Assembly: GCF_000151665.1 (NCBI RefSeq)
Contig: NW_013171828.1
Span: forward strand, 36,817 to 100,816
Direction of reading: 5' to 3'
Origin: Blastocystis hominis
Lineage: Eukaryota; Sar; Bigyra; Opalinata; Blastocystidae
Length of the DNA stretch: 64,000 bases
Part shown: positions 1 to 64,000 of the stretch, in pieces
Layout of the letters: each line of letters opens with the position of its first letter
Position numbering within the stretch: the stretch's first letter is position 1
Notes under the pieces: model-generated
Told to the model about the DNA's origin: nothing
The model's input: only the letters and a program-made list of their open reading frames with translations
Databases searched by the model: none
Position numbers and translations under genes: made by a program

Positions 1-39
1 AGGGGCTTGCATTACTAGGTAGCTAAGCATAACGGTTGG

Positions 40-735
40 GTGGACGGTTACATAACGCGTGTGGAAGCAAAGAAAATCACTATTGGAGGCTGCAACTATA
101 GCCTCCAATATTATCAAGGCGATCACGAGGATGAATACACGTTGACGAGAGATGGGAAGGTTTGCCTATTCCAAAATGGCATACTGAAGATGTGTTACGA
201 GGTGGATGCGGACGAGAGCGAAATCGGCGACTTTACCCGATTCGAAAATGGATGTGTCGCTTTTGTGCAATCCTATGATGAAATCTGGGACAGAAAGAAT
301 TTTCATCGTATTATAAACCATGTCCGAGGCGAGCGGATGGAAATCTATTCGCATGCGAGTGATCACCTGATATATCACGGTGAATTTAATGAGAAGCGAG
401 AACGAGAAGGATGGGGCATCCAGTATGACGAAGAAACGGGTGCCATGCTGCTCGAGGGGATCTGGAAGGAAAACAAGCTGGTGGAGATCATCCGCAAGAT
501 CGAAGGAGCCATCATGACCGAGTTCAAGCGAAACGGTGACAACACCATCGCTTCGAATCGAATTCCCCTCTATGTGGGCGAATTCGTGTATGATGAATCG
601 AAAGAATCGTTTCTTCGAAATGGTCGAGGATACTGGATCGATGAAGAAACTCGGATTGCTACTCGCGAAGTGGAATGGAAAGATGGAGTGGAAGTGAGTG
701 GAAGAGATCTCTATGATGGATGGCATATTCATTGA
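40..735 (+). CDS. MORN-repeat-like protein, 3' part of a gene
   Basis: The open frame encodes 231 residues with repeated aromatic/Gly patterns of MORN type (YHGEFNEKREREGWGIQY, YVGEFVYDESK, RNGRGYWIDEE). MORN repeats usually act as membrane- or protein-binding scaffolds. The first codon of the frame is GTG and an in-frame TAG lies at 16-18, so the frame probably begins just after a splice acceptor and earlier exons lie left of the window. The same MORN pattern occurs in the gene at 1496-3005, but the two proteins are not close copies. Codon use is richer in GC than in the neighbouring LRR genes. No membrane segment or signal peptide is visible. Function beyond the repeat class is unknown. Confidence 0.6.
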   Translation: MDGYITRVEAKKITIGGCNYSLQYYQGDHEDEYTLTRDGKVCLFQNGILKMCYEVDADESEIGDFTRFENGCVAFVQSYDEIWDRKNFHRIINHVRGERMEIYSHASDHLIYHGEFNEKREREGWGIQYDEETGAMLLEGIWKENKLVEIIRKIEGAIMTEFKRNGDNTIASNRIPLYVGEFVYDESKESFLRNGRGYWIDEETRIATREVEWKDGVEVSGRDLYDGWHIH

Positions 736-1495
736 TTCACTCAATATTACTTGTTTATTTAATACTATTACTATGTTAATCACATTGCATTTCACATTGT
801 TTTGTTGATCAAATAGAAAGCAAGGTTTTCATTCATAGGATTCATGGATTCCATCCATCATATTATTCAATCGATTGTTTTGTTTAATGATACTATGATT
901 CCTATTCACCATTTCAATCTATGAACCACATTCCTTTCTCTGCAATATCATTCTTTGTACTCAATATGGATGATCATTGTGACAGAAGAGAATCGAAGTA
1001 TCAACAGAGAATCAATACAATAAACCACTTGTCAAATAGAAATGATGGATTTTGCATTCTACACACTACTGCCATACTCTCTATTACGAATCTGACCATT
1101 CCAACAGTATTCACTATTGTGAGTTCGATAGATGCAAAACAAGATTAACTACCACATAATTGATATATTTTGAAGAACATATATCCATTATAGACTTAAT
1201 AGAACAGCCATTCTGACATGAGAGAGTAAAGGTGATCAAAATGCGTAGTACTTTACAATTATAGCTATAAGTATCTGAAAATAACACAAAAATAAATGAA
1301 TAGATGGAAATGCACCGAAATAAAGAAAAATAGAAATGGGTGGAGAAAATGAGGTTTTATTTTATGTATTCTAGTTTGTAACACACCAGCATATCAAAGC
1401 CATACACAATAATCCATGACGTGTGTTCTATCGAGAAATAATGAAACAGATCTTGTTTCCAAAATAAACGTTTTACCATATTTCTTTTCATTTCC
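736..1495. other. AT-rich intergenic stretch
   Basis: No convincing gene. A 75-residue frame at 921-1148 has no recognisable pattern and is probably chance. No hairpin, tandem repeat or RNA gene was noticed. Confidence 0.5.
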
Positions 1496-3005
1496 ATGCA
1501 AAAGATTGTTGATTTTGTCAATTCTGCTATTAGTAACTATCATATTGATAGTTCCATCATCCAAAATGTGCAGGCATGCTTGGGTAAAGAATGGAAACCA
1601 AATGGCTGGATTTCACTTATTTTGAGTAATAGAGAATGTGTAGTATTGCAATTCAATAATGGAGTATTCATGAATCAAGGATTTGTGGTCAATGAGCAGA
1701 AAGTGTTGAAAGTGTTTGGAAATCATCAAATTGGTGCTATTTCATATAATGAAGAATTCTTGGTAGAAGGAATCGTGGATTTGGATCATGGAAGTCGATT
1801 TGAAGGCTTGGTATTGGCAGAAAACAAGTTTGGAATTCCATTTGGATATGGTGAAATGTATGATGATGATGGAATATTGGTGTACAAGGGCATAATGATC
1901 AATTGGAAACGATTTGGATATGGAACGAGTTATCATGATAATGGATGTATTGAATATGAAGGATATTGGTGTGATGATAATCGATTTGGAATTGGAAAAG
2001 TGTATGATCGATATGGTAAATTAGTGAATGAATGTGAATGGTGTAATGGAATTGAATGTGATATTGATGAAGGCGATGGCAGCAAACCACTGAATATGGG
2101 AATGAAACATTTGAAACTGAGTGACAAATGTGTATTGGTTGATTGGGATGTTTCATTGTTGTATAATTTGGAATCAATCGAAATCGGCAATGATTGTTTT
2201 GAATCAGTGAAAACATTCAAAATCGATGGATTGAATCGATTGAAAACGATCAATATTGGCAGGAATTCATTTACTCAGAAAAAAAATAGGCCTGGAAATG
2301 ATAAATCAAAATCATTCCACATATTGAATTGTGGATCATTGGAATCCATTCTAATTGGTGAATATAGTTTCAGTGATTTTGCTGGAGACTTTGAATTGAA
2401 GAATTTACCGCAATTACAATCCATTCAAATTGGCACAATTGGAAGTGATTCGTTCAATTTCTGGTGTAGTTCATTTGTGATTCGAGGTATTGATATGATA
2501 TTGAATATTTGAATAATGCATAGATCTTCCAAATCTACAATCCATTACATTAGGTTGGTGTGCATTCCATGGTTCCTCATCAACCATAATAGAAAGTATT
2601 GAATGAATTCGAATGAAATGATTGATGTAGATCTTCCATCATTACAATCCATTCAACTCGGTGATTGGGCACTTTTTGGAAGAGATGATGATTCATGTTC
2701 ATTGATAATGCGAAGTAATAATGAATTGATTGGTTATGATTTGTTTTGTAGATCTTCTAAATCTAACATCAATAACTTCTGTAACAGCTAGTTTCTATTG
2801 TCCTCGTTGGGTGACATTGGAAAGTATTTCTGAATATTGAATATTGATAGTATTTAGATATTCCAAATCTTCAAAATGTCAAGCTACCTAATTCATTCCA
2901 GGAAGTTCAATCGAAATCAATTTCGAGTATAGTTTGATTGATTTGATTTGATTCATAGATGTTTCTTCCATTCTCGCTGATCTTGTCCACGAAATCGATG
3001 AGTAA
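1496..3005 (+). CDS. MORN/leucine-rich-repeat protein, one LRR per exon
   Basis: The first exon (1496-2486) encodes MORN-like motifs (YEGYWCDDNRFGIGKVYDR) followed by BspA/Treponema-type LRRs (LESIEIGNDCFESVKTFKI, LKTINIGRNSFT). Five small exons follow: 2524-2595, 2631-2714, 2752-2823, 2858-2926 and 2959-3005. They are separated by introns of 37, 35, 37, 34 and 32 nt. Every intron is phase 1 and ends TAG before AT, so each small exon opens with D/N-(L/I/V) and usually a Pro. The last exon ends SILADLVHEIDE-stop, similar to the C-terminus of the gene at 53452-59543. No signal peptide is evident at the chosen ATG, which could be preceded by an unseen exon. A truncated paralogue lies at 28659-29440. 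Such LRR proteins are often surface or adhesion proteins, but the role here is unknown. Confidence 0.75.
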
Positions 3006-5011
3006 ATCTATAATTTTGATTTGATTTGATTTGTTTAGTGATTCGTCATTGACTAGTATTGGTTCCATTGATTGATTGATTGTTTGTTTGTTTGAAACCG
3101 ATTCTTGATCACAATTCATGATTCTATAATTATCAAAATATCAATCCTGTCTGATTATTATGATGTTCTTCTTTGCCATTTTAACAATGATACTGAATTA
3201 TGATTGTTGTTTCAATCAATCAATCAATCAATCTATCATTGTTTTCGATTATTATCATCATCATTATTATTACCAATGACCCAATGATCACATATTGAAC
3301 ATTCACAAATGATGAATCCAATCTACCAATAATAATAATAATAATAATATACAAATGATGGTTTGAATAGGTTTGAATTAGGATTTGTTCAATATTGATA
3401 GGAAACTGCTTGCTTCGAATAATCATCATAATCATCATGAATAATAAGATTGGATTTGATAGTGACACAATGGAATGGTTGGAATCGATTGATATTGGAT
3501 GATTATTCACATTTGTGAATCCATTGTTAAATCGGTAGATAATACAATACAATACAATGATTGATATTGAATTAGGATATTGATTTTGACTTATTGAATA
3601 GGAATCGATCACTGTATACATAGAATAGAATAGAATAGAATCAAATAGAGGTGAAATGGATGAAACAAGGCAATGAAACTACAATAGAATAGAATAGAAT
3701 AGAATCCGATTGAATAGCATTGGAAATCATATTGGATTCACCATTCAATCAATCCAACTATCATTTGTTTGTTTATCAATGAGTCACAAAACATGGATTT
3801 ATCAATTTGATAATAATGGAATCAAATCGGATGTGTTTGATACTTGATAGCTGTAGTTAGTAGTAATATCAATCGTGGTTTCACAATTCGATATTTGGAT
3901 GGAATGTCGTATTCTTCAATATCACACAAACCACTCACTCACTCACTCACTCAATCAATCAATGGATCAAAGATAGCTGATTCAAAATGCAAATGAATGT
4001 TGAATATCGTAAAGAATCAATTCATCATTCACACTCAATAATACTGATAAGAATAGAAGGGCTGTTCAATCCATTGATTGAATGATCGATTGAATGAATG
4101 AATGGTGTGTATTTGGTTAGTTTTCGATCTCCATTCATCATCATTACTATCATTATTATGATTGTATCATCCACATTATTCATCGGTCTATTTCAGCATA
4201 TTGAATACCATTAGATCACTTTGGTATTGTTGATCATGAATAGAATGATTGGATAGGATCGATCAATCAGAATCAGAATCAGAATCAGATGGATGATGAG
4301 TATTCAACCATCAATCCTAGTGATTATTATTATTAGTAGTTTTTGTATTTGTATTTGTTCGATTATCAATGATATAGAATCGATCGAATGATTCATTGAT
4401 AGCGATCCAATCGACTGATAGAATTATACAATTGATTCGATCGAATCCAAATGGAACAATCACTCAAACACATTGTAGTCTCAATGGTTGTTTGCAATTG
4501 AATCGATCGAGATTTATGAAATCGTTATTTTCGATCATTGTATTAGCTGGAATCTATCATTGTACTGTATTGCATAACAATACTCTTATTTCTTTCTTTC
4601 TTTCTTTCTTTTTTTTGATCATTATTATCATTATTATTATCATTATTGATATCATTCAAATCATTAGATCCCATTCGAACAAGTCAATATGGAATCAGCA
4701 TTTGATAATCACAATACAATAATGAGGCATATTGTGAGAACCATTTGTGTTGTGGTTTGAATATGAGTATTTCGATAATGGGTTTTCTTGGAATCCATTG
4801 TTTGGTTGTATATTCAATATGCTGTTTGTGATTGTACACCGATGAATCCACAAATCACATATTTCGAATGAATCTTGATTGAACGACTTTAATCGAATCG
4901 TTTTGACAAGATTCATTGCACTTAATCCAATTGAATGAATAGGAATCGACACAATCCATATTTGTTTGTTGAAATAGTATTCATTTGGATAATACTCAAT
5001 GATTCATTATT
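3006..5011. repeat. AT-rich low-complexity flank
   Basis: No convincing gene. Many short tandem arrays are visible: AAT at about 3331-3348, GAATA-type at 3622-3645 and 3684-3704, CACT/CAAT at 3935-3965, AGAATC at 4269-4288 and CTTT at 4590-4612. The stretch 4640-4930 is clearly similar to 29740-29990 (shared GCATTTGATAATCACAA and ordered matches after it), so the left and right flanks of the mobile element share duplicated non-coding DNA as well as the MORN/LRR gene. Confidence 0.55.
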
Positions 5012-5323
5012 AGTAGTAGGTAAATGACGGGAAACACGCGGAAATCCATTTCCTACCAAATAACCGCGGCAACCCTTTTTTTGCCATTTTCGACCATTTT
5101 CTGCCATTTTTGCCATGGTCTTCCTGGTCACCTCGACTACCGTGACGGGAAACACGCGGAAATCCATTTCCTACCAAATAACCGCGGCAACCCATTTTCC
5201 ACCATTTTCTGCCATTACCTGCCTGGCTACCTTATTGTCCATAACAAGAAACGCGCGGAAACCCATGACTGCCAATTCCTGCAATGTTAACCTGACTTCC
5301 ATTGTAGGCCATGGTATCCATGG
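5012..5323 (+). repeat. Left terminal inverted repeat, with an internal tandem duplication
   Basis: Matches the reverse complement of 27598-27802. The core of about 50 bp from TGACGGGAAACACGCGG to GCGGCAACCC occurs twice, starting at 5025 and at 5143, an offset of 118 bp. This makes the left repeat about 100 bp longer than the right one. The similarity ends at the CCATGG around 5323, just before the first hairpin element. Confidence 0.85.
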
Positions 5324-5330
5324 TTGTGAT

Positions 5331-5373
5331 GGGGCAACGTACGTTGCCCCGGGAGGAATCTTCGATTCCTCCC
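5331..5373. repeat. Double-hairpin element 1
   Basis: A perfect 20-bp palindrome (arm GGGGCAACGT) at 5331-5350 is followed directly by a hairpin with 10-bp arms GGGAGGAATC and loop TTC at 5351-5373. It lies between the left terminal repeat and the first gene. No clear flanking direct repeat. Confidence 0.8.
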
Positions 5374-5409
5374 CATTGTCTTGTTGACTAAGGTAAAGAG
5401 AGAAAGACC

Positions 5410-6255
5410 ATGCACTACTCCATGCTTATTCAAGGCTCACCTACCAACGGCTCATTCACCTGGATCAACCCCTACAAGTACAAGAATCCTTATATCACTT
5501 CCATGACTGTCCTGTTTCATCCTAATGGTTCGATGTTTAATAACGTAGACACGACGAATGTGATTACTAACAGCAATGACGAGAAGGTGACAATCCCTGC
5601 TGGTTATTACACGATCAGTGAGATCATTGCCTTGCTCAATACCATGACCGATACTACATTTTCCATATCTACGAATGCCTCGTCGTTCGGCTGTATCTGG
5701 ATTCAGTCTCCACACACCATTGACTTCACAGATGCACCTGATATTCGTGAGATCCTCGGCTTCGATGGACGAACGGTCATTCTACCTGCTTCGTTCAGTG
5801 GATCGAACGTGATTGATATCACGCGAAATCGACAAGTGATTCAGGTCTACTCGACGATCGTGCGATCATCGGACCTGAAGATTGCCAACCAGAACAACAA
5901 CCTGCTCACCACGATGATCATTGACGATCCAACGGCTGACTACGTGCGAACTGTGGAAGACGTGTGTATTCCAATGATCACTCGGTTTGATCAATTGATG
6001 TTCGTGTTCCGCGATATGGATGGCAAGATGATGCGATTGAACGGCGAATTCGAACTCCAGTTGACGATTGAGGACGTGTACGAGCAAAGTGAAAATAGCG
6101 TCACTTCCGCTAATCAGTTCTCCATGATTGAAGTGTTCGGTAATACCACCAAGAAGGAAGTGAACCGCTGGACAATCCTCTCTCGTATACGACCAGTGCT
6201 ACATCTCGTCTGTGTCGTTGTATACGGACTTCGTGTTGCACAACGTGCCGACTGA
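5410..6255 (+). CDS. Polinton structural protein, module A (possible 5' part of a split gene)
   Basis: The 281-residue frame contains a module also found in the next gene and at 8796-9488: IPAGYYTISEIIALLN (about residues 70-85), IDFTDAPDIREILGF (about 103-117), then DITRNRQVIQVYSTI (about 136-150). It ends in a strand-like segment similar to the C-termini of the later copies. The last 30 or so residues of the frame lose the pattern, while the +1 frame, open from 6164, picks it up (YISSVSLYTDFVLHN). So 5410-8470 may be one gene broken by a single-base frameshift, or two genes with overlapping ends. The position among capsid-type genes suggests a virion surface or minor capsid role; the fold is not proven. 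Confidence 0.6.
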   Translation: MHYSMLIQGSPTNGSFTWINPYKYKNPYITSMTVLFHPNGSMFNNVDTTNVITNSNDEKVTIPAGYYTISEIIALLNTMTDTTFSISTNASSFGCIWIQSPHTIDFTDAPDIREILGFDGRTVILPASFSGSNVIDITRNRQVIQVYSTIVRSSDLKIANQNNNLLTTMIIDDPTADYVRTVEDVCIPMITRFDQLMFVFRDMDGKMMRLNGEFELQLTIEDVYEQSENSVTSANQFSMIEVFGNTTKKEVNRWTILSRIRPVLHLVCVVVYGLRVAQRAD

Positions 6256-8470
6256 CCAAGTGGTGCTAATCAATGCTGGCGCTACGATTCAAGAGATCAC
6301 GATACCACGCGGTGCATACGACATCGAAACGATCATTGCAAAGCTGAATGCAAGTGATGCCCTGTTCGAATTGGTGTATAGCGGTGAGAATGCGTTCCAC
6401 ATCACGGTAGATCACTTCTACATGATTGATTTCACGAATGCACCAGAGATCAGGTCGATCCTTGGTTTCGAATCGGACATCTTGGTGAAAGGAGTGGATA
6501 ACCCGAAGCGCTACTACATGTCTTCCTCGTGTAATCACGTGGTTGTTACTGATGACACTGTCTCGCACATGTTGACATTGCCTGTCGGTTACTACACGTT
6601 CTCCGAGTTCATCGAGGCTGTCGGTGCTGAAATGGTGAAAGTGCTTCCACTCACATCCATGACGATCGAGGATGATCATGTTCGCTTCAATGTCCAAGCA
6701 GACGGATGGTATTTCAATCGATCCAGTGTTGACACGACGATCGATGGTTTTGGTTGGACTCCATGGTTCAAGCTGTCTCCATCTGTGCAGAACCTGTGCA
6801 TCGAACGACCAGTGGAAACTTCGTTCAACCCTGAAAGCGATTCCCCACCTGATATGACGAATGATCAAGGTATTGGTGGTCATGCGTATATAGGATCAAA
6901 CACCTTCATTGCGTATGACTGGAAAATGCGTACGAATGATAATCGGTTCCTGCTAAAGCCTCTCGCGACATACACGATGCGCCTAGCTGATGGTTCAGTA
7001 CTCGATAGTGGTGAATTCTACATAACGGACGATACGTCTACCCCGATCAAGATGAATACTCTTACAACCACATGTTTTAATGAACTCAATGCTCGATATG
7101 CGAGTGCTATGGAACTACCTCCATCTCACCAGAATGCGATTGCGTGGACGGTGAATGACAATAGAGAAAGCATGTCATGGACTGCGAAGGACTATGCACC
7201 AGAATTGGAATTGCATATCACATCGGAAAATACAGGTGACTTGGTGTCATCGAATGGTTCTTCGATCGGACCTTGGTATTCCAAGGATAGTATATATCAC
7301 ACGAGAGTGTTTATCGATACGACGAATTTTATACTTGGAATACGTGGATATGGCGAAAGACCTCTCACAATCCAACGAGGTCATTATAGCGCTATTGATA
7401 TCGTGAATATGATCGCTAATGTGATCAATAAGATATTTGTAGATGCATCTCTCGGAAGGTACTTGGTATATGTCATTGCAGATAATGGTGGTCGAGTACG
7501 AATGGGATGTCGAAATGGTACAGAACCACGATTCATATTGTTTTGTGATAATCCATGTTTCAAGATTACACCCGGACCATACGCTGAACCAGGTGGTGTG
7601 TATTTGTCTTGTTATTTCGAGTTTTATCGCAATTACTACATCAGGATGCCCGAGTTGACATCACCTTACGAGTTTGCGATGGCAAACATCGATGGACTGA
7701 ATGTGACGAATATGATCAAAGGTAGTACGTATTCCGATCGTGCTGTGTCGATCGAATTCATACAACCGACACGTGTTACGTATGTCGGTCTTCACCCATC
7801 ATTGAATACCTTTGTTGACTGGGAACAATCTGAGTCGTACACGGCTAACACGACGATTCGCTTCCCGTACGGAATGATGACACTGGACGAAGAGGGAAGC
7901 AGTGCTTCCCCCGAGACTGATATCACTTACACGGATGACATTCAAACACTCACGTGGACCATACCATCACGGTTGACACAGGCTGACATGATATGGCACA
8001 TGAACCAGTGTTTTGACTCGGCTGCACTGAACATACGATGGAAAGCTGAGACAGATGGGTACTACATTCACGCGGACCACGTGTTCTCGTTGAGTGGCAA
8101 CCTGGGAACCATAGTTCCCGCTTCAGGATCGCAATCGCATACATGGCGTATCCCTTTCGACGATGGTGTGTACTATGCCAACTATGGTCCATTGGTTGCC
8201 GAGTATCCTGTCGATATCACGAACGGTCTATCGAACATACAGCTGTATTGCAACATCGTGAAAAGCAAGACGATACCACTGCTTGCGAATGTCCCGATGG
8301 ACAGCTTGTACAAGAATTACTTCTACAAGAATCGCATGTTGGTACCATGTTCTGAATTGCTTGATCGCATCGTGTACGAATTGAAGGATGAAAATGGTGA
8401 CCCGCTATCGTTCATTGGGAACGTGTACCTGCTAATCGGATTCACCGTTTCAGGAGGAAATAATAAATGA
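6164..8470 (+). CDS. Polinton large structural protein with repeated modules
   Basis: The frame is open from 6164. A GTG at 6212 is the first start-like codon, giving 752 residues. It repeats the module of the preceding frame: IPRGAYDIETIIAKLN and IDFTNAPEIRSILGF near the start, LPVGYYTFSEFIEAVG next, IQRGHYSAIDIVNMIANVIN in the middle, and DITNGLSNIQLYCNI near the end. Tandem modules and a beta-rich composition suggest a spike, fibre or vertex protein of the virion. A small hairpin (7894-7910) lies in the coding sequence. The stop TGA overlaps the ATG of the next gene as ATGA at 8467-8470. A normal ATG start is missing, so the true start is uncertain: it could be made by frameshifting from 5410-6255. 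Confidence 0.6.
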   Translation, partial: TAGQSSLVYDQCYISSVSLYTDFVLHNVPTDQVVLINAGATIQEITIPRGAYDIETIIAKLNASDALFELVYSGENAFHITVDHFYMIDFTNAPEIRSILGFESDILVKGVDNPKRYYMSSSCNHVVVTDDTVSHMLTLPVGYYTFSEFIEAVGAEMVKVLPLTSMTIEDDHVRFNVQADGWYFNRSSVDTTIDGFGWTPWFKLSPSVQNLCIERPVETSFNPESDSPPDMTNDQGIGGHAYIGSNTFIAYDWKMRTNDNRFLLKPLATYTMRLADGSVLDSGEFYITDDTSTPIKMNTLTTTCFNELNARYASAMELPPSHQNAIAWTVNDNRESMSWTAKDYAPELELHITSENTGDLVSSNGSSIGPWYSKDSIYHTRVFIDTTNFILGIRGYGERPLTIQRGHYSAIDIVNMIANVINKIFVDASLGRYLVYVIADNGGRVRMGCRNGTEPRFILFCDNPCFKITPGPYAEPGGVYLSCYFEFYRNYYIRMPELTSPYEFAMANIDGLNVTNMIKGSTYSDRAVSIEFIQPTRVTYVGLHPSLNTFVDWEQSESYTANTTIRFPYGMMTLDEEGSSASPETDITYTDDIQTLTWTIPSRLTQADMIWHMNQCFDSAALNIRWKAETDGYYIHADHVFSLSGNLGTIVPASGSQSHTWRIPFDDGVYYANYGPLVAEYPVDITNGLSNIQLYCNIVKSKTIPLLANVPMDSLYKNYFYKNRMLVPCSELLDRIVYELKDENGDPLSFIGNVYLLIGFTVSGGNNK
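7894..7910. repeat. Single hairpin inside the large structural gene
   Basis: 7-bp arms GGGAAGC around loop AGT, same style as the paired elements. It is translated (GSSAS), and the reading frame stays open. Confidence 0.6.
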
Positions 8471-8799
8471 ATCTAGTGTTCAACATTGCTCGAACGTACG
8501 AACATGAATTCACAAGTAACAATCTCATCAAAAGCGACATGGTAATCGACAGAGTGACTATGAAGGGAGAATCGCCTGGCACCTGCCTTGTCCTTGATCG
8601 AGTGAACAACATGCAAGAACGACGACAGTCTCCGTTGGTTGTATTGAACGAGGAGTTTACGGAGAATGCACACATGAACGTCGTGGTACCCAAAAGTCGC
8701 AAATGGTCATTCTCGTTGACCGATAAGACCGGTACAACGATTGCCCTGCCAATGCCGATCACGGTGTGCATTCACTTTCATGTTTTCCAAAGTAAATGA
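8467..8799 (+). CDS. Small conserved-looking Polinton protein, 110 aa
   Basis: Starts at the ATG inside ATGA shared with the preceding gene's stop, and ends in the same way inside the ATG of the next gene (8796-8799). The protein alternates short hydrophobic strands with turns and has no recognised domain. Its place inside a block of structural genes suggests a small virion component. It does not show the GYY/ILGF module of its neighbours. The two 4-base overlaps argue that it is a real gene translated together with the genes on either side. Confidence 0.55.
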   Translation: MNLVFNIARTYEHEFTSNNLIKSDMVIDRVTMKGESPGTCLVLDRVNNMQERRQSPLVVLNEEFTENAHMNVVVPKSRKWSFSLTDKTGTTIALPMPITVCIHFHVFQSK

Positions 8800-9488
8800 A
8801 TCGTGCACTACCAGTGAGTGTGATTAACCACAATACAGTAATTCCGAAGAACAACGAACGATACCATGAAACGTTCAACACAGTGATCATGCCTCGTGAC
8901 CTTGTGTACAAGATCACTTCGATTACGTGCAAGATCGATACAACGTCTCTCTGGAACATTCGTGCAATGAATGTCGTGAAGGTTCAAATGCTGTCAGGGT
9001 TTGAAATGGTGTACAACGTCGGTCCTGGCTACTACTCGATTACCGAGTTATGCCGTGCGATAGCCGATTCCATCCAGGTAGACGATGTCAACCGAGCATA
9101 CCTGAACAGTGACGTGGCGACCGCTGTTGACCTTAGTGGCGCACCTGATTACACGAGTATCCTCAAGTTGGAAGGTGTCGTTGAGGCAGGTATGGTAGCG
9201 ACTGAACCCTACGACATTACGAATGGCATGAGTGTGATCCGAGTCTACAGTAGTATCAATGCTCAAACATTTGGTCTGAAGAGTCCGCTGATCGATAACC
9301 TGATTCATGTATCGATGGGACTGAACAACATGATCACCTGGGACAACCTATCGATCGATGTGATTGAACAATCGAACCTGGACTACATTGACTGGGTACT
9401 GACGGACGCGAATGACAATCCGATCTCATTGAATTCGAATGTGTACATCTCATTCACGATTTCGTGTTATTCGAAAGAGACAAAGTAA
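8796..9488 (+). CDS. Polinton structural protein, single-module paralogue (minor capsid candidate)
   Basis: 230 residues with one copy of the module seen in the two upstream frames: GPGYYSITELCRAIADS (about residues 77-93), DLSGAPDYTSILKLEG (about 112-127) and DITNGMSVIRVYSSI (about 138-152). It ends DANDNPISLNSNVYISFTI, matching the end of the 752-residue protein (DENGDPLSFIGNVYLLIGF). Length and beta-rich pattern would suit a single jelly-roll minor capsid (penton) protein, which Polintons are expected to encode, but this is inference. It starts within the ATGA overlap and is followed by a degenerate hairpin at 9493-9514. Confidence 0.6.
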   Translation: MNRALPVSVINHNTVIPKNNERYHETFNTVIMPRDLVYKITSITCKIDTTSLWNIRAMNVVKVQMLSGFEMVYNVGPGYYSITELCRAIADSIQVDDVNRAYLNSDVATAVDLSGAPDYTSILKLEGVVEAGMVATEPYDITNGMSVIRVYSSINAQTFGLKSPLIDNLIHVSMGLNNMITWDNLSIDVIEQSNLDYIDWVLTDANDNPISLNSNVYISFTISCYSKETK

Positions 9489-9535
9489 AGAAGGGGAGAC
9501 GGCAAAGTCGCCCCACATTGTTCCTCCCATAGTAA

Positions 9536-11632
9536 ATGGATGAATACGTTGCTACAATTCCAATCATTCGATACAAGCCACACAAAGTGAAGTCGAGAAA
9601 CATGATGGACAAAATGTTGAATCGATATTTCGATAAAGTTGTTGAAGATGAATATAATCAACAGCGAATGAGGAGCGAACAATGGCGACAGAAGCGAACC
9701 TTGTTTGATTCATACATGAATCTCTCACCTGCTGAACGTCGTCGTGTATCCGTCTCCGACATGCGTGGATATCAAATGCAGCGAATTGATAATGAGAACG
9801 TGCTGTTGTACTCATTCGAGGACAACGTGGTCTACAATGCTAAAATTGACAATAAGTTCAACAAGATCATTGTTCAGTCTGTGAATCACGAGTTGTCTGA
9901 TATGGAGAAACGAGCTATCTTTGATAATCCATTTGGATATGAACCTGTATCACCCTATCGTATCCGCTACCAGAGATCACAGGTTGGCGATGCACAAATC
10001 GTGAATATAACTGGTGATCTTGGAACTAGCATCAACGAAATGAAGAATGCTGCTGATGCCATAACGGTTGCAGCTCAACAGATGGGAGATAGTATCAACA
10101 CAGTTACTCAACAGAATGCAGCGATTATCAATGATTTTGCTGGCTTGCGAGACGATGTGACAGAACAAGGTGATCCAAATCGAGATGTCCTGTATTGGAA
10201 TGACGATAATACTACGGCATATAAAAGAGGTGTGACACACACTACGAAACGAGGTAGTACGAAATATAGAGATTTGGTAGCTGAAGGTCGCGTTGAACGT
10301 GATCGGTGGTTGATCAAACCTGAACAACAACCTCTGAATGTGACGAATCAGATCGTACAACAGATGGATGTGACGTCCATTATCACCAAGTTGGATGAAG
10401 TGATTGCTGTGATGAACAGCTTTGATATCCAGGTGAACCTTGGCAATATTTATGGAGCAATAGCTTATGTAGCACAACGAATCAATTTCCTGGAAGATAA
10501 GGACAAGGGTTATCCTAAGATGTTAGAATTGTTGGAAGGTGTACAAACAAAATTGACAAATACGAACGATGGAATCAAGTCGTTGAGTGATAAGTATGCT
10601 GAAGTGGCAACAAGCATTGCAACAGGAGATGACAATTTGATCCAGAAAATTGGTGACTTGGTAAATCAACAGAAGGCTGTGATTGAGGAGAGTAATAGAT
10701 ATCTGCAAGGAGTCGAAGCTCGTCTCCAAGGAATTGAAAACAAACCTGATCCTCCTGCAATTGCTGATATCCAAGCATTGATTCCAACCCAAAGTGAAAT
10801 ACGAATCGATGGATTGACAGAGTTCATGAAGGCGCAGTACAATGATTTCTTGAAACAATGGCTAGAGCGAAACAGCTTCATTCAGCAATTCGTATCTGCT
10901 GAGTTGGCAAAAGCATATGATGAAATCAACAAACGGTTGGTTGAATCATTCAATACATTCACACCTTTGATTCAAAACGTGTCCAATGAATTGCAGACTA
11001 CGAATCAGAATCTGCTAGCTCTTGGTAATGCGGTTGCAGAAGAGGGAAAGGCAACTAGGAAACAACTATTGGATGGTACGAATGCTCTGGGCAACCAATA
11101 TGAACAAGGACAAGCTCAAACAACCAAGTTAATCAAAGATTCTACGGGTGCAATTGTTGATCAACTTGCTGACAATCAGACTAAAACTGGTAACCTGTTG
11201 ACAAATGGATTCACTACCATGGGTAATCAACTTACTGATAATCAGACTCAAACTAACAACCTGTTGACAGATGTTGGTAATGCAGTTGTTGATGGACATG
11301 CTCAAACTGGTCAGCTGCTTACTACAATGAGTAATCAATTTGCTAATACTCAGCTGTCCCGGGAACAATTATATCAACAATTGTATCAGCAGAATATGAG
11401 AGGAATCCAGAACTTAATGGATGCCATTTGGCAATCATATGAATATTTCCGGAATCAGCCACAAATTCAACCTGTGATTGTACTGGACGGTCGTCAATCT
11501 GAAAGTGTAAATGCTAGTTTCACACCTCAAGCAATCGATCAAGTGAATCGAGCTGCAGCCTTGATTGACGCGTATGAAAGTAAAGATTCTAATTCCACCA
11601 AGGAAAGTTGGGAAAGCGATGATACTCGCTAA
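9536..11632 (+). CDS. Long fibrous protein with Asn-Gln-Thr-rich repeats
   Basis: 698 residues. The N-terminal 140 or so are basic and globular-looking. The rest is largely predicted helix with heptad-like spacing, for example KAVIEESNRYLQGVEARLQG. A tandem segment at roughly residues 500-610 repeats the pattern DNQT-T-NLL and GNQ, as in LADNQTKTGNLLTNG and LTDNQTQTNNLLTDV. Such repeats are typical of trimeric coiled-coil shafts of fibres or tails. No enzyme motif is visible. The frame ends with TAA at 11630-11632, but the same frame is open again for 102 codons directly afterwards (see next entry). Confidence 0.6.
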   Translation: MDEYVATIPIIRYKPHKVKSRNMMDKMLNRYFDKVVEDEYNQQRMRSEQWRQKRTLFDSYMNLSPAERRRVSVSDMRGYQMQRIDNENVLLYSFEDNVVYNAKIDNKFNKIIVQSVNHELSDMEKRAIFDNPFGYEPVSPYRIRYQRSQVGDAQIVNITGDLGTSINEMKNAADAITVAAQQMGDSINTVTQQNAAIINDFAGLRDDVTEQGDPNRDVLYWNDDNTTAYKRGVTHTTKRGSTKYRDLVAEGRVERDRWLIKPEQQPLNVTNQIVQQMDVTSIITKLDEVIAVMNSFDIQVNLGNIYGAIAYVAQRINFLEDKDKGYPKMLELLEGVQTKLTNTNDGIKSLSDKYAEVATSIATGDDNLIQKIGDLVNQQKAVIEESNRYLQGVEARLQGIENKPDPPAIADIQALIPTQSEIRIDGLTEFMKAQYNDFLKQWLERNSFIQQFVSAELAKAYDEINKRLVESFNTFTPLIQNVSNELQTTNQNLLALGNAVAEEGKATRKQLLDGTNALGNQYEQGQAQTTKLIKDSTGAIVDQLADNQTKTGNLLTNGFTTMGNQLTDNQTQTNNLLTDVGNAVVDGHAQTGQLLTTMSNQFANTQLSREQLYQQLYQQNMRGIQNLMDAIWQSYEYFRNQPQIQPVIVLDGRQSESVNASFTPQAIDQVNRAAALIDAYESKDSNSTKESWESDDTR

Positions 11633-11938
11633 GATTTCATTGCTTTCTCAAGTTTGCTTGCTCGCAATTTCAACAATCCTGTTTTCGCTCAATTCGCAAA
11701 TGACCTTGGATTCTCACATCTCTTCAGGGCTTATCGTGATCGAAATGAAGACCCCGAACTGATGAGTTTCTTCATACGAGTAGCTAATAGTAAGGATCTA
11801 ACTCCTGATTATTTGGACTACATGAAAAACAAGATCAAACGGTTTGCTGTCAATGTGGATCAACAATTCGAGCAATATCTGCAAAATACGTACAACACGA
11901 TCAAGGATATGTTCGTTACACAGGGTTTCAATGGCTAA
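11633..11938 (+). CDS. In-frame continuation of the fibrous protein after a single TAA
   Basis: Directly after the TAA at 11630, in the same reading frame, about 101 codons are open and protein-like (LARNFNNPVFAQFANDL, DLTPDYLDYMKNKIKRF). There is no early ATG; the first lies near 11762. Possible readings are stop-codon readthrough, a nonsense mutation that split one gene of about 800 codons, or a separate protein from a non-ATG start. No homology recognised. Confidence 0.4.
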   Translation, partial: DFIAFSSLLARNFNNPVFAQFANDLGFSHLFRAYRDRNEDPELMSFFIRVANSKDLTPDYLDYMKNKIKRFAVNVDQQFEQYLQNTYNTIKDMFVTQGFNG

Positions 11939-11976
11939 TGAATATATCTTTGATCTTCTTTTCACTTTGTAGGCAT

Positions 11977-12015
11977 GGGGCACGAAGTGCCCCCGGGGAA
12001 ATCTACGATTTCCCC
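11977..12015. repeat. Double-hairpin element 2
   Basis: Hairpin with 7-bp arms GGGGCAC, loop GAA (11977-11993), then hairpin with 9-bp arms GGGGAAATC, loop TAC (11995-12015). It lies in the intergenic gap just upstream of the pVI-like gene's ATG. No clear direct repeat. Confidence 0.8.
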
Positions 12016-12023
12016 ATACATAA

Positions 12024-13073
12024 ATGGCAATTCCATTCACTGTTGATATATCTGCTTTCTATGGCGAACCCGATTTCCGAGAACAGGATAGTGGAACGAT
12101 CGTGGACCGACGCAAGACATTGAATCTTCACAAGGAACTCGAAGCACCAGTGCAATCAAAGAGAGGGAAGAAACGAGGAGCGACGAGGGAGAGCGAAGCT
12201 CTCCCGGGAAGCCGAAGGCTTCCAACGAAGCGAACTTCGGCGAAAAGTGCTGGAGCTATTGCTTTCAATGGGGCGACCAAGGACGTTAGCTCAGGAGGAG
12301 GTTGTAAATCTAATGCTTCTGGTGGTGCCATTGGCTTCTCTTCGGACACAGGTGGCGCACTGGCATTCAATGAAGCGCAATTGATGAACGAGCTGACCGG
12401 ACTAAAGAAAGGCGGAGCACTTGGTACTCTTGCTGCCACGATCATCCCAGCACTCATTCAGATGGCTCCACAGATCATCTCAAGCCTCAAAAGTTTGATT
12501 AGTGGTAAGGAGGGAGGTGCACTCAAATTCGGCGGAGCTTCTGCTGTGTTCCACAATGGAATCAACCCTGGCGATTACCACCACGAGTTGAAGACCATGA
12601 AAGCCATCGAACGACAAAGTAAAAACATTGAAGTCCGTGGCGGTGCCTTGTACGCTGGTTCAAGTCGTGTTGGCACGTTCTTCAAGAATGCCTGGAACAA
12701 GATCAAAGGTTGGTACGACAACAATGCCGAGAAGTTGAAACCCATCACCGATATTCTGGTGAATGCTGGCACGAATGCTGCGAATAATGCGATCAACAAG
12801 GGCGTGAACTATGTGAGCAACAAGACAGGATCGGACACCGTGAAGCAGCTCGCGAATGTGATAGGTGACATGGCGAAGGGTACGGTTAGTGATGTGGCAA
12901 ACCAGATTCAGGGCAAGGAAAGCAAAGCTGGTGCCGGTTACGATATTTCTGACCTGGACAACGAGACACAAGCAATTGAAGTCCCGACGAAAAAAAAGAA
13001 TCGCATTCTCACAGCCCTGCCCCAGAACGAGAACAAGATGCACGAGTCAGTGATTCGAAGAAGAGTGTATTAG
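12024..13073 (+). CDS. pVI-like precursor protein with repeated Gly-Gly-Ala processing sites
   Basis: 349 residues, beginning in the context ACATAAATG. The sequence holds at least six copies of a short motif of the type (S/T/K/E/R)-G-G-A-(L/I): SAGAIAF (about residue 75), SGGAIGF (99), TGGALAF (110), KGGALG (131), EGGALKF (163) and RGGALYAG (205). These resemble adenoviral protease sites, and an adenain-like protease gene follows directly. Between sites lies a hydrophobic/amphipathic stretch (TLAATIIPALIQMAPQIIS), reminiscent of the membrane-lytic helix of adenovirus pVI. So a multi-cleaved, membrane-active internal virion protein is likely by analogy. A double-hairpin insertion at 12187-12224 adds 14 codons in frame. 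Confidence 0.6.
   Translation: MAIPFTVDISAFYGEPDFREQDSGTIVDRRKTLNLHKELEAPVQSKRGKKRGATRESEALPGSRRLPTKRTSAKSAGAIAFNGATKDVSSGGGCKSNASGGAIGFSSDTGGALAFNEAQLMNELTGLKKGGALGTLAATIIPALIQMAPQIISSLKSLISGKEGGALKFGGASAVFHNGINPGDYHHELKTMKAIERQSKNIEVRGGALYAGSSRVGTFFKNAWNKIKGWYDNNAEKLKPITDILVNAGTNAANNAINKGVNYVSNKTGSDTVKQLANVIGDMAKGTVSDVANQIQGKESKAGAGYDISDLDNETQAIEVPTKKKNRILTALPQNENKMHESVIRRRVY
12187..12224. repeat. Double-hairpin element 3, in-frame insertion
   Basis: Arms GGGAGAGC with loop GAA, then arms GGAAGCC with loop GAA. Direct repeats ACGA at 12183-12186 and 12225-12228 flank it. Insert 38 bp plus one 4-bp repeat is 42 bp, so the pVI-like frame is kept. A further short inverted pair (CGAAG/CTTCG) follows at 12226-12239. 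Confidence 0.8.
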
Positions 13074-13096
13074 GTAGGCTCTACAAGCATGGATAC

Positions 13097-13486
13097 ATGA
13101 ATGTGGATGCTGAACCAATGACTTTCGATGAAGTTCGAAAACTGGCCAAGCAACTCGAGATACCTGACTTCGATGTGATGGAATTGGACAAGTACAAGTC
13201 CTTGGCAAAGAAGTACAAAGAACCAGCGAATTGCATCATCTGGATACCATTCGAGGATAATAGTAAGCTCGGCCACTTCGTTTCTTGCTTCCGTGAACCC
13301 GATGGCACACTGAACTACCAGGACAGCTTTGGCGAGATGAATGACTTCCCGCTGGCAGACACAAACCGTGTATTCCGTGTGAACAAAGTGAAATACCAGT
13401 CGATCTTTGCCAACAACTGTGGCTACCTGGCACTTCTACACTTGTACACACACGACGCTGTTGACCCGGCTATCCAGAGGGTGTAA
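13097..13486 (+). CDS. Adenain-like cysteine protease (Polinton PRO)
   Basis: 129 residues with the order of active-site regions seen in adenovirus-type C5/Ulp1-like proteases: His in LGHFVSCF (about residue 58), Asp in NYQDSFGE (about 75), Gln in KYQSIF (about 99) and Cys in NNCGYLALLHLYTH (about 107). This enzyme would mature virion precursors such as the Gly-Gly-Ala-rich protein encoded immediately upstream. The gene starts 24 bp after that gene's stop. The protein is short for the family but all expected positions are present. A double hairpin begins directly after its stop codon TAA. Confidence 0.8.
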   Translation: MNVDAEPMTFDEVRKLAKQLEIPDFDVMELDKYKSLAKKYKEPANCIIWIPFEDNSKLGHFVSCFREPDGTLNYQDSFGEMNDFPLADTNRVFRVNKVKYQSIFANNCGYLALLHLYTHDAVDPAIQRV

Positions 13487-13527
13487 GGGGAGTCTTCGAC
13501 TCCCCGGGGGCACTACGTGTCCCCTTC
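13487..13527. repeat. Double-hairpin element 4, after the protease gene
   Basis: Arms GGGGAGTC, loop TTC (13487-13505), then arms GGGGGCAC/GTGTCCCC with one G-T mismatch, loop TAC (13506-13524). Direct repeats TGTAA flank it (13482-13486, which contains the protease stop, and 13528-13532). Confidence 0.8.
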
Positions 13528-13539
13528 TGTAACTATTGT

Positions 13540-13574
13540 ACTTAAAAGAGTTCAATACATAAATACAAATAGAA
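13540..13574 (+). promoter_or_regulatory. Putative Polinton promoter of the KilA-N gene
   Basis: ACTTAAAAGAG at 13540-13550, then an A/T-rich stretch with ATACATAAATACAAATAG before the ATG at 13575. A similar CACTTAAAGATTT box stands before the polymerase gene and before the gene at 16160-16705. Confidence 0.45.
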
Positions 13575-14567
13575 ATGAAATTCGAAGAGATTGACTTCTA
13601 CGACTACAAGATTCGTATGTGCCTTGATAATGGTATTCGAATGTACCTTGTCTCTGATCTGTTGAGACAGTACAACGAGAAGCACGGTACAAACAAGCTA
13701 TTCAAGAATTACCTACAGAATAAACAAACCCAAGAACTGATCGAACACATGGCAAAAACAGGTGGCTGGAATTCCAGCCACCTGTCAAACGAGGGTCAAG
13801 AGGGGCAATCTATGGTAGGCCCGAATTCGGGCCTACTGTCAAACGAGGGTCTAGAGGGTGAAAATAGTGTCAAAAACGGTCATTCTACAGTAGGTCGGAA
13901 TTCCGACCTACCGTCAAAGGGCACCCAAAACGACAAGTTTGACATTTGCGACGTGATTCAGTATGTTACATTCTCTGATTTTGGTGGTGCTAATCAGGGT
14001 TACATCATCTGCGAAGAGTTACTTCACGCATGCCTTATGTGGGCAGATCCTGCATTTGCCTGCGATGTGCTTAGATTCCTAACACATCTTCGACAGGAGG
14101 ACAATGACTACCTTCGAAAGGCAAACGAAGAGCTGAGACGTGCGAATGAAGAGCTGACCCATGAGAACAAGGAATTGAAGGATCGCCGTGTGCCAAATAA
14201 AGTAGGTCAACAATGGTACTTTTTCATAACGTACATTATCGTTGAAAATGATGATAATGTGCACATCTATTCACAACATGTTAAATCAGATAAATGGAAG
14301 AGTACATGTTCCAAAATGGATAGAGAGGGACGTGTATGTGTGTATAGAGTGAAAGACATACCAAATGGTTTCACGTTCAAAGACGAGATCGATAAAATCC
14401 TTTTAGACTTGTGTAAGAAGTATGGTGGGAAAAAGGTACGTAAGACTCATTATACGATTCCAATGGATGTATGGGAAAAAGAGAGATTTGACATTATTCC
14501 AGAAATAGAGAAAGAAGCAAAGCAGGCTCGTGTTGGCCTTGGTTGGCGAAGTGACTTGGATGGTTAG
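13575..14567 (+). CDS. KilA-N domain protein with palindromic insertions
   Basis: 330 residues. The N-terminal part (about residues 1-60) and the segment GGANQGYIICEELLHACL with WADPAFACDVLRFL (about 135-175) together look like a KilA-N DNA-binding domain, common in large DNA viruses and some Mavericks. The two halves are separated by about 70 residues made of repeats (LSNEGQEG, LLSNEGLEG, DLPSKG) that are encoded by three palindromes and their shared spacer. A short coiled coil follows (about 175-205, EELRRANEELTHENKELK), then a C-terminal domain (about 210-320) rich in aromatic and basic residues that I do not recognise. A regulatory or DNA-processing role is likely. The 3' end overlaps the extended ATPase frame on the other strand. 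Confidence 0.7.
   Translation: MKFEEIDFYDYKIRMCLDNGIRMYLVSDLLRQYNEKHGTNKLFKNYLQNKQTQELIEHMAKTGGWNSSHLSNEGQEGQSMVGPNSGLLSNEGLEGENSVKNGHSTVGRNSDLPSKGTQNDKFDICDVIQYVTFSDFGGANQGYIICEELLHACLMWADPAFACDVLRFLTHLRQEDNDYLRKANEELRRANEELTHENKELKDRRVPNKVGQQWYFFITYIIVENDDNVHIYSQHVKSDKWKSTCSKMDREGRVCVYRVKDIPNGFTFKDEIDKILLDLCKKYGGKKVRKTHYTIPMDVWEKERFDIIPEIEKEAKQARVGLGWRSDLDG
13758..13785. repeat. Perfect palindrome 1 in the KilA-N gene
   Basis: 28 bp, each arm ACAGGTGGCTGGAA, centre GAATTC. It is followed by the spacer CTGTCAAACGAGGGTC, which recurs after palindrome 2. Confidence 0.9.
13815..13836. repeat. Perfect palindrome 2 in the KilA-N gene
   Basis: 22 bp, arm GTAGGCCCGAA, centre GAATTC. The arm differs from palindrome 1 but symmetry is complete. 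Confidence 0.9.
13890..13911. repeat. Perfect palindrome 3 in the KilA-N gene
   Basis: 22 bp, arm GTAGGTCGGAA, centre GAATTC. Two base pairs in each arm differ from palindrome 2, matched on both sides. Confidence 0.9.
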
Positions 14568-16050
14568 CCCAAAGTAAACATGGCTGTCCTTTTTTACTTT
14601 GGAGGCAACGTTGTCGCCTCGGGAGAGAAACATAGTTTCGCCCCTCTTTGGCCATCACGGTTATGCCAAGTCGTACTTGGAACGCAATCCTTTGCCTTTC
14701 TTCTGCTTGGTAGAAGTGTCGCTTGTGTAGTGAGGGAAAGGCTTTGCCTCCCCCGGGGCAACGAAGTTGCCCCTCATAGTTTGCCACGCCATCTCTCGGC
14801 TTTTGTACGAACTGGAATTCCTTGGTGTTGATGGCTTTGCTGTAGTCCTGTGGTTTGATTTCAACGGCTTCTTTGATGTCCAAGAGATTGTACGTGCGTG
14901 CCTTATTCACTTTGGTCTTCTTATTGTCGGAAGTGCGTCCAAGTTCCTCTTCGAGTTGCTGCACTTGTCGTTGCTTCTCTTCCACTTCTTTGCGTTTTCG
15001 TTCATCACTCAATGCCTTCGGTAACTTCGATCGCATCTTGTTGATCGCTTGTTGTTTGCTACTCAGTTCGTATGGGACGTACTCGACCAGCGAATCGTCA
15101 TCCAGGTAGTACCATCGTGTGTGTATGCCCATCTGGATATCACGAAGTACCTCGGATAGATTACTCGGTGGTGGTATCTTCATTTTGCGCCACAAATCCT
15201 CTCGTCCAAGGATATCGTAGTACAAGAAGATTCGAGTGGCGTTGTCCAGGATCTTGTTGCTCAAGTGAGTGAATCCTTGGAATGCAATGAAACAACTCGT
15301 CTTCCGATGTCGACTCATGCAAGCCATGGTGTCCATGAAGTTCACCACCCAGTGATCGTTCGGCTTCGTATATAAATCGTCGAAGATGTAGATGGAGGGG
15401 TATGTGGTGTCGTTGTAGATCGCCACACTTGATCCATCGTCATTCAATTGTTTGTACGCGACGTCCTCGCTATCCGTGAACGGGGGAATCTCCGATCCCC
15501 CTCCGTCCGTGTTGATCCATTGTGTCTTGATGCCTGCTTTGTTGGCGACATGTTTGAGCACTTGTGGACACTTGTTTTCATAGCTGACCTTTCCCATGAA
15601 GAAACAGATCTTGTCGAACGAGTGAGGTATCTCGTAGCACAACTGATTGATGAGGAACGACTTGCCCGACTTGGAAGGAGCAATGATGAGCGTGAATTGA
15701 TTGAGGAATGTGTCCTGGCAATCAAGTTCCCAATCGAACTTCATAATACCCATGCTTTCCTTGTTCTGTCGAAGATCCTGCAATTGCTCATCAATGGTTT
15801 GCTCTGGTTGGATGTAGTCGGCTAATTCTCGCAGTATTTTGGCATATTGCTTGCTCTTCTCTTCATCGGTTTCATTCTCCATCCGTTGTTTGATGGTATC
15901 CTGCATTACTTCGGCTTGATTGAGCGTATTTTCTGTTCTTCTTGTCAATCGTTTGTTGTTATACGGACATCGATGATTGAATCGTCTTATTCGATTCTTA
16001 ATGGCGAGCAATGTTGTATCAATGTTGGGAATGTATGGGGATTCTTCCAT
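14494..16050 (-). CDS. A32-like genome-packaging ATPase, C-terminus altered by a hairpin insertion
   Basis: 518 residues. Walker A is IIAPSKSGKSFL (about residues 122-133) and Walker B is SIYIFDDLY (about 219-227), as in the FtsK-HerA/A32 packaging ATPases of Polintons and large DNA viruses. They would pump the element's DNA into virions. A 27-bp hairpin insertion between the motifs adds 11 codons in frame (GGGSEIPP, about 183-190). Near the C-terminus a double hairpin at 14732-14776 with a 4-bp direct repeat adds 49 bp. After it the frame runs as unlikely sequence to 14494, overlapping the KilA-N gene. Ignoring that insert, the frame would instead end in KKGKGLRSKYDLA with a stop at 14661-14663. 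Confidence 0.8.
   Translation of the reverse strand: MEESPYIPNIDTTLLAIKNRIRRFNHRCPYNNKRLTRRTENTLNQAEVMQDTIKQRMENETDEEKSKQYAKILRELADYIQPEQTIDEQLQDLRQNKESMGIMKFDWELDCQDTFLNQFTLIIAPSKSGKSFLINQLCYEIPHSFDKICFFMGKVSYENKCPQVLKHVANKAGIKTQWINTDGGGSEIPPFTDSEDVAYKQLNDDGSSVAIYNDTTYPSIYIFDDLYTKPNDHWVVNFMDTMACMSRHRKTSCFIAFQGFTHLSNKILDNATRIFLYYDILGREDLWRKMKIPPPSNLSEVLRDIQMGIHTRWYYLDDDSLVEYVPYELSSKQQAINKMRSKLPKALSDERKRKEVEEKQRQVQQLEEELGRTSDNKKTKVNKARTYNLLDIKEAVEIKPQDYSKAINTKEFQFVQKPRDGVANYEGQLRCPGGGKAFPSLHKRHFYQAEERQRIAFQVRLGITVMAKEGRNYVSLPRRQRCLQSKKGQPCLLWANHPSHFANQGQHEPALLLSLFLE
14603..14645. repeat. Double-hairpin element 5, between convergent genes
   Basis: First hairpin GAGGCAAC/GTCGCCTC, loop GTT, one mismatch (14602-14620). 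The second is degenerate (GGGAGAGAAAC...GTTTCGCCCCTC). Direct repeats CTTTGG at 14597-14602 and 14646-14651. It sits beyond the inferred original ATPase stop. Confidence 0.7.
14732..14776. repeat. Double-hairpin element 6, disrupts the ATPase C-terminus
   Basis: A degenerate hairpin (GAGGGAAAGGCTTTGCCTCC) joined to a perfect one with arms GGGGCAAC, loop GAA (14755-14773). Direct repeats TAGT at 14728-14731 and 14777-14780. Insert plus repeat is 49 bp, which shifts the ATPase frame. Confidence 0.85.
15479..15505. repeat. Hairpin element 7, in-frame insertion in the ATPase
   Basis: Single hairpin GGGGGAATC / GATCCCCC, loop TCC, one bulged base. Direct repeats TCCGTG at 15473-15478 and 15506-15511. 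Insert 27 bp plus 6 bp is 33 bp, keeping the frame. Confidence 0.75.
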
Positions 16051-16059
16051 TTATTCATG

Positions 16060-16101
16060 GAGGCAACAAAGTTGCCTCGGGAGGAAGCGTAGCTTCCTCC
16101 C
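16060..16101. repeat. Double-hairpin element 8, upstream of the ATPase
   Basis: Arms GAGGCAAC, loop AAA (16060-16078), then arms GGGAGGAAGC, loop GTA (16079-16101). Both perfect. It lies just 5' of the ATPase ATG and 3' of the next gene. No clear direct repeat. Confidence 0.8.
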
Positions 16102-16159
16102 TCTATGACAACCACGACAGCCAAAGTGAAAAGCTAGTCACAGCAACCACGGTAGCCAT

Positions 16160-16705
16160 TTACAGGAAATCGCAATCGAAGACACTATTCTTATCCTTGA
16201 TTTTGATTTGCGTTGCTGTGAGAGTTGTGTACGAGAACTCGGTGTTTTTGCCGTCCTTATCTTCCTTCATGAACTCCTTGCTTTCTCCGGTTACCACAAG
16301 ATCGATCGTTGCATCCTTGTATTCGCGAAGATCGGCACAGGGCACATTTCGTAGATCGATTTTGATCGGTTTCTTGTCGTTATTCACGATCTTCGTGTTC
16401 GGACTCAATTTCACTTTGAACTGGATCTCGCCATCGTATTCGCTCCACGGCTGATTCTCTCTCTTCGTCTTATCGAGGATTCTTTTGAACACTTCCGATT
16501 GCTCCTTGGGCAGTGTGATGGAGAAAGTGTTGAGCAGTTTCTTCTTGTCTGTTTCGAACTTCGAGTTGTCACCCACGAAAACAATGGTAGCATCGGTGAT
16601 CTTGCACACATACTTAGCCGATTCGCCTTCTTTCTTGAATCCATTCGAAGTGAGAGAAATGTTAGAAGCATTGGAAAGATCGAAAACCTGAATCTTGTTG
16701 CTCAT
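16160..16705 (-). CDS. Unknown Polinton protein, 181 aa
   Basis: Not recognised. The protein is rich in alternating beta-type stretches and charged residues (KYVCKITDATIVFVGD, EIQFKVKLSPNTKIV, ATIDLVVTGESKEF) and ends with an acidic-hydrophobic tail (VFDCDFL). Such a tail and size are seen in some single-stranded DNA-binding proteins of DNA viruses and phages, which would suit a protein-primed replicon, but this is only a suggestion. It lies between the ATPase and the capsid gene on the same strand, each with its own upstream A/T-rich promoter-like region. The start is well placed, 24 bp from a CACTTAAAGATTT box. Confidence 0.5.
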   Translation of the reverse strand: MSNKIQVFDLSNASNISLTSNGFKKEGESAKYVCKITDATIVFVGDNSKFETDKKKLLNTFSITLPKEQSEVFKRILDKTKRENQPWSEYDGEIQFKVKLSPNTKIVNNDKKPIKIDLRNVPCADLREYKDATIDLVVTGESKEFMKEDKDGKNTEFSYTTLTATQIKIKDKNSVFDCDFL

Positions 16706-16727
16706 ATCTATTTATATTTATTTATTG

Positions 16728-16740
16728 AAATCTTTAAGTG
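16728..16740 (-). promoter_or_regulatory. Shared upstream box CACTTAAAGATTT
   Basis: On the minus strand, 24-35 bp before the ATG of the 181-residue gene and followed by an A/T run (AATAAATAAATATAAATAG). The same 13-mer precedes the polymerase gene at 23032-23044. Confidence 0.55.
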
Positions 16741-16750
16741 ATATTAGTTA

Positions 16751-16787
16751 GGCGGAACGAAGTTCCGCCGGGAGGCTTTGCCTCCCA
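16751..16787. repeat. Double-hairpin element 9
   Basis: Arms GGCGGAAC, loop GAA (16751-16769), then arms GGGAGGC, loop TTT (16770-16786). Direct repeats AGTTA at 16746-16750 and 16788-16792. The first hairpin is identical in sequence to the one at 21354-21372. Confidence 0.85.
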
Positions 16788-16830
16788 AGTTACCATACAA
16801 ACCTGCGGCTCCCCTTACGCTCCCACCTGT

Positions 16831-16868
16831 GGGGCAGCATCGCTGCCCCGGGAGCGTTTTACGCTCCC
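16831..16868. repeat. Double-hairpin element 10, at the capsid gene stop
   Basis: Arms GGGGCAGC, loop ATC (16831-16849), then arms GGGAGCGT, loop TTT (16850-16868). The second hairpin includes the last codons and stop of the capsid gene. A 13-bp direct repeat TTACGCTCCCACC lies on both sides (about 16814-16826 and 16859-16871), so the capsid gene's end seems duplicated by the insertion. Confidence 0.7.
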
Positions 16869-18148
16869 ACCGTGTTGGCACGGATCATGATGAGGTGCAT
16901 CTGGGTCGTCGCTGCAACATCCTCTTCCAACTCGATTTCAAACTGGATCTGATTCGCTGCTCGCATCGGGAACCACTCGGCTAACGGGAAGGCAAAGATT
17001 CGGAACTGATTCAACCACGTCTTGTACGTCAACAGCGTGTCGTACTCGTCGGAACGACTATTGCAAAGATAGTCCATCCATTCGAAGAACGTGTGATCAA
17101 TTCCATCAGGTGTGTTCGTGTTGTCCACATTGATGATACGCTTCTGTTCACCAGCGATGTTCAATGAGATACGCTTGAATCGAATGTCCTTGAGAGTCGA
17201 GAAATCGCCATTGTCGTCCGTGAACATCATGAACATCATCTTGACGGGGAAGTTGACCAGCACACGATCATCGATGAAGTTCTGGCCAGAAGGAATACGG
17301 AACGTCTTGGTCATGATCTGGTTCTTCACCAACTGAGTGTCTTCAGGATCGAAGGTCGAATCATCGCTCGTCTTGTAACTGTGATACCAAAGCGTACACG
17401 TGTCGAAATACACACCGGTGAAAGCCGTGGCTGATGGAACAGCGTCCGGACTTGTAGCGGTATTGATTTTGCCAGCATCGATGTAGAAGTATGCATCGTC
17501 GTTCGTGGGATAGATCTGAGCATCCATCTGCGTGAGATTGATGAATCGTTCCTGAGAACAACCTTCGAAGATGTCTGCAAAGTTCACATTGATCGTCGTG
17601 TACGCCGTGGTCGATCCAGGTGGCTGTACGAACTTGAGCATGTTGTAGAATAACTTCCCGCCATAAGGTCGACCCAGGATGGCCGCAGTTCTCGCGGTTT
17701 TATCGGTTGTATCGTAGTCACGGTCATCGTAGTAGATGTAGGACAGTTCCTTCAGTCCTTCGTTTACCACATTGTTGTGCTTGTTGTCCGTGAGTGCATT
17801 CAAGAGTGACCGGATCTGACCGATGTTTTCATTGTCTGCACTCAGAGGCAAGGACGCCAAGTTCTCACCATTCCAATAGGTGTACGTGACCTTCGTGTTG
17901 TTCACAATGCCTGACATGTTCTTCTTCACCGGAACATAGATATCCTTCGACGAACTGCCTGCATTATTTGCCAACCCGGTGATCTTGAGCTTGAAAGTCA
18001 TTCGTGACTTGTAGAGATTGAAGTACACGTCATCACCGGATGGAGCGATCGTCCAATTGATCACATCGGTCGACTTGATGTTATTGGACTGATTGCTGAA
18101 CACAATCTGCGATTCGTAGTTATGCACAGGAGGAATTGTAGTTGCCAT
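16859..18148 (-). CDS. Probable major capsid protein (double jelly-roll type)
   Basis: 429 residues, beta-rich throughout, with no enzyme motif. The start region (FSNQSNNIKSTDVINWTIAPSG) and the final strands (QIQFEIELEEDVAATTQMHL) read like alternating strands of a capsid jelly roll. Length is within the range of Polinton major capsid proteins, and the gene is next to the ATPase block as is usual in such elements. Assignment rests on size, composition and context, not on a recognised signature, so a minor capsid or other virion protein is possible. The start codon is followed upstream by a hairpin at 18157-18180. The stop lies within the second hairpin of element 10. Confidence 0.55.
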   Translation of the reverse strand: MATTIPPVHNYESQIVFSNQSNNIKSTDVINWTIAPSGDDVYFNLYKSRMTFKLKITGLANNAGSSSKDIYVPVKKNMSGIVNNTKVTYTYWNGENLASLPLSADNENIGQIRSLLNALTDNKHNNVVNEGLKELSYIYYDDRDYDTTDKTARTAAILGRPYGGKLFYNMLKFVQPPGSTTAYTTINVNFADIFEGCSQERFINLTQMDAQIYPTNDDAYFYIDAGKINTATSPDAVPSATAFTGVYFDTCTLWYHSYKTSDDSTFDPEDTQLVKNQIMTKTFRIPSGQNFIDDRVLVNFPVKMMFMMFTDDNGDFSTLKDIRFKRISLNIAGEQKRIINVDNTNTPDGIDHTFFEWMDYLCNSRSDEYDTLLTYKTWLNQFRIFAFPLAEWFPMRAANQIQFEIELEEDVAATTQMHLIMIRANTVGA

Positions 18149-18156
18149 TTATTATA

Positions 18157-18180
18157 GGGCGAGAATGAAAATTCTCGCCC
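18157..18180. repeat. Hairpin upstream of the capsid gene
   Basis: 10-bp arms GGGCGAGAAT with loop GAAA, directly joined to the composite element that follows. Confidence 0.8.
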
Positions 18181-18245
18181 GGGGAGCCGCAGGCAGGGAG
18201 GCGACAATGTCGCCTCCGGGAAACCGAAGGTTTCCCAGGCTCCCC
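18181..18245. repeat. Nested double-hairpin: one element inserted into another hairpin
   Basis: The outer arms GGGGAGCC (18181-18188) and GGCTCCCC (18238-18245) form one hairpin with loop GCA if 18195-18240 is ignored. The interior is a 42-bp double hairpin: arms GGAGGCGAC, loop AAT (18197-18217), and arms GGGAAACC, loop GAA (18218-18236). The direct repeat AGGC flanks it at 18191-18194 and 18237-18240. This is the footprint of an insertion into an existing hairpin. Confidence 0.9.
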
Positions 18246-18287
18246 GATTACTACAGGGAGAAAAAACAAATCGTCCCCCATACATAA

Positions 18288-19589
18288 ATGGCAACCACAG
18301 CAGAGAAACTTGTATATCTCCAAAATGGAGTATTCAAACGCAAGGAGATGACGAGTGGTCTCCAGTACTACTCGGATGGTTCTTTCGACACATTCCCATT
18401 ACCGAGTGGGAATGGAAACTACGTGCTCACCAACAACAACAATGTATTCACATGGACCGATGCGGGTGTCGTAGTACCTGACCAGCCTGAAGAGTTCACC
18501 ACGCTCGACAACTCGTACTTCAAAGGCAGCAACAGTCAGGCGATCACCATTGCTGCCAAAGGAACGATTCCATACTTTGTCAACAATAGCACCTTTGGTG
18601 AACTCGATCTGCCGAGTAGTGGCAAGTACTTGCTGAACATGGACGAAAATGGAGGACCTTCATTCTCGACGATCGATGCGAGCACGATCAACACCGCATT
18701 AGGCCTCAACAACACGTCGAACAAGTACGTCATTGCCAACTGGAATTCGACAACGAGCACACGTAAAGACCTAGCCCTGCCAGAACAGTCCGGGACGTAC
18801 ATCTTGAAAGGAACGGAGGCTGGTGCTTTCGGAATTCAGTACACATTCGACACATTGAACGCCTCAACACTCTTCAACGGCGCTCTTGGTCTGCAATCGA
18901 ACAACCTGTGTCTCATTGCTTACAAGGGCAATAGTGCATATGGTGTAACCGTGCCTGCAACGAGTGTTTCTTCCGGTTATTTTGTATTCAAGAAGGCGGC
19001 AAATACTGACGTACCCACAACAAATATCCTTGACTCCAATGTAATCTATAAAGATATTCTTGGATGTACGAATGAAGAACAATGTATCGTCACCAATGAT
19101 AAAACAGGTGTGGGTAAATTAACCATTCCATCAAATCCAGGAACCTACTTGTTGAACGTATCTAGCAGTGGAGTATCCTTTTCGACATCGCCCACCAAGT
19201 TCTCCAAGACGTTCACGTACTCTTGGTCTGGTAGTGGCCACACCGTCGTATCCGAGACACTCGGATCAGCCAATACGAACTTGTCGGAAAATCTCACATT
19301 ATCTTCGAACAGCAAGTACATGGTCACGATCGATTTGAGTCTCAAGTGTGGTAACTACGAGCAGGCACTCGAAGGCTTTAAAACCGCGCCGACCTTGGCA
19401 ATCACTACGATTCGAGCAACATTGCTGAAGACAACACTTGACAACCCGACCCCAACAATGAACGTCTCTGGCACATCTATATTTTCACCGATAAAAGATG
19501 GTGGATTAGAGCTCGTTGTGTCACGCAGTGGTGATACAACCATCTCGCACTTATACTCGAACTTCCAAGTCACGATTGTAGAACTGTGA
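18288..19589 (+). CDS. Fibre- or spike-like protein with short beta repeats
   Basis: 433 residues starting in the context ACATAAATGG. A repeated pattern of the form LPSG-G-Y-LL then a Gly/Asn turn then FST occurs at least four times: SGNGNYVLTNNNNVFTW, SSGKYLLNMDENGGPSFST, QSGTYILKGTEAGAFG and NPGTYLLNVSSSGVSFST. The C-terminal 130 residues form a separate beta-rich region. Composition is high in Ser, Thr, Asn and Gly with few charges. This is typical of receptor-binding fibres with a shaft and a knob. The gene is divergent from the capsid gene, with the nested hairpin between them. No intron or signal peptide is seen. Confidence 0.6.
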   Translation: MATTAEKLVYLQNGVFKRKEMTSGLQYYSDGSFDTFPLPSGNGNYVLTNNNNVFTWTDAGVVVPDQPEEFTTLDNSYFKGSNSQAITIAAKGTIPYFVNNSTFGELDLPSSGKYLLNMDENGGPSFSTIDASTINTALGLNNTSNKYVIANWNSTTSTRKDLALPEQSGTYILKGTEAGAFGIQYTFDTLNASTLFNGALGLQSNNLCLIAYKGNSAYGVTVPATSVSSGYFVFKKAANTDVPTTNILDSNVIYKDILGCTNEEQCIVTNDKTGVGKLTIPSNPGTYLLNVSSSGVSFSTSPTKFSKTFTYSWSGSGHTVVSETLGSANTNLSENLTLSSNSKYMVTIDLSLKCGNYEQALEGFKTAPTLAITTIRATLLKTTLDNPTPTMNVSGTSIFSPIKDGGLELVVSRSGDTTISHLYSNFQVTIVEL

Positions 19590-19627
19590 CGGGACTTCGT
19601 CCCGTCGGGGCAACATAGTTGCCTCCC
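19588..19627. repeat. Double-hairpin element 11
   Basis: Arms GACGGGAC, loop TTC (19588-19606), overlapping the stop codon of the fibre-like gene. Then an imperfect hairpin GGGGCAAC/GTTGCCTCCC, loop ATA. Confidence 0.7.
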
Positions 19628-19645
19628 TACTTTAAGGGACAAAGT

Positions 19646-19683
19646 GGGGCGACAAAGTCGCCCCGGGAAGCCTTCGGCTTCCC
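19646..19683. repeat. Double-hairpin element 12, cleanest example
   Basis: Two perfect hairpins back to back: arms GGGGCGAC, loop AAA (19646-19664), and arms GGGAAGCC, loop TTC (19665-19683). The 7-bp direct repeat ACAAAGT lies immediately on both sides (19639-19645 and 19684-19690). Confidence 0.9.
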
Positions 19684-19728
19684 ACAAAGTGAAATAAGGG
19701 CGACTTGGAAACCATAGCTTCCAGTCTT

Positions 19729-20094
19729 TTACTTTGGCGGTAATCGTTTACCCGATACACATTCGAGTTGATCAAATGCAACACCATCGATATCAATGAT
19801 AATTATATCACCACCTAATGTCATCACACGATGACCTTCGATATCATAGATATTCTCATTGAAAGCACGGAGTTCAGCAAGTCCTCCTACTTCACCCCAC
19901 TTCACTATGTATTTATCATCATTACATGATTTCACAAGAAGATGTTGAAGATCAGGTGAATTTATCATCATATATGGAGGATTATACTCATTATGATAAT
20001 TTGTACCTTTAGGGTCATCAACAAATGAATTAATCATATCATGCACATATTTACGTGTGATATCAAGACGTTCATCATTCATCCAACAGTTCAT
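19729..20094 (-). CDS. Unknown Polinton protein, 121 aa
   Basis: Not recognised. Acidic, with a C-terminal beta-rich part (HRVMTLGGDIIIIDIDGVAF). An A/T-rich region before its start (ATAAATAGAAATACAAATG) resembles other promoters of this element. It lies tail to tail with the fibre-like gene, separated by hairpin elements. Confidence 0.5.
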   Translation of the reverse strand: MNCWMNDERLDITRKYVHDMINSFVDDPKGTNYHNEYNPPYMMINSPDLQHLLVKSCNDDKYIVKWGEVGGLAELRAFNENIYDIEGHRVMTLGGDIIIIDIDGVAFDQLECVSGKRLPPK

Positions 20095-20142
20095 TTGTAT
20101 TTCTATTTATGTTTACATTATTTAAATCTATTTAGGCATCCC

Positions 20143-20334
20143 TCATTTCACTTTAATCTCTGTCGGACTGATCGATATATCACTTCCACTGTCGTCATCG
20201 GATTCATTCTTCTCATTGTACACGCACAGGCAGTGACATCTGTCCTTGCATTTCGAGTCAACCACTAGCTTGTGGTTCTTTCTTCCACTCATCCATTTCC
20301 ATGCACTTTTCAGCCATTGAATAAAGCGGTTCAT
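20143..20334 (-). CDS. Small Cys-containing unknown protein, 63 aa
   Basis: The N-terminal 20 residues are basic and Trp-rich (MNRFIQWLKSAWKWMSGRK), possibly an amphipathic membrane-binding helix. A Cys cluster follows (CKDRCHCLC) and then an acidic Ser-rich tail. Its ATG is only 2 bp from the integrase ATG on the opposite strand. It may be a minor virion protein, or a chance frame; support is limited to composition and start context. Confidence 0.35.
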   Translation of the reverse strand: MNRFIQWLKSAWKWMSGRKNHKLVVDSKCKDRCHCLCVYNEKNESDDDSGSDISISPTEIKVK

Positions 20335-20336
20335 TT

Positions 20337-21440
20337 ATGAACGAGATCAAGGAACTAAGGAAACCAGCCAAGCGAAAAGGTGCAACTCGAGTGATCATCA
20401 GTTCATTCAAGAGAAACATATACTTCATCGATCTCATCGATTTCTCTTCCAAACAAGACAAATGGATTCAGGAAGTGTTGGGCAGACAGAAGAGTACAGG
20501 ATTCCACAAGAATCGTGGATACAAGTATGTCCTTGTATGCATTGATGGATATTCGAAATACCTGATGGCTCGGCGACTGAAGAGCAAGAGTGCCACAGAA
20601 GTCACTCATGCAATGAAGGATATCATTCAAACATACGGTGCACCAAAGCATATTTGCTCTGATCGAGGCACCGAGTTCACCAATGCCATCTTTCGTACCA
20701 ACATCTTGGACAAGTATGACATCACCATGTATCACATGGATTCAGCGAATAAAGCAGTACTAGCCGAACGAGCAATCCGAGATATCAAGGAAGACATCAT
20801 GGTTCCATTCAATCAATCGAAAGGTGTATGGTTCGACTTGATTGATGGTGCGGTTCGTAGACACAATGCAAGGAAGAACAGAGACACCGGATATACACCA
20901 AATGACATTTGGAACAACAACATCTTGTACACGGAGAAGACAGAACCATCCAACATGACAGCGAAGGACACGACGCCTCAATTCGATGTGGGTGATTATG
21001 TTCGAGTGACACGAAGACCTCGCGTTCTGGAAAAGCGATCATTGACGAGCAAATGGTCTCAGGACTTGTATGAAGTTGTTGACATTGACGATCGATTCAT
21101 GCCATTGATGTACGAAGTGAAGAATATGGAAAGCGGTAGCAAGCAGAAGTGCTATCATTGGGAACTCCTGGCAAGCAAATGCAAACCACAGCCAGCACCA
21201 CCAGTCACGCGATCCAAGAGTCGAAAGGAACCCAATGCATTGCGAGATGCAGCAAGGTCACATCGACCCATTACGAGGAGCCAGAATGGGACGACTTCGT
21301 GGGAAGCCTCCGCTTTTCCCGGGGGCGATGTACATCGCCCCCTTCGTCGTCCAGGCGGAACGAAGTTCCGCCACAGAAGAAGCAGAAGAAGCGTCCCCAA
21401 GATGTTCGAAAACGATCGTAATGCTCTTTACACCACCTAG
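20337..21440 (+). CDS. Retroviral-type (rve) integrase of the Polinton
   Basis: 367 residues. The DDE triad is visible: Asp in YFIDLIDF (about residues 32-35), Asp in ICSDRGTEF (about 110) and Glu in VLAERAIRDIKE (about 144). A C-terminal SH3-like domain follows (FDVGDYVRVTRRPRVL, about 220-285), then a basic tail. The family inserts the element by strand transfer, usually giving 5-6 bp target duplications. No HHCC zinc finger is seen at the N-terminus. A double-hairpin insertion at 21301-21342 shifts the frame near the C-terminus. Without insert and one repeat, the tail would end QKKQKKRPQDVRKRS at 21421. The catalytic core is upstream and intact. Confidence 0.85.
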   Translation: MNEIKELRKPAKRKGATRVIISSFKRNIYFIDLIDFSSKQDKWIQEVLGRQKSTGFHKNRGYKYVLVCIDGYSKYLMARRLKSKSATEVTHAMKDIIQTYGAPKHICSDRGTEFTNAIFRTNILDKYDITMYHMDSANKAVLAERAIRDIKEDIMVPFNQSKGVWFDLIDGAVRRHNARKNRDTGYTPNDIWNNNILYTEKTEPSNMTAKDTTPQFDVGDYVRVTRRPRVLEKRSLTSKWSQDLYEVVDIDDRFMPLMYEVKNMESGSKQKCYHWELLASKCKPQPAPPVTRSKSRKEPNALRDAARSHRPITRSQNGTTSWEASAFPGGDVHRPLRRPGGTKFRHRRSRRSVPKMFENDRNALYTT

Positions 21441-21962
21441 AAGCATGAGAGGAAGATTCGAATACGTACGAAGGACAGGAGAGTTGTAGGGGGAAGCGTT
21501 GCTTCCCCCAATATTCACAACAGCATAACCAGTATGAGACACAAGACTATTCAATGTATCGATGTACGGTCTGTCTAGGATAGGCGTGTTGTCAAACGTG
21601 ACTAGCACTCGATAACCCTTTTCAACCACCGATTCGATTGACGTGCAATCGTTGAACATGTCTTCAGGAAGGTACGTTATGACAGTCGTGGTTATCAGGT
21701 ACGATCCGGACGGCATAGGCGGCATACCATCACCACCCCACTCGCTATTGAATGATTCGGTAGCTTCTGGCGTGTACTCGAAGACAAATGCTTCGTTCGC
21801 TTTCACGATACAAGCCGCACTCCCCCACGAATATTGAGGAACACCATCCACTGTCTCTCGAATTAGCACATGATGACCGTCCTTTTCTGGCATGTTGATG
21901 AGCATGTTGTCGAGCTTCTTGAACGTGTAGTTGTTTCCATTGCTGCTGAAAATGTACGACAT
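21258..21962 (-). CDS. Unknown Polinton protein, 234 aa, C-terminus in hairpin DNA
   Basis: Not recognised. Starts MSYIFSSNGNNYTFKKL; contains alternating beta segments (GSYLITTTVITYL, GYRVLVTFDNTPIL). The C-terminal 70 or so codons overlap the integrase gene in the opposite direction and run through three hairpins, so the original protein probably ended earlier or elsewhere. A hairpin at 21489-21509 is translated as GGSNASP. Convergent with the integrase gene. Possibly a virion protein by neighbourhood; no firm function. Confidence 0.5.
   Translation of the reverse strand: MSYIFSSNGNNYTFKKLDNMLINMPEKDGHHVLIRETVDGVPQYSWGSAACIVKANEAFVFEYTPEATESFNSEWGGDGMPPMPSGSYLITTTVITYLPEDMFNDCTSIESVVEKGYRVLVTFDNTPILDRPYIDTLNSLVSHTGYAVVNIGGSNASPYNSPVLRTYSNLPLMLLGGVKSITIVFEHLGDASSASSVAELRSAWTTKGAMYIAPGKSGGFPRSRPILAPRNGSM
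21301..21342. repeat. Double-hairpin element 13, nested in an older hairpin and in the integrase gene
   Basis: 42 bp: an imperfect hairpin GGGAAGC...GCTTTTCCC (21301-21320) and a perfect 22-bp palindrome with arm GGGGGCGATGT (21321-21342). Direct repeats TTCGT at 21296-21300 and 21343-21347. The outer sequences GGACGAC and GTCGTCC form a hairpin with loop TTC once the insert and one repeat are ignored. Confidence 0.88.
21354..21372. repeat. Single hairpin 14 in the integrase 3' region
   Basis: Arms GGCGGAAC, loop GAA. Identical to the first hairpin of element 9 at 16751-16769, 4.6 kb away. Confidence 0.8.
21489..21509. repeat. Single hairpin 15
   Basis: 9-bp arms GGGGGAAGC with loop GTT, inside the 234-residue minus-strand frame and 48 bp after the integrase stop. 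Confidence 0.8.
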
Positions 21963-21969
21963 TTACTTT

Positions 21970-22482
21970 TTACTTTAGATGATTTCGTTCATAAGGTTTG
22001 ACATACACACCCTTCAGACACGCACCATCATCGATGAACAGATCGGACAACTCGGGAGGCACTTCATCATCCACAACTTTGAAGACCACGCGAACATAGT
22101 AGTTGGAGAAGAAGTAAACAGCACGATTCTCGGTCGTTACACCGATTATGTGAGTGGGTAGTGAATCGCCTCTCCAAAACACGTTCAGAGGCACGCCGAG
22201 CAGACCGTTGGATTCCAATTGAGGCAATAGATACTCCCATTCATCCTCGGTAAACAAAGGTGGACGAGTTTCATCCAACGTCATCTCCATGCAATCATAG
22301 TCGTGCAATATCAGACCACAGTTCACATTTGCTTGCGGAGTGCGAACACTGAAACCGAATAGACGCTCGGAATTGATCGGATACTTGGTGTGAATGATGA
22401 TGTCGGCGAGTTCGATATTCTCGTCCTCACAAGTGCGTACCAGGGAAGACCATGTGTTGTTCTCTGTTTTCTTGTACTTCAT
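21970..22482 (-). CDS. Unknown Polinton protein, 170 aa
   Basis: Not recognised. Mixed alpha/beta composition with a hydrophobic core segment (VNCGLILHDYDCMEM) and a C-terminal part with DLFIDDGACLKGVYVK. It lies upstream of the 234-residue gene on the same strand with only 7 bp between stop and start, so the two may share expression. No membrane segment or enzyme motif is apparent. Confidence 0.5.
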   Translation of the reverse strand: MKYKKTENNTWSSLVRTCEDENIELADIIIHTKYPINSERLFGFSVRTPQANVNCGLILHDYDCMEMTLDETRPPLFTEDEWEYLLPQLESNGLLGVPLNVFWRGDSLPTHIIGVTTENRAVYFFSNYYVRVVFKVVDDEVPPELSDLFIDDGACLKGVYVKPYERNHLK

Positions 22483-22533
22483 TTAGGGACGCATGGAGGT
22501 TAAAAGAGAAAATATAAATATATAAATATATAA

Positions 22534-22962
22534 ATGAATAGACCTACTCATACTTTGAATCCCAATACTGGCCGAGAAATCCAAATCAACGGAGTTCGCT
22601 TCTGGAACCTTCTCAAGCGTGGATACAAGTACGACGAGAAATTGAATCGCTTGTACGATACACCTTTACCACCAGATACGACGAAATATGTTCCCAAGTC
22701 GAGAATGCTTTCTCCCAGCAATCGCTCCATGATTATTGGTGGCACAGCATACTACGAGTTACTCCATGACAACTACAGACGCGTAAAAGGACAATGGGTG
22801 AAAATGACCAAAGAAGAAGCTGAGGCATACGATAATGATCCAGACATTAGCATTGCATTCGCTGACCCCAATTCTAGTGATTCTGATTCATCGGAATCCG
22901 AGTTCTACGACATCGATGAGTTCGAGTACGATGCGGATGGTCATGCCATTTTCCCATTCTAG
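22534..22962 (+). CDS. Small protein with NP-TGR-I motif shared with the polymerase N-terminus, 142 aa
   Basis: The N-terminus HTLNPNTGREIQINGVRFWNLL matches the style of the polymerase N-terminus (YTINPETGKQIKIGGPTWKRL). The pattern NP-x-TG-(R/K)-x-I is known from the 2-cysteine adaptor domain of large DNA viruses, though the cysteines are absent here. A second, weaker half (SMIIGGTAYYELLHDNYRRV) follows, then a very acidic Ser/Asp/Glu tail. An adaptor or DNA-terminus protein role next to the protein-primed polymerase is a reasonable guess. The upstream region has GGTTAAAAGAGAAAATATAA before the ATG. Confidence 0.55.
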   Translation: MNRPTHTLNPNTGREIQINGVRFWNLLKRGYKYDEKLNRLYDTPLPPDTTKYVPKSRMLSPSNRSMIIGGTAYYELLHDNYRRVKGQWVKMTKEEAEAYDNDPDISIAFADPNSSDSDSSESEFYDIDEFEYDADGHAIFPF

Positions 22963-23031
22963 GGATGCCTTCGGTAGTTCAAGGAGGAAGCCAAGCTCCT
23001 AACTATTTCACTTTGGTCACACGTGTATCAC

Positions 23032-23060
23032 CACTTAAAGATTTTGTGACCCTTATATAA
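23032..23060 (+). promoter_or_regulatory. Promoter-like region of the polymerase gene
   Basis: CACTTAAAGATTTT followed by CTTATATAAATG at the start codon. The 13-mer CACTTAAAGATTT is shared with the region upstream of the minus-strand gene at 16160-16705. Confidence 0.55.
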
Positions 23061-26000
23061 ATGAGTTCACAACGCGAAGGATATACTATCAACCCTGAGA
23101 CTGGAAAACAAATCAAAATCGGTGGGCCGACCTGGAAGCGATTGGCCGCCAAGTACTACATGGTCGGTGATACGTTCACCGATCAGACCATGCCTGACAC
23201 GAGAGCCTATCTCTCTAGAAAGGTGTTTGGAATAAATATACCCGATGAATATATCGCCTTTTTCGCACCCTCAAAACGTGGGTTGCGTAAACGTGAAGTT
23301 GAGAAACACTATGATGACAGTGATAGTATCCCTGAGCCTCCGAAACGTCCGTCACGCAAACGAGTGCGTGATCCTGCTGGAAAGCGCAAGTATCTCGTCG
23401 TGGGAAGCAAAGCATGGAACGAGCGCTACCTCGAGTACGAGTGGGATGGGCACAAGTTCGGTGAGAAGCGACAACGCCACTTACCCGGTTATCTGAACAC
23501 CGTGGAGAAGAGACGTGAAATGAGACGCAATAAGGCATACGAACGCTTCGATCGCAAGGTATCACAGGGACGATTGAGTGATGTGATCGACTCGTCACTC
23601 GGGTATGCACTCACGTATTATCACACCGTACAAGGAGACATGTACAAGGAGTGGGTGAAGGAGAAGCGCACCAAGAAGGACTTCCGTCTCAACAACGATT
23701 TTGACAACAGACTGTGGGTTCGACTACCGGGTGAGAAGAGCGATGAGGAAGTGGAACCGATCAATCTCATATTCGATGAGACAAATGAATTCAATGAAGT
23801 CTTGAAAAAGTTCATCATCAATGGTATGCGTGAATACAATCAATGTTTCATCACCATCATGGCATACAACCTCATGTGGACACATGATGGAGACTCCAAG
23901 ATCCTCAACCTCACAGATGATCGATTGGGGCACCTCCGCATCGTTCGTCGAGATCGCATCGATGAGTGGATCGAGGAGTACCTGAAATGGTACCGAAACG
24001 GTGTAGAGGAACAGAAGACAGAGGGAAGTGGTTTTGTATACGCTGGTTGGATCGGCTTCCATATCGAGATGTTCCCACTACGCTCATTCGTGGGGTACAA
24101 GCAGCACACACCGTTCGTCATCGGACGCACAGCGCTCAACCCGGATTTCGATGACAACCGATGCCTACAACGGTGCCTCATTCTGGCCAGTGAAGGCGGG
24201 CATAAGATCGTCGCGAATCGCAAGATTGGCGATGCAACCGTGTACAACAAGTGGTGGAAACAACCCGACAAGTACAAGGTATTCGGAGTGACAATTCACG
24301 AGGTGGAGGAGACGATGGGCATTCGTGACAATACACCCTTCGATGCGAGTGAAGAGAAATTCGCCGCATTGGAGGCATTGTTGAAAGTATCGCTCAATGT
24401 ATTCGAGGTCACACTCTTACCTGGGTACATCGATAAGTCGAAGGAACAATTCGATTTATTCACATGCGATGTCGTGTACAAAGGTAAGGGAACGAAGCTT
24501 CCTCTCTCCCTCTGCATCTTGAACGATCTGAATCTACCTGAGGGAACGCCCAAACACTTCTTGTACATCAAGGATGTGAATGATTTCAAGCATCGTATGA
24601 CACGACGAAATGATGCAAAGAATAGACATCTCTCAAGAAATGTGAAATGCAGATTCTGTAACGACTTCTTCGGATCTCGCAAAGCCGTTCATGATCACGA
24701 AGTACAAACACATCGTGAACTTGTCGATGAGAGTGATCAGTACGATTTGTCGAACGAGGAGACTCGGTTGCGATTCACCAACCAGCGATATGAAATGCCA
24801 GCACCGGTTGTCGTGTACGCTGACTTCGAGTCAGCAATTGACGACAAGAACAAACACAAGCCGATCATGTTGTCCTGTCTAGCCGTGTCACGTATCCCTG
24901 CCATTGACAGCCAACTGCGAGTCTTCCATGCACCACACGAGAGCGAAGAGGATCTTCGTCCTTTCATGGATTATCTCACACAATTGCAGAGCAGAGTGAA
25001 AGACTATCTCTTCGATGAATTACCACTCGAGAACTCTCCGAGCATTGAGAGGGACTTTCGTGCAACAACCGTGTGTCCCTTCTGTCACAAGAAACTGGAG
25101 AACGACAAGGTGAGACATCACGCACATGTGGCAGGTGAATACACCACAGGAAAGGGAGGGATATGCAACTTCAAAGCTGGACAGTACATTTGCACCTGTT
25201 GCACCAAGTGTAACCTACAACTATCGTTCAACAAGAAGAACTATCGTCTACCCGTATACTTCCACAATGGATCGCACTACGACTTCACATTCATCATGAA
25301 ACTCATCGCAGCTCATTCAACCTCTAGTGACTCCTTGGAAGTCATTCCAACCACTGAGGACAAGGAGATGCAGATCGAATACAATGGCATTCAATTCAAG
25401 GACTCGTTGAAGCTCATCAGCAGTCCTCTCAGATCCATCGTGGCTCAGACACTCGGAGGCAACCTCGATTTGTACGTGCACACCAAACAACAACTATGCA
25501 AGTACTGCGAATCACGAGGCAAGCAATGGAGTGACGAGTACATCGATCTGTTGACACGGAAAGAACCCATGTTCTACAGTCTCATTAAATCGTACGACAC
25601 ATTGAACAATACCACCATTCCTTCTCGTGAACAATGCATTGATGACATGAAGGGAGAAATGATGCCCCAAGACGAATATGAACACATGGTGAAACTGTGG
25701 AAGACCTTCAACATCAAGACATGGGGAGAGTACTACGAGTTGTACAATGTACTCGATGTAACTCTCATGGCTGATGCATTCGAGCACTTCCGTGTTACTA
25801 CACTGAAGGCATTCGGTGTTGATCCGATGCACTACATCACAGCACCACAAATGGCCTATTCGCTCTTCTTAAAGGTCACAATGGAGGGCGATCATAGCGA
25901 GAGTAGCCTCATGACCCTCGCACGGAAATGGGCTCAGTACATCATGCGAATCAACGCGAATGAGGGACTTGAGGAGAAACAACTCGTGAAAGTGTTCTTG

Positions 26001-27572
26001 AATCGTATGAGTGAGTTCTATGAGAGCAAGGGCATTCGATTGATGGAGACAAATGAAATCGATGACTTCATGCGTCTACTCAAGAACCTGCGAGGAGGCA
26101 TCACACAGATCGTGAAAAGGCATGCCAAAGTCGACCTTGACAGCACCGCCAACAACGGAGAGCAATCTTCCATCTACTATCTCGACGCAAACAACCTGTA
26201 TGGTGGAGCCATGCATCGAATGATGCCTTACGAATTGGTGGGTGTACCTGAGCGACAAGAAGTAATGGAGAAGATCAATCGTGATCCGAATGGGTGGGTG
26301 CAATCACTGAAGACGTTCGGTAAATATGGGTTCTTCATCGAGTGCGACATCGAGGCACCAGTGGAACTCCATGATAAATTCAATGACTTGCCATTCTTCC
26401 CCGTACAGAAGGCGGGCATGTACTCAGACGGAATCAAGAAGTACGCAGCGAAGAACGATATTGTGGACAAGGTCAAAGAGGTGAATACACCGAAACTCAT
26501 TTGCGATCTTGTACCTCGACGCAAATATCTCGTACACTACTCTCTGTTGCAATTGGGTCTTCAACAGGGTTATCACGTCACTCACATCCACCGCATCATC
26601 CGTTTCAAACAAGCACCCTTCATCTTCGAATACGTCAATATGCTCAGTGAAAAACGAGCCAAGTCCAAGACCACCGTAGAAAAGAACCTGTACAAATTAT
26701 TAGCAAACTCCACCTATGGCAAATTCGTGGAGACTGGGTTGAAACGGATGAAAGTGAAGTTCGCTAACACGTGGAATGAACGTGAAGCCATCATTCAGAA
26801 GCATGGGTACGACATGATCGCCGGGACTACCATGTATTCCGAGAATTTGATTGGCATTAAGCTGAACACACCGGTGCGCAAGGTAGAGAAGCCATTCTTC
26901 ATCGGGTTCGCCATTCTCGACATGTCCAAACACATCATCTACGATTTCTACTACAACGTGCTCAAGAACACATTCGACACCGTGGAGCTGTTGGGGCAGG
27001 ACACAGATTCGCTCATCGTGCAGTTGAACGACCGTGGTAACATCGTCCACAAAATGTGCGACATGTACAAGTCGTTCGACTTCTCTGAATTGGACAACAC
27101 GAGCTACTTCTATGGTGAACTCGTGAACTACTACGATCATGAAGTTGACAAGAGCAAGTTCCCTTCATTGGAATCATTCCTCAACTTCAACAAGAAGTTG
27201 CCGGGACCCATCTTCAAGGATGAGCACAACGGGCATCGCATCACAGAGTTCGTGGGACTAAGACCGAAGATGTACTGCTTGGTTGATGAGAAGCATGTGA
27301 TACACAACGCAGCGAAGGGAGTTCCTCGCAATGTGGTGATTGATGGAGAGAGGATGAGCGTGAAGAACATCGAACTATACAAGCGCGTCCTTGAGGCAGA
27401 GAAGAAGGAAGATGCAGTGATCGAGGGCAGCTTCAAGCGTATCAACAATCAAGCATTCAACATCAGCACGAAAGAACAAACCAAGACACTCATGACTTGC
27501 ACAGATAACAAACGTTGGATCTTGGACGACAACGTGCATACACTGGCATTCGGGCATTATAGACTGAAGTAA
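23061..27572 (+). CDS. Protein-primed family B DNA polymerase (Polinton pPolB)
   Basis: 1503 residues, one exon. Exonuclease motifs: YADFES (about 586), HNGSHYDFTF (about 734) and YNVLDV (about 894). Polymerase motifs: DANNLYGG (motif A, about 1041), KLLANSTYGK (motif B, about 1213), QDTDS (motif C, about 1312) and FVGLRPKMY (about 1397). Before the catalytic part lie an NP-TGK-I motif at the N-terminus, a C2H2-like finger (CRFCNDFFGSRKAVHDHEVQTH region, about 530) and a CPFC...CTCC cluster (about 675-720) resembling the His-Cys insert of Polinton polymerases. It would replicate the element from its ends with a protein primer. All catalytic Asp residues are present. Confidence 0.95.
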   Translation: MSSQREGYTINPETGKQIKIGGPTWKRLAAKYYMVGDTFTDQTMPDTRAYLSRKVFGINIPDEYIAFFAPSKRGLRKREVEKHYDDSDSIPEPPKRPSRKRVRDPAGKRKYLVVGSKAWNERYLEYEWDGHKFGEKRQRHLPGYLNTVEKRREMRRNKAYERFDRKVSQGRLSDVIDSSLGYALTYYHTVQGDMYKEWVKEKRTKKDFRLNNDFDNRLWVRLPGEKSDEEVEPINLIFDETNEFNEVLKKFIINGMREYNQCFITIMAYNLMWTHDGDSKILNLTDDRLGHLRIVRRDRIDEWIEEYLKWYRNGVEEQKTEGSGFVYAGWIGFHIEMFPLRSFVGYKQHTPFVIGRTALNPDFDDNRCLQRCLILASEGGHKIVANRKIGDATVYNKWWKQPDKYKVFGVTIHEVEETMGIRDNTPFDASEEKFAALEALLKVSLNVFEVTLLPGYIDKSKEQFDLFTCDVVYKGKGTKLPLSLCILNDLNLPEGTPKHFLYIKDVNDFKHRMTRRNDAKNRHLSRNVKCRFCNDFFGSRKAVHDHEVQTHRELVDESDQYDLSNEETRLRFTNQRYEMPAPVVVYADFESAIDDKNKHKPIMLSCLAVSRIPAIDSQLRVFHAPHESEEDLRPFMDYLTQLQSRVKDYLFDELPLENSPSIERDFRATTVCPFCHKKLENDKVRHHAHVAGEYTTGKGGICNFKAGQYICTCCTKCNLQLSFNKKNYRLPVYFHNGSHYDFTFIMKLIAAHSTSSDSLEVIPTTEDKEMQIEYNGIQFKDSLKLISSPLRSIVAQTLGGNLDLYVHTKQQLCKYCESRGKQWSDEYIDLLTRKEPMFYSLIKSYDTLNNTTIPSREQCIDDMKGEMMPQDEYEHMVKLWKTFNIKTWGEYYELYNVLDVTLMADAFEHFRVTTLKAFGVDPMHYITAPQMAYSLFLKVTMEGDHSESSLMTLARKWAQYIMRINANEGLEEKQLVKVFLNRMSEFYESKGIRLMETNEIDDFMRLLKNLRGGITQIVKRHAKVDLDSTANNGEQSSIYYLDANNLYGGAMHRMMPYELVGVPERQEVMEKINRDPNGWVQSLKTFGKYGFFIECDIEAPVELHDKFNDLPFFPVQKAGMYSDGIKKYAAKNDIVDKVKEVNTPKLICDLVPRRKYLVHYSLLQLGLQQGYHVTHIHRIIRFKQAPFIFEYVNMLSEKRAKSKTTVEKNLYKLLANSTYGKFVETGLKRMKVKFANTWNEREAIIQKHGYDMIAGTTMYSENLIGIKLNTPVRKVEKPFFIGFAILDMSKHIIYDFYYNVLKNTFDTVELLGQDTDSLIVQLNDRGNIVHKMCDMYKSFDFSELDNTSYFYGELVNYYDHEVDKSKFPSLESFLNFNKKLPGPIFKDEHNGHRITEFVGLRPKMYCLVDEKHVIHNAAKGVPRNVVIDGERMSVKNIELYKRVLEAEKKEDAVIEGSFKRINNQAFNISTKEQTKTLMTCTDNKRWILDDNVHTLAFGHYRLK

Positions 27573-27597
27573 AGGAAGCAATCTTTCACTTTGGACA

Positions 27598-27802
27598 TCC
27601 ATGCATACCATGGCCTACAATGGAAGTCAGGTTAACATTGCAGGAATTGGCCGAAATTGGCAGTCATGGGTTTCCGCGCGTTTCTTGTTATGGACAATAA
27701 GGTAGCCAGGCAGGTAATGGCAGAAAATGGCAAAAAATGGGTTGCCGCGGTTATTTGGTAGGAAATGGATTTTCGCGCGTTTTACGCCTTTTCCCTACTA
27801 CT
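27598..27802 (-). repeat. Right terminal inverted repeat
   Basis: Reverse complement of the left repeat, running from CCATGG next to the polymerase gene end out to CCTACTACT at 27794-27802. It has only one copy of the core that is doubled on the left. The outermost 35 bp differ at several positions from the left end, so the two termini have diverged. Confidence 0.85.
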
Positions 27803-28658
27803 TTCAAGCTGTCATTATCAATGGTGGATGTGCTTCCAGAAGTCACCTCTCCTTCCACGCCCACACGGTACACTTCAACACCGTTCAGATACACAACCAC
27901 ACCCGCACGGCAGTTCATGTTCAGCTTGTAGCTGTTGTAGCCCTGGATGGTGTCCATCTCCACAGTCGAGCGGAACAGCCACACAGACTGCGACACCGTG
28001 TTGCCTTCGGTCAGAGTCGTCCACGAATCGCCGAACTCCACAGTGTTCCATCCCTCAGGCACCGTTCCGTCAGCCAGATAGGTCCACTTGTCCATCTCTC
28101 CGCTCATCAAGAACTTGTTCGAGAACGTGATGCGATCGCCGTTTCTCATTCCAGAATACACTCCAATGAAGTAGCTCGCCGCAGTGTGCGTGTAGGTGTT
28201 CAGCGTGATGGACGATCCGTCCACCCATTTCTCAAATCCATTCTCCGTGTGGAAGACCATCTCATAGCTTCCTTCAGGCAGACAGAAATAGTCGGTCTGG
28301 GAGGACGACGACGTGTCAGTTCCAGTGTAAGAATTGTACACTTCGATCAGATTGACCGACTCCACGACTTCTCCGTTGGACACGATATCGTAGCTCTGGC
28401 GAGCACGGCGATTTCCCTTGATCGCATCGATCTTCACACGACGATATCCATTGCCCAAGCAGGTATGGAAGTTGATGGAGAGCTCGCCGGTCACAGGCTC
28501 CTCCGCACCCGCCAGCGTAGCCGACACGGTGTAAGTCTTCTGACCCACCTCCACACCCGAAGGCACGGTTCCCGCAATGAGACCGGAGTTGGGGTTGATC
28601 GACATACCCTGAGGAAGAGCGGGGGTGATGCTCCAGTCGGAGAATCCCTTGGAGACGG
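27803..28658 (-). pseudogene. Fragment of an Ig-like (He_PIG type) extracellular protein gene
   Basis: An open frame of about 285 codons reads right to left from near 28658 into the Polinton terminus. It starts with a putative-Ig pattern (FSDWSITPALPQGM then INPNSGLIAGTVPSG), followed by beta-rich sequence with many Ser, Thr and Gly. GC content is clearly higher than the adjoining LRR DNA. Its left end is cut by the Polinton right terminus at 27802. Its right end is joined abruptly to the MORN/LRR copy at about 28658. Both gene ends are therefore missing, and it is a relic or an internal exon of a large surface-protein gene. Confidence 0.65.
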
Positions 28659-29440
28659 TTCAGAATTCTATTACTGATAACGATCAAATTGATAGTTCCA
28701 TTATTCAAAATGTACAGGCATGCTGGAATGAAGAAATGAAACCAAATGGCTGGATTTCACTCATATTGAGTAATAGAGAATTTGTAGTATTGCGATTCAA
28801 TAATGGAGTATTCATGAATCAAGGATTTGTGGTCAATGAGCAGAAAGTGTTGAAAGTGTTTGGAAATCATCAAATTGGTGCTATTTCGTATAATGGAGAA
28901 CAATCCATAGAAGTAGCAGAAGAAGGAATCGTGGATTTGGATCATGGAAGTCGATTTGAAGGATTGGTATTGACAGAAAACAAGTTTGGAATTCCATTTG
29001 GATATGGTGAAATGTATGATGATGATGGAATATTGGTGTACAAGGGCATAATGATCAATTGGAAACGATTTGGGTATGGAACGAGTTATCATGATAATGG
29101 TTTGATTGAATATGAAGGATATTGGTGTGATGATAAGCGATTTGGAATTGGAAAAGTGTATGATCGATATGGTAAATTAGTGAATGAATGTGAATGGTAT
29201 AATGGAATTGAAAGTATTATTGAATATGTAGGGAATGGTTCAGAACCACTGAATATCGGAATCAAACATTTGACACTGAGTGACAATTGTGTATTGGTTG
29301 ATTGGGATGTTTCATTGTTGTATAATTTGGAATCAATCGAAATTGGCGATGAATGTTTTGGATCGGTGCAATCATTCAAAATCGATGAATTGAATCGATT
29401 GCAAACTATCAAAATCGGAAACAATTCATTTACTCTGTAA
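28659..29440 (+). pseudogene. Truncated second copy of the MORN/LRR gene
   Basis: Near-identical at many positions to 1520-2290: both contain long shared stretches such as FMNQGFVVNEQKVLKVFGN and FGYGTSYHDNG. This copy stops after NSFTL, where the left-flank copy goes on with further LRRs and five small exons. The frame's apparent ATG at 28625 lies in the Ig fragment, so the 5' end is replaced. It has an extra segment (EQSIEVAE). Probably a pseudogene, although 260 codons remain open and it may be recent. Confidence 0.7.
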
Positions 29441-30227
29441 AAAATGATGATAAAAATGGCAATTCTAGATCAATTGTGTGTGATGATCAAATAACCTGTC
29501 TTTACTCAAAATGGTTTCCACCATGCTTGCTAATCGTGTGAGAATTAATTGTTATAATATCATTTCTGATATTACTTATTACTATCCTTAAATATGATTA
29601 CAACCACTTATTGCTTGTCAATGCTTTCAATCTTTTTTATGATGTTTTGTATTTTAATTTTCTGAGAATCTTGAACATGATATGTTCGATCACTGCATTA
29701 ACTTCGATGTTTTCTTTTACTGTTTCACATAACAAGGCTCTTTTTCATTATTGTTATCATTCATGTCAATAGATCACATTAATACAAGTTAACATGAAAT
29801 CAGCATTTGATAATCACAACACAAAAAAAGAGTTCTATTGTTTATATCATTTTTGTGTGGTGTGTGAATATGATACATTTTTTAATGGCTTATATTCGTA
29901 TCAATTGAATCTTTTCCTTGATTGCATTTCAATATGCTTTTGTGCCTATACACAGATAATTTTACAACTCACAAACTTCGAATGAAAAATGGCTGAACAA
30001 CAGAAATTGAGTAGTTCTCACTCTGATCATTCCACAGATAATAAGCATCGTTTTCAAGTGAGCAGCTCTTCTCAACTATTTAGACCATTTTTTCCCATTC
30101 CAGATTCTGTAGCAATTCACAATCCAAACTTAACCAAATCGTCGCTCCCCTTTTTCCTGTTCCATTTCACACTATTTCCTTCAAAAAACAAAAAACATCT
30201 CACATATTACAATACATATTCGCCTCT
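29441..30227. other. AT-rich intergenic DNA with duplicated flank sequence
   Basis: 29740-29990 matches 4640-4930 on the other side of the Polinton. No supported gene; the frame at 29989-30276 is low-complexity and ends inside the next gene's antisense. Confidence 0.5.
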
Positions 30228-31260
30228 TCATTCCCTTCTCTCCTCGTTCTCCGTTCCCTTTACTTCTTGTCCCTGATAATCCAGCATCCATTCCCTCGTA
30301 ATCTTCTCCGAATAATCAAAATTGCACACACTCGCCACAAATTTCGTCAAGTTCTGGTGTCCAATTTCGTTAAACGTTCGAGGACCCAACACAATTCTGC
30401 TCATCTCCTCTCCGCCTTGCAGCGTTTTCTTCTCAACGGCCAGATAGCGTTGCCTGATCCAATCGCTCAACATCCACGAAACCTTCGCCGTGGTCTATTC
30501 AACAAAAAGAATCAGCGACACTACATCGCCAGTAATCGTTTTGAGCGTGCTTTGCAGAGCAATGGATTCGTAACCGTTGTTTAAATACAAGAAAACCAAT
30601 GTCCAAAAGAGCTTGCCTAGATCGGCAGGATCGCGCTTTTTGCAGTTCTATGTCTTGAAATATGACGAAGTATACGTAGAAATTCACGATATCGTTCGAA
30701 ACCAGACTGATTAGTAAAAGTTCTTTGATCGCACAGGCTAGATTCAAGATATCATCCAATAATACCCTTTTTCGTGTTCTGGCTCGTTTCAATTACATCT
30801 CCAAGAGGGACAATGCAGTATCCAAACACATCGATTAAAGCATAGTTGACTTCCCTGAGTAGAGGCCTTCTTATCAGCATTCATAAGAAGAATACATATA
30901 GGAACCGGGAGGAAGAGTATAGCTGAGTTGCTCCTGGAGTGTTTTTCTCAGAGACTCTGCTTTTATTATGTTATTATGCTGAAAGCCTTCTAAAAGGATT
31001 ATACGAACTGCAGTATTTATCAAATCCTTCCTAGTCTACAACTTTAACCATGCAGCGGTAAAAACAACTTTGGAATCAATTTGCATGTACTTTGCCTCTT
31101 GGCGTGTTGTTGTGGTGATTCTTTTAGATAATGAGTTCTCATCCGGAGACAGAGCTATAAATCGTTTCAAACGCCCATTCTCCTCCTATATTATAATATT
31201 CTTGATGCTTCTACCATTTTACAAACAAAGTGAAAATTCACTGACAAAGCTATTTGTATG
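30228..31260 (-). CDS. Unknown multi-exon host gene, 5' end uncertain
   Basis: Reading right to left, open exons join across introns of about 28-41 nt. Examples: an exon ending TITGD then a 30-nt intron (GTAGTGTCGC...GAATAG) then TTAKVSWMLSDWIRQ; and an exon ending VNFY then a 28-nt intron then NCKKRDPADLGK. The joined protein is helix-rich and runs through segments such as KDLINTAVRIILLEGF, YALIDVFGYCIVPLGD and RIVLGPRTFNEIGHQNLTKF to a charged end (EERRE). I do not recognise the family. The many short introns with kept frame argue strongly that it is a real host gene. The first exon could not be fixed; it lies between about 31190 and 31450. Confidence 0.6.
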
Positions 31261-31453
31261 AACATTCGTACTACCAACAAAAGGCAAGCTCGTTCCACTA
31301 ATTGTTAATTATTCAGACCCACATCAGGAATCACTTCTTCCTTTGAAGCAGTTACTCTTCTTAAAATAACACCGACAGTGTACAATTACCTTATCTATAT
31401 AAGGATATGTTTATACGTTCTTGAAACTCCCAAAGGGATTGTTAGTTTATTTC

Positions 31454-33093
<1,640 letters not shown>

Positions 33094-33095
33094 AT

Positions 33096-33103
33096 TGTTT
33101 GTT
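33096..33103 (+). terminator. TGTTTGTT polyadenylation motif after PFKFB
   Basis: Two bases after the TAA at 33091-33093. This is the octamer known in Blastocystis to lie just downstream of poly(A) sites. Confidence 0.7.
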
Positions 33104-33182
33104 GCAAGAATTTTATTGGAAGTTTCTTGCTCAAAAACAACAGCGATTCTCTGAAAAGTCATATTTTTCCATTTTGAAAACG

Positions 33183-35705
<2,523 letters not shown>

Positions 35706-35709
35706 GCAT

Positions 35710-35717
35710 TGTTTGTT
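35710..35717 (+). terminator. TGTTTGTT motif that would create the ABC-F stop codon
   Basis: Four bases after T35705, the first base of a codon in the ABC-F frame. Cleavage there plus polyadenylation gives T-AA. Confidence 0.65.
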
Positions 35718-35780
35718 TTCCAAAAATCGGGGGGATTTTGCTCAAGACACTGCTTTCACACACACATCTGTCTATTTGAA

Positions 35781-38726
35781 ATGGAATTCCTGCCAGGAAA
35801 CGAACCTGAGGAATGGCAGTATCTGGGCGAGGCAGAAAATGCAATTCCGTATCAACAGGTGACTTTGTACGATTCAATGCAGTGGAGCGACTTTCCGTTG
35901 GAAAACTTCAATGCAGCATGCAGTCAGTTTAGCGGTAATCGATTCAGATTGGATTTTATCTAGGTGCGATTGCTCTGGTGTGGAACACGAACGAAATACT
36001 CCCTCTAAATAGTGATATATCCTTGTCGACGGACATTTTCATTTTTGATTCGACAGGAAGAAAGGTTTGTGTCATCATGTGCGCTTTATGGATAGCTTGC
36101 TCAAATTCCGGGTCGTGAGTGGCAGCACTCCCGCGTGGTTGTGATGGGATGGACAATATCCGAGCGCCTCTTCCTTTTGTTTGAAGACGGAAGATTATCG
36201 GTTTTCTCGCTCATGGGAGACCGTCTTTCCGATCTGAAGCTCTTCGAGCAAGCTTTCACCGACATCGTGATGTGTGGAACACCCACCGAAAGTGGCTGTC
36301 TTTGCTACACGCGAACAGGTCGTCTGTAAGTTCTTCAATCTTCTTGCATCAATCTAACGATCAGTATCCACATTCTCTGTGACGAGGAAACGCCTTCGCT
36401 CATCGAATTTCCCTCCCTTTCTCTCGCTAGCGGCAACTCCGTGACTTCGCTCTGCTGCATTGAGAGTCGCTTCACGGACAGTGGTGATATGCTCGTTCTC
36501 GCCGCCTGCTGGGACCAGTCCGTGTTCGTCATCTCCCCATCCGACATCATCGACCTCGAAGTGAACGTACGCGGCCAGCGCACTCCTCTCCCCCTCCTAG
36601 ACCTGTATCTACGGCCGAATCGTCCGCATGGCGCCATCGCCGAGTCAGCATTACATCGCTTGTTTTACGAGCGAGGGTTGGATTATCGTGCTCAGCACTT
36701 CCTTCGATAAGAAGGTTTTCCTCTCTTCTACTCACCCGCTCATTCTTTTTAGATTCTCGAGTTCAATACCCATACCGAAGATCGACCCGCCAATTTTTGC
36801 TGGTGCGGCGAAGACAGCATTGCCGCCTCCTGGAAGAACCGCGGGATTCTCCTGCTTTCTCCCTTCTGCGATTTTCTCCGCCTCGACTACGACGTTTCGC
36901 TCGAGCCGCTCTTCCTCGTCCAAGAAATCGATGCGCTCCGCGTTTATTCGCGGTTCCACCACGATCTCATCCGCGCCGTTTCCACGGTTTCCACTTTTGA
37001 GGGGTAGGTTCCACCGTCGATCTACAATGTGTACATGCCGGGCTCGCAGACGCCGGGCGCGGTGCTGCGCTCGGCCTTTGCGCGCTACACGCAGCGAGCA
37101 GGCGAACGAGACATGTGCGAAGGCATCGGAGATCTGCATAGCGAATCATTGAGCGAAGCTGTGCAAGAGTGTGTGGACGCTGCAAGGGAAGAGCTCAGCA
37201 GTTTATTGCAGGAGGAGCTGCTCCGCTCCGCGAGCTACGGAAAACGCTACTGGGACGCCCACGAAAAATCGGGACTTTTTTTGGATTTCCAGAAAACGGC
37301 TGGATTTCTCCGCGTGCTGAACGCGCTGCGAACCGCGGACGTGGGTCTGTATCTTACCGCGGGGGAGTTCGAGGTGCTTCAGGATCGATGCGTCATTTCG
37401 CGGTTATGTGCGCGTCGTCGCTACTATTTATCGGTGCAGGTTGGCTTCATTTGATTGGCCGGTTCATCCGCGTAGCTCTGCGCGTTTTCCAAAATTCCCC
37501 ACGATTTCGTGCTCATCGAGTGGGCCTGCGAAAAAGTCCGACGCTCCGCCGCGTTACCCGACGGAGAATTGTTCGAGCTGGTCAAACAGCGGCTCGCGGC
37601 GGGCGTTTCGTCGGGATTCGGTCAAATCGCGTGGGCGGCGCACCAATCAGATCGCAGGGATTTGGCGTGTCGATTTTTGGCGATGGAACGGCGCGTGCAG
37701 GACCGTGTGCCGCTGTATTTGATGATGGAGCAGGAGGCGACCGCGCTGAAGGAAGCAAGCGATGCGCATGATGCCGATCTGATGCTCTTCGCTGCGCTGC
37801 AGATTTGGATTCGGTGCGGGTTTTGGAGGCGAGTAGTGACCAGCAGGTGGAAAAACGGCGCGATTCCGAACGATCGCTTCGCATCGCTGATTACCGGATT
37901 TCCAGAAATCGGGGATATTTTGGAGGAGTATCTGGAAATCCGCGGGGACGACGTGGAGAGTCTGCTCCGCGCGGAGGGCCGGTCAGCCTGGCGGGATTGT
38001 GTCACGGAACAGAATCGAAGTTCTCTGCGAACATCTCGTGTGTCGGGCGTTTCGCGGTGGAAGCGACGTGGATCGGCGATTGGCGTATCTGAAGCAGATC
38101 CAATCGGAGCTCACCGCGGTTCTGTCAGTGCGTAAAGAGCTGGATTTTTGGCATAAAACGATCACTGAACAGATGAAACTGCTGAGCTTCCAGAAGGAAT
38201 TGTTCGGCGTGGTGAAGGATCGGCGCTGTCTGGAGCTCAGCGCGTTCGAGCTGGTTCGGTTCTGCTGTCTGAAGGCGCAGATGAAGCAGGCGGACCGCAT
38301 TCGCGCGATGTTCAAAATCCCCGAGAAAAAGTGGGCGTTTCGCGGAGAGGAGTGAGGAAAAGGTTCTGGGGACTGAAGATAGGAGCGCTGGCGGAAGGGA
38401 GGTTCTGGGACGTGCTGTTTGCGTTCGCGAATGAGAAGAAAAGTCCGGTGGGTTATGTGCCGTTTGTGGAGGTCTGCATGAAGTATGATAATGTCGAGGA
38501 GGCGGCGCGGTATTTGCCTAAAGTGGAGGTGGAGAAGGAGAATCAGCGGTAGATTTCGGATACCAAGGAACGGCTGCATTGGGCAAAGCAATGTCGAGCA
38601 TTTGCGATTGTGCTCGCGGATGCCGTGAAATTGAAGGATCGAAGTGCGCTGGAGTTTGTGGCCAAGGAGTGTGAAGATGAAGTGATTCGCATGAGTGCTG
38701 AGAAAGCTTTAAGTGGAAAGTTGTAG
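35781..38726 (+). CDS. VPS16: VPS16-like subunit of HOPS/CORVET
   Basis: Multi-exon with introns of about 28-39 nt (for example 36325-36363, with a CTAAC near the acceptor). The N-terminal beta-propeller part has GAIALVWN, VVVMGWTISERLFLLFEDGRLSVFS and SCWDQSVFVIS-like segments typical of VPS16. The C-terminal helical part has IAWAAHQSDRRDLACRFLAMERR, VPLYLMMEQ and DADLMLFAALQIW, matching the Vps16 C-terminal domain. The protein is a core subunit of the endosome/lysosome tethering complexes. Coding DNA is GC-rich compared with the LRR genes. The stop TAG at 38724-38726 is three bases before TGTTTGTT. Confidence 0.85.
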
Positions 38727-38729
38727 AGT

Positions 38730-38737
38730 TGTTTGTT
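38730..38737 (+). terminator. TGTTTGTT motif after VPS16
   Basis: Three bases after the stop codon, same spacing class as for the neighbouring genes. Confidence 0.7.
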
Positions 38738-38797
38738 GAGAATCAAGGATTACTGTACGGTGGATAGTTATCAGTTTGTTAGTTTTTTTTTATAACC

Positions 38798-41302
38798 ATG
38801 AGTCAGGTGATTGATTGCAAAGTGTATGATCAAGGAGGAACATTTAGTAGAATATTCGTTCATTCTTTTAGACTTAGAAAGCACATTTCAAATTCTTGAT
38901 ACTGCATATCTAAATTATGCTATTCAAGATGGAGACAATATTATGATTCACTGGATTGATAATGGAAATAACCCCTTTTTAACTGTTCCTTATAGAAGTC
39001 CTTTATTCCTTAAAACTGATACTGCAAAAAGCTATTATATCAGATTTACAAATGGAAACGAGTGTTATGTAACAGAGTTTAATGATCAGTACAAGAAAGA
39101 GGAATATCTCTATTATTCAAAGTCTATCGATGGAAAATTAATTGAATGCGGACTCGTCAAAGGTGATACATTTGTTCCGTTCAAGCAATTCGAAGATAAT
39201 GACCTGATGACAGAATACATTTATGGATTCAATAACGATACGAATAGCATTGATACAAGTACAAAAACTCAAGTGTATCAGGGAGGGTACATAAACAATC
39301 CTAAAAAGCATTATCCTCGAGCAAATGAAGAACAATCATTAACGAGTCCAAAATCTACTATCAAGTCTAAATATGCACCCAATGCTATTTCTAACTCCCC
39401 TCCAGCAAGACCACCAAAATCTTCAAAGGATACTGAGAATAAACAAATTGATGGGAATGATTCTGTAGGTCAAAGAAATGTGGGAGATGGAAATGCGATG
39501 TCTGCAAGAAATCAATCCAAACCTTCTATCAAGCCTGAACCAGCGGCAAAAACAATAACAACAAATTCTACTAACTTTATTACAAACCCACCACAAACTC
39601 ATGATAGAAAGATTGTTGAAAGGCCAAGTAATTCGGTTATTGATACAAAACAAGTAAATCACACACAACAAAGAGTTGATAGTGATGAATGGTTTTTGTC
39701 AAAAGGAGACAAAATTCAAGAAAATACACAATATACAGCATTTACACTTGAATTTAAAGAGTACTATAGAGATGATTTACTCACAACACTTGTTATCAAT
39801 ATGCTCAATTTCCCGAATTTGAAACATTTGATTTTCGGTAATTATGTTCAAAGTTTAGTTAAGGGAGCAATATTGCAAATATCAGATTGTTCACTTTTGC
39901 AAACTATCAAGTTTGGAAAGCGATCATTTACTTATTATCAAAGTTTTGTATTTACAAGTATGATTTGTTATTTTTATGTTGTAAATAGATTTACCAAAAC
40001 TAAAATCAATTGAAATGAGCCATTCATCAATGACAGGACATACCAGAGGATCTAGTTTGATAATGAAAAGTAATCATTCGATATTTGATTTGATGTATAG
40101 ATCTTACGAATCTCATAACAATTACATCAGAAAAGAGTTGTTGGAAGAATGTAAATAGAATCGAAATAGAAAGTATTGAAACGATCACTATTTGATATAG
40201 ATTTACCAAATGTGTCACAAATTTCACTTGATGATGCTTTTACAAATCTGATAGAAATATCATTGAATCGTATGAAATAATGAATTTGATAATCAACTAG
40301 ATGTGAGCCAAGCATTTATGGCATATTTGAACAGAAGAGGAATTGAATCGAAACCAACTGATCACACAATGATTCAATCCTTATTAAACAATAGTTTGAA
40401 TTCTAGTTTAGATGGAAATAGAAATGAAATGACTGGGACTCGATTTCAATCAATTTCCAATACATCAAATTCCATTTCAACGAACAATGGAAGCGTTTTT
40501 CCCAAAATGGATCAAGCCAATTCTACAATTGGAAATGAAGAAAATTCAATTACTATTCACGATAAAACAGATCAATCAAGTCTATCAAAACCCGATTCAA
40601 TTCATTCAACATTAGTTTTCAGTGATGATTGTTTTTCTTTTGATAAAGTGTCTATAAAATCATGGACATTGTTAGAAAGATTGGTGATAGGCGATCGTTG
40701 TTGTTCCAAAACTCAATCATTTGAAATATGTCATTGTCCAAAACTCAAATCTATCAAAGTGGGTAAACAATCGTTCTCTAAATCTTCATGTTACATATTT
40801 GGTATTGAATTGTAAGTATAATAATAATAATGAATAGATCTTCGTCAACTCCAAACTATTGAAATCGGAGAACAATCATTTGGATATTCAGAGAGATTAA
40901 TCATAAAGGGTAAAGATGAATGAATGAATGAATTGAATACTAGATCTTCCTCTATTGAATACTATTCAATTGAGTTCTTCGGTGTTCTATGGAAAAAGTG
41001 GAAATTTTGAAGTAGAAATGAAGAGTTTTGCTACATAATGAAAATGAAGAATAGATTTACCCGCACTCAAATCGCTTACTGCCCTAGATAATGCATTCTA
41101 TTATACTACTTCAGTTACATTTGAGGGTAGAGAGAAATGAATTCAAATTGATATTTAGACATTCCAGTTTTAACACATATTGATTTACCGAAAAATGCGT
41201 TTGCCAAAGCAAAGATAACAAGAAAAGGAAGTAATAATTGATATAATTGATGAATATTTAGAAATTTCTGCCCAATTGAAAGAAATACGCGGTAAATGTT
41301 GA
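38798..41302 (+). CDS. LRR-family protein with one LRR per exon, copy 1
   Basis: A start at 38798 (MSQ) followed by a 31-nt intron leads into EHLVEYSFILLDLES; an unspliced start at 38826 is the alternative. A globular N-terminal part is followed by a Ser/Pro/Asn-rich linker, then LRRs (LKHLIFGNYVQSLVKGAI, LLQTIKFGKRSFTYYQS). Small exons beginning AT (N/D/H then L/V) are separated by phase-1 introns of 28-34 nt with TAG acceptors, for example those ending before 39992, 40077, 40201 and 40302. A second linker-rich exon (40303-40815) and five more LRR exons lead to the end KEIRGKC-stop. About 95% identical copy at 47963-50550. Likely a surface or scaffold protein; no signal peptide seen. Confidence 0.7.
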
Positions 41303-41319
41303 GTACATTTGTTGTTGTA

Positions 41320-41327
41320 TGTTTGTT
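41320..41327 (+). terminator. TGTTTGTT motif after LRR copy 1
   Basis: 18 bases after the stop at 41300-41302, farther than in the housekeeping genes. The same arrangement follows copy 2 at 50568-50575. Confidence 0.55.
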
Positions 41328-41353
41328 TTTGTAAATCATCGCAAATATTGCTA

Positions 41354-43811
41354 ATGGACTATTTCACAATTGTATTTGAAGGAATATCGAATGATTTATC
41401 TGTTTTGAGTATCATTTTGGGCATTATAGTGCTGGTGATTTTTCTTTACTATTACATATCGACTTCATTTTTAAAACATACAAGTATTGCATTTATTATA
41501 TTACTATGACTCTAGGATACACAATCAAGAAAAATGGCCATCTCTGGTCTGAAAGCATACCCAAGAATCCAAAATCCTGTCATGAATGCAAAAAGCTATT
41601 GCTTCCGGGGCAAGATAGTAACTGTTCAGAAAAAGACTTGATCTGTAGAAATATGTGAATGTGATTATTGTGGCTCCTTTATCCACGAATCATGTATCTC
41701 ACATTCAAAATTCCACTGTAAACAGCTCACATCTACCAAACAGCAGATAAAGCACTTGTGGTATGCTTTCTAATTTTTTTCTCACTATTTGGCTGGATGG
41801 GAATATCGATATTGGAACTACCTGCTGTATCTGTCACGAGGAGATCACTTCCTTCGTAAACCTCACAGGCAAACGCTGTGTGTGGTGCCAGCGCGTTGTC
41901 CACGAGTACCCTCTTCCCCTATCAATTCTATTCTCCTAGTGAGTGTGCCTCGCAGTTGGACGAATTCTGCGATTTCGGTAAGTTCAAAAACTACATCATT
42001 TCCCCTTCGTTCGTTCGCTCTTTCTACTCCAAGCCCTCCAGTCCAGAGTCTCCCATCCCCGAGAAGATTCCCTTCGTCCCCACCTCTCCTCCTGCCAACG
42101 CATCTCGCACATTAGTTCGATCCATGAGCGATCATTCATCCTCCACTTCTTCCTTCTTTTCCACTTCTTCTGCTTCGATTTTCGATCCTTCCACCGAAGA
42201 TGAACTCCGATTCCGGAAATCGCGCGGGTCGTTCGATGATGATTCTGTCGGCGGTTCCCCTCCCCCCAGCCTCACCGAATACAAGCCGCGCGAAGTCAGC
42301 TGTCAATTCGAGGCAGAGGACAAAAAGGAGGAAGCGCAGAGAACTCGGAAATTCTCGTGGCAGTCAGTTTTTACCGAAATGAAGTGGGAATTGCCCGCTA
42401 AAAATCATTTTTAGCGTGAATCGAACCGGAATCATGGAGTACGTCAAGCGAATCCAAGAAAAGTACGATTCTCAAACCCCGATCACTGCGCAGCCCCGAG
42501 CTCAATCGCTATTTCGAGCGCGGAAAAACCGCGGATCGCCGCAAATGGATCCTGAACATCCCGTGCAACGAGACGCCGATCCTCGTGTTCATCAATTCGC
42601 GGTCGGGCGGCCAGTACGGCAGCCATCTTCTCCCGCAGTTTCGACGCGTGCTGCATCCGATCCAAGTCGTCGATCTGCAGGAGAAAAACCCGCACGAGGC
42701 GCTTCGGAACTTCGTGGAACTGGAGAACCTCCGGATTTTGGTGTGCGGCGGAGACATATCCATGGAGGTTCGATTGGAATTCTTAATGGAAGGGGTCGGT
42801 GGGCTGGGTGCTGAATATGATCGAGAAGTATAAGTGGAAACGGATGCCGGCGGTGGCGATTCTCCCGCTGGGGACGGGAAATGACTTGTCGCGCTCGCTG
42901 AATTGGGGAAGCGGCTTTGTGGTGCTGGTTGAGAGAGAGTTTGATGTAGGATGGGCAGTCGACGGAGAAGATTTTGAAGCAAGTGTCGACGGCGCGATGT
43001 GGGATTGGTGGAATGATTGGATGAGTAGTGATTTTGTTGGATCGCTGGGATCTGCAGACCACTTCTGCGCATCGAAAAGCGATCTCTGTTTGTTGACAAA
43101 CCTCTTTTTTATTGATAGAATCGAAACTTTAACTGCTATTTCTCCATCGGATCCGATGCCGCCATCGCGCTTCGCTTCCACACGATGCGCGAGCGAAACC
43201 CCTCGCTGTTCAACTCGCAGCTGGGGAATAAAGTCTGGTACGCCGCAGTGGGCGGCGGAGAAACGTTGAATCCCTCCTATCCGAAACTTTCTGAGAGCAT
43301 CGAACTGCTCGTCGATGGAGTGAAATGCGAATTGCACGACGCGATTAGTGTTACCTGCTTGAACATTCCGTATTATGCCGGGGGATCGCTGCCGCTGGGC
43401 GTGTCGGAGGACTATTTCTCGAGCAGTGATGGGATTCTCGAAGTGATCGGGTTTCGAAACATTCTGCACTGTGCGACGACGCTGGTGAGGGAAGAAAGGG
43501 GAAGTGAGAAATAGGCGGGATTAAGCAAGGCGTTTATGATTGGAAGAGGAAGGCATATTCAATTCAAACTGAAGGAGAAATGTCCGATTCAGATCGATGG
43601 AGAGCCGTGGATGCAGAAGGCGGCAACTCTGGATATTCTGTATCGAGGGCAGGTCCCGATGCTGACGCAGCCAGCGAGTAAAGTGGAAGAAGCGGTAGGA
43701 GTGATGATGGAGTCGTTGGAGTGGGCGAAGGCGATGAAGGTGATTAATGAAGAGCAATATCAGCAGATCTTGTCAAAGTATCAGGAGGAATTGCGGCGTC
43801 GAAAGTACTGA
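41354..43811 (+). CDS. Diacylglycerol kinase, epsilon-like (membrane segment, two C1 fingers, catalytic domain)
   Basis: The first exon encodes a membrane helix ([18 protein letters not shown]), then introns of about 30 nt split two C1-type Cys/His modules ([17 protein letters not shown]...; [28 protein letters not shown]). A Ser-rich linker follows. The catalytic region has [19 protein letters not shown] joined across an intron to [20 protein letters not shown] and, in the accessory part, DGILEVIGF and QIDGEPW. The enzyme phosphorylates diacylglycerol to phosphatidic acid. The domain order (TM, C1, C1, DGKc, DGKa) matches the epsilon type. Its first exon lies within the segmentally duplicated block; copy 2 has only a fragment of it. 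Confidence 0.82.
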
Positions 43812-43971
43812 ACAGTGAATGAAAAATCACTGAGTGACGACTGTAAGAATTATGAAATGTGAATCAATGATTGAATGGAACTGCGAATTGACTCGAGTTG
43901 TATTCAATGACTATGTTATCCTTTGTTTGATTTAGAACATTGAGAACATTGAAAGAATTTAGAACATCTAG

Positions 43972-43979
43972 AACAAACA
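43972..43979 (-). terminator. TGTTTGTT motif after the pfkB-like gene
   Basis: Three bases beyond the TGA stop on the minus strand. Confidence 0.7.
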
Positions 43980-43982
43980 CTT

Positions 43983-45835
43983 TCAACCCCAAAGTTGTTT
44001 CAAATAAGTATTTATAAAGTGAGAGTGAATGCCTTCGTGAATGGTGGGAGCCACAATCCGCTGCTGCCGACTGTTAAATCGCGCCGTTCCGATTCCGATC
44101 CCCATTGCCATGTTTAACGGATAATCCAATTCCAAACCCATCATCAATCCTCCTAAAAACGCTTCCTCTTTCCATCACGCCTCCCTTTCAATCCTACTTG
44201 CAGCAATATTGGATTCAAAAGAGGTCTGGTAATGTTTCGTCGCGAAATAAATCACATCCATGTCGGAAGCATTCGCTTCTTTCACCACCATCGCCACTCC
44301 TTTCGATCCATAATTCAACACTATATAATTATCATCTTGGTGACTCTGCATTTCGCTCAGAACCGCATTCAGCGGCTCCTTCAAGCGAGGAATCGCTTCC
44401 GAAAACTCCTCTGTTTTCCAATCTATTCTCAAAGCTGCATCGCAAATCTACTTCGCTGCTTCCAATCGTCGGATTGGCTTCGTAGTTCTGGCTTCACTAA
44501 GCACGCCATGTCCCACAATTCCTCCACCGAAATGCACAAATAATCGGTGCGTTGAAGCAGAGATGATTCTAACAGAGATTTCAACTGCGAAGGTTCGCAT
44601 GGACTCACCAGCAATCGGCTTGGCTTGTCTTTCAAAAGCGTCGCAACCCTCCGTTGAGCCTCTATGCTGAGAGAGGTATCGACGAACACGCTCGACGCTT
44701 TCTCAAAAGATTCACTCAGTTCGTTTAGATGGCTCACTGAAATCTTTGCATCCGAATACGATCGATATTCGCTCTCTGGATACCCCGACTTGTCGTAAAA
44801 TCCCCAGATTTCCAGAGAGGAGCCATTCACCACTTTGACTCCTTCCAACGAATCGCCCATTTTCCCGTGGAAATCGCGAATTCGCTTGCCTCCTTCGTCA
44901 TTCCCTATCGCTCCCACCAAGAGCGGCCGATTCTTTGGAGACAGACGCAGAAAGACTTCATAGGCGTTTCGAGCCACGCCTCCAAGATCGTGAAACACAA
45001 AGCCTGATCGATTTGAAACGGCTGATTGTTGTGAGTACAGTCCGGTGGCGACCTCACCCACAAAAATGGGGGATCCCATGTGATAAGGTGGAATAGAGGA
45101 AAGAGAAGTGGAGTGAACCGAAAAAGGAGAATTGTGTGAAGTGGAAACCGTGTTTTCTTGCGTCGGTTCGAGTGTGTTAAACATGGAAACAAAGGTAGGA
45201 GACGCGAAGCTCCGCGAGGAACTGCGCGTTTCCTGCTGAGATTGAAAACTGGAGGCTCCTCCCTCCGCTTCCTCCACTTCTTGTTCTTCTTGTTCTCCTT
45301 GTTCTTCTTCTTCTCCTTCTTCATCATCTTCTTCTTCTGCGGCCTCCTGTCTCAACACTTGTTCCTTGGCTCGCTGCTCGTTTTCTTCTTCGATTTGAAT
45401 CGCCTCGTCCACCATTCCTTTCATCTCCGCGTCTTTCATCGCGTTCTTCCGCGACTGCACCGACAACTCGCTCTCTTTGGGATGTTTCTGCTCGTCGATC
45501 CGCTGCAACAACATCAGACCCGTCTTCGTCGCATTCTTCAAGCAGCTCATAAACAAATTGCGACTCAGTCCGTTCGATTTCTCGGCGAGGCACTACAACA
45601 AACAGCCGAAACGGCTCGGTACATTATGCAGAAATCGGCTTTGCTCATGAAACGGAATGTTTTTCCGCTGACATTCGAAATAAACCGCGGGAAGAAGCTT
45701 CTCAATGCGAGCAGAGCGAGTCGTGTCCTTGGAATGAACGCTGACAGTATAGGAAAGAGGGAACTGCATCTGCTCATTGCGAATCAGCAGAGCAGACAGC
45801 TCCGTCGAGGAATACGTCGTGACGTCTGACTTCAT
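43983..45835 (-). CDS. pfkB-family carbohydrate kinase-like protein, active site degenerate
   Basis: Multi-exon on the minus strand (a 30-nt intron joins FLHN to CLAEKSNG; others of 29-30 nt near 44440 and 44200). An unknown N-terminal region and a long Glu-rich stretch precede the pfkB fold: HDLGGVARNAYEVFLRLS and PLLVGAIGNDEGGKRI are the usual N-terminal landmarks, closest in style to pseudouridine kinase. The C-terminal landmark, normally GAGD with the catalytic Asp, reads IAAKEAFLGGL after splicing, so the catalytic Asp appears replaced. A regulatory pseudokinase is possible. The stop TGA is three bases before TGTTTGTT (minus strand 43979-43972). Confidence 0.65.
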
Positions 45836-45868
45836 TTTGCTACGATCAAAACGAGAAAACAAGCAAAT

Positions 45869-46677
45869 CTACAAGAGCTGGTTGTAAACGATCGGGATGT
45901 ACTGAAACCCGGGAGTGACGATGCTGATGCTGTTCGATGCCATGTAAGGCACGGTCGTGTAGATATCAGTGGGCAGATCGAAGCCACAGTTGACATTCTA
46001 CGATCAGAGAAAAGAGCAGACCAAACGGTCGGATGGTATTTTCGCAGTGACTCAATATCCACAGAGGTTGTCGGTACCAGCTTGTCCAGGCCTTGAATAA
46101 ACCCGGATACAGTGACTGGAGAGTTGAGAAGACTTCCAACATAGGAAATCAGGCTCGTTGTGAAGTAGCCCGTTGCTCCTGACTGCATTAGGCTGTCTAT
46201 ATTGTTGCTACAGTTTGAAACCTCCAAAACGAAGCGTACATATTACATTCTACTAATTTCCCGGTATACTTTTGTAAGAAATTCAAGTCCTGAGCACTAA
46301 GACCAATTTTCACCTAAAACAATAAATAAATAGGCACTCAGCATACCTTTCCACAGATTAATGCAGCAGGAACGGCAACAACATTCATCCTTTTGGCAAT
46401 ATCGATCTGGGACTGCATAAATGCAACGCTTTGCTGGTAGTCCTTCTCTAGCTTCAATAGAATCCGCAAACTAGTACCAAACAAAAACACAGAAGTATCG
46501 ATAGGAAGCAACAGTTTAGAATTACTTATTGCATCCGTCACATCCGGGTGAACATCACAGGACGATAACGTAAACAAACTACATTACACCCAGAATAAGA
46601 ACCTACCATCGCTTTCGAGTTGCGTCATACAAACACCGAGAAAGCCTCCTAACTCCAGAAGAACCCAACCGCAACAT
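45869..46677 (-). CDS. Unknown protein with a mitochondrial-type presequence
   Basis: The first exon reads MLRLGSSGVRRLSRCLYDAT, an Arg/Ser/Leu-rich, acid-free start typical of mitochondrial targeting. Joined exons with introns of about 28-33 nt then encode a mostly hydrophobic-neutral protein (IDIAKRMNVVAVPAALICGK, GLSAQDLNFLQKYTGK, GATGYFTTSLISYVGS) ending PIVYNQLL-stop. I do not recognise the family. It ends only 33 bp before the pfkB-like gene's ATG. A TGCTTGTT, one base off the usual octamer, lies three bases after its stop. In a Blastocystis-like host it would go to the mitochondrion-related organelle. Confidence 0.55.
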
Positions 46678-47174
46678 TCTTCTGAATTCTCAAGGAAAAT
46701 GGGAATAGTAAAAATAGAGACTATTTCAATTCAATCGAAAGTTGCAAAAGAAAACTATTAGATGGTGGCTTTGGATCATCTTAGCAAGAGCTTGGAAAAA
46801 AAGGAAAGGGAGAAGTGATTCTTTGAAGAATTGAGTGAGGTGGTAGGTATGGTCCCTTCGTTTCTAAGATTCTCGGCCTGTTCGGTGAAGATTCTACCAC
46901 ACGCGTTAAAAACATATCCTCTATTGCTTTTGCTTAGTTCTTTCATTCAACATCTTTTCTTTGTGGAGTGTAGTGATGTTTTCTTCTGCGGTTTATCTCA
47001 TGGAAGCTTATGGAAATCAGCTAGCAATTTAGTTTTCCAATCTGTTGTTTTTAATCTCAAACTTGGGGTTCTGCTATGTTTTATTGATAAATTCAATTCA
47101 TTGCGAACTGCAGAGTGAACAGATATGATTAGAATCATGGGGCAAAGCACGTGAAACGTTATTGTGAATCCTGC
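46678..47174. other. Intergenic stretch
   Basis: No supported gene. A 95-residue frame (46831-47118) is hydrophobic and unrecognised; probably chance. Confidence 0.45.
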
Positions 47175-47471
47175 TCATTCGCCTTGGGCGGAATGGGCTT
47201 CACTTCGTTCTCGTCCAGCGTGTTCATATGCACGGGACGGTACATCAGCTTGGTGGTTCCCGTTCCAAACAGAGCGTCGTCGTGGTAGGCCACGGTGTGT
47301 TTCAACCAGTTCACGTCATCGCGCTCCTTGTAGTCCTCGCGCGCGTGGGCTCCACGCGACTCCTTGCGCGCCTCGGCGGCGATCATGGTGCAGTGTGCCT
47401 GCTCGAGGAGATTCTGGAGCTCGAGCGTCTCGATGAGATCGGTGTTCCAGATCATGGAGCGATCGGTGAAG
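47175..47471 (-). pseudogene. Detached 3' fragment of the SDHA gene
   Basis: About 290 bp almost identical to 60213-60502, the C-terminal part of the full SDHA gene; the only difference I noticed is T for C near 47304. The 98-codon frame lacks every catalytic motif. The similarity ends exactly at GAGCGATCGGTGA at 47471. The final codons also differ from the full gene (KANEQDSQ instead of KARVY). A recent segmental copy, not functional as an enzyme. Confidence 0.85.
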
Positions 47472-47962
47472 TTGGGTTGAAAGGTGAGTGAAAAAAGAGG
47501 TAGTGTGGTTAATTTGTTGGTTTGCGATTGATGAGTTTATAGTTTAAAAGAAAACATACCACTTTGCACACTCATGAATCAACATTCATTCACAAAATGA
47601 AGCCCACATATAAAAATGGACGAATATTACGTTTGAGATATCACACTTATTGCATGAAAAACTAATATGAAATACGCGGAGTAATGTACGAAATAGCTGG
47701 AAACTATTCAAAAGAGTTTGAGAATTGATTCTATTGTTGGATACCGATATAGTTTAATTGAAACAGAGTAGAATAGTAATCATCAAAATCCCATAATAAA
47801 AAATAGTAAATAGAATATTCCTTATCTTTGTCGAAACCATATTATAATAAATATAAAATGCAAATAAACAGGAAATTAGATAGCTTCTGTTAAAAGCAAG
47901 ATCGTTGATAATCAATGACCACTGTACATCAGAATGTTTTTCGACTAATTTGCTTTATAACC

Positions 47963-50550
47963 ATGAGTCAGGTGATCGATTGCACAGTGCATGATCAAAG
48001 AGGAGCATTTAGTAGAATATTCGTTCATTCTTTTAGACTTAGAAAGCACATTTCACATTCTCGATACTGCATATCCAAATTATGCTATTCAAGATGGAGA
48101 CAATATTATGATTCACTGGATTGATAATGGAGATAAGCCCGTTTTAACTGTTCCTTATAGAAGTCCTTTATTCCTTAAAACTGATACTGCAAAAAGCTAT
48201 TATATCAGATTTACAAATGGAAACGAGTGTTATGTAACAGAGTTTAATGATCAGTACAAGAAAGAGGAATATCTCTATTATTCAAAGTCTATCGATGGAA
48301 AATTAATTGAATGCGGAGGCGTCAAAGGTGATACATTTGTTCCGTTCAAGCAATTCAAAGATAATGACCTGATGACAGAATACATTTATGGATTCAATAA
48401 CGATACGAATAGCATTGACATTAGTACCAAAACTCAAGTGTATTATGGAAAGTACATAAACAATCCTAAAAAGCATTATCCTCGAGCAAATGAAAAACAA
48501 TCATTAACGAGTCCAAAATCTACTATCAAGTCTAAATATGTACCCAATGCTATTTCTAACTCCCCTCCAGCAATATCACCAAAATCTTCAAAGGATACTG
48601 AGAATAAACAAATTGATGAGAATGATTCTGTAGGTCAAAGAAATGTGGGAGATGGAAATGCGATGTCTGCAAGAAATCAATCCAAACCTTCTATCAAGCC
48701 TGAACCAGCAACAGCAAAAACAATAACAACAAATTCTACTAACTTTATTACAAACCCACCACAAACTCATGATAGAAAGAATGTTGAAAGGCCAAGTAAT
48801 TCGGTTATTGATACAAAACAAGTAAATCACACACAACAAAGAGTTGATAGTGATGAATGGTTTTTGTCCAATGGAGACAAAATTCAAGAAAATACACAAT
48901 ATACAGCATCTACACTTGAATTTAAAGAGTCATATAAAGATGATTTACTCACAACACTTGTTATCAATATGCTCAATTTCCCGAATTTGAAACATTTGAT
49001 TATCGGTAATTATGTTCAAAGTTTAGTTAAGGGAGCAATATTGCAAATATCAGATTGTTCACTTTTGAAAACTATCAAGTTTGGAATGCGATCATTTACT
49101 TATTATCAAAGTTTTGTATTTATAAGTATGATTTGTTATTTTTATGTTGTATATAGATTTACCAAAACTAAAATCAATCGAAATGAGCGATTCATCAATG
49201 ATAGGACATACCAGAGGATCTAGTTTGATAATGAAAAGTAATCATTCGATATTTGATTTGATGTATAGATCTTACGAATCTCACAACAATTACATCAGAA
49301 ACTAGTTGTTGGAAGAATGTAAATAGAATCGAAATAGAAAGTATTGAAACGATCACTATTTGATATAGATTTACCAAATGTGTCACAAATTTCACTTGAT
49401 GGTGCTTTTACAAATCAGGTAGAAATGTCATTGAATCGTATGAAATAATGAATTTGATAATCAACTAGATGTGAGCCAAGCATTTATGGCATATTTGAAC
49501 AGAAGAGGAATTGAATCGAAACCAACTGATCACACAATGATTCAATCCTTATTAAACAATAGTTCGAAATCTAGTTTCGAAGCAAATGGAAATGAAATGA
49601 CTACCTCAAGTGCAACCACTCAACCACAATATAGAAGTTTGAAAGGGAATGTACATAAAAATGGAAATGGAAATGAAATGACTGGATCTCAATCTCATTC
49701 AATTTCCAATACATCAAATCCCATTTCAACGAGCAAACGAAGCGTTTACCCCAAAATGGATCAAACTAATTCTACAATTGGAAATGAAGAAAATTCAATT
49801 ACTATTCACGATAAAACAGATAATTCAAGTCTATCAAAATCCGATTCAAATCATTCAACATTAGTTTTCAGTGATGATTGTTATTCTTTTGATAAAGTGT
49901 CTATAAATTCATGGATATTGTTAGAAAGATTGGTGATAGGTGATCGTTGTTGTTCCAAAACTCAATCATTTGAAATATGTCATTGTCCAAAACTCAAATC
50001 TATCAAAGTGGGTAAACAATCGTTCTCTAAATCTTCATGTTACATATTTGGTATTGAATTGTAAGTATAATAATAATAATAAATAGATCTTCGTCAACTC
50101 CAAACTATTGAAATCGGAGAACAATCATTTGTATATTCAGAGAGATTAATCATAAAGAGTATATATGAATGAATGAATGAATTGAATACTAGATCTTCCT
50201 CTATTGAATACTATTCAATTGAGTTCTTTCGTGTTCTATGGAAAAAGTGGAAATTTCCAAATAGAAATGGAGAGTTTTGCTACATAATGAAAATGAAGAA
50301 TAGATTTACCCGCACTCAAATCGCTTACTGCCCTAGATAATGCATTCCATTATACTACTTCAGTTACATTTGAGAGTAAAGAGAAATGAATTCAAATTGA
50401 TATTTAGACATTCCAGTTTTAACACATATTGATTTACCGAAAAATGCGTTTGCCAAAGCAAAGATAACAAGAAAAGGAAGTAATAATTGATATAATTGTG
50501 AATATATAGAAATTTCTGCCCAATTGAACGCAATACGCGGTAAATGTTGA
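47963..50550 (+). CDS. LRR-family protein with one LRR per exon, copy 2
   Basis: Close copy of 38798-41302 with the same exons, phase-1 introns and ends (KC-stop at 50548-50550). Differences include an added segment in the second linker exon (about 49590-49690, with TTSSATTQPQYRSLKGNV) and scattered substitutions, mostly conservative. The duplicated block runs on past the gene to about 50662, including the first bases of the diacylglycerol kinase gene. Reading frames are intact, so both copies may be expressed. Confidence 0.7.
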
Positions 50551-50562
50551 GTACATTTGTTG

Positions 50563-53451
50563 TTGTATGTTTGTTTTTGTAAATCATCGCAAATATTGTT
50601 AATGGACTATTTCACAATTGTATTTGAAGGAATATCGAATAATTTATCTGTTTTGAGTATCTTGTGATATTGTCTATTAGTAATTTGTATTTCTATGCGT
50701 TATTTCTAGCATTTCTTCACTACAAGTTTTTGTCATATATCAGTAACAGGAATTCAATTGAAGTAATAACATCAATCGAATATAGTGTAATAATAGTATT
50801 GACATAATCATGTATCATTAAAAACATATACTTATTATTCACCTAAACCCTGAAATAATATGTTAATATATTCAGTGTGCACATAAATCCATATCCAATT
50901 ATTCTAATAAAACGTAACCAACATCTCAAGTATCGCCTATTAACAACATATATATGTCTACCAGTTTCGACTCATATTATCTTTATATTTCGATTAAGCA
51001 TATATCCTTTGATCATCAAGTTCAGTAAAGCGAATTAAAGTATCTAAAAAGACAAAATACAGCTTATACTTTACATTCAATAAATAACAAACGAATTACT
51101 TCAAACTATAGTGGAGAATCGATATTGTTAAAATGAGAAATACCATTATATTCACCCCTATAATTATAAATCTATTTGTTATCGTTACTGAATATGTTTC
51201 AAATGATGAATTGCCAAAAAATGAATAAATGGAAGACTGGAAAGAATTACAATGTTCAATTCAGTTACAGCTCATTCACTCCTATTTTTCATGGTAATTT
51301 AGCTGGATGAATCTCTACTCCAGAGAAGTGCTGTGAAACCAGGACGAATCGACTGCAACATATGTAGAATAATTATATTCAATTTCTATGTACTATTGAG
51401 TCCTATCGATAATAGTTGAAAGTGGATCATCAATCACCCTATTACCTCAATTCATAGAACTGAGGTTTGGAATATCTGCATAATTATCATCAAAATCTAA
51501 AAAAACAATTCGAATGACAATTGAAATCAAATGAAAATTGAATGACACTTTTATATATATTCCAATTGTTATCAATATAAGGGACGAGTTATTTATCACT
51601 TTAAATAGATCTCTAAAGGCACTGAAACCATATTCACTGATTTCGAATGATTCCGGTGCTGAGTAGCTCATAATACAAACGAATTTGAGTCATTGGTTAT
51701 TCTTTTATATTTCCAGCTTAAGTCTTTCAACATAGGTATTGAATACTTGCCGATATCCAAATATATTATGTGTTTCAATCCAATGATTTTGAATTATCTC
51801 ACTAAAGGCTAACTATCATTCCCAATAATGACTGATTGCAAATTTTAGAGTTTACTAAGATCCAATTCTTCACTATTAACATACAATCTGATGCTATCAG
51901 AAATCACTGACTTGTATAATTAAGATGCTCAAAGCAGTCGAGTTTGTGACTTATTTTCCTAATACAGTAGATGTAAACATAGAATTTGGATGCAAAATGG
52001 GAGGAGGATCCACAAATCGGTTTGTCAAGCAAAATATCACGTATCATACAGATCGTTGCCATTCGCTTCCACTCTATTTTTCTATTCACATTTTCGAATC
52101 ACAGTTTGAGTTTCTTCATCGATTCAATATCCTTACCCATATTTTGTTTACGATTCTTTTATTTTGTCATAAACGAATTCCAGATAAACACAGGCATTCG
52201 ATGGGAAGCTAAGGAGTTGTTTTCATTTTGTTTACACTCTTGCATGATAGTTCCTTCGATCTTGCAAATGACTCTCACCAAATTGTTTTCCTTTGATATC
52301 TATCGATCATCATTCTAACTGATTTTTCATTAATATGAATTCCCATTTTTCTCAATCGTACTTTTCATAGAATTCGTCATGACAAACCATGTGGTCACTT
52401 TTCTGTGAATAGATATTTGTCTGCTTATCTTGGATGCAATTAACAATACGACTTATAGGATATCTTTGAAAATAAATCATCACAAGATGAAAGGAAGGAA
52501 GCAAAGTCGATTTAAAATCGAGAAAATCCACCCGATTTAACCTCCTTCATCATCCACTTCATAGTACATATTGAGTATTGAATATTGAAACAAGTGAATA
52601 CTGTTGTTTGTCTTCAATACGTATTTTTACTCAATATCACCTTGATGACACTGGAAACTCTGATTCGAACTACCAACGGTATATTTTTTGGTTTGCCGAG
52701 TATGACAAATACATCGAGTAGATATTCGATTCCCTCAAGTATATCCAGTGTGCCTATAAATGACACTATACACGTTATATTTACCTCCAGTATTCATAAT
52801 CTCTGGTAGTGAGAAATACGAATTTGAACGTGATAAATTACTGTGTATGTCTTTTTGATTCATATATAATATCACTTGTATCTAAATGTGATTATGAGCA
52901 TTGAAAGAGGTGTTGACTAACAAGGTCTAAACAAGAGTTTTCAATGATTAAAGATTTATAACTATATTACGTAATTATGAAACAATTGTAAATAAATACC
53001 ATAATTGTGTTTCATTTAATTACTTCATGCAATATGAAATTATCTACTCTAGTATTCAAGCAATTATTTATGATACTCGTAATAATCATTGTTCGTCTTG
53101 TATTAAGTCCTATTGGAATAACGATAGTGAGACAATAAAGCTGTGATGTAATGTGGCTTTTTAAGTTGTAATTATTATACCTGACATACATCCACTACAT
53201 CATAATAGATTAGATAAATTCAATATGCCATGNNNNNNNNNNNNNNNNNNNNNNNNNNNNNNNNNNNNNNNNNNNNNNNNNNNNNNNNNNNNNNNNNNNN
53301 NNNNNNNNNNNATTCATGATTCTAGGGCCTTGGCTCGGAAGATCGCCACGTTCATAAGCTTAGCAATTCCCTTAATATGTTTTACTTTTGATAGTTGAAT
53401 AAAAACAAACACGTTCGTGCTTCAATACTGATCATTTATTAGCTCTTCACG
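50563..53451. other. AT-rich DNA with LRR gene debris and an assembly gap
   Basis: 50590-50662 repeats the start of the diacylglycerol kinase gene, then similarity stops. On the minus strand near 51447-51671 a fragment reads SAPESFEISEYGFSAFRDL with a splice-like TGCAG before ATATTCCAAACCTC, as in LRR exons. 53233-53311 is a run of 79 N. No complete gene is supported. Confidence 0.5.
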
Positions 53452-56400
53452 CTAATACTCATAAATCTGCACCAGATCAGCAAGCAGAGGAGATACATCT
53501 ATTATTATAATCGACTATGGCATAATACTGGTAATTGATTTGGATTTAACTTCCTGGAACGCTCTTGACAGGGCAACATTAGTGAGGTTCGGAATATCTT
53601 ATGAAAAATCAATATAAATAGAAATACTTTGCAATATCACATTAGAAACATACATAAAGCTATCGCCCACAGATACAAGAGACTGAAGGTTCGGCATATC
53701 TATTATTCTTGACTCATTTATACAATTAATACTTCGCATTTTTAATTTTGTACTTCCATAGTGATCACCTTTTAGAGCGGAAGATCCAAGATTAATCGAT
53801 AGTAATAATGGGAAGTCTATTCTTAAGGCCCAAGTACAAATATACTTTCGAGGACTATGTTCTCCGAATAATCAAAAGAATAAGCGCCCAATTCGATAGT
53901 AATTAATTTTGGAAGATCTACAGTACTATTTAGAACAATACATATTACCTCGAATATTCAAGGAGCTAGAATAGAAGTTCGATTGAGCATAACCATCATA
54001 AACTAATGTCCCAATCTTAATTGACTGTAACGAAGGAAGATTCAATAGGTTAAATTCACCAGAATAGGTAGCAAAACTACTAGATCCAATCTCAATTGAT
54101 TCCAATGATTCACAATTTTTAATTCTAAACAATGCTTTATATAAATATTCTTTATAATAATCAAATGTAAAAGAATTATTATGGATTATCAGTTTTGATA
54201 ACTCATTCATATTTTCAATTCTAAATATTTTCACTGGTTTGAAGCTCTCACTACCAATTTCCAAATATGCAAGATCCGTAAATCGAGAAAAGTCAAACGT
54301 AGTATAGTTTATATCATTACACGTCCAATCTGGCAAAATGATAGTAGTGTTAGTTGATGGAATGGATTGGATATAATCACAAGAATAAGTACTTTGAGGG
54401 AAATACTGAGAAAGAAGTGGATGCACATCTAAAAAAAATGAAGACCAATAAGAGAAATTTTACTCGAAATTGATTTGGAAATAACATTTCTGAAAGGAGA
54501 TGCAAGTATAACCTTTTCCAGATTTGGAATATCTAAATCAAAGAGTTTCTTGAATAATACTTTCAAGGGTCACATATATTATAGAATCAAAATTATCACT
54601 ATAACCATAATTACATACTATGGATGTCAAATTCGGAAGATCTAAATATCGTAATATAAACATAGTAATTACTTCTCATTGTTAAAAAACTTGGTATCTC
54701 CCAATTACCTTCAAGTGCATCATTACCTAGTGTGATTGACTGTAATGATGGAAGGTCTGAATATTATGGTAGTACGACAATTTACATACCTTCAATTACT
54801 GCATTCGTTGTTTGACCAAATGCCCAGTTACTCAACTTAATAGACTCCAAACTTGGCAAATCTAATCATATCATAATCAATAATGTATCAATACCTCGAA
54901 GAACAAATGGACTATAATAGAAACTAGGTGACCAACTGTAGTCATCACCAATTGTGATCGATTGTAATGAAGGTAGATTAAGCAGTTCAAATTCACCAGA
55001 GTAATCCGAAAAACTATAAGATCCAATATCAATCGATTCTAATAATTCACAATTCTTGATATGGAACGATTTTGAGTAATCTTCACCGTAGAGATCATCC
55101 TTCCTTCCAGTGAATGAAAATCTACCAATTTGCAGTGTTGTAAAGTTATTCAACCCATCAATCATGAATGTATCTACAAAACCAAAACAATAGTCACCTA
55201 TTTTCAAATATTCAAGATCCATAAATCGAGAAAAATCAAATGTAGTATAGTTTACATCATTACAAGTGAAATCCTGCAGAATAATGGTAGTGTTAGTTGA
55301 TGGAATGGATTGAACATAATCACAAGAATATGTGGCTTGAGGAAGATATTCAGTAAGAAGTGGATGAACATCTATGGGTTACGTTTTAAATGGAAATATA
55401 CTGTTGATAGAAATGAAAGAAGCATAAGGGAAATCCAAATATATATCAACATTCTGAACATTGGGAATATCTAAAGGAGATATAACTAAAATAGCATACT
55501 TTCTAAAATAATAGATCGAGCAAATTCAAAGCAATTATAGCCTCCGCTGATTGTTGTTAAGTTGGGAAGATCTAAATGAATACAATACACAGTAAATACT
55601 TCTCATGGTTAAAGAAGATGAAGTATCATTATATATTCCCATAAATGATGAATATCCGAGTGAAATTGATTTCAATGAAGGTAAATCTACAATTACCACG
55701 AAACTATAAAATATACTTTCAAAAATAGTAATGACTGACTCATGGAAAGCTCCATTAGATAGGACAACAGTCTCCAAACTAGGAAGATCTATCATTTAGC
55801 AAAGTATTACATATATTACCTTTGAGAATAAAGGAACAATCATAAAAACTGTTGGTCCATGAATAGTCGTTTAATTCACCAATATCAATTGATTTTAATG
55901 AAGGAAGATTAAGTAGTTCAAATTCACCTGAATAATCCGAAAAACTAGAAGATTCGATATCAATCGATTCTAATAATTCGCAATTCTTGATGTGGAATGA
56001 TTTGGAATCATCACTGTCATAGCCATCTTTACTTTCAGTGAATGAATTTTGTCCGATTGTAAGTGTTGTTAAGTTATTTAAACCGTCAATCACAAATGTA
56101 TTTACATAACCAAAACTATGATTGCCAATTGCCAAATATTCAAGATCGGTGAATCGAGAGAAATCAAATGTAGTATAGTTTACCTCGTTACAAGTCCAAT
56201 CTGGTAGAATGATAGTCGTGTTGAAAGATGAAATGGATTGAATATAAGCACAAGAATACGTAGTTTGAGGGAAATACTGAGCAAGTTGTGGATGAACATC
56301 TAATAGTAATATCACATTGGCAACAGAGTATACTATTAATTGAAAACACTATCATACTGTCTAATTCGATGTAATCAGAAACGTTATATACATTTGGAAT

Positions 56401-59400
56401 ATCTACAATAATATATTCGTAACATTATATTACTTTCCATTACTATTGAACGGGGATTTTCAAACAAGCCCCAATTATTATGAATAGTTGTCAAATTTGG
56501 AAGATCTAAATGATTGATAGTATTACAAAATATGACTTCTCATTGTCAACGAGCATGACGTGTCATTCAGATCACCGGCAAGTGTATATTCGCCAAGTGA
56601 CATCAGTTGCAAAGATGGAAGATCTATGGTCTTATCTAACCAATTCATTCACATACTTTCAATGACTGCTGTAGAAAATTGGGAAAACACATAGTCGCCT
56701 AATTCAATTGATTTAAGACTAGGAAGATCTATCAGTATAATAATACTATAATATTACTAACCTCGAATCACCAATGAACTTGAGTAAAAGTTCTCTGATG
56801 AGTGTCCTTGACTTCCAATCGTGATAGATTCCAAGGATACTAAATTACTTAATTCAAACATACCTCCATAATTAGCAAAACTATATTCACCTATTTTGAT
56901 TGATCTCAGCCCACCACAATTCACAATACGGAATGATGCAGATTTATCATCATTATGTTCATCATAAAAAAAAGAATGTACATGTCTATCTGTATAGGAG
57001 TTGGACTTGATATTCACGTATTCCAAATTATGATTGTTGCGAATATCAAATTTGTTTACTGTTTTGAAATTCCAACTATCAATCTCCAACTGGATCAATT
57101 CACTAAGTCTTTCTGTAGTAAATGTTGTTAGTTTATCATCGTTACAGGCGTTACTTGCGATGTGAAGTATTTTAGTTGATGAATCCACATTGGAATACTC
57201 ATCACAGCTTGTTACTAATGTTTCTGGAATCAATCCATACGAAAGGTGGATAAATAGATTCGTCGAGAGTTTTCCATTGAGCGAGATTCTTTCAGTAGTT
57301 CCAAATTCACTGCGGATAATAACATAGGAATCGTTTTTCCATCCATTGTTGATTCCTTCCAAATAGATTCTTAGTAATTGCGGAATTGCGGTTCCATTGA
57401 TAACTTCTGTTGAAGTCGAGTTATAGGAAAGAGAAAGGAATTCAGAATCACTAAATCCATAATAGATAATCATATTTTCATAGTTGTCTGGAATATCACC
57501 ATAATGTCTTTCGATGGAATATGAAACAGGTTGAGGTTGAATATAAGGGGGTAAGGGAGTCGGAGTGGGCGTCGGTGTTGGCGTAGGAGTGGGTGTTGGA
57601 GTAGGCGTTGTAGGCTTGGGTGTAGGAGTGGGCGTGGGTGTAGGAGTAGGAGTAGGAGTAGGAGTAGGCGTTGTAGGCTTAGGTGTTGGAGTAGGTGTAG
57701 GCGTGGGAGTAGGAGTGGGAGTGGGAGTAGGAGTAGGAGTAGGAGGCTGGGTAGTTGGCTTGGGAGTAGGAGTGGGCGTTGGCGTGGGAGTAGGTGTGGG
57801 TGTTGGAGTAGGAGTAGGAGTAGGAGGCTGGGTAGTTGGCTTGACAGTAGGAGTAGGAGTGGGCGTTGGAGTTGGAGTAGGAGTAGGAGTAGGAGTAGGA
57901 GTAGGAGGCTGAGTTGTAGGAGGCTGAGTAGTTGGTACTGGAGTCGTCGGAGCTGCAGTAGTTGGTGGAGGAAGTGTAGTAGGAAGAGGAGTGGGCGTAG
58001 GAGTAGGGGTCACAACAGGATTGATTGGTACAACAACCACAGGGTTCTCATGTCCTACGTTATTTTCAATCGTTGTCTGGATATGGGTCACAATATCCAT
58101 CGGAATTTCCACCATATACTCAACTCTCTCCACATTGCTCATGGAATAATCTCCCAATTCCAGTGTGAAATTCGAACTGATCTGAGTCACAGACATCGCC
58201 ATAAAGTTCAACAGAGATTGTATTCCGACATTCATAAGCATCAGATTCGGAGTATTCAGTATGAAGTATCCATTCATTTCCATCAAGCGACGTGAGGATG
58301 CTAAGCCGGACATAGTGCTATCAGCAATTAAGAAACTATTCAGAATGGGACAAGAAATATTGAAGTAAGACATAATAGGGAATGCATTGTCTTCGATAAT
58401 CAGATCTCTTAGATATTGATAAGTAAGTGTCAGTTCTTCAACATCGCTAGGATTGAAGTGCTTGAATCTCAATTTGGATACTATATCAGGTATTTCTCTG
58501 ATGTCCTTCTTCACATCAAAGCAAATGACTTCTGGAGGTACCGACAGTAGTTTCATCGACATCGCATATCCAGCAATTCCAGCGTAGTTCGCGTTTGTAT
58601 CATTATCCACAACAGGGAGATTCATCTCGATATTCTCGCAAGGCACCACGTTGAAAGTCACGGTCCATTTCTTCTCGTCGAAGCCCTTCATCACACCATA
58701 CAAAGAAGGCTGGTCAGTAGCTCCCGTGTAAATGTCATCGCCTGTCACATCGTTCACAGTCTTCATTCGAACCAGGTCGAGAGCCATCAGCACAATCACA
58801 GGATCTCCCTCAGCAATAAACTTCATCAATCCACTCTTGTTCGGAATATCGTTCTTCGTCACTTCAAAATAGAACTTGGGAGTATTCGCTGAACATAGCT
58901 CGTTTTCATCAAGCAATCCAGCAACGGCTTCGCTCATCAGTCCTTTCTCTGTCACAAATGCAATGATATCAGAAGGAGTAACATCGTTCGGTTCAATTTC
59001 TTGGCTGTATGGAAGGCACTGGATAACATACGACAAGGACAACGGTTCATCATATCCTCTTTTCTTCAAAACAGTTTCTGCAGCAAAGATCAACGCACTT
59101 GCCCATGAAGTAGCCTTCGAATTGGAAGTCGAATATTTCTCAGCTCCAGAACATAAGTCACGATTTACAATAGTTCCTGTCCAAGGTGCAGGCACATCAT
59201 CGGCAGGATCAGCATAAGAACCTTCTCCAGAATACTTCATGCCGAGATTCATCATCTGGTTCAAATCTTCATCACTAAAATCAGATAGAATAGAGAAATT
59301 CATGGGGTAGTGTCTATATTCAGCCTTTCTCTCGATATCCAAACAGGCTTGTTTCCAGTCATTGAAATGATCCCTATGTATTGTAATTACTGAATAGTAT

Positions 59401-59543
59401 TACATTGGAAATTCCGAAGTCACCGATCCGTACTTGGAAGGATAAGCACTTAGATAGTCAAAATAGCCAGTTGGATCGCATGAATAAGTCGCAGAGGCAT
59501 AGATTAGCTGTAAGATGACCGATAATACAAGAATAGCTCTCAT
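53452..59543 (-). CDS. Large secreted protein: inactive papain-like domain, LRRs, Pro-Thr linker, more LRRs
   Basis: Starts [18 protein letters not shown], a signal peptide. A 30-nt intron joins the first exon to a prodomain-like segment ([20 protein letters not shown]). A papain-type (C1) fold follows, but the catalytic CGSCWAFS region reads KATSWASA and the His region reads [10 protein letters not shown], so Cys and His are missing. LRR-like sequence, then about 150 residues of TP repeats with PTTQPP and KPTT breaks. Then four higher-order units of LRRs, each one long exon plus several single-LRR exons with phase-1 introns of about 30-35 nt. It ends [13 protein letters not shown]-stop, like the gene at 1496-3005. 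Probably a surface or secreted adhesin-like protein. An unlikely alternative is several adjacent genes. Confidence 0.65.
57551..57990 (-). repeat. Thr-Pro coding microsatellite-like tract
   Basis: Imperfect repeats of GGAGTA/GGCGTA type (plus strand) that encode TPTPTP on the minus strand, interrupted by PTTQPP and KPTT units of about 100 bp spacing. A mucin-like linker, a likely site of length variation and O-glycosylation. Confidence 0.85.
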
Positions 59544-60201
59544 ATCCAGAAAATAAATAAACATACAAAATAACAATAATGCAATAGTTCGATTTTTAGC
59601 ATTTCCATAAATCTCCACAAATAATGGATAGGTGAAGGATGATCGATTTGGTGTGAAATATAAATAATAATAACTCATTAGTCATGCACTGTTTCTTTTA
59701 ACAATGTTGTCTGTTCTTATTGTTGAAAAGTTGAGTGTATATGTGTTTTTTCTTCTGGAAGGTATGACGAAATCAATCCTCAATGAACGAGATCGCATTG
59801 AAAAGAACGAATATGGAGCGATTGTACAAAAGAGTAGTAATTAGTAACTGATGCCCAAGTTCCCACATTCTTTCCATTTGATTCAACCACATTGATATAA
59901 ATGCTTCTAGATACAATCTGATATAGAAAGCAGGGAGGACTATTGAACGTGCTTCAAAACTCTGTTTTCTCCTCAAATGCAATTTCTTCACACCATTAGA
60001 ATAAACCACCTCCACTAATTTCTATCTAGTTATCCAACTACAACTCTTTTCGACACATATCCTATTGAACATTCTCTCTCCCACTCTATCGACCACCCCT
60101 CCTCCAGAAAATACTCCCCTCCAATTATCTAACCCCACACACCCACACAAAAATCTCCCAACAAACACTCCTAATTACAACAACACAGTTACAATAAACG
60201 A
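59544..60201. other. Intergenic stretch between two divergently arranged gene ends
   Basis: No supported gene. GTGTTTGTTG on the minus strand near 60160, about 45 bases after the SDHA stop, is the expected polyadenylation octamer of that gene. Confidence 0.5.
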
Positions 60202-62228
60202 TTAATACACACGCGCCTTGGGCGGAATGGGCTTCACTTCGTTCTCGTCCAGCGTGTTCATATGCACGGGACGGTACATCAGCTTGGTGGTTCCCGTTCC
60301 AAACAGAGCGTCGTCGTGGTAGGCCACGGTGTGCTTCAACCAGTTCACGTCATCGCGCTCCTTGTAGTCCTCGCGCGCGTGGGCTCCACGCGACTCCTTG
60401 CGCGCCTCGGCGGCGATCATGGTGCAGTGTGCCTGCTCGAGGAGATTCTGGAGCTCGAGCGTCTCGATGAGATCGGTGTTCCAGATCATGGAGCGATCGG
60501 TGATGCCCACGTCGCGGATCTCCTTCACCACCTCGTTCATGCGCTTGCATCCCTCCTGCAGCGTCTCCTCCGTGCGGAACACCGCCGCGTAGTCCTGCAT
60601 GGTGCGCTGCATGCGCAGTCGCAGCTGCGCGGTGGGGATGGCGCCCTTCGCGTAGCGCAGGCGGTCCAGGTTCTCCAGACAGGCCTTGCCAGCGTCCGCG
60701 GGCAGCGGGGTCTTCGCCTCGCCGGGCTTGCTGATCTCGTTGATGTAGTTCGCGCAGGCGCGGCCGAACACCACGATGTCCAGCAGGGAGTTCGCGCCCA
60801 GGCGGTTGGCGCCGTGCACCGACGTGCAGGCCGCCTCGCCGGCGCACCAGAGTCCGGGCACCACCTTCTCCGTGTCCTGCTCCGTGGGCTTCAGCACCTG
60901 GCCGTGGTAGTTCGTGGGCAGTCCGCCCATGTTGTAGTGCACCGTGGGCAGCACCGGCACCGGCTCCTTCGTCACGTCCACGCCCGCGAAGATCATGGCC
61001 GTCTCGGAAATGCCCGGCAGGCGCTCCGCCAGCAGGTCGGCGGGCAGGTGGTCCAGGTGCAGGTAGATGTGGTCCTTCAGCTTGCCCACGCCGCGGCCCT
61101 CGCGGATCTCCATCGTCATCGCGCGCGACACCACGTCGCGGCACGCCAGGTCCTTCGCCGTCGGCGCGTACCGCTCCATGAAGCGCTCGCCCTCGCTGTT
61201 GCGCAGCACGCCGCCCTCGCCGCGGCAGCCCTCCGTCATCAGGCAGCCCACGCCGTAGATGCCCGTCGGGTGGAACTGCACGAACTCGGGGTCCTCCAGC
61301 GGAATGCCCGCGCGCAGCGCCATCGCCGTGCCGTCTCCCGTGCACGTGTGCGCAGACGTCGCAGAGAAGTAGCAGCGACCGTAGCCGCCGGTGGTGATGA
61401 TGGTCTGCTTGCAGTGGAAGCGATGGATCGACCCGTCCTCCAGGCACAGCGCCATCACGCCCACGCACTCGTCGCCGTTCATGATCAGATCCAGCGCGTG
61501 GTACTCGATGAAGTACGACGTGTTGTACGCCAGCGACCGCCCGTACAGCGTGTGCAGCATCGCGTGGCCCGTTCGGTCCGCAGCCGCAGCCGTGCGGTAC
61601 GCCTGGCCGCCCTCGCCGTAGTTCTTCGTCTGACCACCGAACGCGCGCTGGTAGATCTTGCCGTTCTCGCAACGGCTGAACGGAAGACCGTACGCCTCCA
61701 GCTCGCGCACAGCGCGCGGAGCCTCGCGGCACATGTAGTGAATCGCGTCCTGGTCACCCAGCCAGTCCGAACCCTTCACCGTGTCGTAGAAGTGCCAACG
61801 CCAGTCGTCCTCGTGCTGCACATTCAGAACCAACGCACGAACCTCCTACCATGTTGCCGAGAGCAGCGTTCACGCCTCCCTGGGCAGCGACGGTGTGAGA
61901 ACGCGTGGGGAACAGTTTGGTAATCACGGCAGTCTTGAATCCCTGTGCGTCAGCAAAATCACAGAAAAGCCAATACGTATTCAGAAAGACCCATAGCGGC
62001 ACGCAGACCCGCACCTCCAGCACCGACAACCACGCAGTCGTACTCGTGGTCCACTACAAGCTAACTTGGCTACCCACAGTGCAAACCAATAGGATAAGCA
62101 GTGCCCAGATCCTTCGTGACCTTAGCATCTGCAGTATTACCAACTACAGCGGAACGGCAGGCAGTAGCTCGGAATGCTCTTGTCAGAGCCGGAGCAGTCT
62201 TTCCCAAAATTCTGCAAGAAGGAAGCAT
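60202..62228 (-). CDS. SDHA: Succinate dehydrogenase (complex II) flavoprotein subunit
   Basis: Exon 1 (62228-62087) encodes a presequence, [20 protein letters not shown] 33-nt intron precedes the exon with [23 protein letters not shown] 34-nt intron leads to [23 protein letters not shown] and LGNM. A 34-nt intron leads to the last long exon starting [24 protein letters not shown]. Visible landmarks are the FAD dinucleotide motif, SHTVAAQGG with the flavin-linked His, HPTGIYG, CREGRG-like RGEGG and [12 protein letters not shown]. It oxidises succinate in the respiratory chain of the mitochondrion or related organelle, feeding electrons to quinone. The coding DNA is far richer in GC than its surroundings. 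A 3' fragment copy is at 47175-47471. Confidence 0.92.
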
Positions 62229-62326
62229 GTCCTCTACGAATAAGGCAATTTCACAAGCGAATACAAATTGAAATGGGAGAATTGGGGAGATTTCACTCCA
62301 GAATCTCGTCTGGGGTAAACTGGAAT

Positions 62327-62668
62327 TTATACTAGGATTTTGTATGGACCTCGTTGCTCTGTTTCAGAAGGGACCATTCGCTCATACGCCTTAACAAGGG
62401 TATTTGGGTCCTCGTGGAAGGTACAGCTGAGTGATTCTAGGTAATCTTTTTCTAGGAGAGCGAATAGAGGAAACTGATTGAAATTGGTACCGAGAGTGAC
62501 ACATTGTGTCCGGGTTTTATTACTACGATGTTCCACCCTTGGATTAGAATCCATATTGAAAAGATTATGTCTGGTTGTATTCGTTTCAGAGATGTTTTTG
62601 AATAGCGTGGCAAACTGGGAGATCCATATATAAGGAATCACAAAATGCAGTTTGGCCAATTCTGACAA
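62327..62668 (-). CDS. Unknown 113-residue frame
   Basis: Not recognised. Mixed composition (FVIPYIWISQFATLFKN, NQFPLFALLEKDYLESL). It may be one exon of a larger gene or chance; no clean splice partners were found. Confidence 0.25.
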   Translation of the reverse strand: MSELAKLHFVIPYIWISQFATLFKNISETNTTRHNLFNMDSNPRVEHRSNKTRTQCVTLGTNFNQFPLFALLEKDYLESLSCTFHEDPNTLVKAYERMVPSETEQRGPYKILV

Positions 62669-62935
62669 TGGTCTGATGGTTGCAAAAATGTCAATGCTTT
62701 CTAAGAATATCGTCTCAAAACTGTATTAATCGATATATTTATACTGAGAAGTACAACCAGCAATGGCCTTGTGTCTATGAGGTATTTGGCCAATCATTTT
62801 CATGGTCTTTTTCAAGGAGCAATATCATTCTTTTTATTTGTTTCCCGTTTTTTACCTTAATCATATGTATTTGATTGGGATTAGTAAGCTGATTCATAGC
62901 CCGCTTTCCTTATCGTACCTGTAACCATCTGAAGA

Positions 62936-63121
62936 ATGGAAAAAACTAAACGTTGTTCATCGTGTAAGTTGAATAGGAGGATTGAGCTCTTTCAAAAGCC
63001 AATGTCAACTTTGCTTTTTAATACCTGTGAGAATTGCCGCCTTAAGAAAAAGAATAACTATCATCGTATGTGGTATGAACTGCGGCTAAGGTCTAGGACA
63101 AAAACTGAAACGTACTTCTAA
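62936..63121 (+). CDS. Small zinc-finger-like protein, 61 aa
   Basis: CSSCKLNRRIELFQKP then TCENCRLKKK: two CxxC pairs about 24 residues apart with a Phe between, a layout found in small proteins of fungal and protist transposons and in some transcription-associated fingers. Very basic. It might be the N-terminal piece of a longer, decayed mobile-element protein; nothing downstream supports that directly. Confidence 0.4.
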   Translation: MEKTKRCSSCKLNRRIELFQKPMSTLLFNTCENCRLKKKNNYHRMWYELRLRSRTKTETYF

Positions 63122-63621
63122 AGATCTACGCACCCTTCCTTCAGAGCTCGCAAATTTGCCCTCCCGCGCAGTGGCGAGTTCCACCCCTATGAGTGTTGGA
63201 CTAGCACCATTTTCTGTGATTCGCTATGAAAATAATTGGCCATCGTGCAGAAAGAATAGCGGTTTTTCCCAAGCCTCTCCAACATCTACTCTAAAAGCTG
63301 GTGCCCAATTTTTGGGTTTTCCATCTTCGCAGTGGATTGATGCTCCGTCTTCTGCCGACTCTGTGTGTCCTATTTTTGTAGCTAAAGCACTCTTCCATTA
63401 CACTTTATGTAATGTGAACCTTTGATAACCTTGCTGTTGGTCCTAAATGACTTATTATTGTTTCCCAAGGTCCCTGATGGTCCTGAATGGCTCTTAATGA
63501 TTTCTTAAGGTCCCCGATCGTCTAACGACTTTTAAGGGTTCCCGTAAGGTCTTGTTTGTTAGAAACGGAATGGAGTATGGTGAGGAGGGGGAGAGCGAGA
63601 GAAATAGGGATGTGAGTGTGT
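63122..63621. other. Sparse region with degenerate GGTCC repeats
   Basis: No supported gene. Between 63430 and 63560 short imperfect repeats of the type AAGGTCC(C)TGATGGTCCTGAATG occur. Confidence 0.35.
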
Positions 63622-63741
63622 GTGTGTTGTAGCTACTTGTTCGTGGTGTGTTGTAGCTACTTGTTCGTGGTGTGTTGTAGCTACTTGTTCGTGGTGTGTT
63701 GCAGCTACTTGTTCGTGGTGTGATGTAGCTACTTGCTCGTG
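63622..63741. repeat. 24-bp tandem repeat, five copies
   Basis: Unit GTGTGTTGTAGCTACTTG plus TTCGTG. Copies start at 63622, 63646, 63670, 63694 and 63718; the last two have point changes. The unit length is a multiple of three and the array is open in several frames, so it could be translated (HHEQVATT or TPRTSSYN on the minus strand). Confidence 0.9.
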
Positions 63742-64000
63742 GTGTGCTGTGTGTAGTGAACCTGTAGCCACTTCCACTTACTCCTCGCCACTGACACGGC
63801 TGTGCCCTTCTCTCATCCCTCATCCTCACCATTCACAATCTTCCCCTCTTGCCTCCCCACTTCATGATTCATCAACAAACACCCCAAAAGACACTCCCTT
63901 CTCCTCTTACTCTTCCTCCATCCCATCGCCCACCGTAATATCCGGAATGAAGCAATTAAACCCGTCCTGAGCTGTCGACACCACCAAATCCGGAATCTGG

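Follow-up and report, generated by a model that had tools for sequence, protein, structure and literature searches.

The Polintons of Blastocystis hominis carry a family of short GC-rich double hairpins that insert at new sites in either orientation, mostly with a target duplication of 4-9 bp. Insertions are found between genes, within genes (nearly all of those seen being in frame) and near the loops of older hairpins, where they form nested composites. Flipping affects both the hairpin loops and what is nested in them, and some elements have been shortened. The family is probably one of non-autonomous miniature mobile DNAs living inside Polintons, propagated by capture of a dumbbell at staggered breaks on replicating DNA. 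The analysis began from a 64,000-nucleotide stretch of contig NW_013171828.1, referred to here as the window. The one genome offers dozens of Polinton copies in which filled, empty and nested alleles, clearly duplicated at their edges, can be compared directly, and this makes the mechanism (stagger, tip preference, orientation, copying or cutting) testable from sequence.

The Polinton of the window contains an rve integrase and a type B DNA polymerase domain, and Pfam searches with 17 of its distinct open reading frames gave only KilA-N, rve integrase, B-family polymerase and sub-threshold matches. Its termini are AGTAGTAGG, and by eye its right flank in the window is unlike the left. At least 40 matches were obtained in the genome for each of three Polinton queries and, separately, 92 matched pieces. 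Perfectly paired GC-rich hairpins (arms of at least 7 bp, loops of 3-4 bases, at least 50 % GC) were counted and compared with 60 dinucleotide shuffles. The Polinton at 5021-27785 holds 29, as against a shuffle mean of 1.03 and maximum of 4, which rules out chance hairpins; in the interval 5331-21509, from which the first-pass annotation had reported about 20, there are 28 against a mean of 0.55. Outside the Polinton none was found in 1-5000 (shuffle mean 0.03) and two in 28001-64000 (shuffle mean 1.0), as expected by chance. Many of the hairpins stand in back-to-back pairs, as that annotation had described, and two adjacent hairpins make one unit, often with 8-bp arms, three-base loops and no spacer, measuring about 37-48 bp including extra edge bases. 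The insertions listed below comprise units of 37-48 bp and one single hairpin of 17 bp. The features of the Polinton are shown in Table 1.

Table 1 The Polinton of the window and its hairpin sites (positions in the window)
Position	Feature	Strand	Basis or remark
5021..27785	Polinton bearing the double hairpins	.	sequence, domains, matched copies; limits by eye
near 5021-5320 and 27590-27785	Polinton terminal inverted repeats		by eye
5331..5373	double hairpin near left terminal repeat	.	sequence and other copies
11977..12015	double hairpin directly upstream of pVI-like gene	.	sequence
12183..12228	double hairpin, ACGA duplication, in frame within pVI-like gene	.	
13482..13532	double hairpin at protease-like gene stop codon	.	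original duplication TGTAAGGG (L013)
14597..14651	imperfect double hairpin, CTTTGG duplication	.	
14728..14780	double hairpin, TAGT duplication	.	
15473..15511	single hairpin, TCCGTG repeat	.	insertion status unsupported by copies
16060..16101	double hairpin, GAGGCAAC/GAGGAAGC type	.	
16746..16792	double hairpin, AGTTA duplication	.	
16831..16868	double hairpin at 3' end of capsid-like gene	.	
18157..18240	composite: hairpin 18157-18180 and GGGGAGCC hairpin with nested double hairpin 18195-18236, AGGC duplication	.	
19588..19630	double hairpin at gene end	.	missing from L023 and L029
19639..19690	double hairpin GGGGCGAC/GGGAAGCC, ACAAAGT duplication	.	
21288..21372	composite in integrase gene: GGGACGAC/GGCGGAAC double hairpin, second double hairpin in first loop	.	
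21489..21509	single hairpin	.	compared with L056, L060

Nine direct repeats had been reported at hairpin edges in the first-pass annotation, and all nine were found at their positions. As target duplications, seven are backed by other Polinton copies. Empty sites were exact for AGTTA (copies L033, L045 and L046), and carried two changes in 31 bases for ACAAAGT (L023, L024 and L029), three for CTTTGG (L004 and L015), one for the nested TTCGT (L058) and five for TAGT (L018). The ACGA site had no exact empty allele and one with four changes (L009), and the nested AGGC site gave a short exact match in L047 and none when a longer fuzzy match was used. AGGC and TTCGT flank insertions nested within another hairpin, a correction to the first-pass annotation. 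TGTAA proved to be the remnant of a longer, 8-bp duplication, of which L013 keeps both copies in full and L011 and L018 have one; an empty site with the literal TGTAA was not found among the Polinton copies. TCCGTG was dropped as a duplication, and site 15479 as an insertion, the aligned copies carrying other sequence of near-equal length there; L004, L006 and L007 have a longer repeat around TCCGT and no hairpin.

Other copies also vary in what they hold at the tabulated sites. Some have additional double hairpins nested inside the 5331 element, in both orientations, and others have a different element at the site of the 14597 element. The AGTTA duplication flanks an unrelated element in L031 and a shortened form of that element in L027, the GAGGCAAC/GAGGAAGC-type unit recurs at 14909 in L004, and in L022 and L028 an extra unit lies in the tip of the 16831-type hairpin (TTACGC). 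At 21288 the nested element is the one with the TTCGT duplication, and the whole composite is missing from L051, L061 and L068, which have a single CAGAA. The single hairpin at 21489 is probably a double hairpin shortened at a C run, judging from L056 and L060, in which a full double hairpin is flanked by a GTTG duplication.

Twenty-nine insertion events were picked by hand from the Polinton copies. Two candidates were left aside: site 12276, whose empty state may have arisen by deletion, and event 19582, which gave no simple string. Exact empty alleles with one copy of the repeat were present in other copies in the genome for 25 of the 29, although the short string that marks an empty site may, where the event is nested, also match elsewhere. 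Direct repeats of 4-9 bp flank 25 of the 29, whereas random insertion would give 4 bp or more in 1.3 %; the other four have shorter duplications, one of these having none. Both an exact empty allele and a repeat of at least 4 bp were seen in 21 events. The hairpins are therefore not the same at every position in all copies, nor are their flanking repeats at chance frequency, and the mobility that had earlier been only inferred is supported by the empty sites, by the duplications and by identical units at unrelated sites.

The GGGACGAC/GGCGGAAC unit occurs in both the pVI-like gene and the integrase gene, with CGGTG and CAGAA duplications respectively, and a GGCGGAAC/GGGAGGC unit occurs at three sites. 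The GGGGCGAC/GGGAAGCC unit, searched as a 33-place pattern, has 35 occurrences in the genome; placed by distance, 28 of them correspond to Polinton positions near 19.6, 19.8-19.9 and 21.3 kb, and three Polinton copies hold two. One unit occurs with all four combinations of its loops AAA/TTT and TTC/GAA, and hairpin flips and swaps between Polinton copies are plain in alignments. Three arm families have 154, 78 and 75 occurrences in the genome. Of the 150 places listed from this total of 307, 146 fall in Polinton spans, which were extrapolated from Polinton matches and make up 9.2 % of the genome, and the remaining four proved on reading to be Polinton DNA. A repeat spread throughout the host genome was rejected on these figures, and the absence from host DNA noted earlier for the window extends genome-wide for these three families, over the 150 places listed.

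Ten nested insertions lie no more than 3.5 nucleotides from the centre of the host hairpin (P about 0.003 if placement within that hairpin were random). When non-coding sites alone are taken, nesting is only weakly in excess (6 of 14 against 23 % expected, P 0.08). Nesting of an identical unit at an identical tip could be ectopic gene conversion. At sites judged coding, 29 of 31 insertion classes, which lie in several genes and are not independent, are multiples of three in length, as are 33 of the 47 at sites judged non-coding, in part because gene limits were misjudged. Peptides encoded by the hairpins were found in 10 of 120 listed metagenomic relatives of the pVI-like protein (proteins only) and in none of the 85 MCP and 120 HSP90 proteins listed. 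Two complete double-hairpin patterns had no match in a viral contig collection and one had none in a genome contig collection, and no MCP relative was confirmed in the viral collection. An exact one-hairpin pattern with at least 120 viral-contig matches was set aside, its 16 fixed letters being judged, as an uncomputed estimate, to pick up chance matches and ordinary terminators.

In the mechanism that we propose, a unit folded on itself would be a nicked dumbbell of two capped stems end to end, which would arise or become exposed during protein-primed strand-displacement copying of Polinton DNA. The dumbbell would be captured at a staggered break, often at a hairpin tip that may itself have been cleaved, and fill-in of the stagger would give the target duplication. 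The process would take place on replicating, extrachromosomal Polinton DNA, which would explain why the units accumulate in Polintons rather than in chromosomes. Re-copying of one arm from the other, together with swapping of hairpins between units, would produce the diversity of arms.

Movement of the double hairpins by the Polinton's own rve integrase, as minimal substrates, is unlikely. This enzyme is the sole recombinase recognised in the Polinton, and confinement to Polintons would follow naturally from its use. Integrases of the rve kind usually make a duplication of one fixed length, however, whereas the duplications at the hairpins vary from 4 to 9 bp, and the unit ends, GGG...CCC, are by eye unlike the Polinton termini. 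It is distinctly unlikely that the units derive, in the manner of MITEs, from an autonomous DNA transposon that escaped notice, or that a HUH/REP-type single-strand transposase encoded elsewhere in the genome moves them: typical MITEs are longer than a 38-bp unit, and HUH elements are not known to make target duplications. The units are short, palindromic, high-copy and gene-less, as are MITEs and bacterial REPs (PMC2817692 and PMC10969869). No longer relative ending in these hairpins was noticed among the loci read, and a chromosomal location was established for none of the 150 places listed. Movement through an RNA copy, proposed for the Allomyces elements (PMC2800124) and in part for yeast GC clusters (PMC4478555), is improbable here, as the edges of the listed events have no poly(A) tail and confinement to Polintons would be unexplained unless reverse transcription were local.

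Spread of the hairpins solely through recombination or gene conversion among Polintons, with the flanking repeats being microhomologies of later deletions that leave false empty sites, is quite improbable. An automatic survey gave 289 indel classes, of which 136 were mostly hairpin, 107 were free of hairpins and 46, with a minor hairpin share, were excluded from both groups. Repeats of at least 4 bp flank 29 of the 107 hairpin-free classes, so deletion could account for some of the empty alleles, as it appears to do at site 12276. The flips and swaps described above also speak for such spread. No repeat was found in 47 of the 136 mostly-hairpin classes, in part because the alleles differ by several changes. 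Against such spread, the differences between alleles in the listed events begin and end where the hairpins do, the insertion at 12529 is present in L020 only and empty in 18 aligned copies, that at 14705 is present in L005 alone of the aligned set, and one unit has a distinct duplication in each of the genes that carry it. A role as immobile, conserved signals for ending or processing transcripts, of the sort that 3'-end hairpins provide in mimivirus and other large viruses, would suit the several hairpins that are intergenic or just past stop codons and the reported regulation of giant-virus transcription by hairpins (PMC5799277, citing Byrne 2009), but is very improbable and was rejected, since closely similar copies differ in hairpin presence with target duplications, many hairpins are inside reading frames, nearly all in frame, nested copies exist and the same unit sits at unrelated sites.

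Capture of dumbbells on replicating Polinton DNA has a bolder form, which we put forward tentatively as possible: the units may be ultra-small, gene-less DNA parasites, closed-end dumbbells of about 40 nucleotides that multiply only on replicating Polinton DNA and prefer hairpin tips, those of their own kind included, from which the Russian-doll nesting would follow. If so, they would transpose in a novel way, with DNA structure rather than sequence as the guide. Such units would in addition be mobile DNA restricted to a virus-like element and would supply in-frame peptides to Polinton genes. No published description of double-hairpin elements in Polintons was found in titles and abstract openings, chiefly of freely available literature, and word searches of the main texts of PMC10120064, PMC5608401 and PMC3129679 found no Blastocystis Polinton. 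Mitochondria and bacteria are the main known sources of miniature palindromic elements in general.

Fungal mitochondrial double-hairpin elements have two adjacent GC-rich hairpins per short unit, and the Blastocystis units have the same build, so that the likeness drawn in the first-pass annotation is apt in shape. It does not extend to the flanks: the elements of Allomyces, which differ in number between related species and are presumed mobile, are reported to be without flanking duplications (PMC2800124). The Blastocystis units further differ from these mitochondrial elements in being nuclear, in lying in Polintons, in having empty sites and in nesting at hairpin tips. The GC clusters of yeast mitochondria (GC42 and kin) are described in PMC4478555 as 42-nucleotide palindromic GC-rich mobile units with a putative target duplication, and share with the Blastocystis units presence/absence polymorphism (between strains in yeast), merging and shuffling. 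Their target nucleotides are AG, whereas the Blastocystis units make longer duplications that vary, are confined to Polintons and frequently lie within reading frames. Rickettsia palindromic elements, likewise named earlier, also insert in frame within protein genes (PMC10969869). They are bacterial elements of about 150 bp that encode a conserved peptide, unlike the two-hairpin units of about 40 bp in a eukaryotic virus-like element. Bacterial REP/BIME sequences are associated with tyrosine transposases and are not known to make target duplications; the Blastocystis units have target duplications, and no tyrosine transposase was seen in the Pfam scans of Polinton reading frames. Both are short, high-copy palindromes that are often paired (PMC2817692). 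The Submariner MITEs of Pandoravirus salinus, which derive from DNA transposons, are likewise miniature and reside in a large eukaryotic DNA virus, where some interrupt protein genes (PMC5799277). The Blastocystis units are hairpin pairs with variable arms. MITEs typically have a target duplication of fixed length, and giant-virus 3'-end hairpins follow most genes and are kept in all copies; the present duplications are not of one length, and presence varies between copies, with many units within genes. We read the Blastocystis double hairpins as a variant of miniature palindromic elements that is new in being nuclear, Polinton-confined, target-duplicating and tip-nesting.

The Blastocystis assembly searched comprises 18.7 Mb in 40 contigs, with the window at 36817-100816 of contig C14, and a subtype 7 genome is given as 18.8 Mb with 25 % repeats (PMC3129679). 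Domain searches of the Polinton identified an integrase (rve), a DNA polymerase of type B and a KilA-N protein. Other genes are presumably those for capsid protein (MCP), pVI-like protein, protease and packaging ATPase, names assigned from gene order and motifs rather than from database matches. Genome searches returned 40 listed matches for each of three Polinton queries and 92 matched pieces for another, each from 40 scored candidates. First-look candidates numbered from 70 to as many as 188 depending on the query, so Polinton copies are numerous, and no description of this large Blastocystis family was found in the literature searched. Beyond the right terminus of the Polinton (27785-28650), GC-richer sequence switches suddenly to AT-rich DNA, and by eye the right flank has no match to the left flank, so this Polinton may have undergone rearrangement on its right side.

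Perfect GC-rich hairpins number 29 in the Polinton vs 1.03 in dinucleotide shuffles (~28-fold), and in the same test the rest of the window had no enrichment of such hairpins. Folded as single-stranded DNA, each of seven units formed two adjoining hairpins; z-scores ran from -3.9 to -8.5 for six of them, and the imperfect unit at 14597 scored -1.7. The first-pass annotation, which had described many GC-rich, mostly paired hairpins in the Polinton and none in the host DNA of the window, is upheld by these results. GG forms the first bases of 22 of the 29 hairpins; among 394 hairpins from the retrieved loci (a set with overlaps that also contains the window's copy), loops of TTC and GAA account for 133 and a C-G pair closes most loops. 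A second palindrome type lies inside the KilA-N gene (13758-13911; three repeats with arms of 9-12 bp and an AATT loop) and varies among copies.

Corresponding stretches of other Polinton copies were aligned to the window to compare filled alleles with empty ones, which lack the unit and hold one copy of the direct repeat. Collected automatically, indel classes of at least 15 bp came to 289, of which 136 were mostly hairpin (flanking repeat of at least 4 bp in 49, none in 47) and 107 hairpin-free (flanking repeat of at least 4 bp in 29), the 46 with a minor hairpin share being excluded from both groups. The class of 47 is inflated by misplaced gaps and nearby changes, so 30 events were listed by hand and 29 then tested as exact strings. 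An exact empty allele was present somewhere among the loci for 25 of the 29, the empty string of nested events being short and able to match the same hairpin elsewhere; those without one are 12183, 13066, one of three at 13495 and one of two at 14597. Repeats of 4-9 bp also occurred in 25 of the 29 (4 bp in six, 5 bp in eight, 6 bp in six, 7 bp in three, 8 bp and 9 bp in one each), with a short repeat or none at 16118, 12317, 21662 and 13266, vs 1.3 % expected to have a repeat of at least 4 bp when the same elements are inserted at random. The units insert and mostly duplicate their target, and the mobility previously inferred from the window is almost certain.

The Polinton and example target duplications (positions within the window; L numbers are loci of other Polinton copies in the genome)
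Feature	Position	Observation
Polinton	~5.0-27.8 kb	terminal inverted repeats, by eye
TGTAAGGG duplication	13482	complete in L013; single in L011, L018
CTTTGG duplication	14597	empty in five copies
AGTTA duplication	16745	empty in L033, L045, L046
ACAAAGT duplication	19639	empty in L023, L024, L029, L046, L047
CAGAA duplication	21281	empty in L051, L061, L068

The single hairpin at 15479-15505, listed earlier with a TCCGTG repeat at its edges, shows no clean insertion; it occurs in the window only, and in the other copies aligned its place is taken by unlike sequence of almost the same length. At 12276 (L008, L014), the host sequence GGGGCGACC makes up one arm of the inserted hairpin, and copies lacking the insert may be deletion products keeping half a hairpin. 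Recombinant or shortened hairpins occupy 13482-13532 in L014, L017, L019 and L020, as if the arms of nested elements had been swapped. A motif resembling TTYACTTTG, which might mark promoters or transcript ends, was seen by eye to recur on one strand or the other where Polinton genes begin or end (11955, 14590, 19730, 23012, 27582); the target duplications CTTTGG, ACAAAGT and ACTTTA are similar to it.

The site at 16745 is occupied, each time with the AGTTA duplication, by either of two unrelated elements or by a truncated version of one of them (the window's copy, L031, L027). Two elements share the CTTTGG site at 14597, and one tip at 13495 holds three nested insertions, duplicating AAGC, AAGCT and AAGCTT respectively; the AAGCTT insertion is a single hairpin and may derive from the AAGCT one by shortening. 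Several elements at one site reflect either strong target choice or exchange of hairpins in place. The GGGACGAC/GGCGGAAC unit (arm/arm) is found in the pVI-like (CGGTG) and integrase (CAGAA) genes, and GGCGGAAC/GGGAGGC at 16745 and nested at 13495 and 21500. The GGGGCGAC/GGGAAGCC unit occurs 35 times in the genome; 28 of these were assigned, from their spacing to the closest Polinton match, to Polinton positions near 19.6, 19.8-19.9 and 21.3 kb, the other 7 being unmappable, and three Polinton copies carry two each.

Units also insert inside older hairpins, in 10 of the 29 events vs a hairpin share of 2.5 % of the window's Polinton (P ~1e-9). With coding status by our own reading, 4 of 15 coding events are nested vs a hairpin share of 1.2 %, and 6 of 14 non-coding events vs 23 % (P 0.08). 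Because insertions in coding sequence are purged, coding hairpins being sites already shown tolerant, and given the non-coding P value, the excess of nesting as such is suggestive. Position near the apex is the clearer signal, the duplication centre lying on average 1.9 nt from the apex of the host hairpin (P ~0.003 for random placement; ten events, three in one hairpin). Nested contents are inverted between L074 and L078 and single loops flip as well, as expected from recombination or template switching across palindromes.

Hairpins of the arm families GGGGCRAC-, GGCGGAAC- and GGGAAGCC-type number 154, 78 and 75 in the genome, where reversed patterns of the three gave none. Confinement was counted over 150 listed places of the 307; Polinton spans, extrapolated from matches and covering 9.2 % of the genome, hold 146, and the other four are on reading Polinton DNA too, so that at the places examined the hairpins are confined to Polintons. 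Words of 11 residues coded by double hairpins with arms seen here occur in 10 of 120 listed pVI-like relatives (410 in all), and in 0 of 85 MCP and 0 of 120 HSP90 proteins. In P0265, a metagenomic pVI-like relative, the GGGAAGCC/GGGGCGAC unit's peptide, with that of a GGCGGAAC hairpin flanking it, appears at two places; hairpin peptides in proteins of other assemblies argue against an assembly artefact. Two whole-unit patterns searched in IMG/VR and one searched in prokaryote genomes had no matches. With gene limits set by eye and classes that are not independent, 29 of 31 insertion classes in sites judged coding and 33 of 47 in sites judged non-coding are multiples of three, several of the latter, near 13.07 and 16.06 kb, probably being coding. 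We infer that the units entered Polintons with genes under selection.

Protein-primed polymerases displace single strands, so hairpins should form during Polinton replication. We tentatively propose that a folded unit would be a dumbbell of two abutting capped stems, the unit's two ends meeting at a nick, and that this dumbbell might be captured at a staggered break, fill-in then giving the target duplication. Breakage at hairpin tips could produce nesting, and action on replicating Polinton DNA could account for confinement. This scheme, with its dumbbell, replication link and cleavage, is possible but somewhat doubtful.

The literature searched contained no published account of such elements in Polintons, in agreement with the first-pass annotation, whose likening of the units to fungal double-hairpin elements (DHEs) and Rickettsia palindromic elements stands in part. 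Allomyces elements are reported without duplications, unlike the Polinton units, which are therefore not filed as DHEs. In shape and size they match both fungal mitochondrial DHEs and yeast GC clusters, and their in-frame invasion recalls the Rickettsia palindromic elements.
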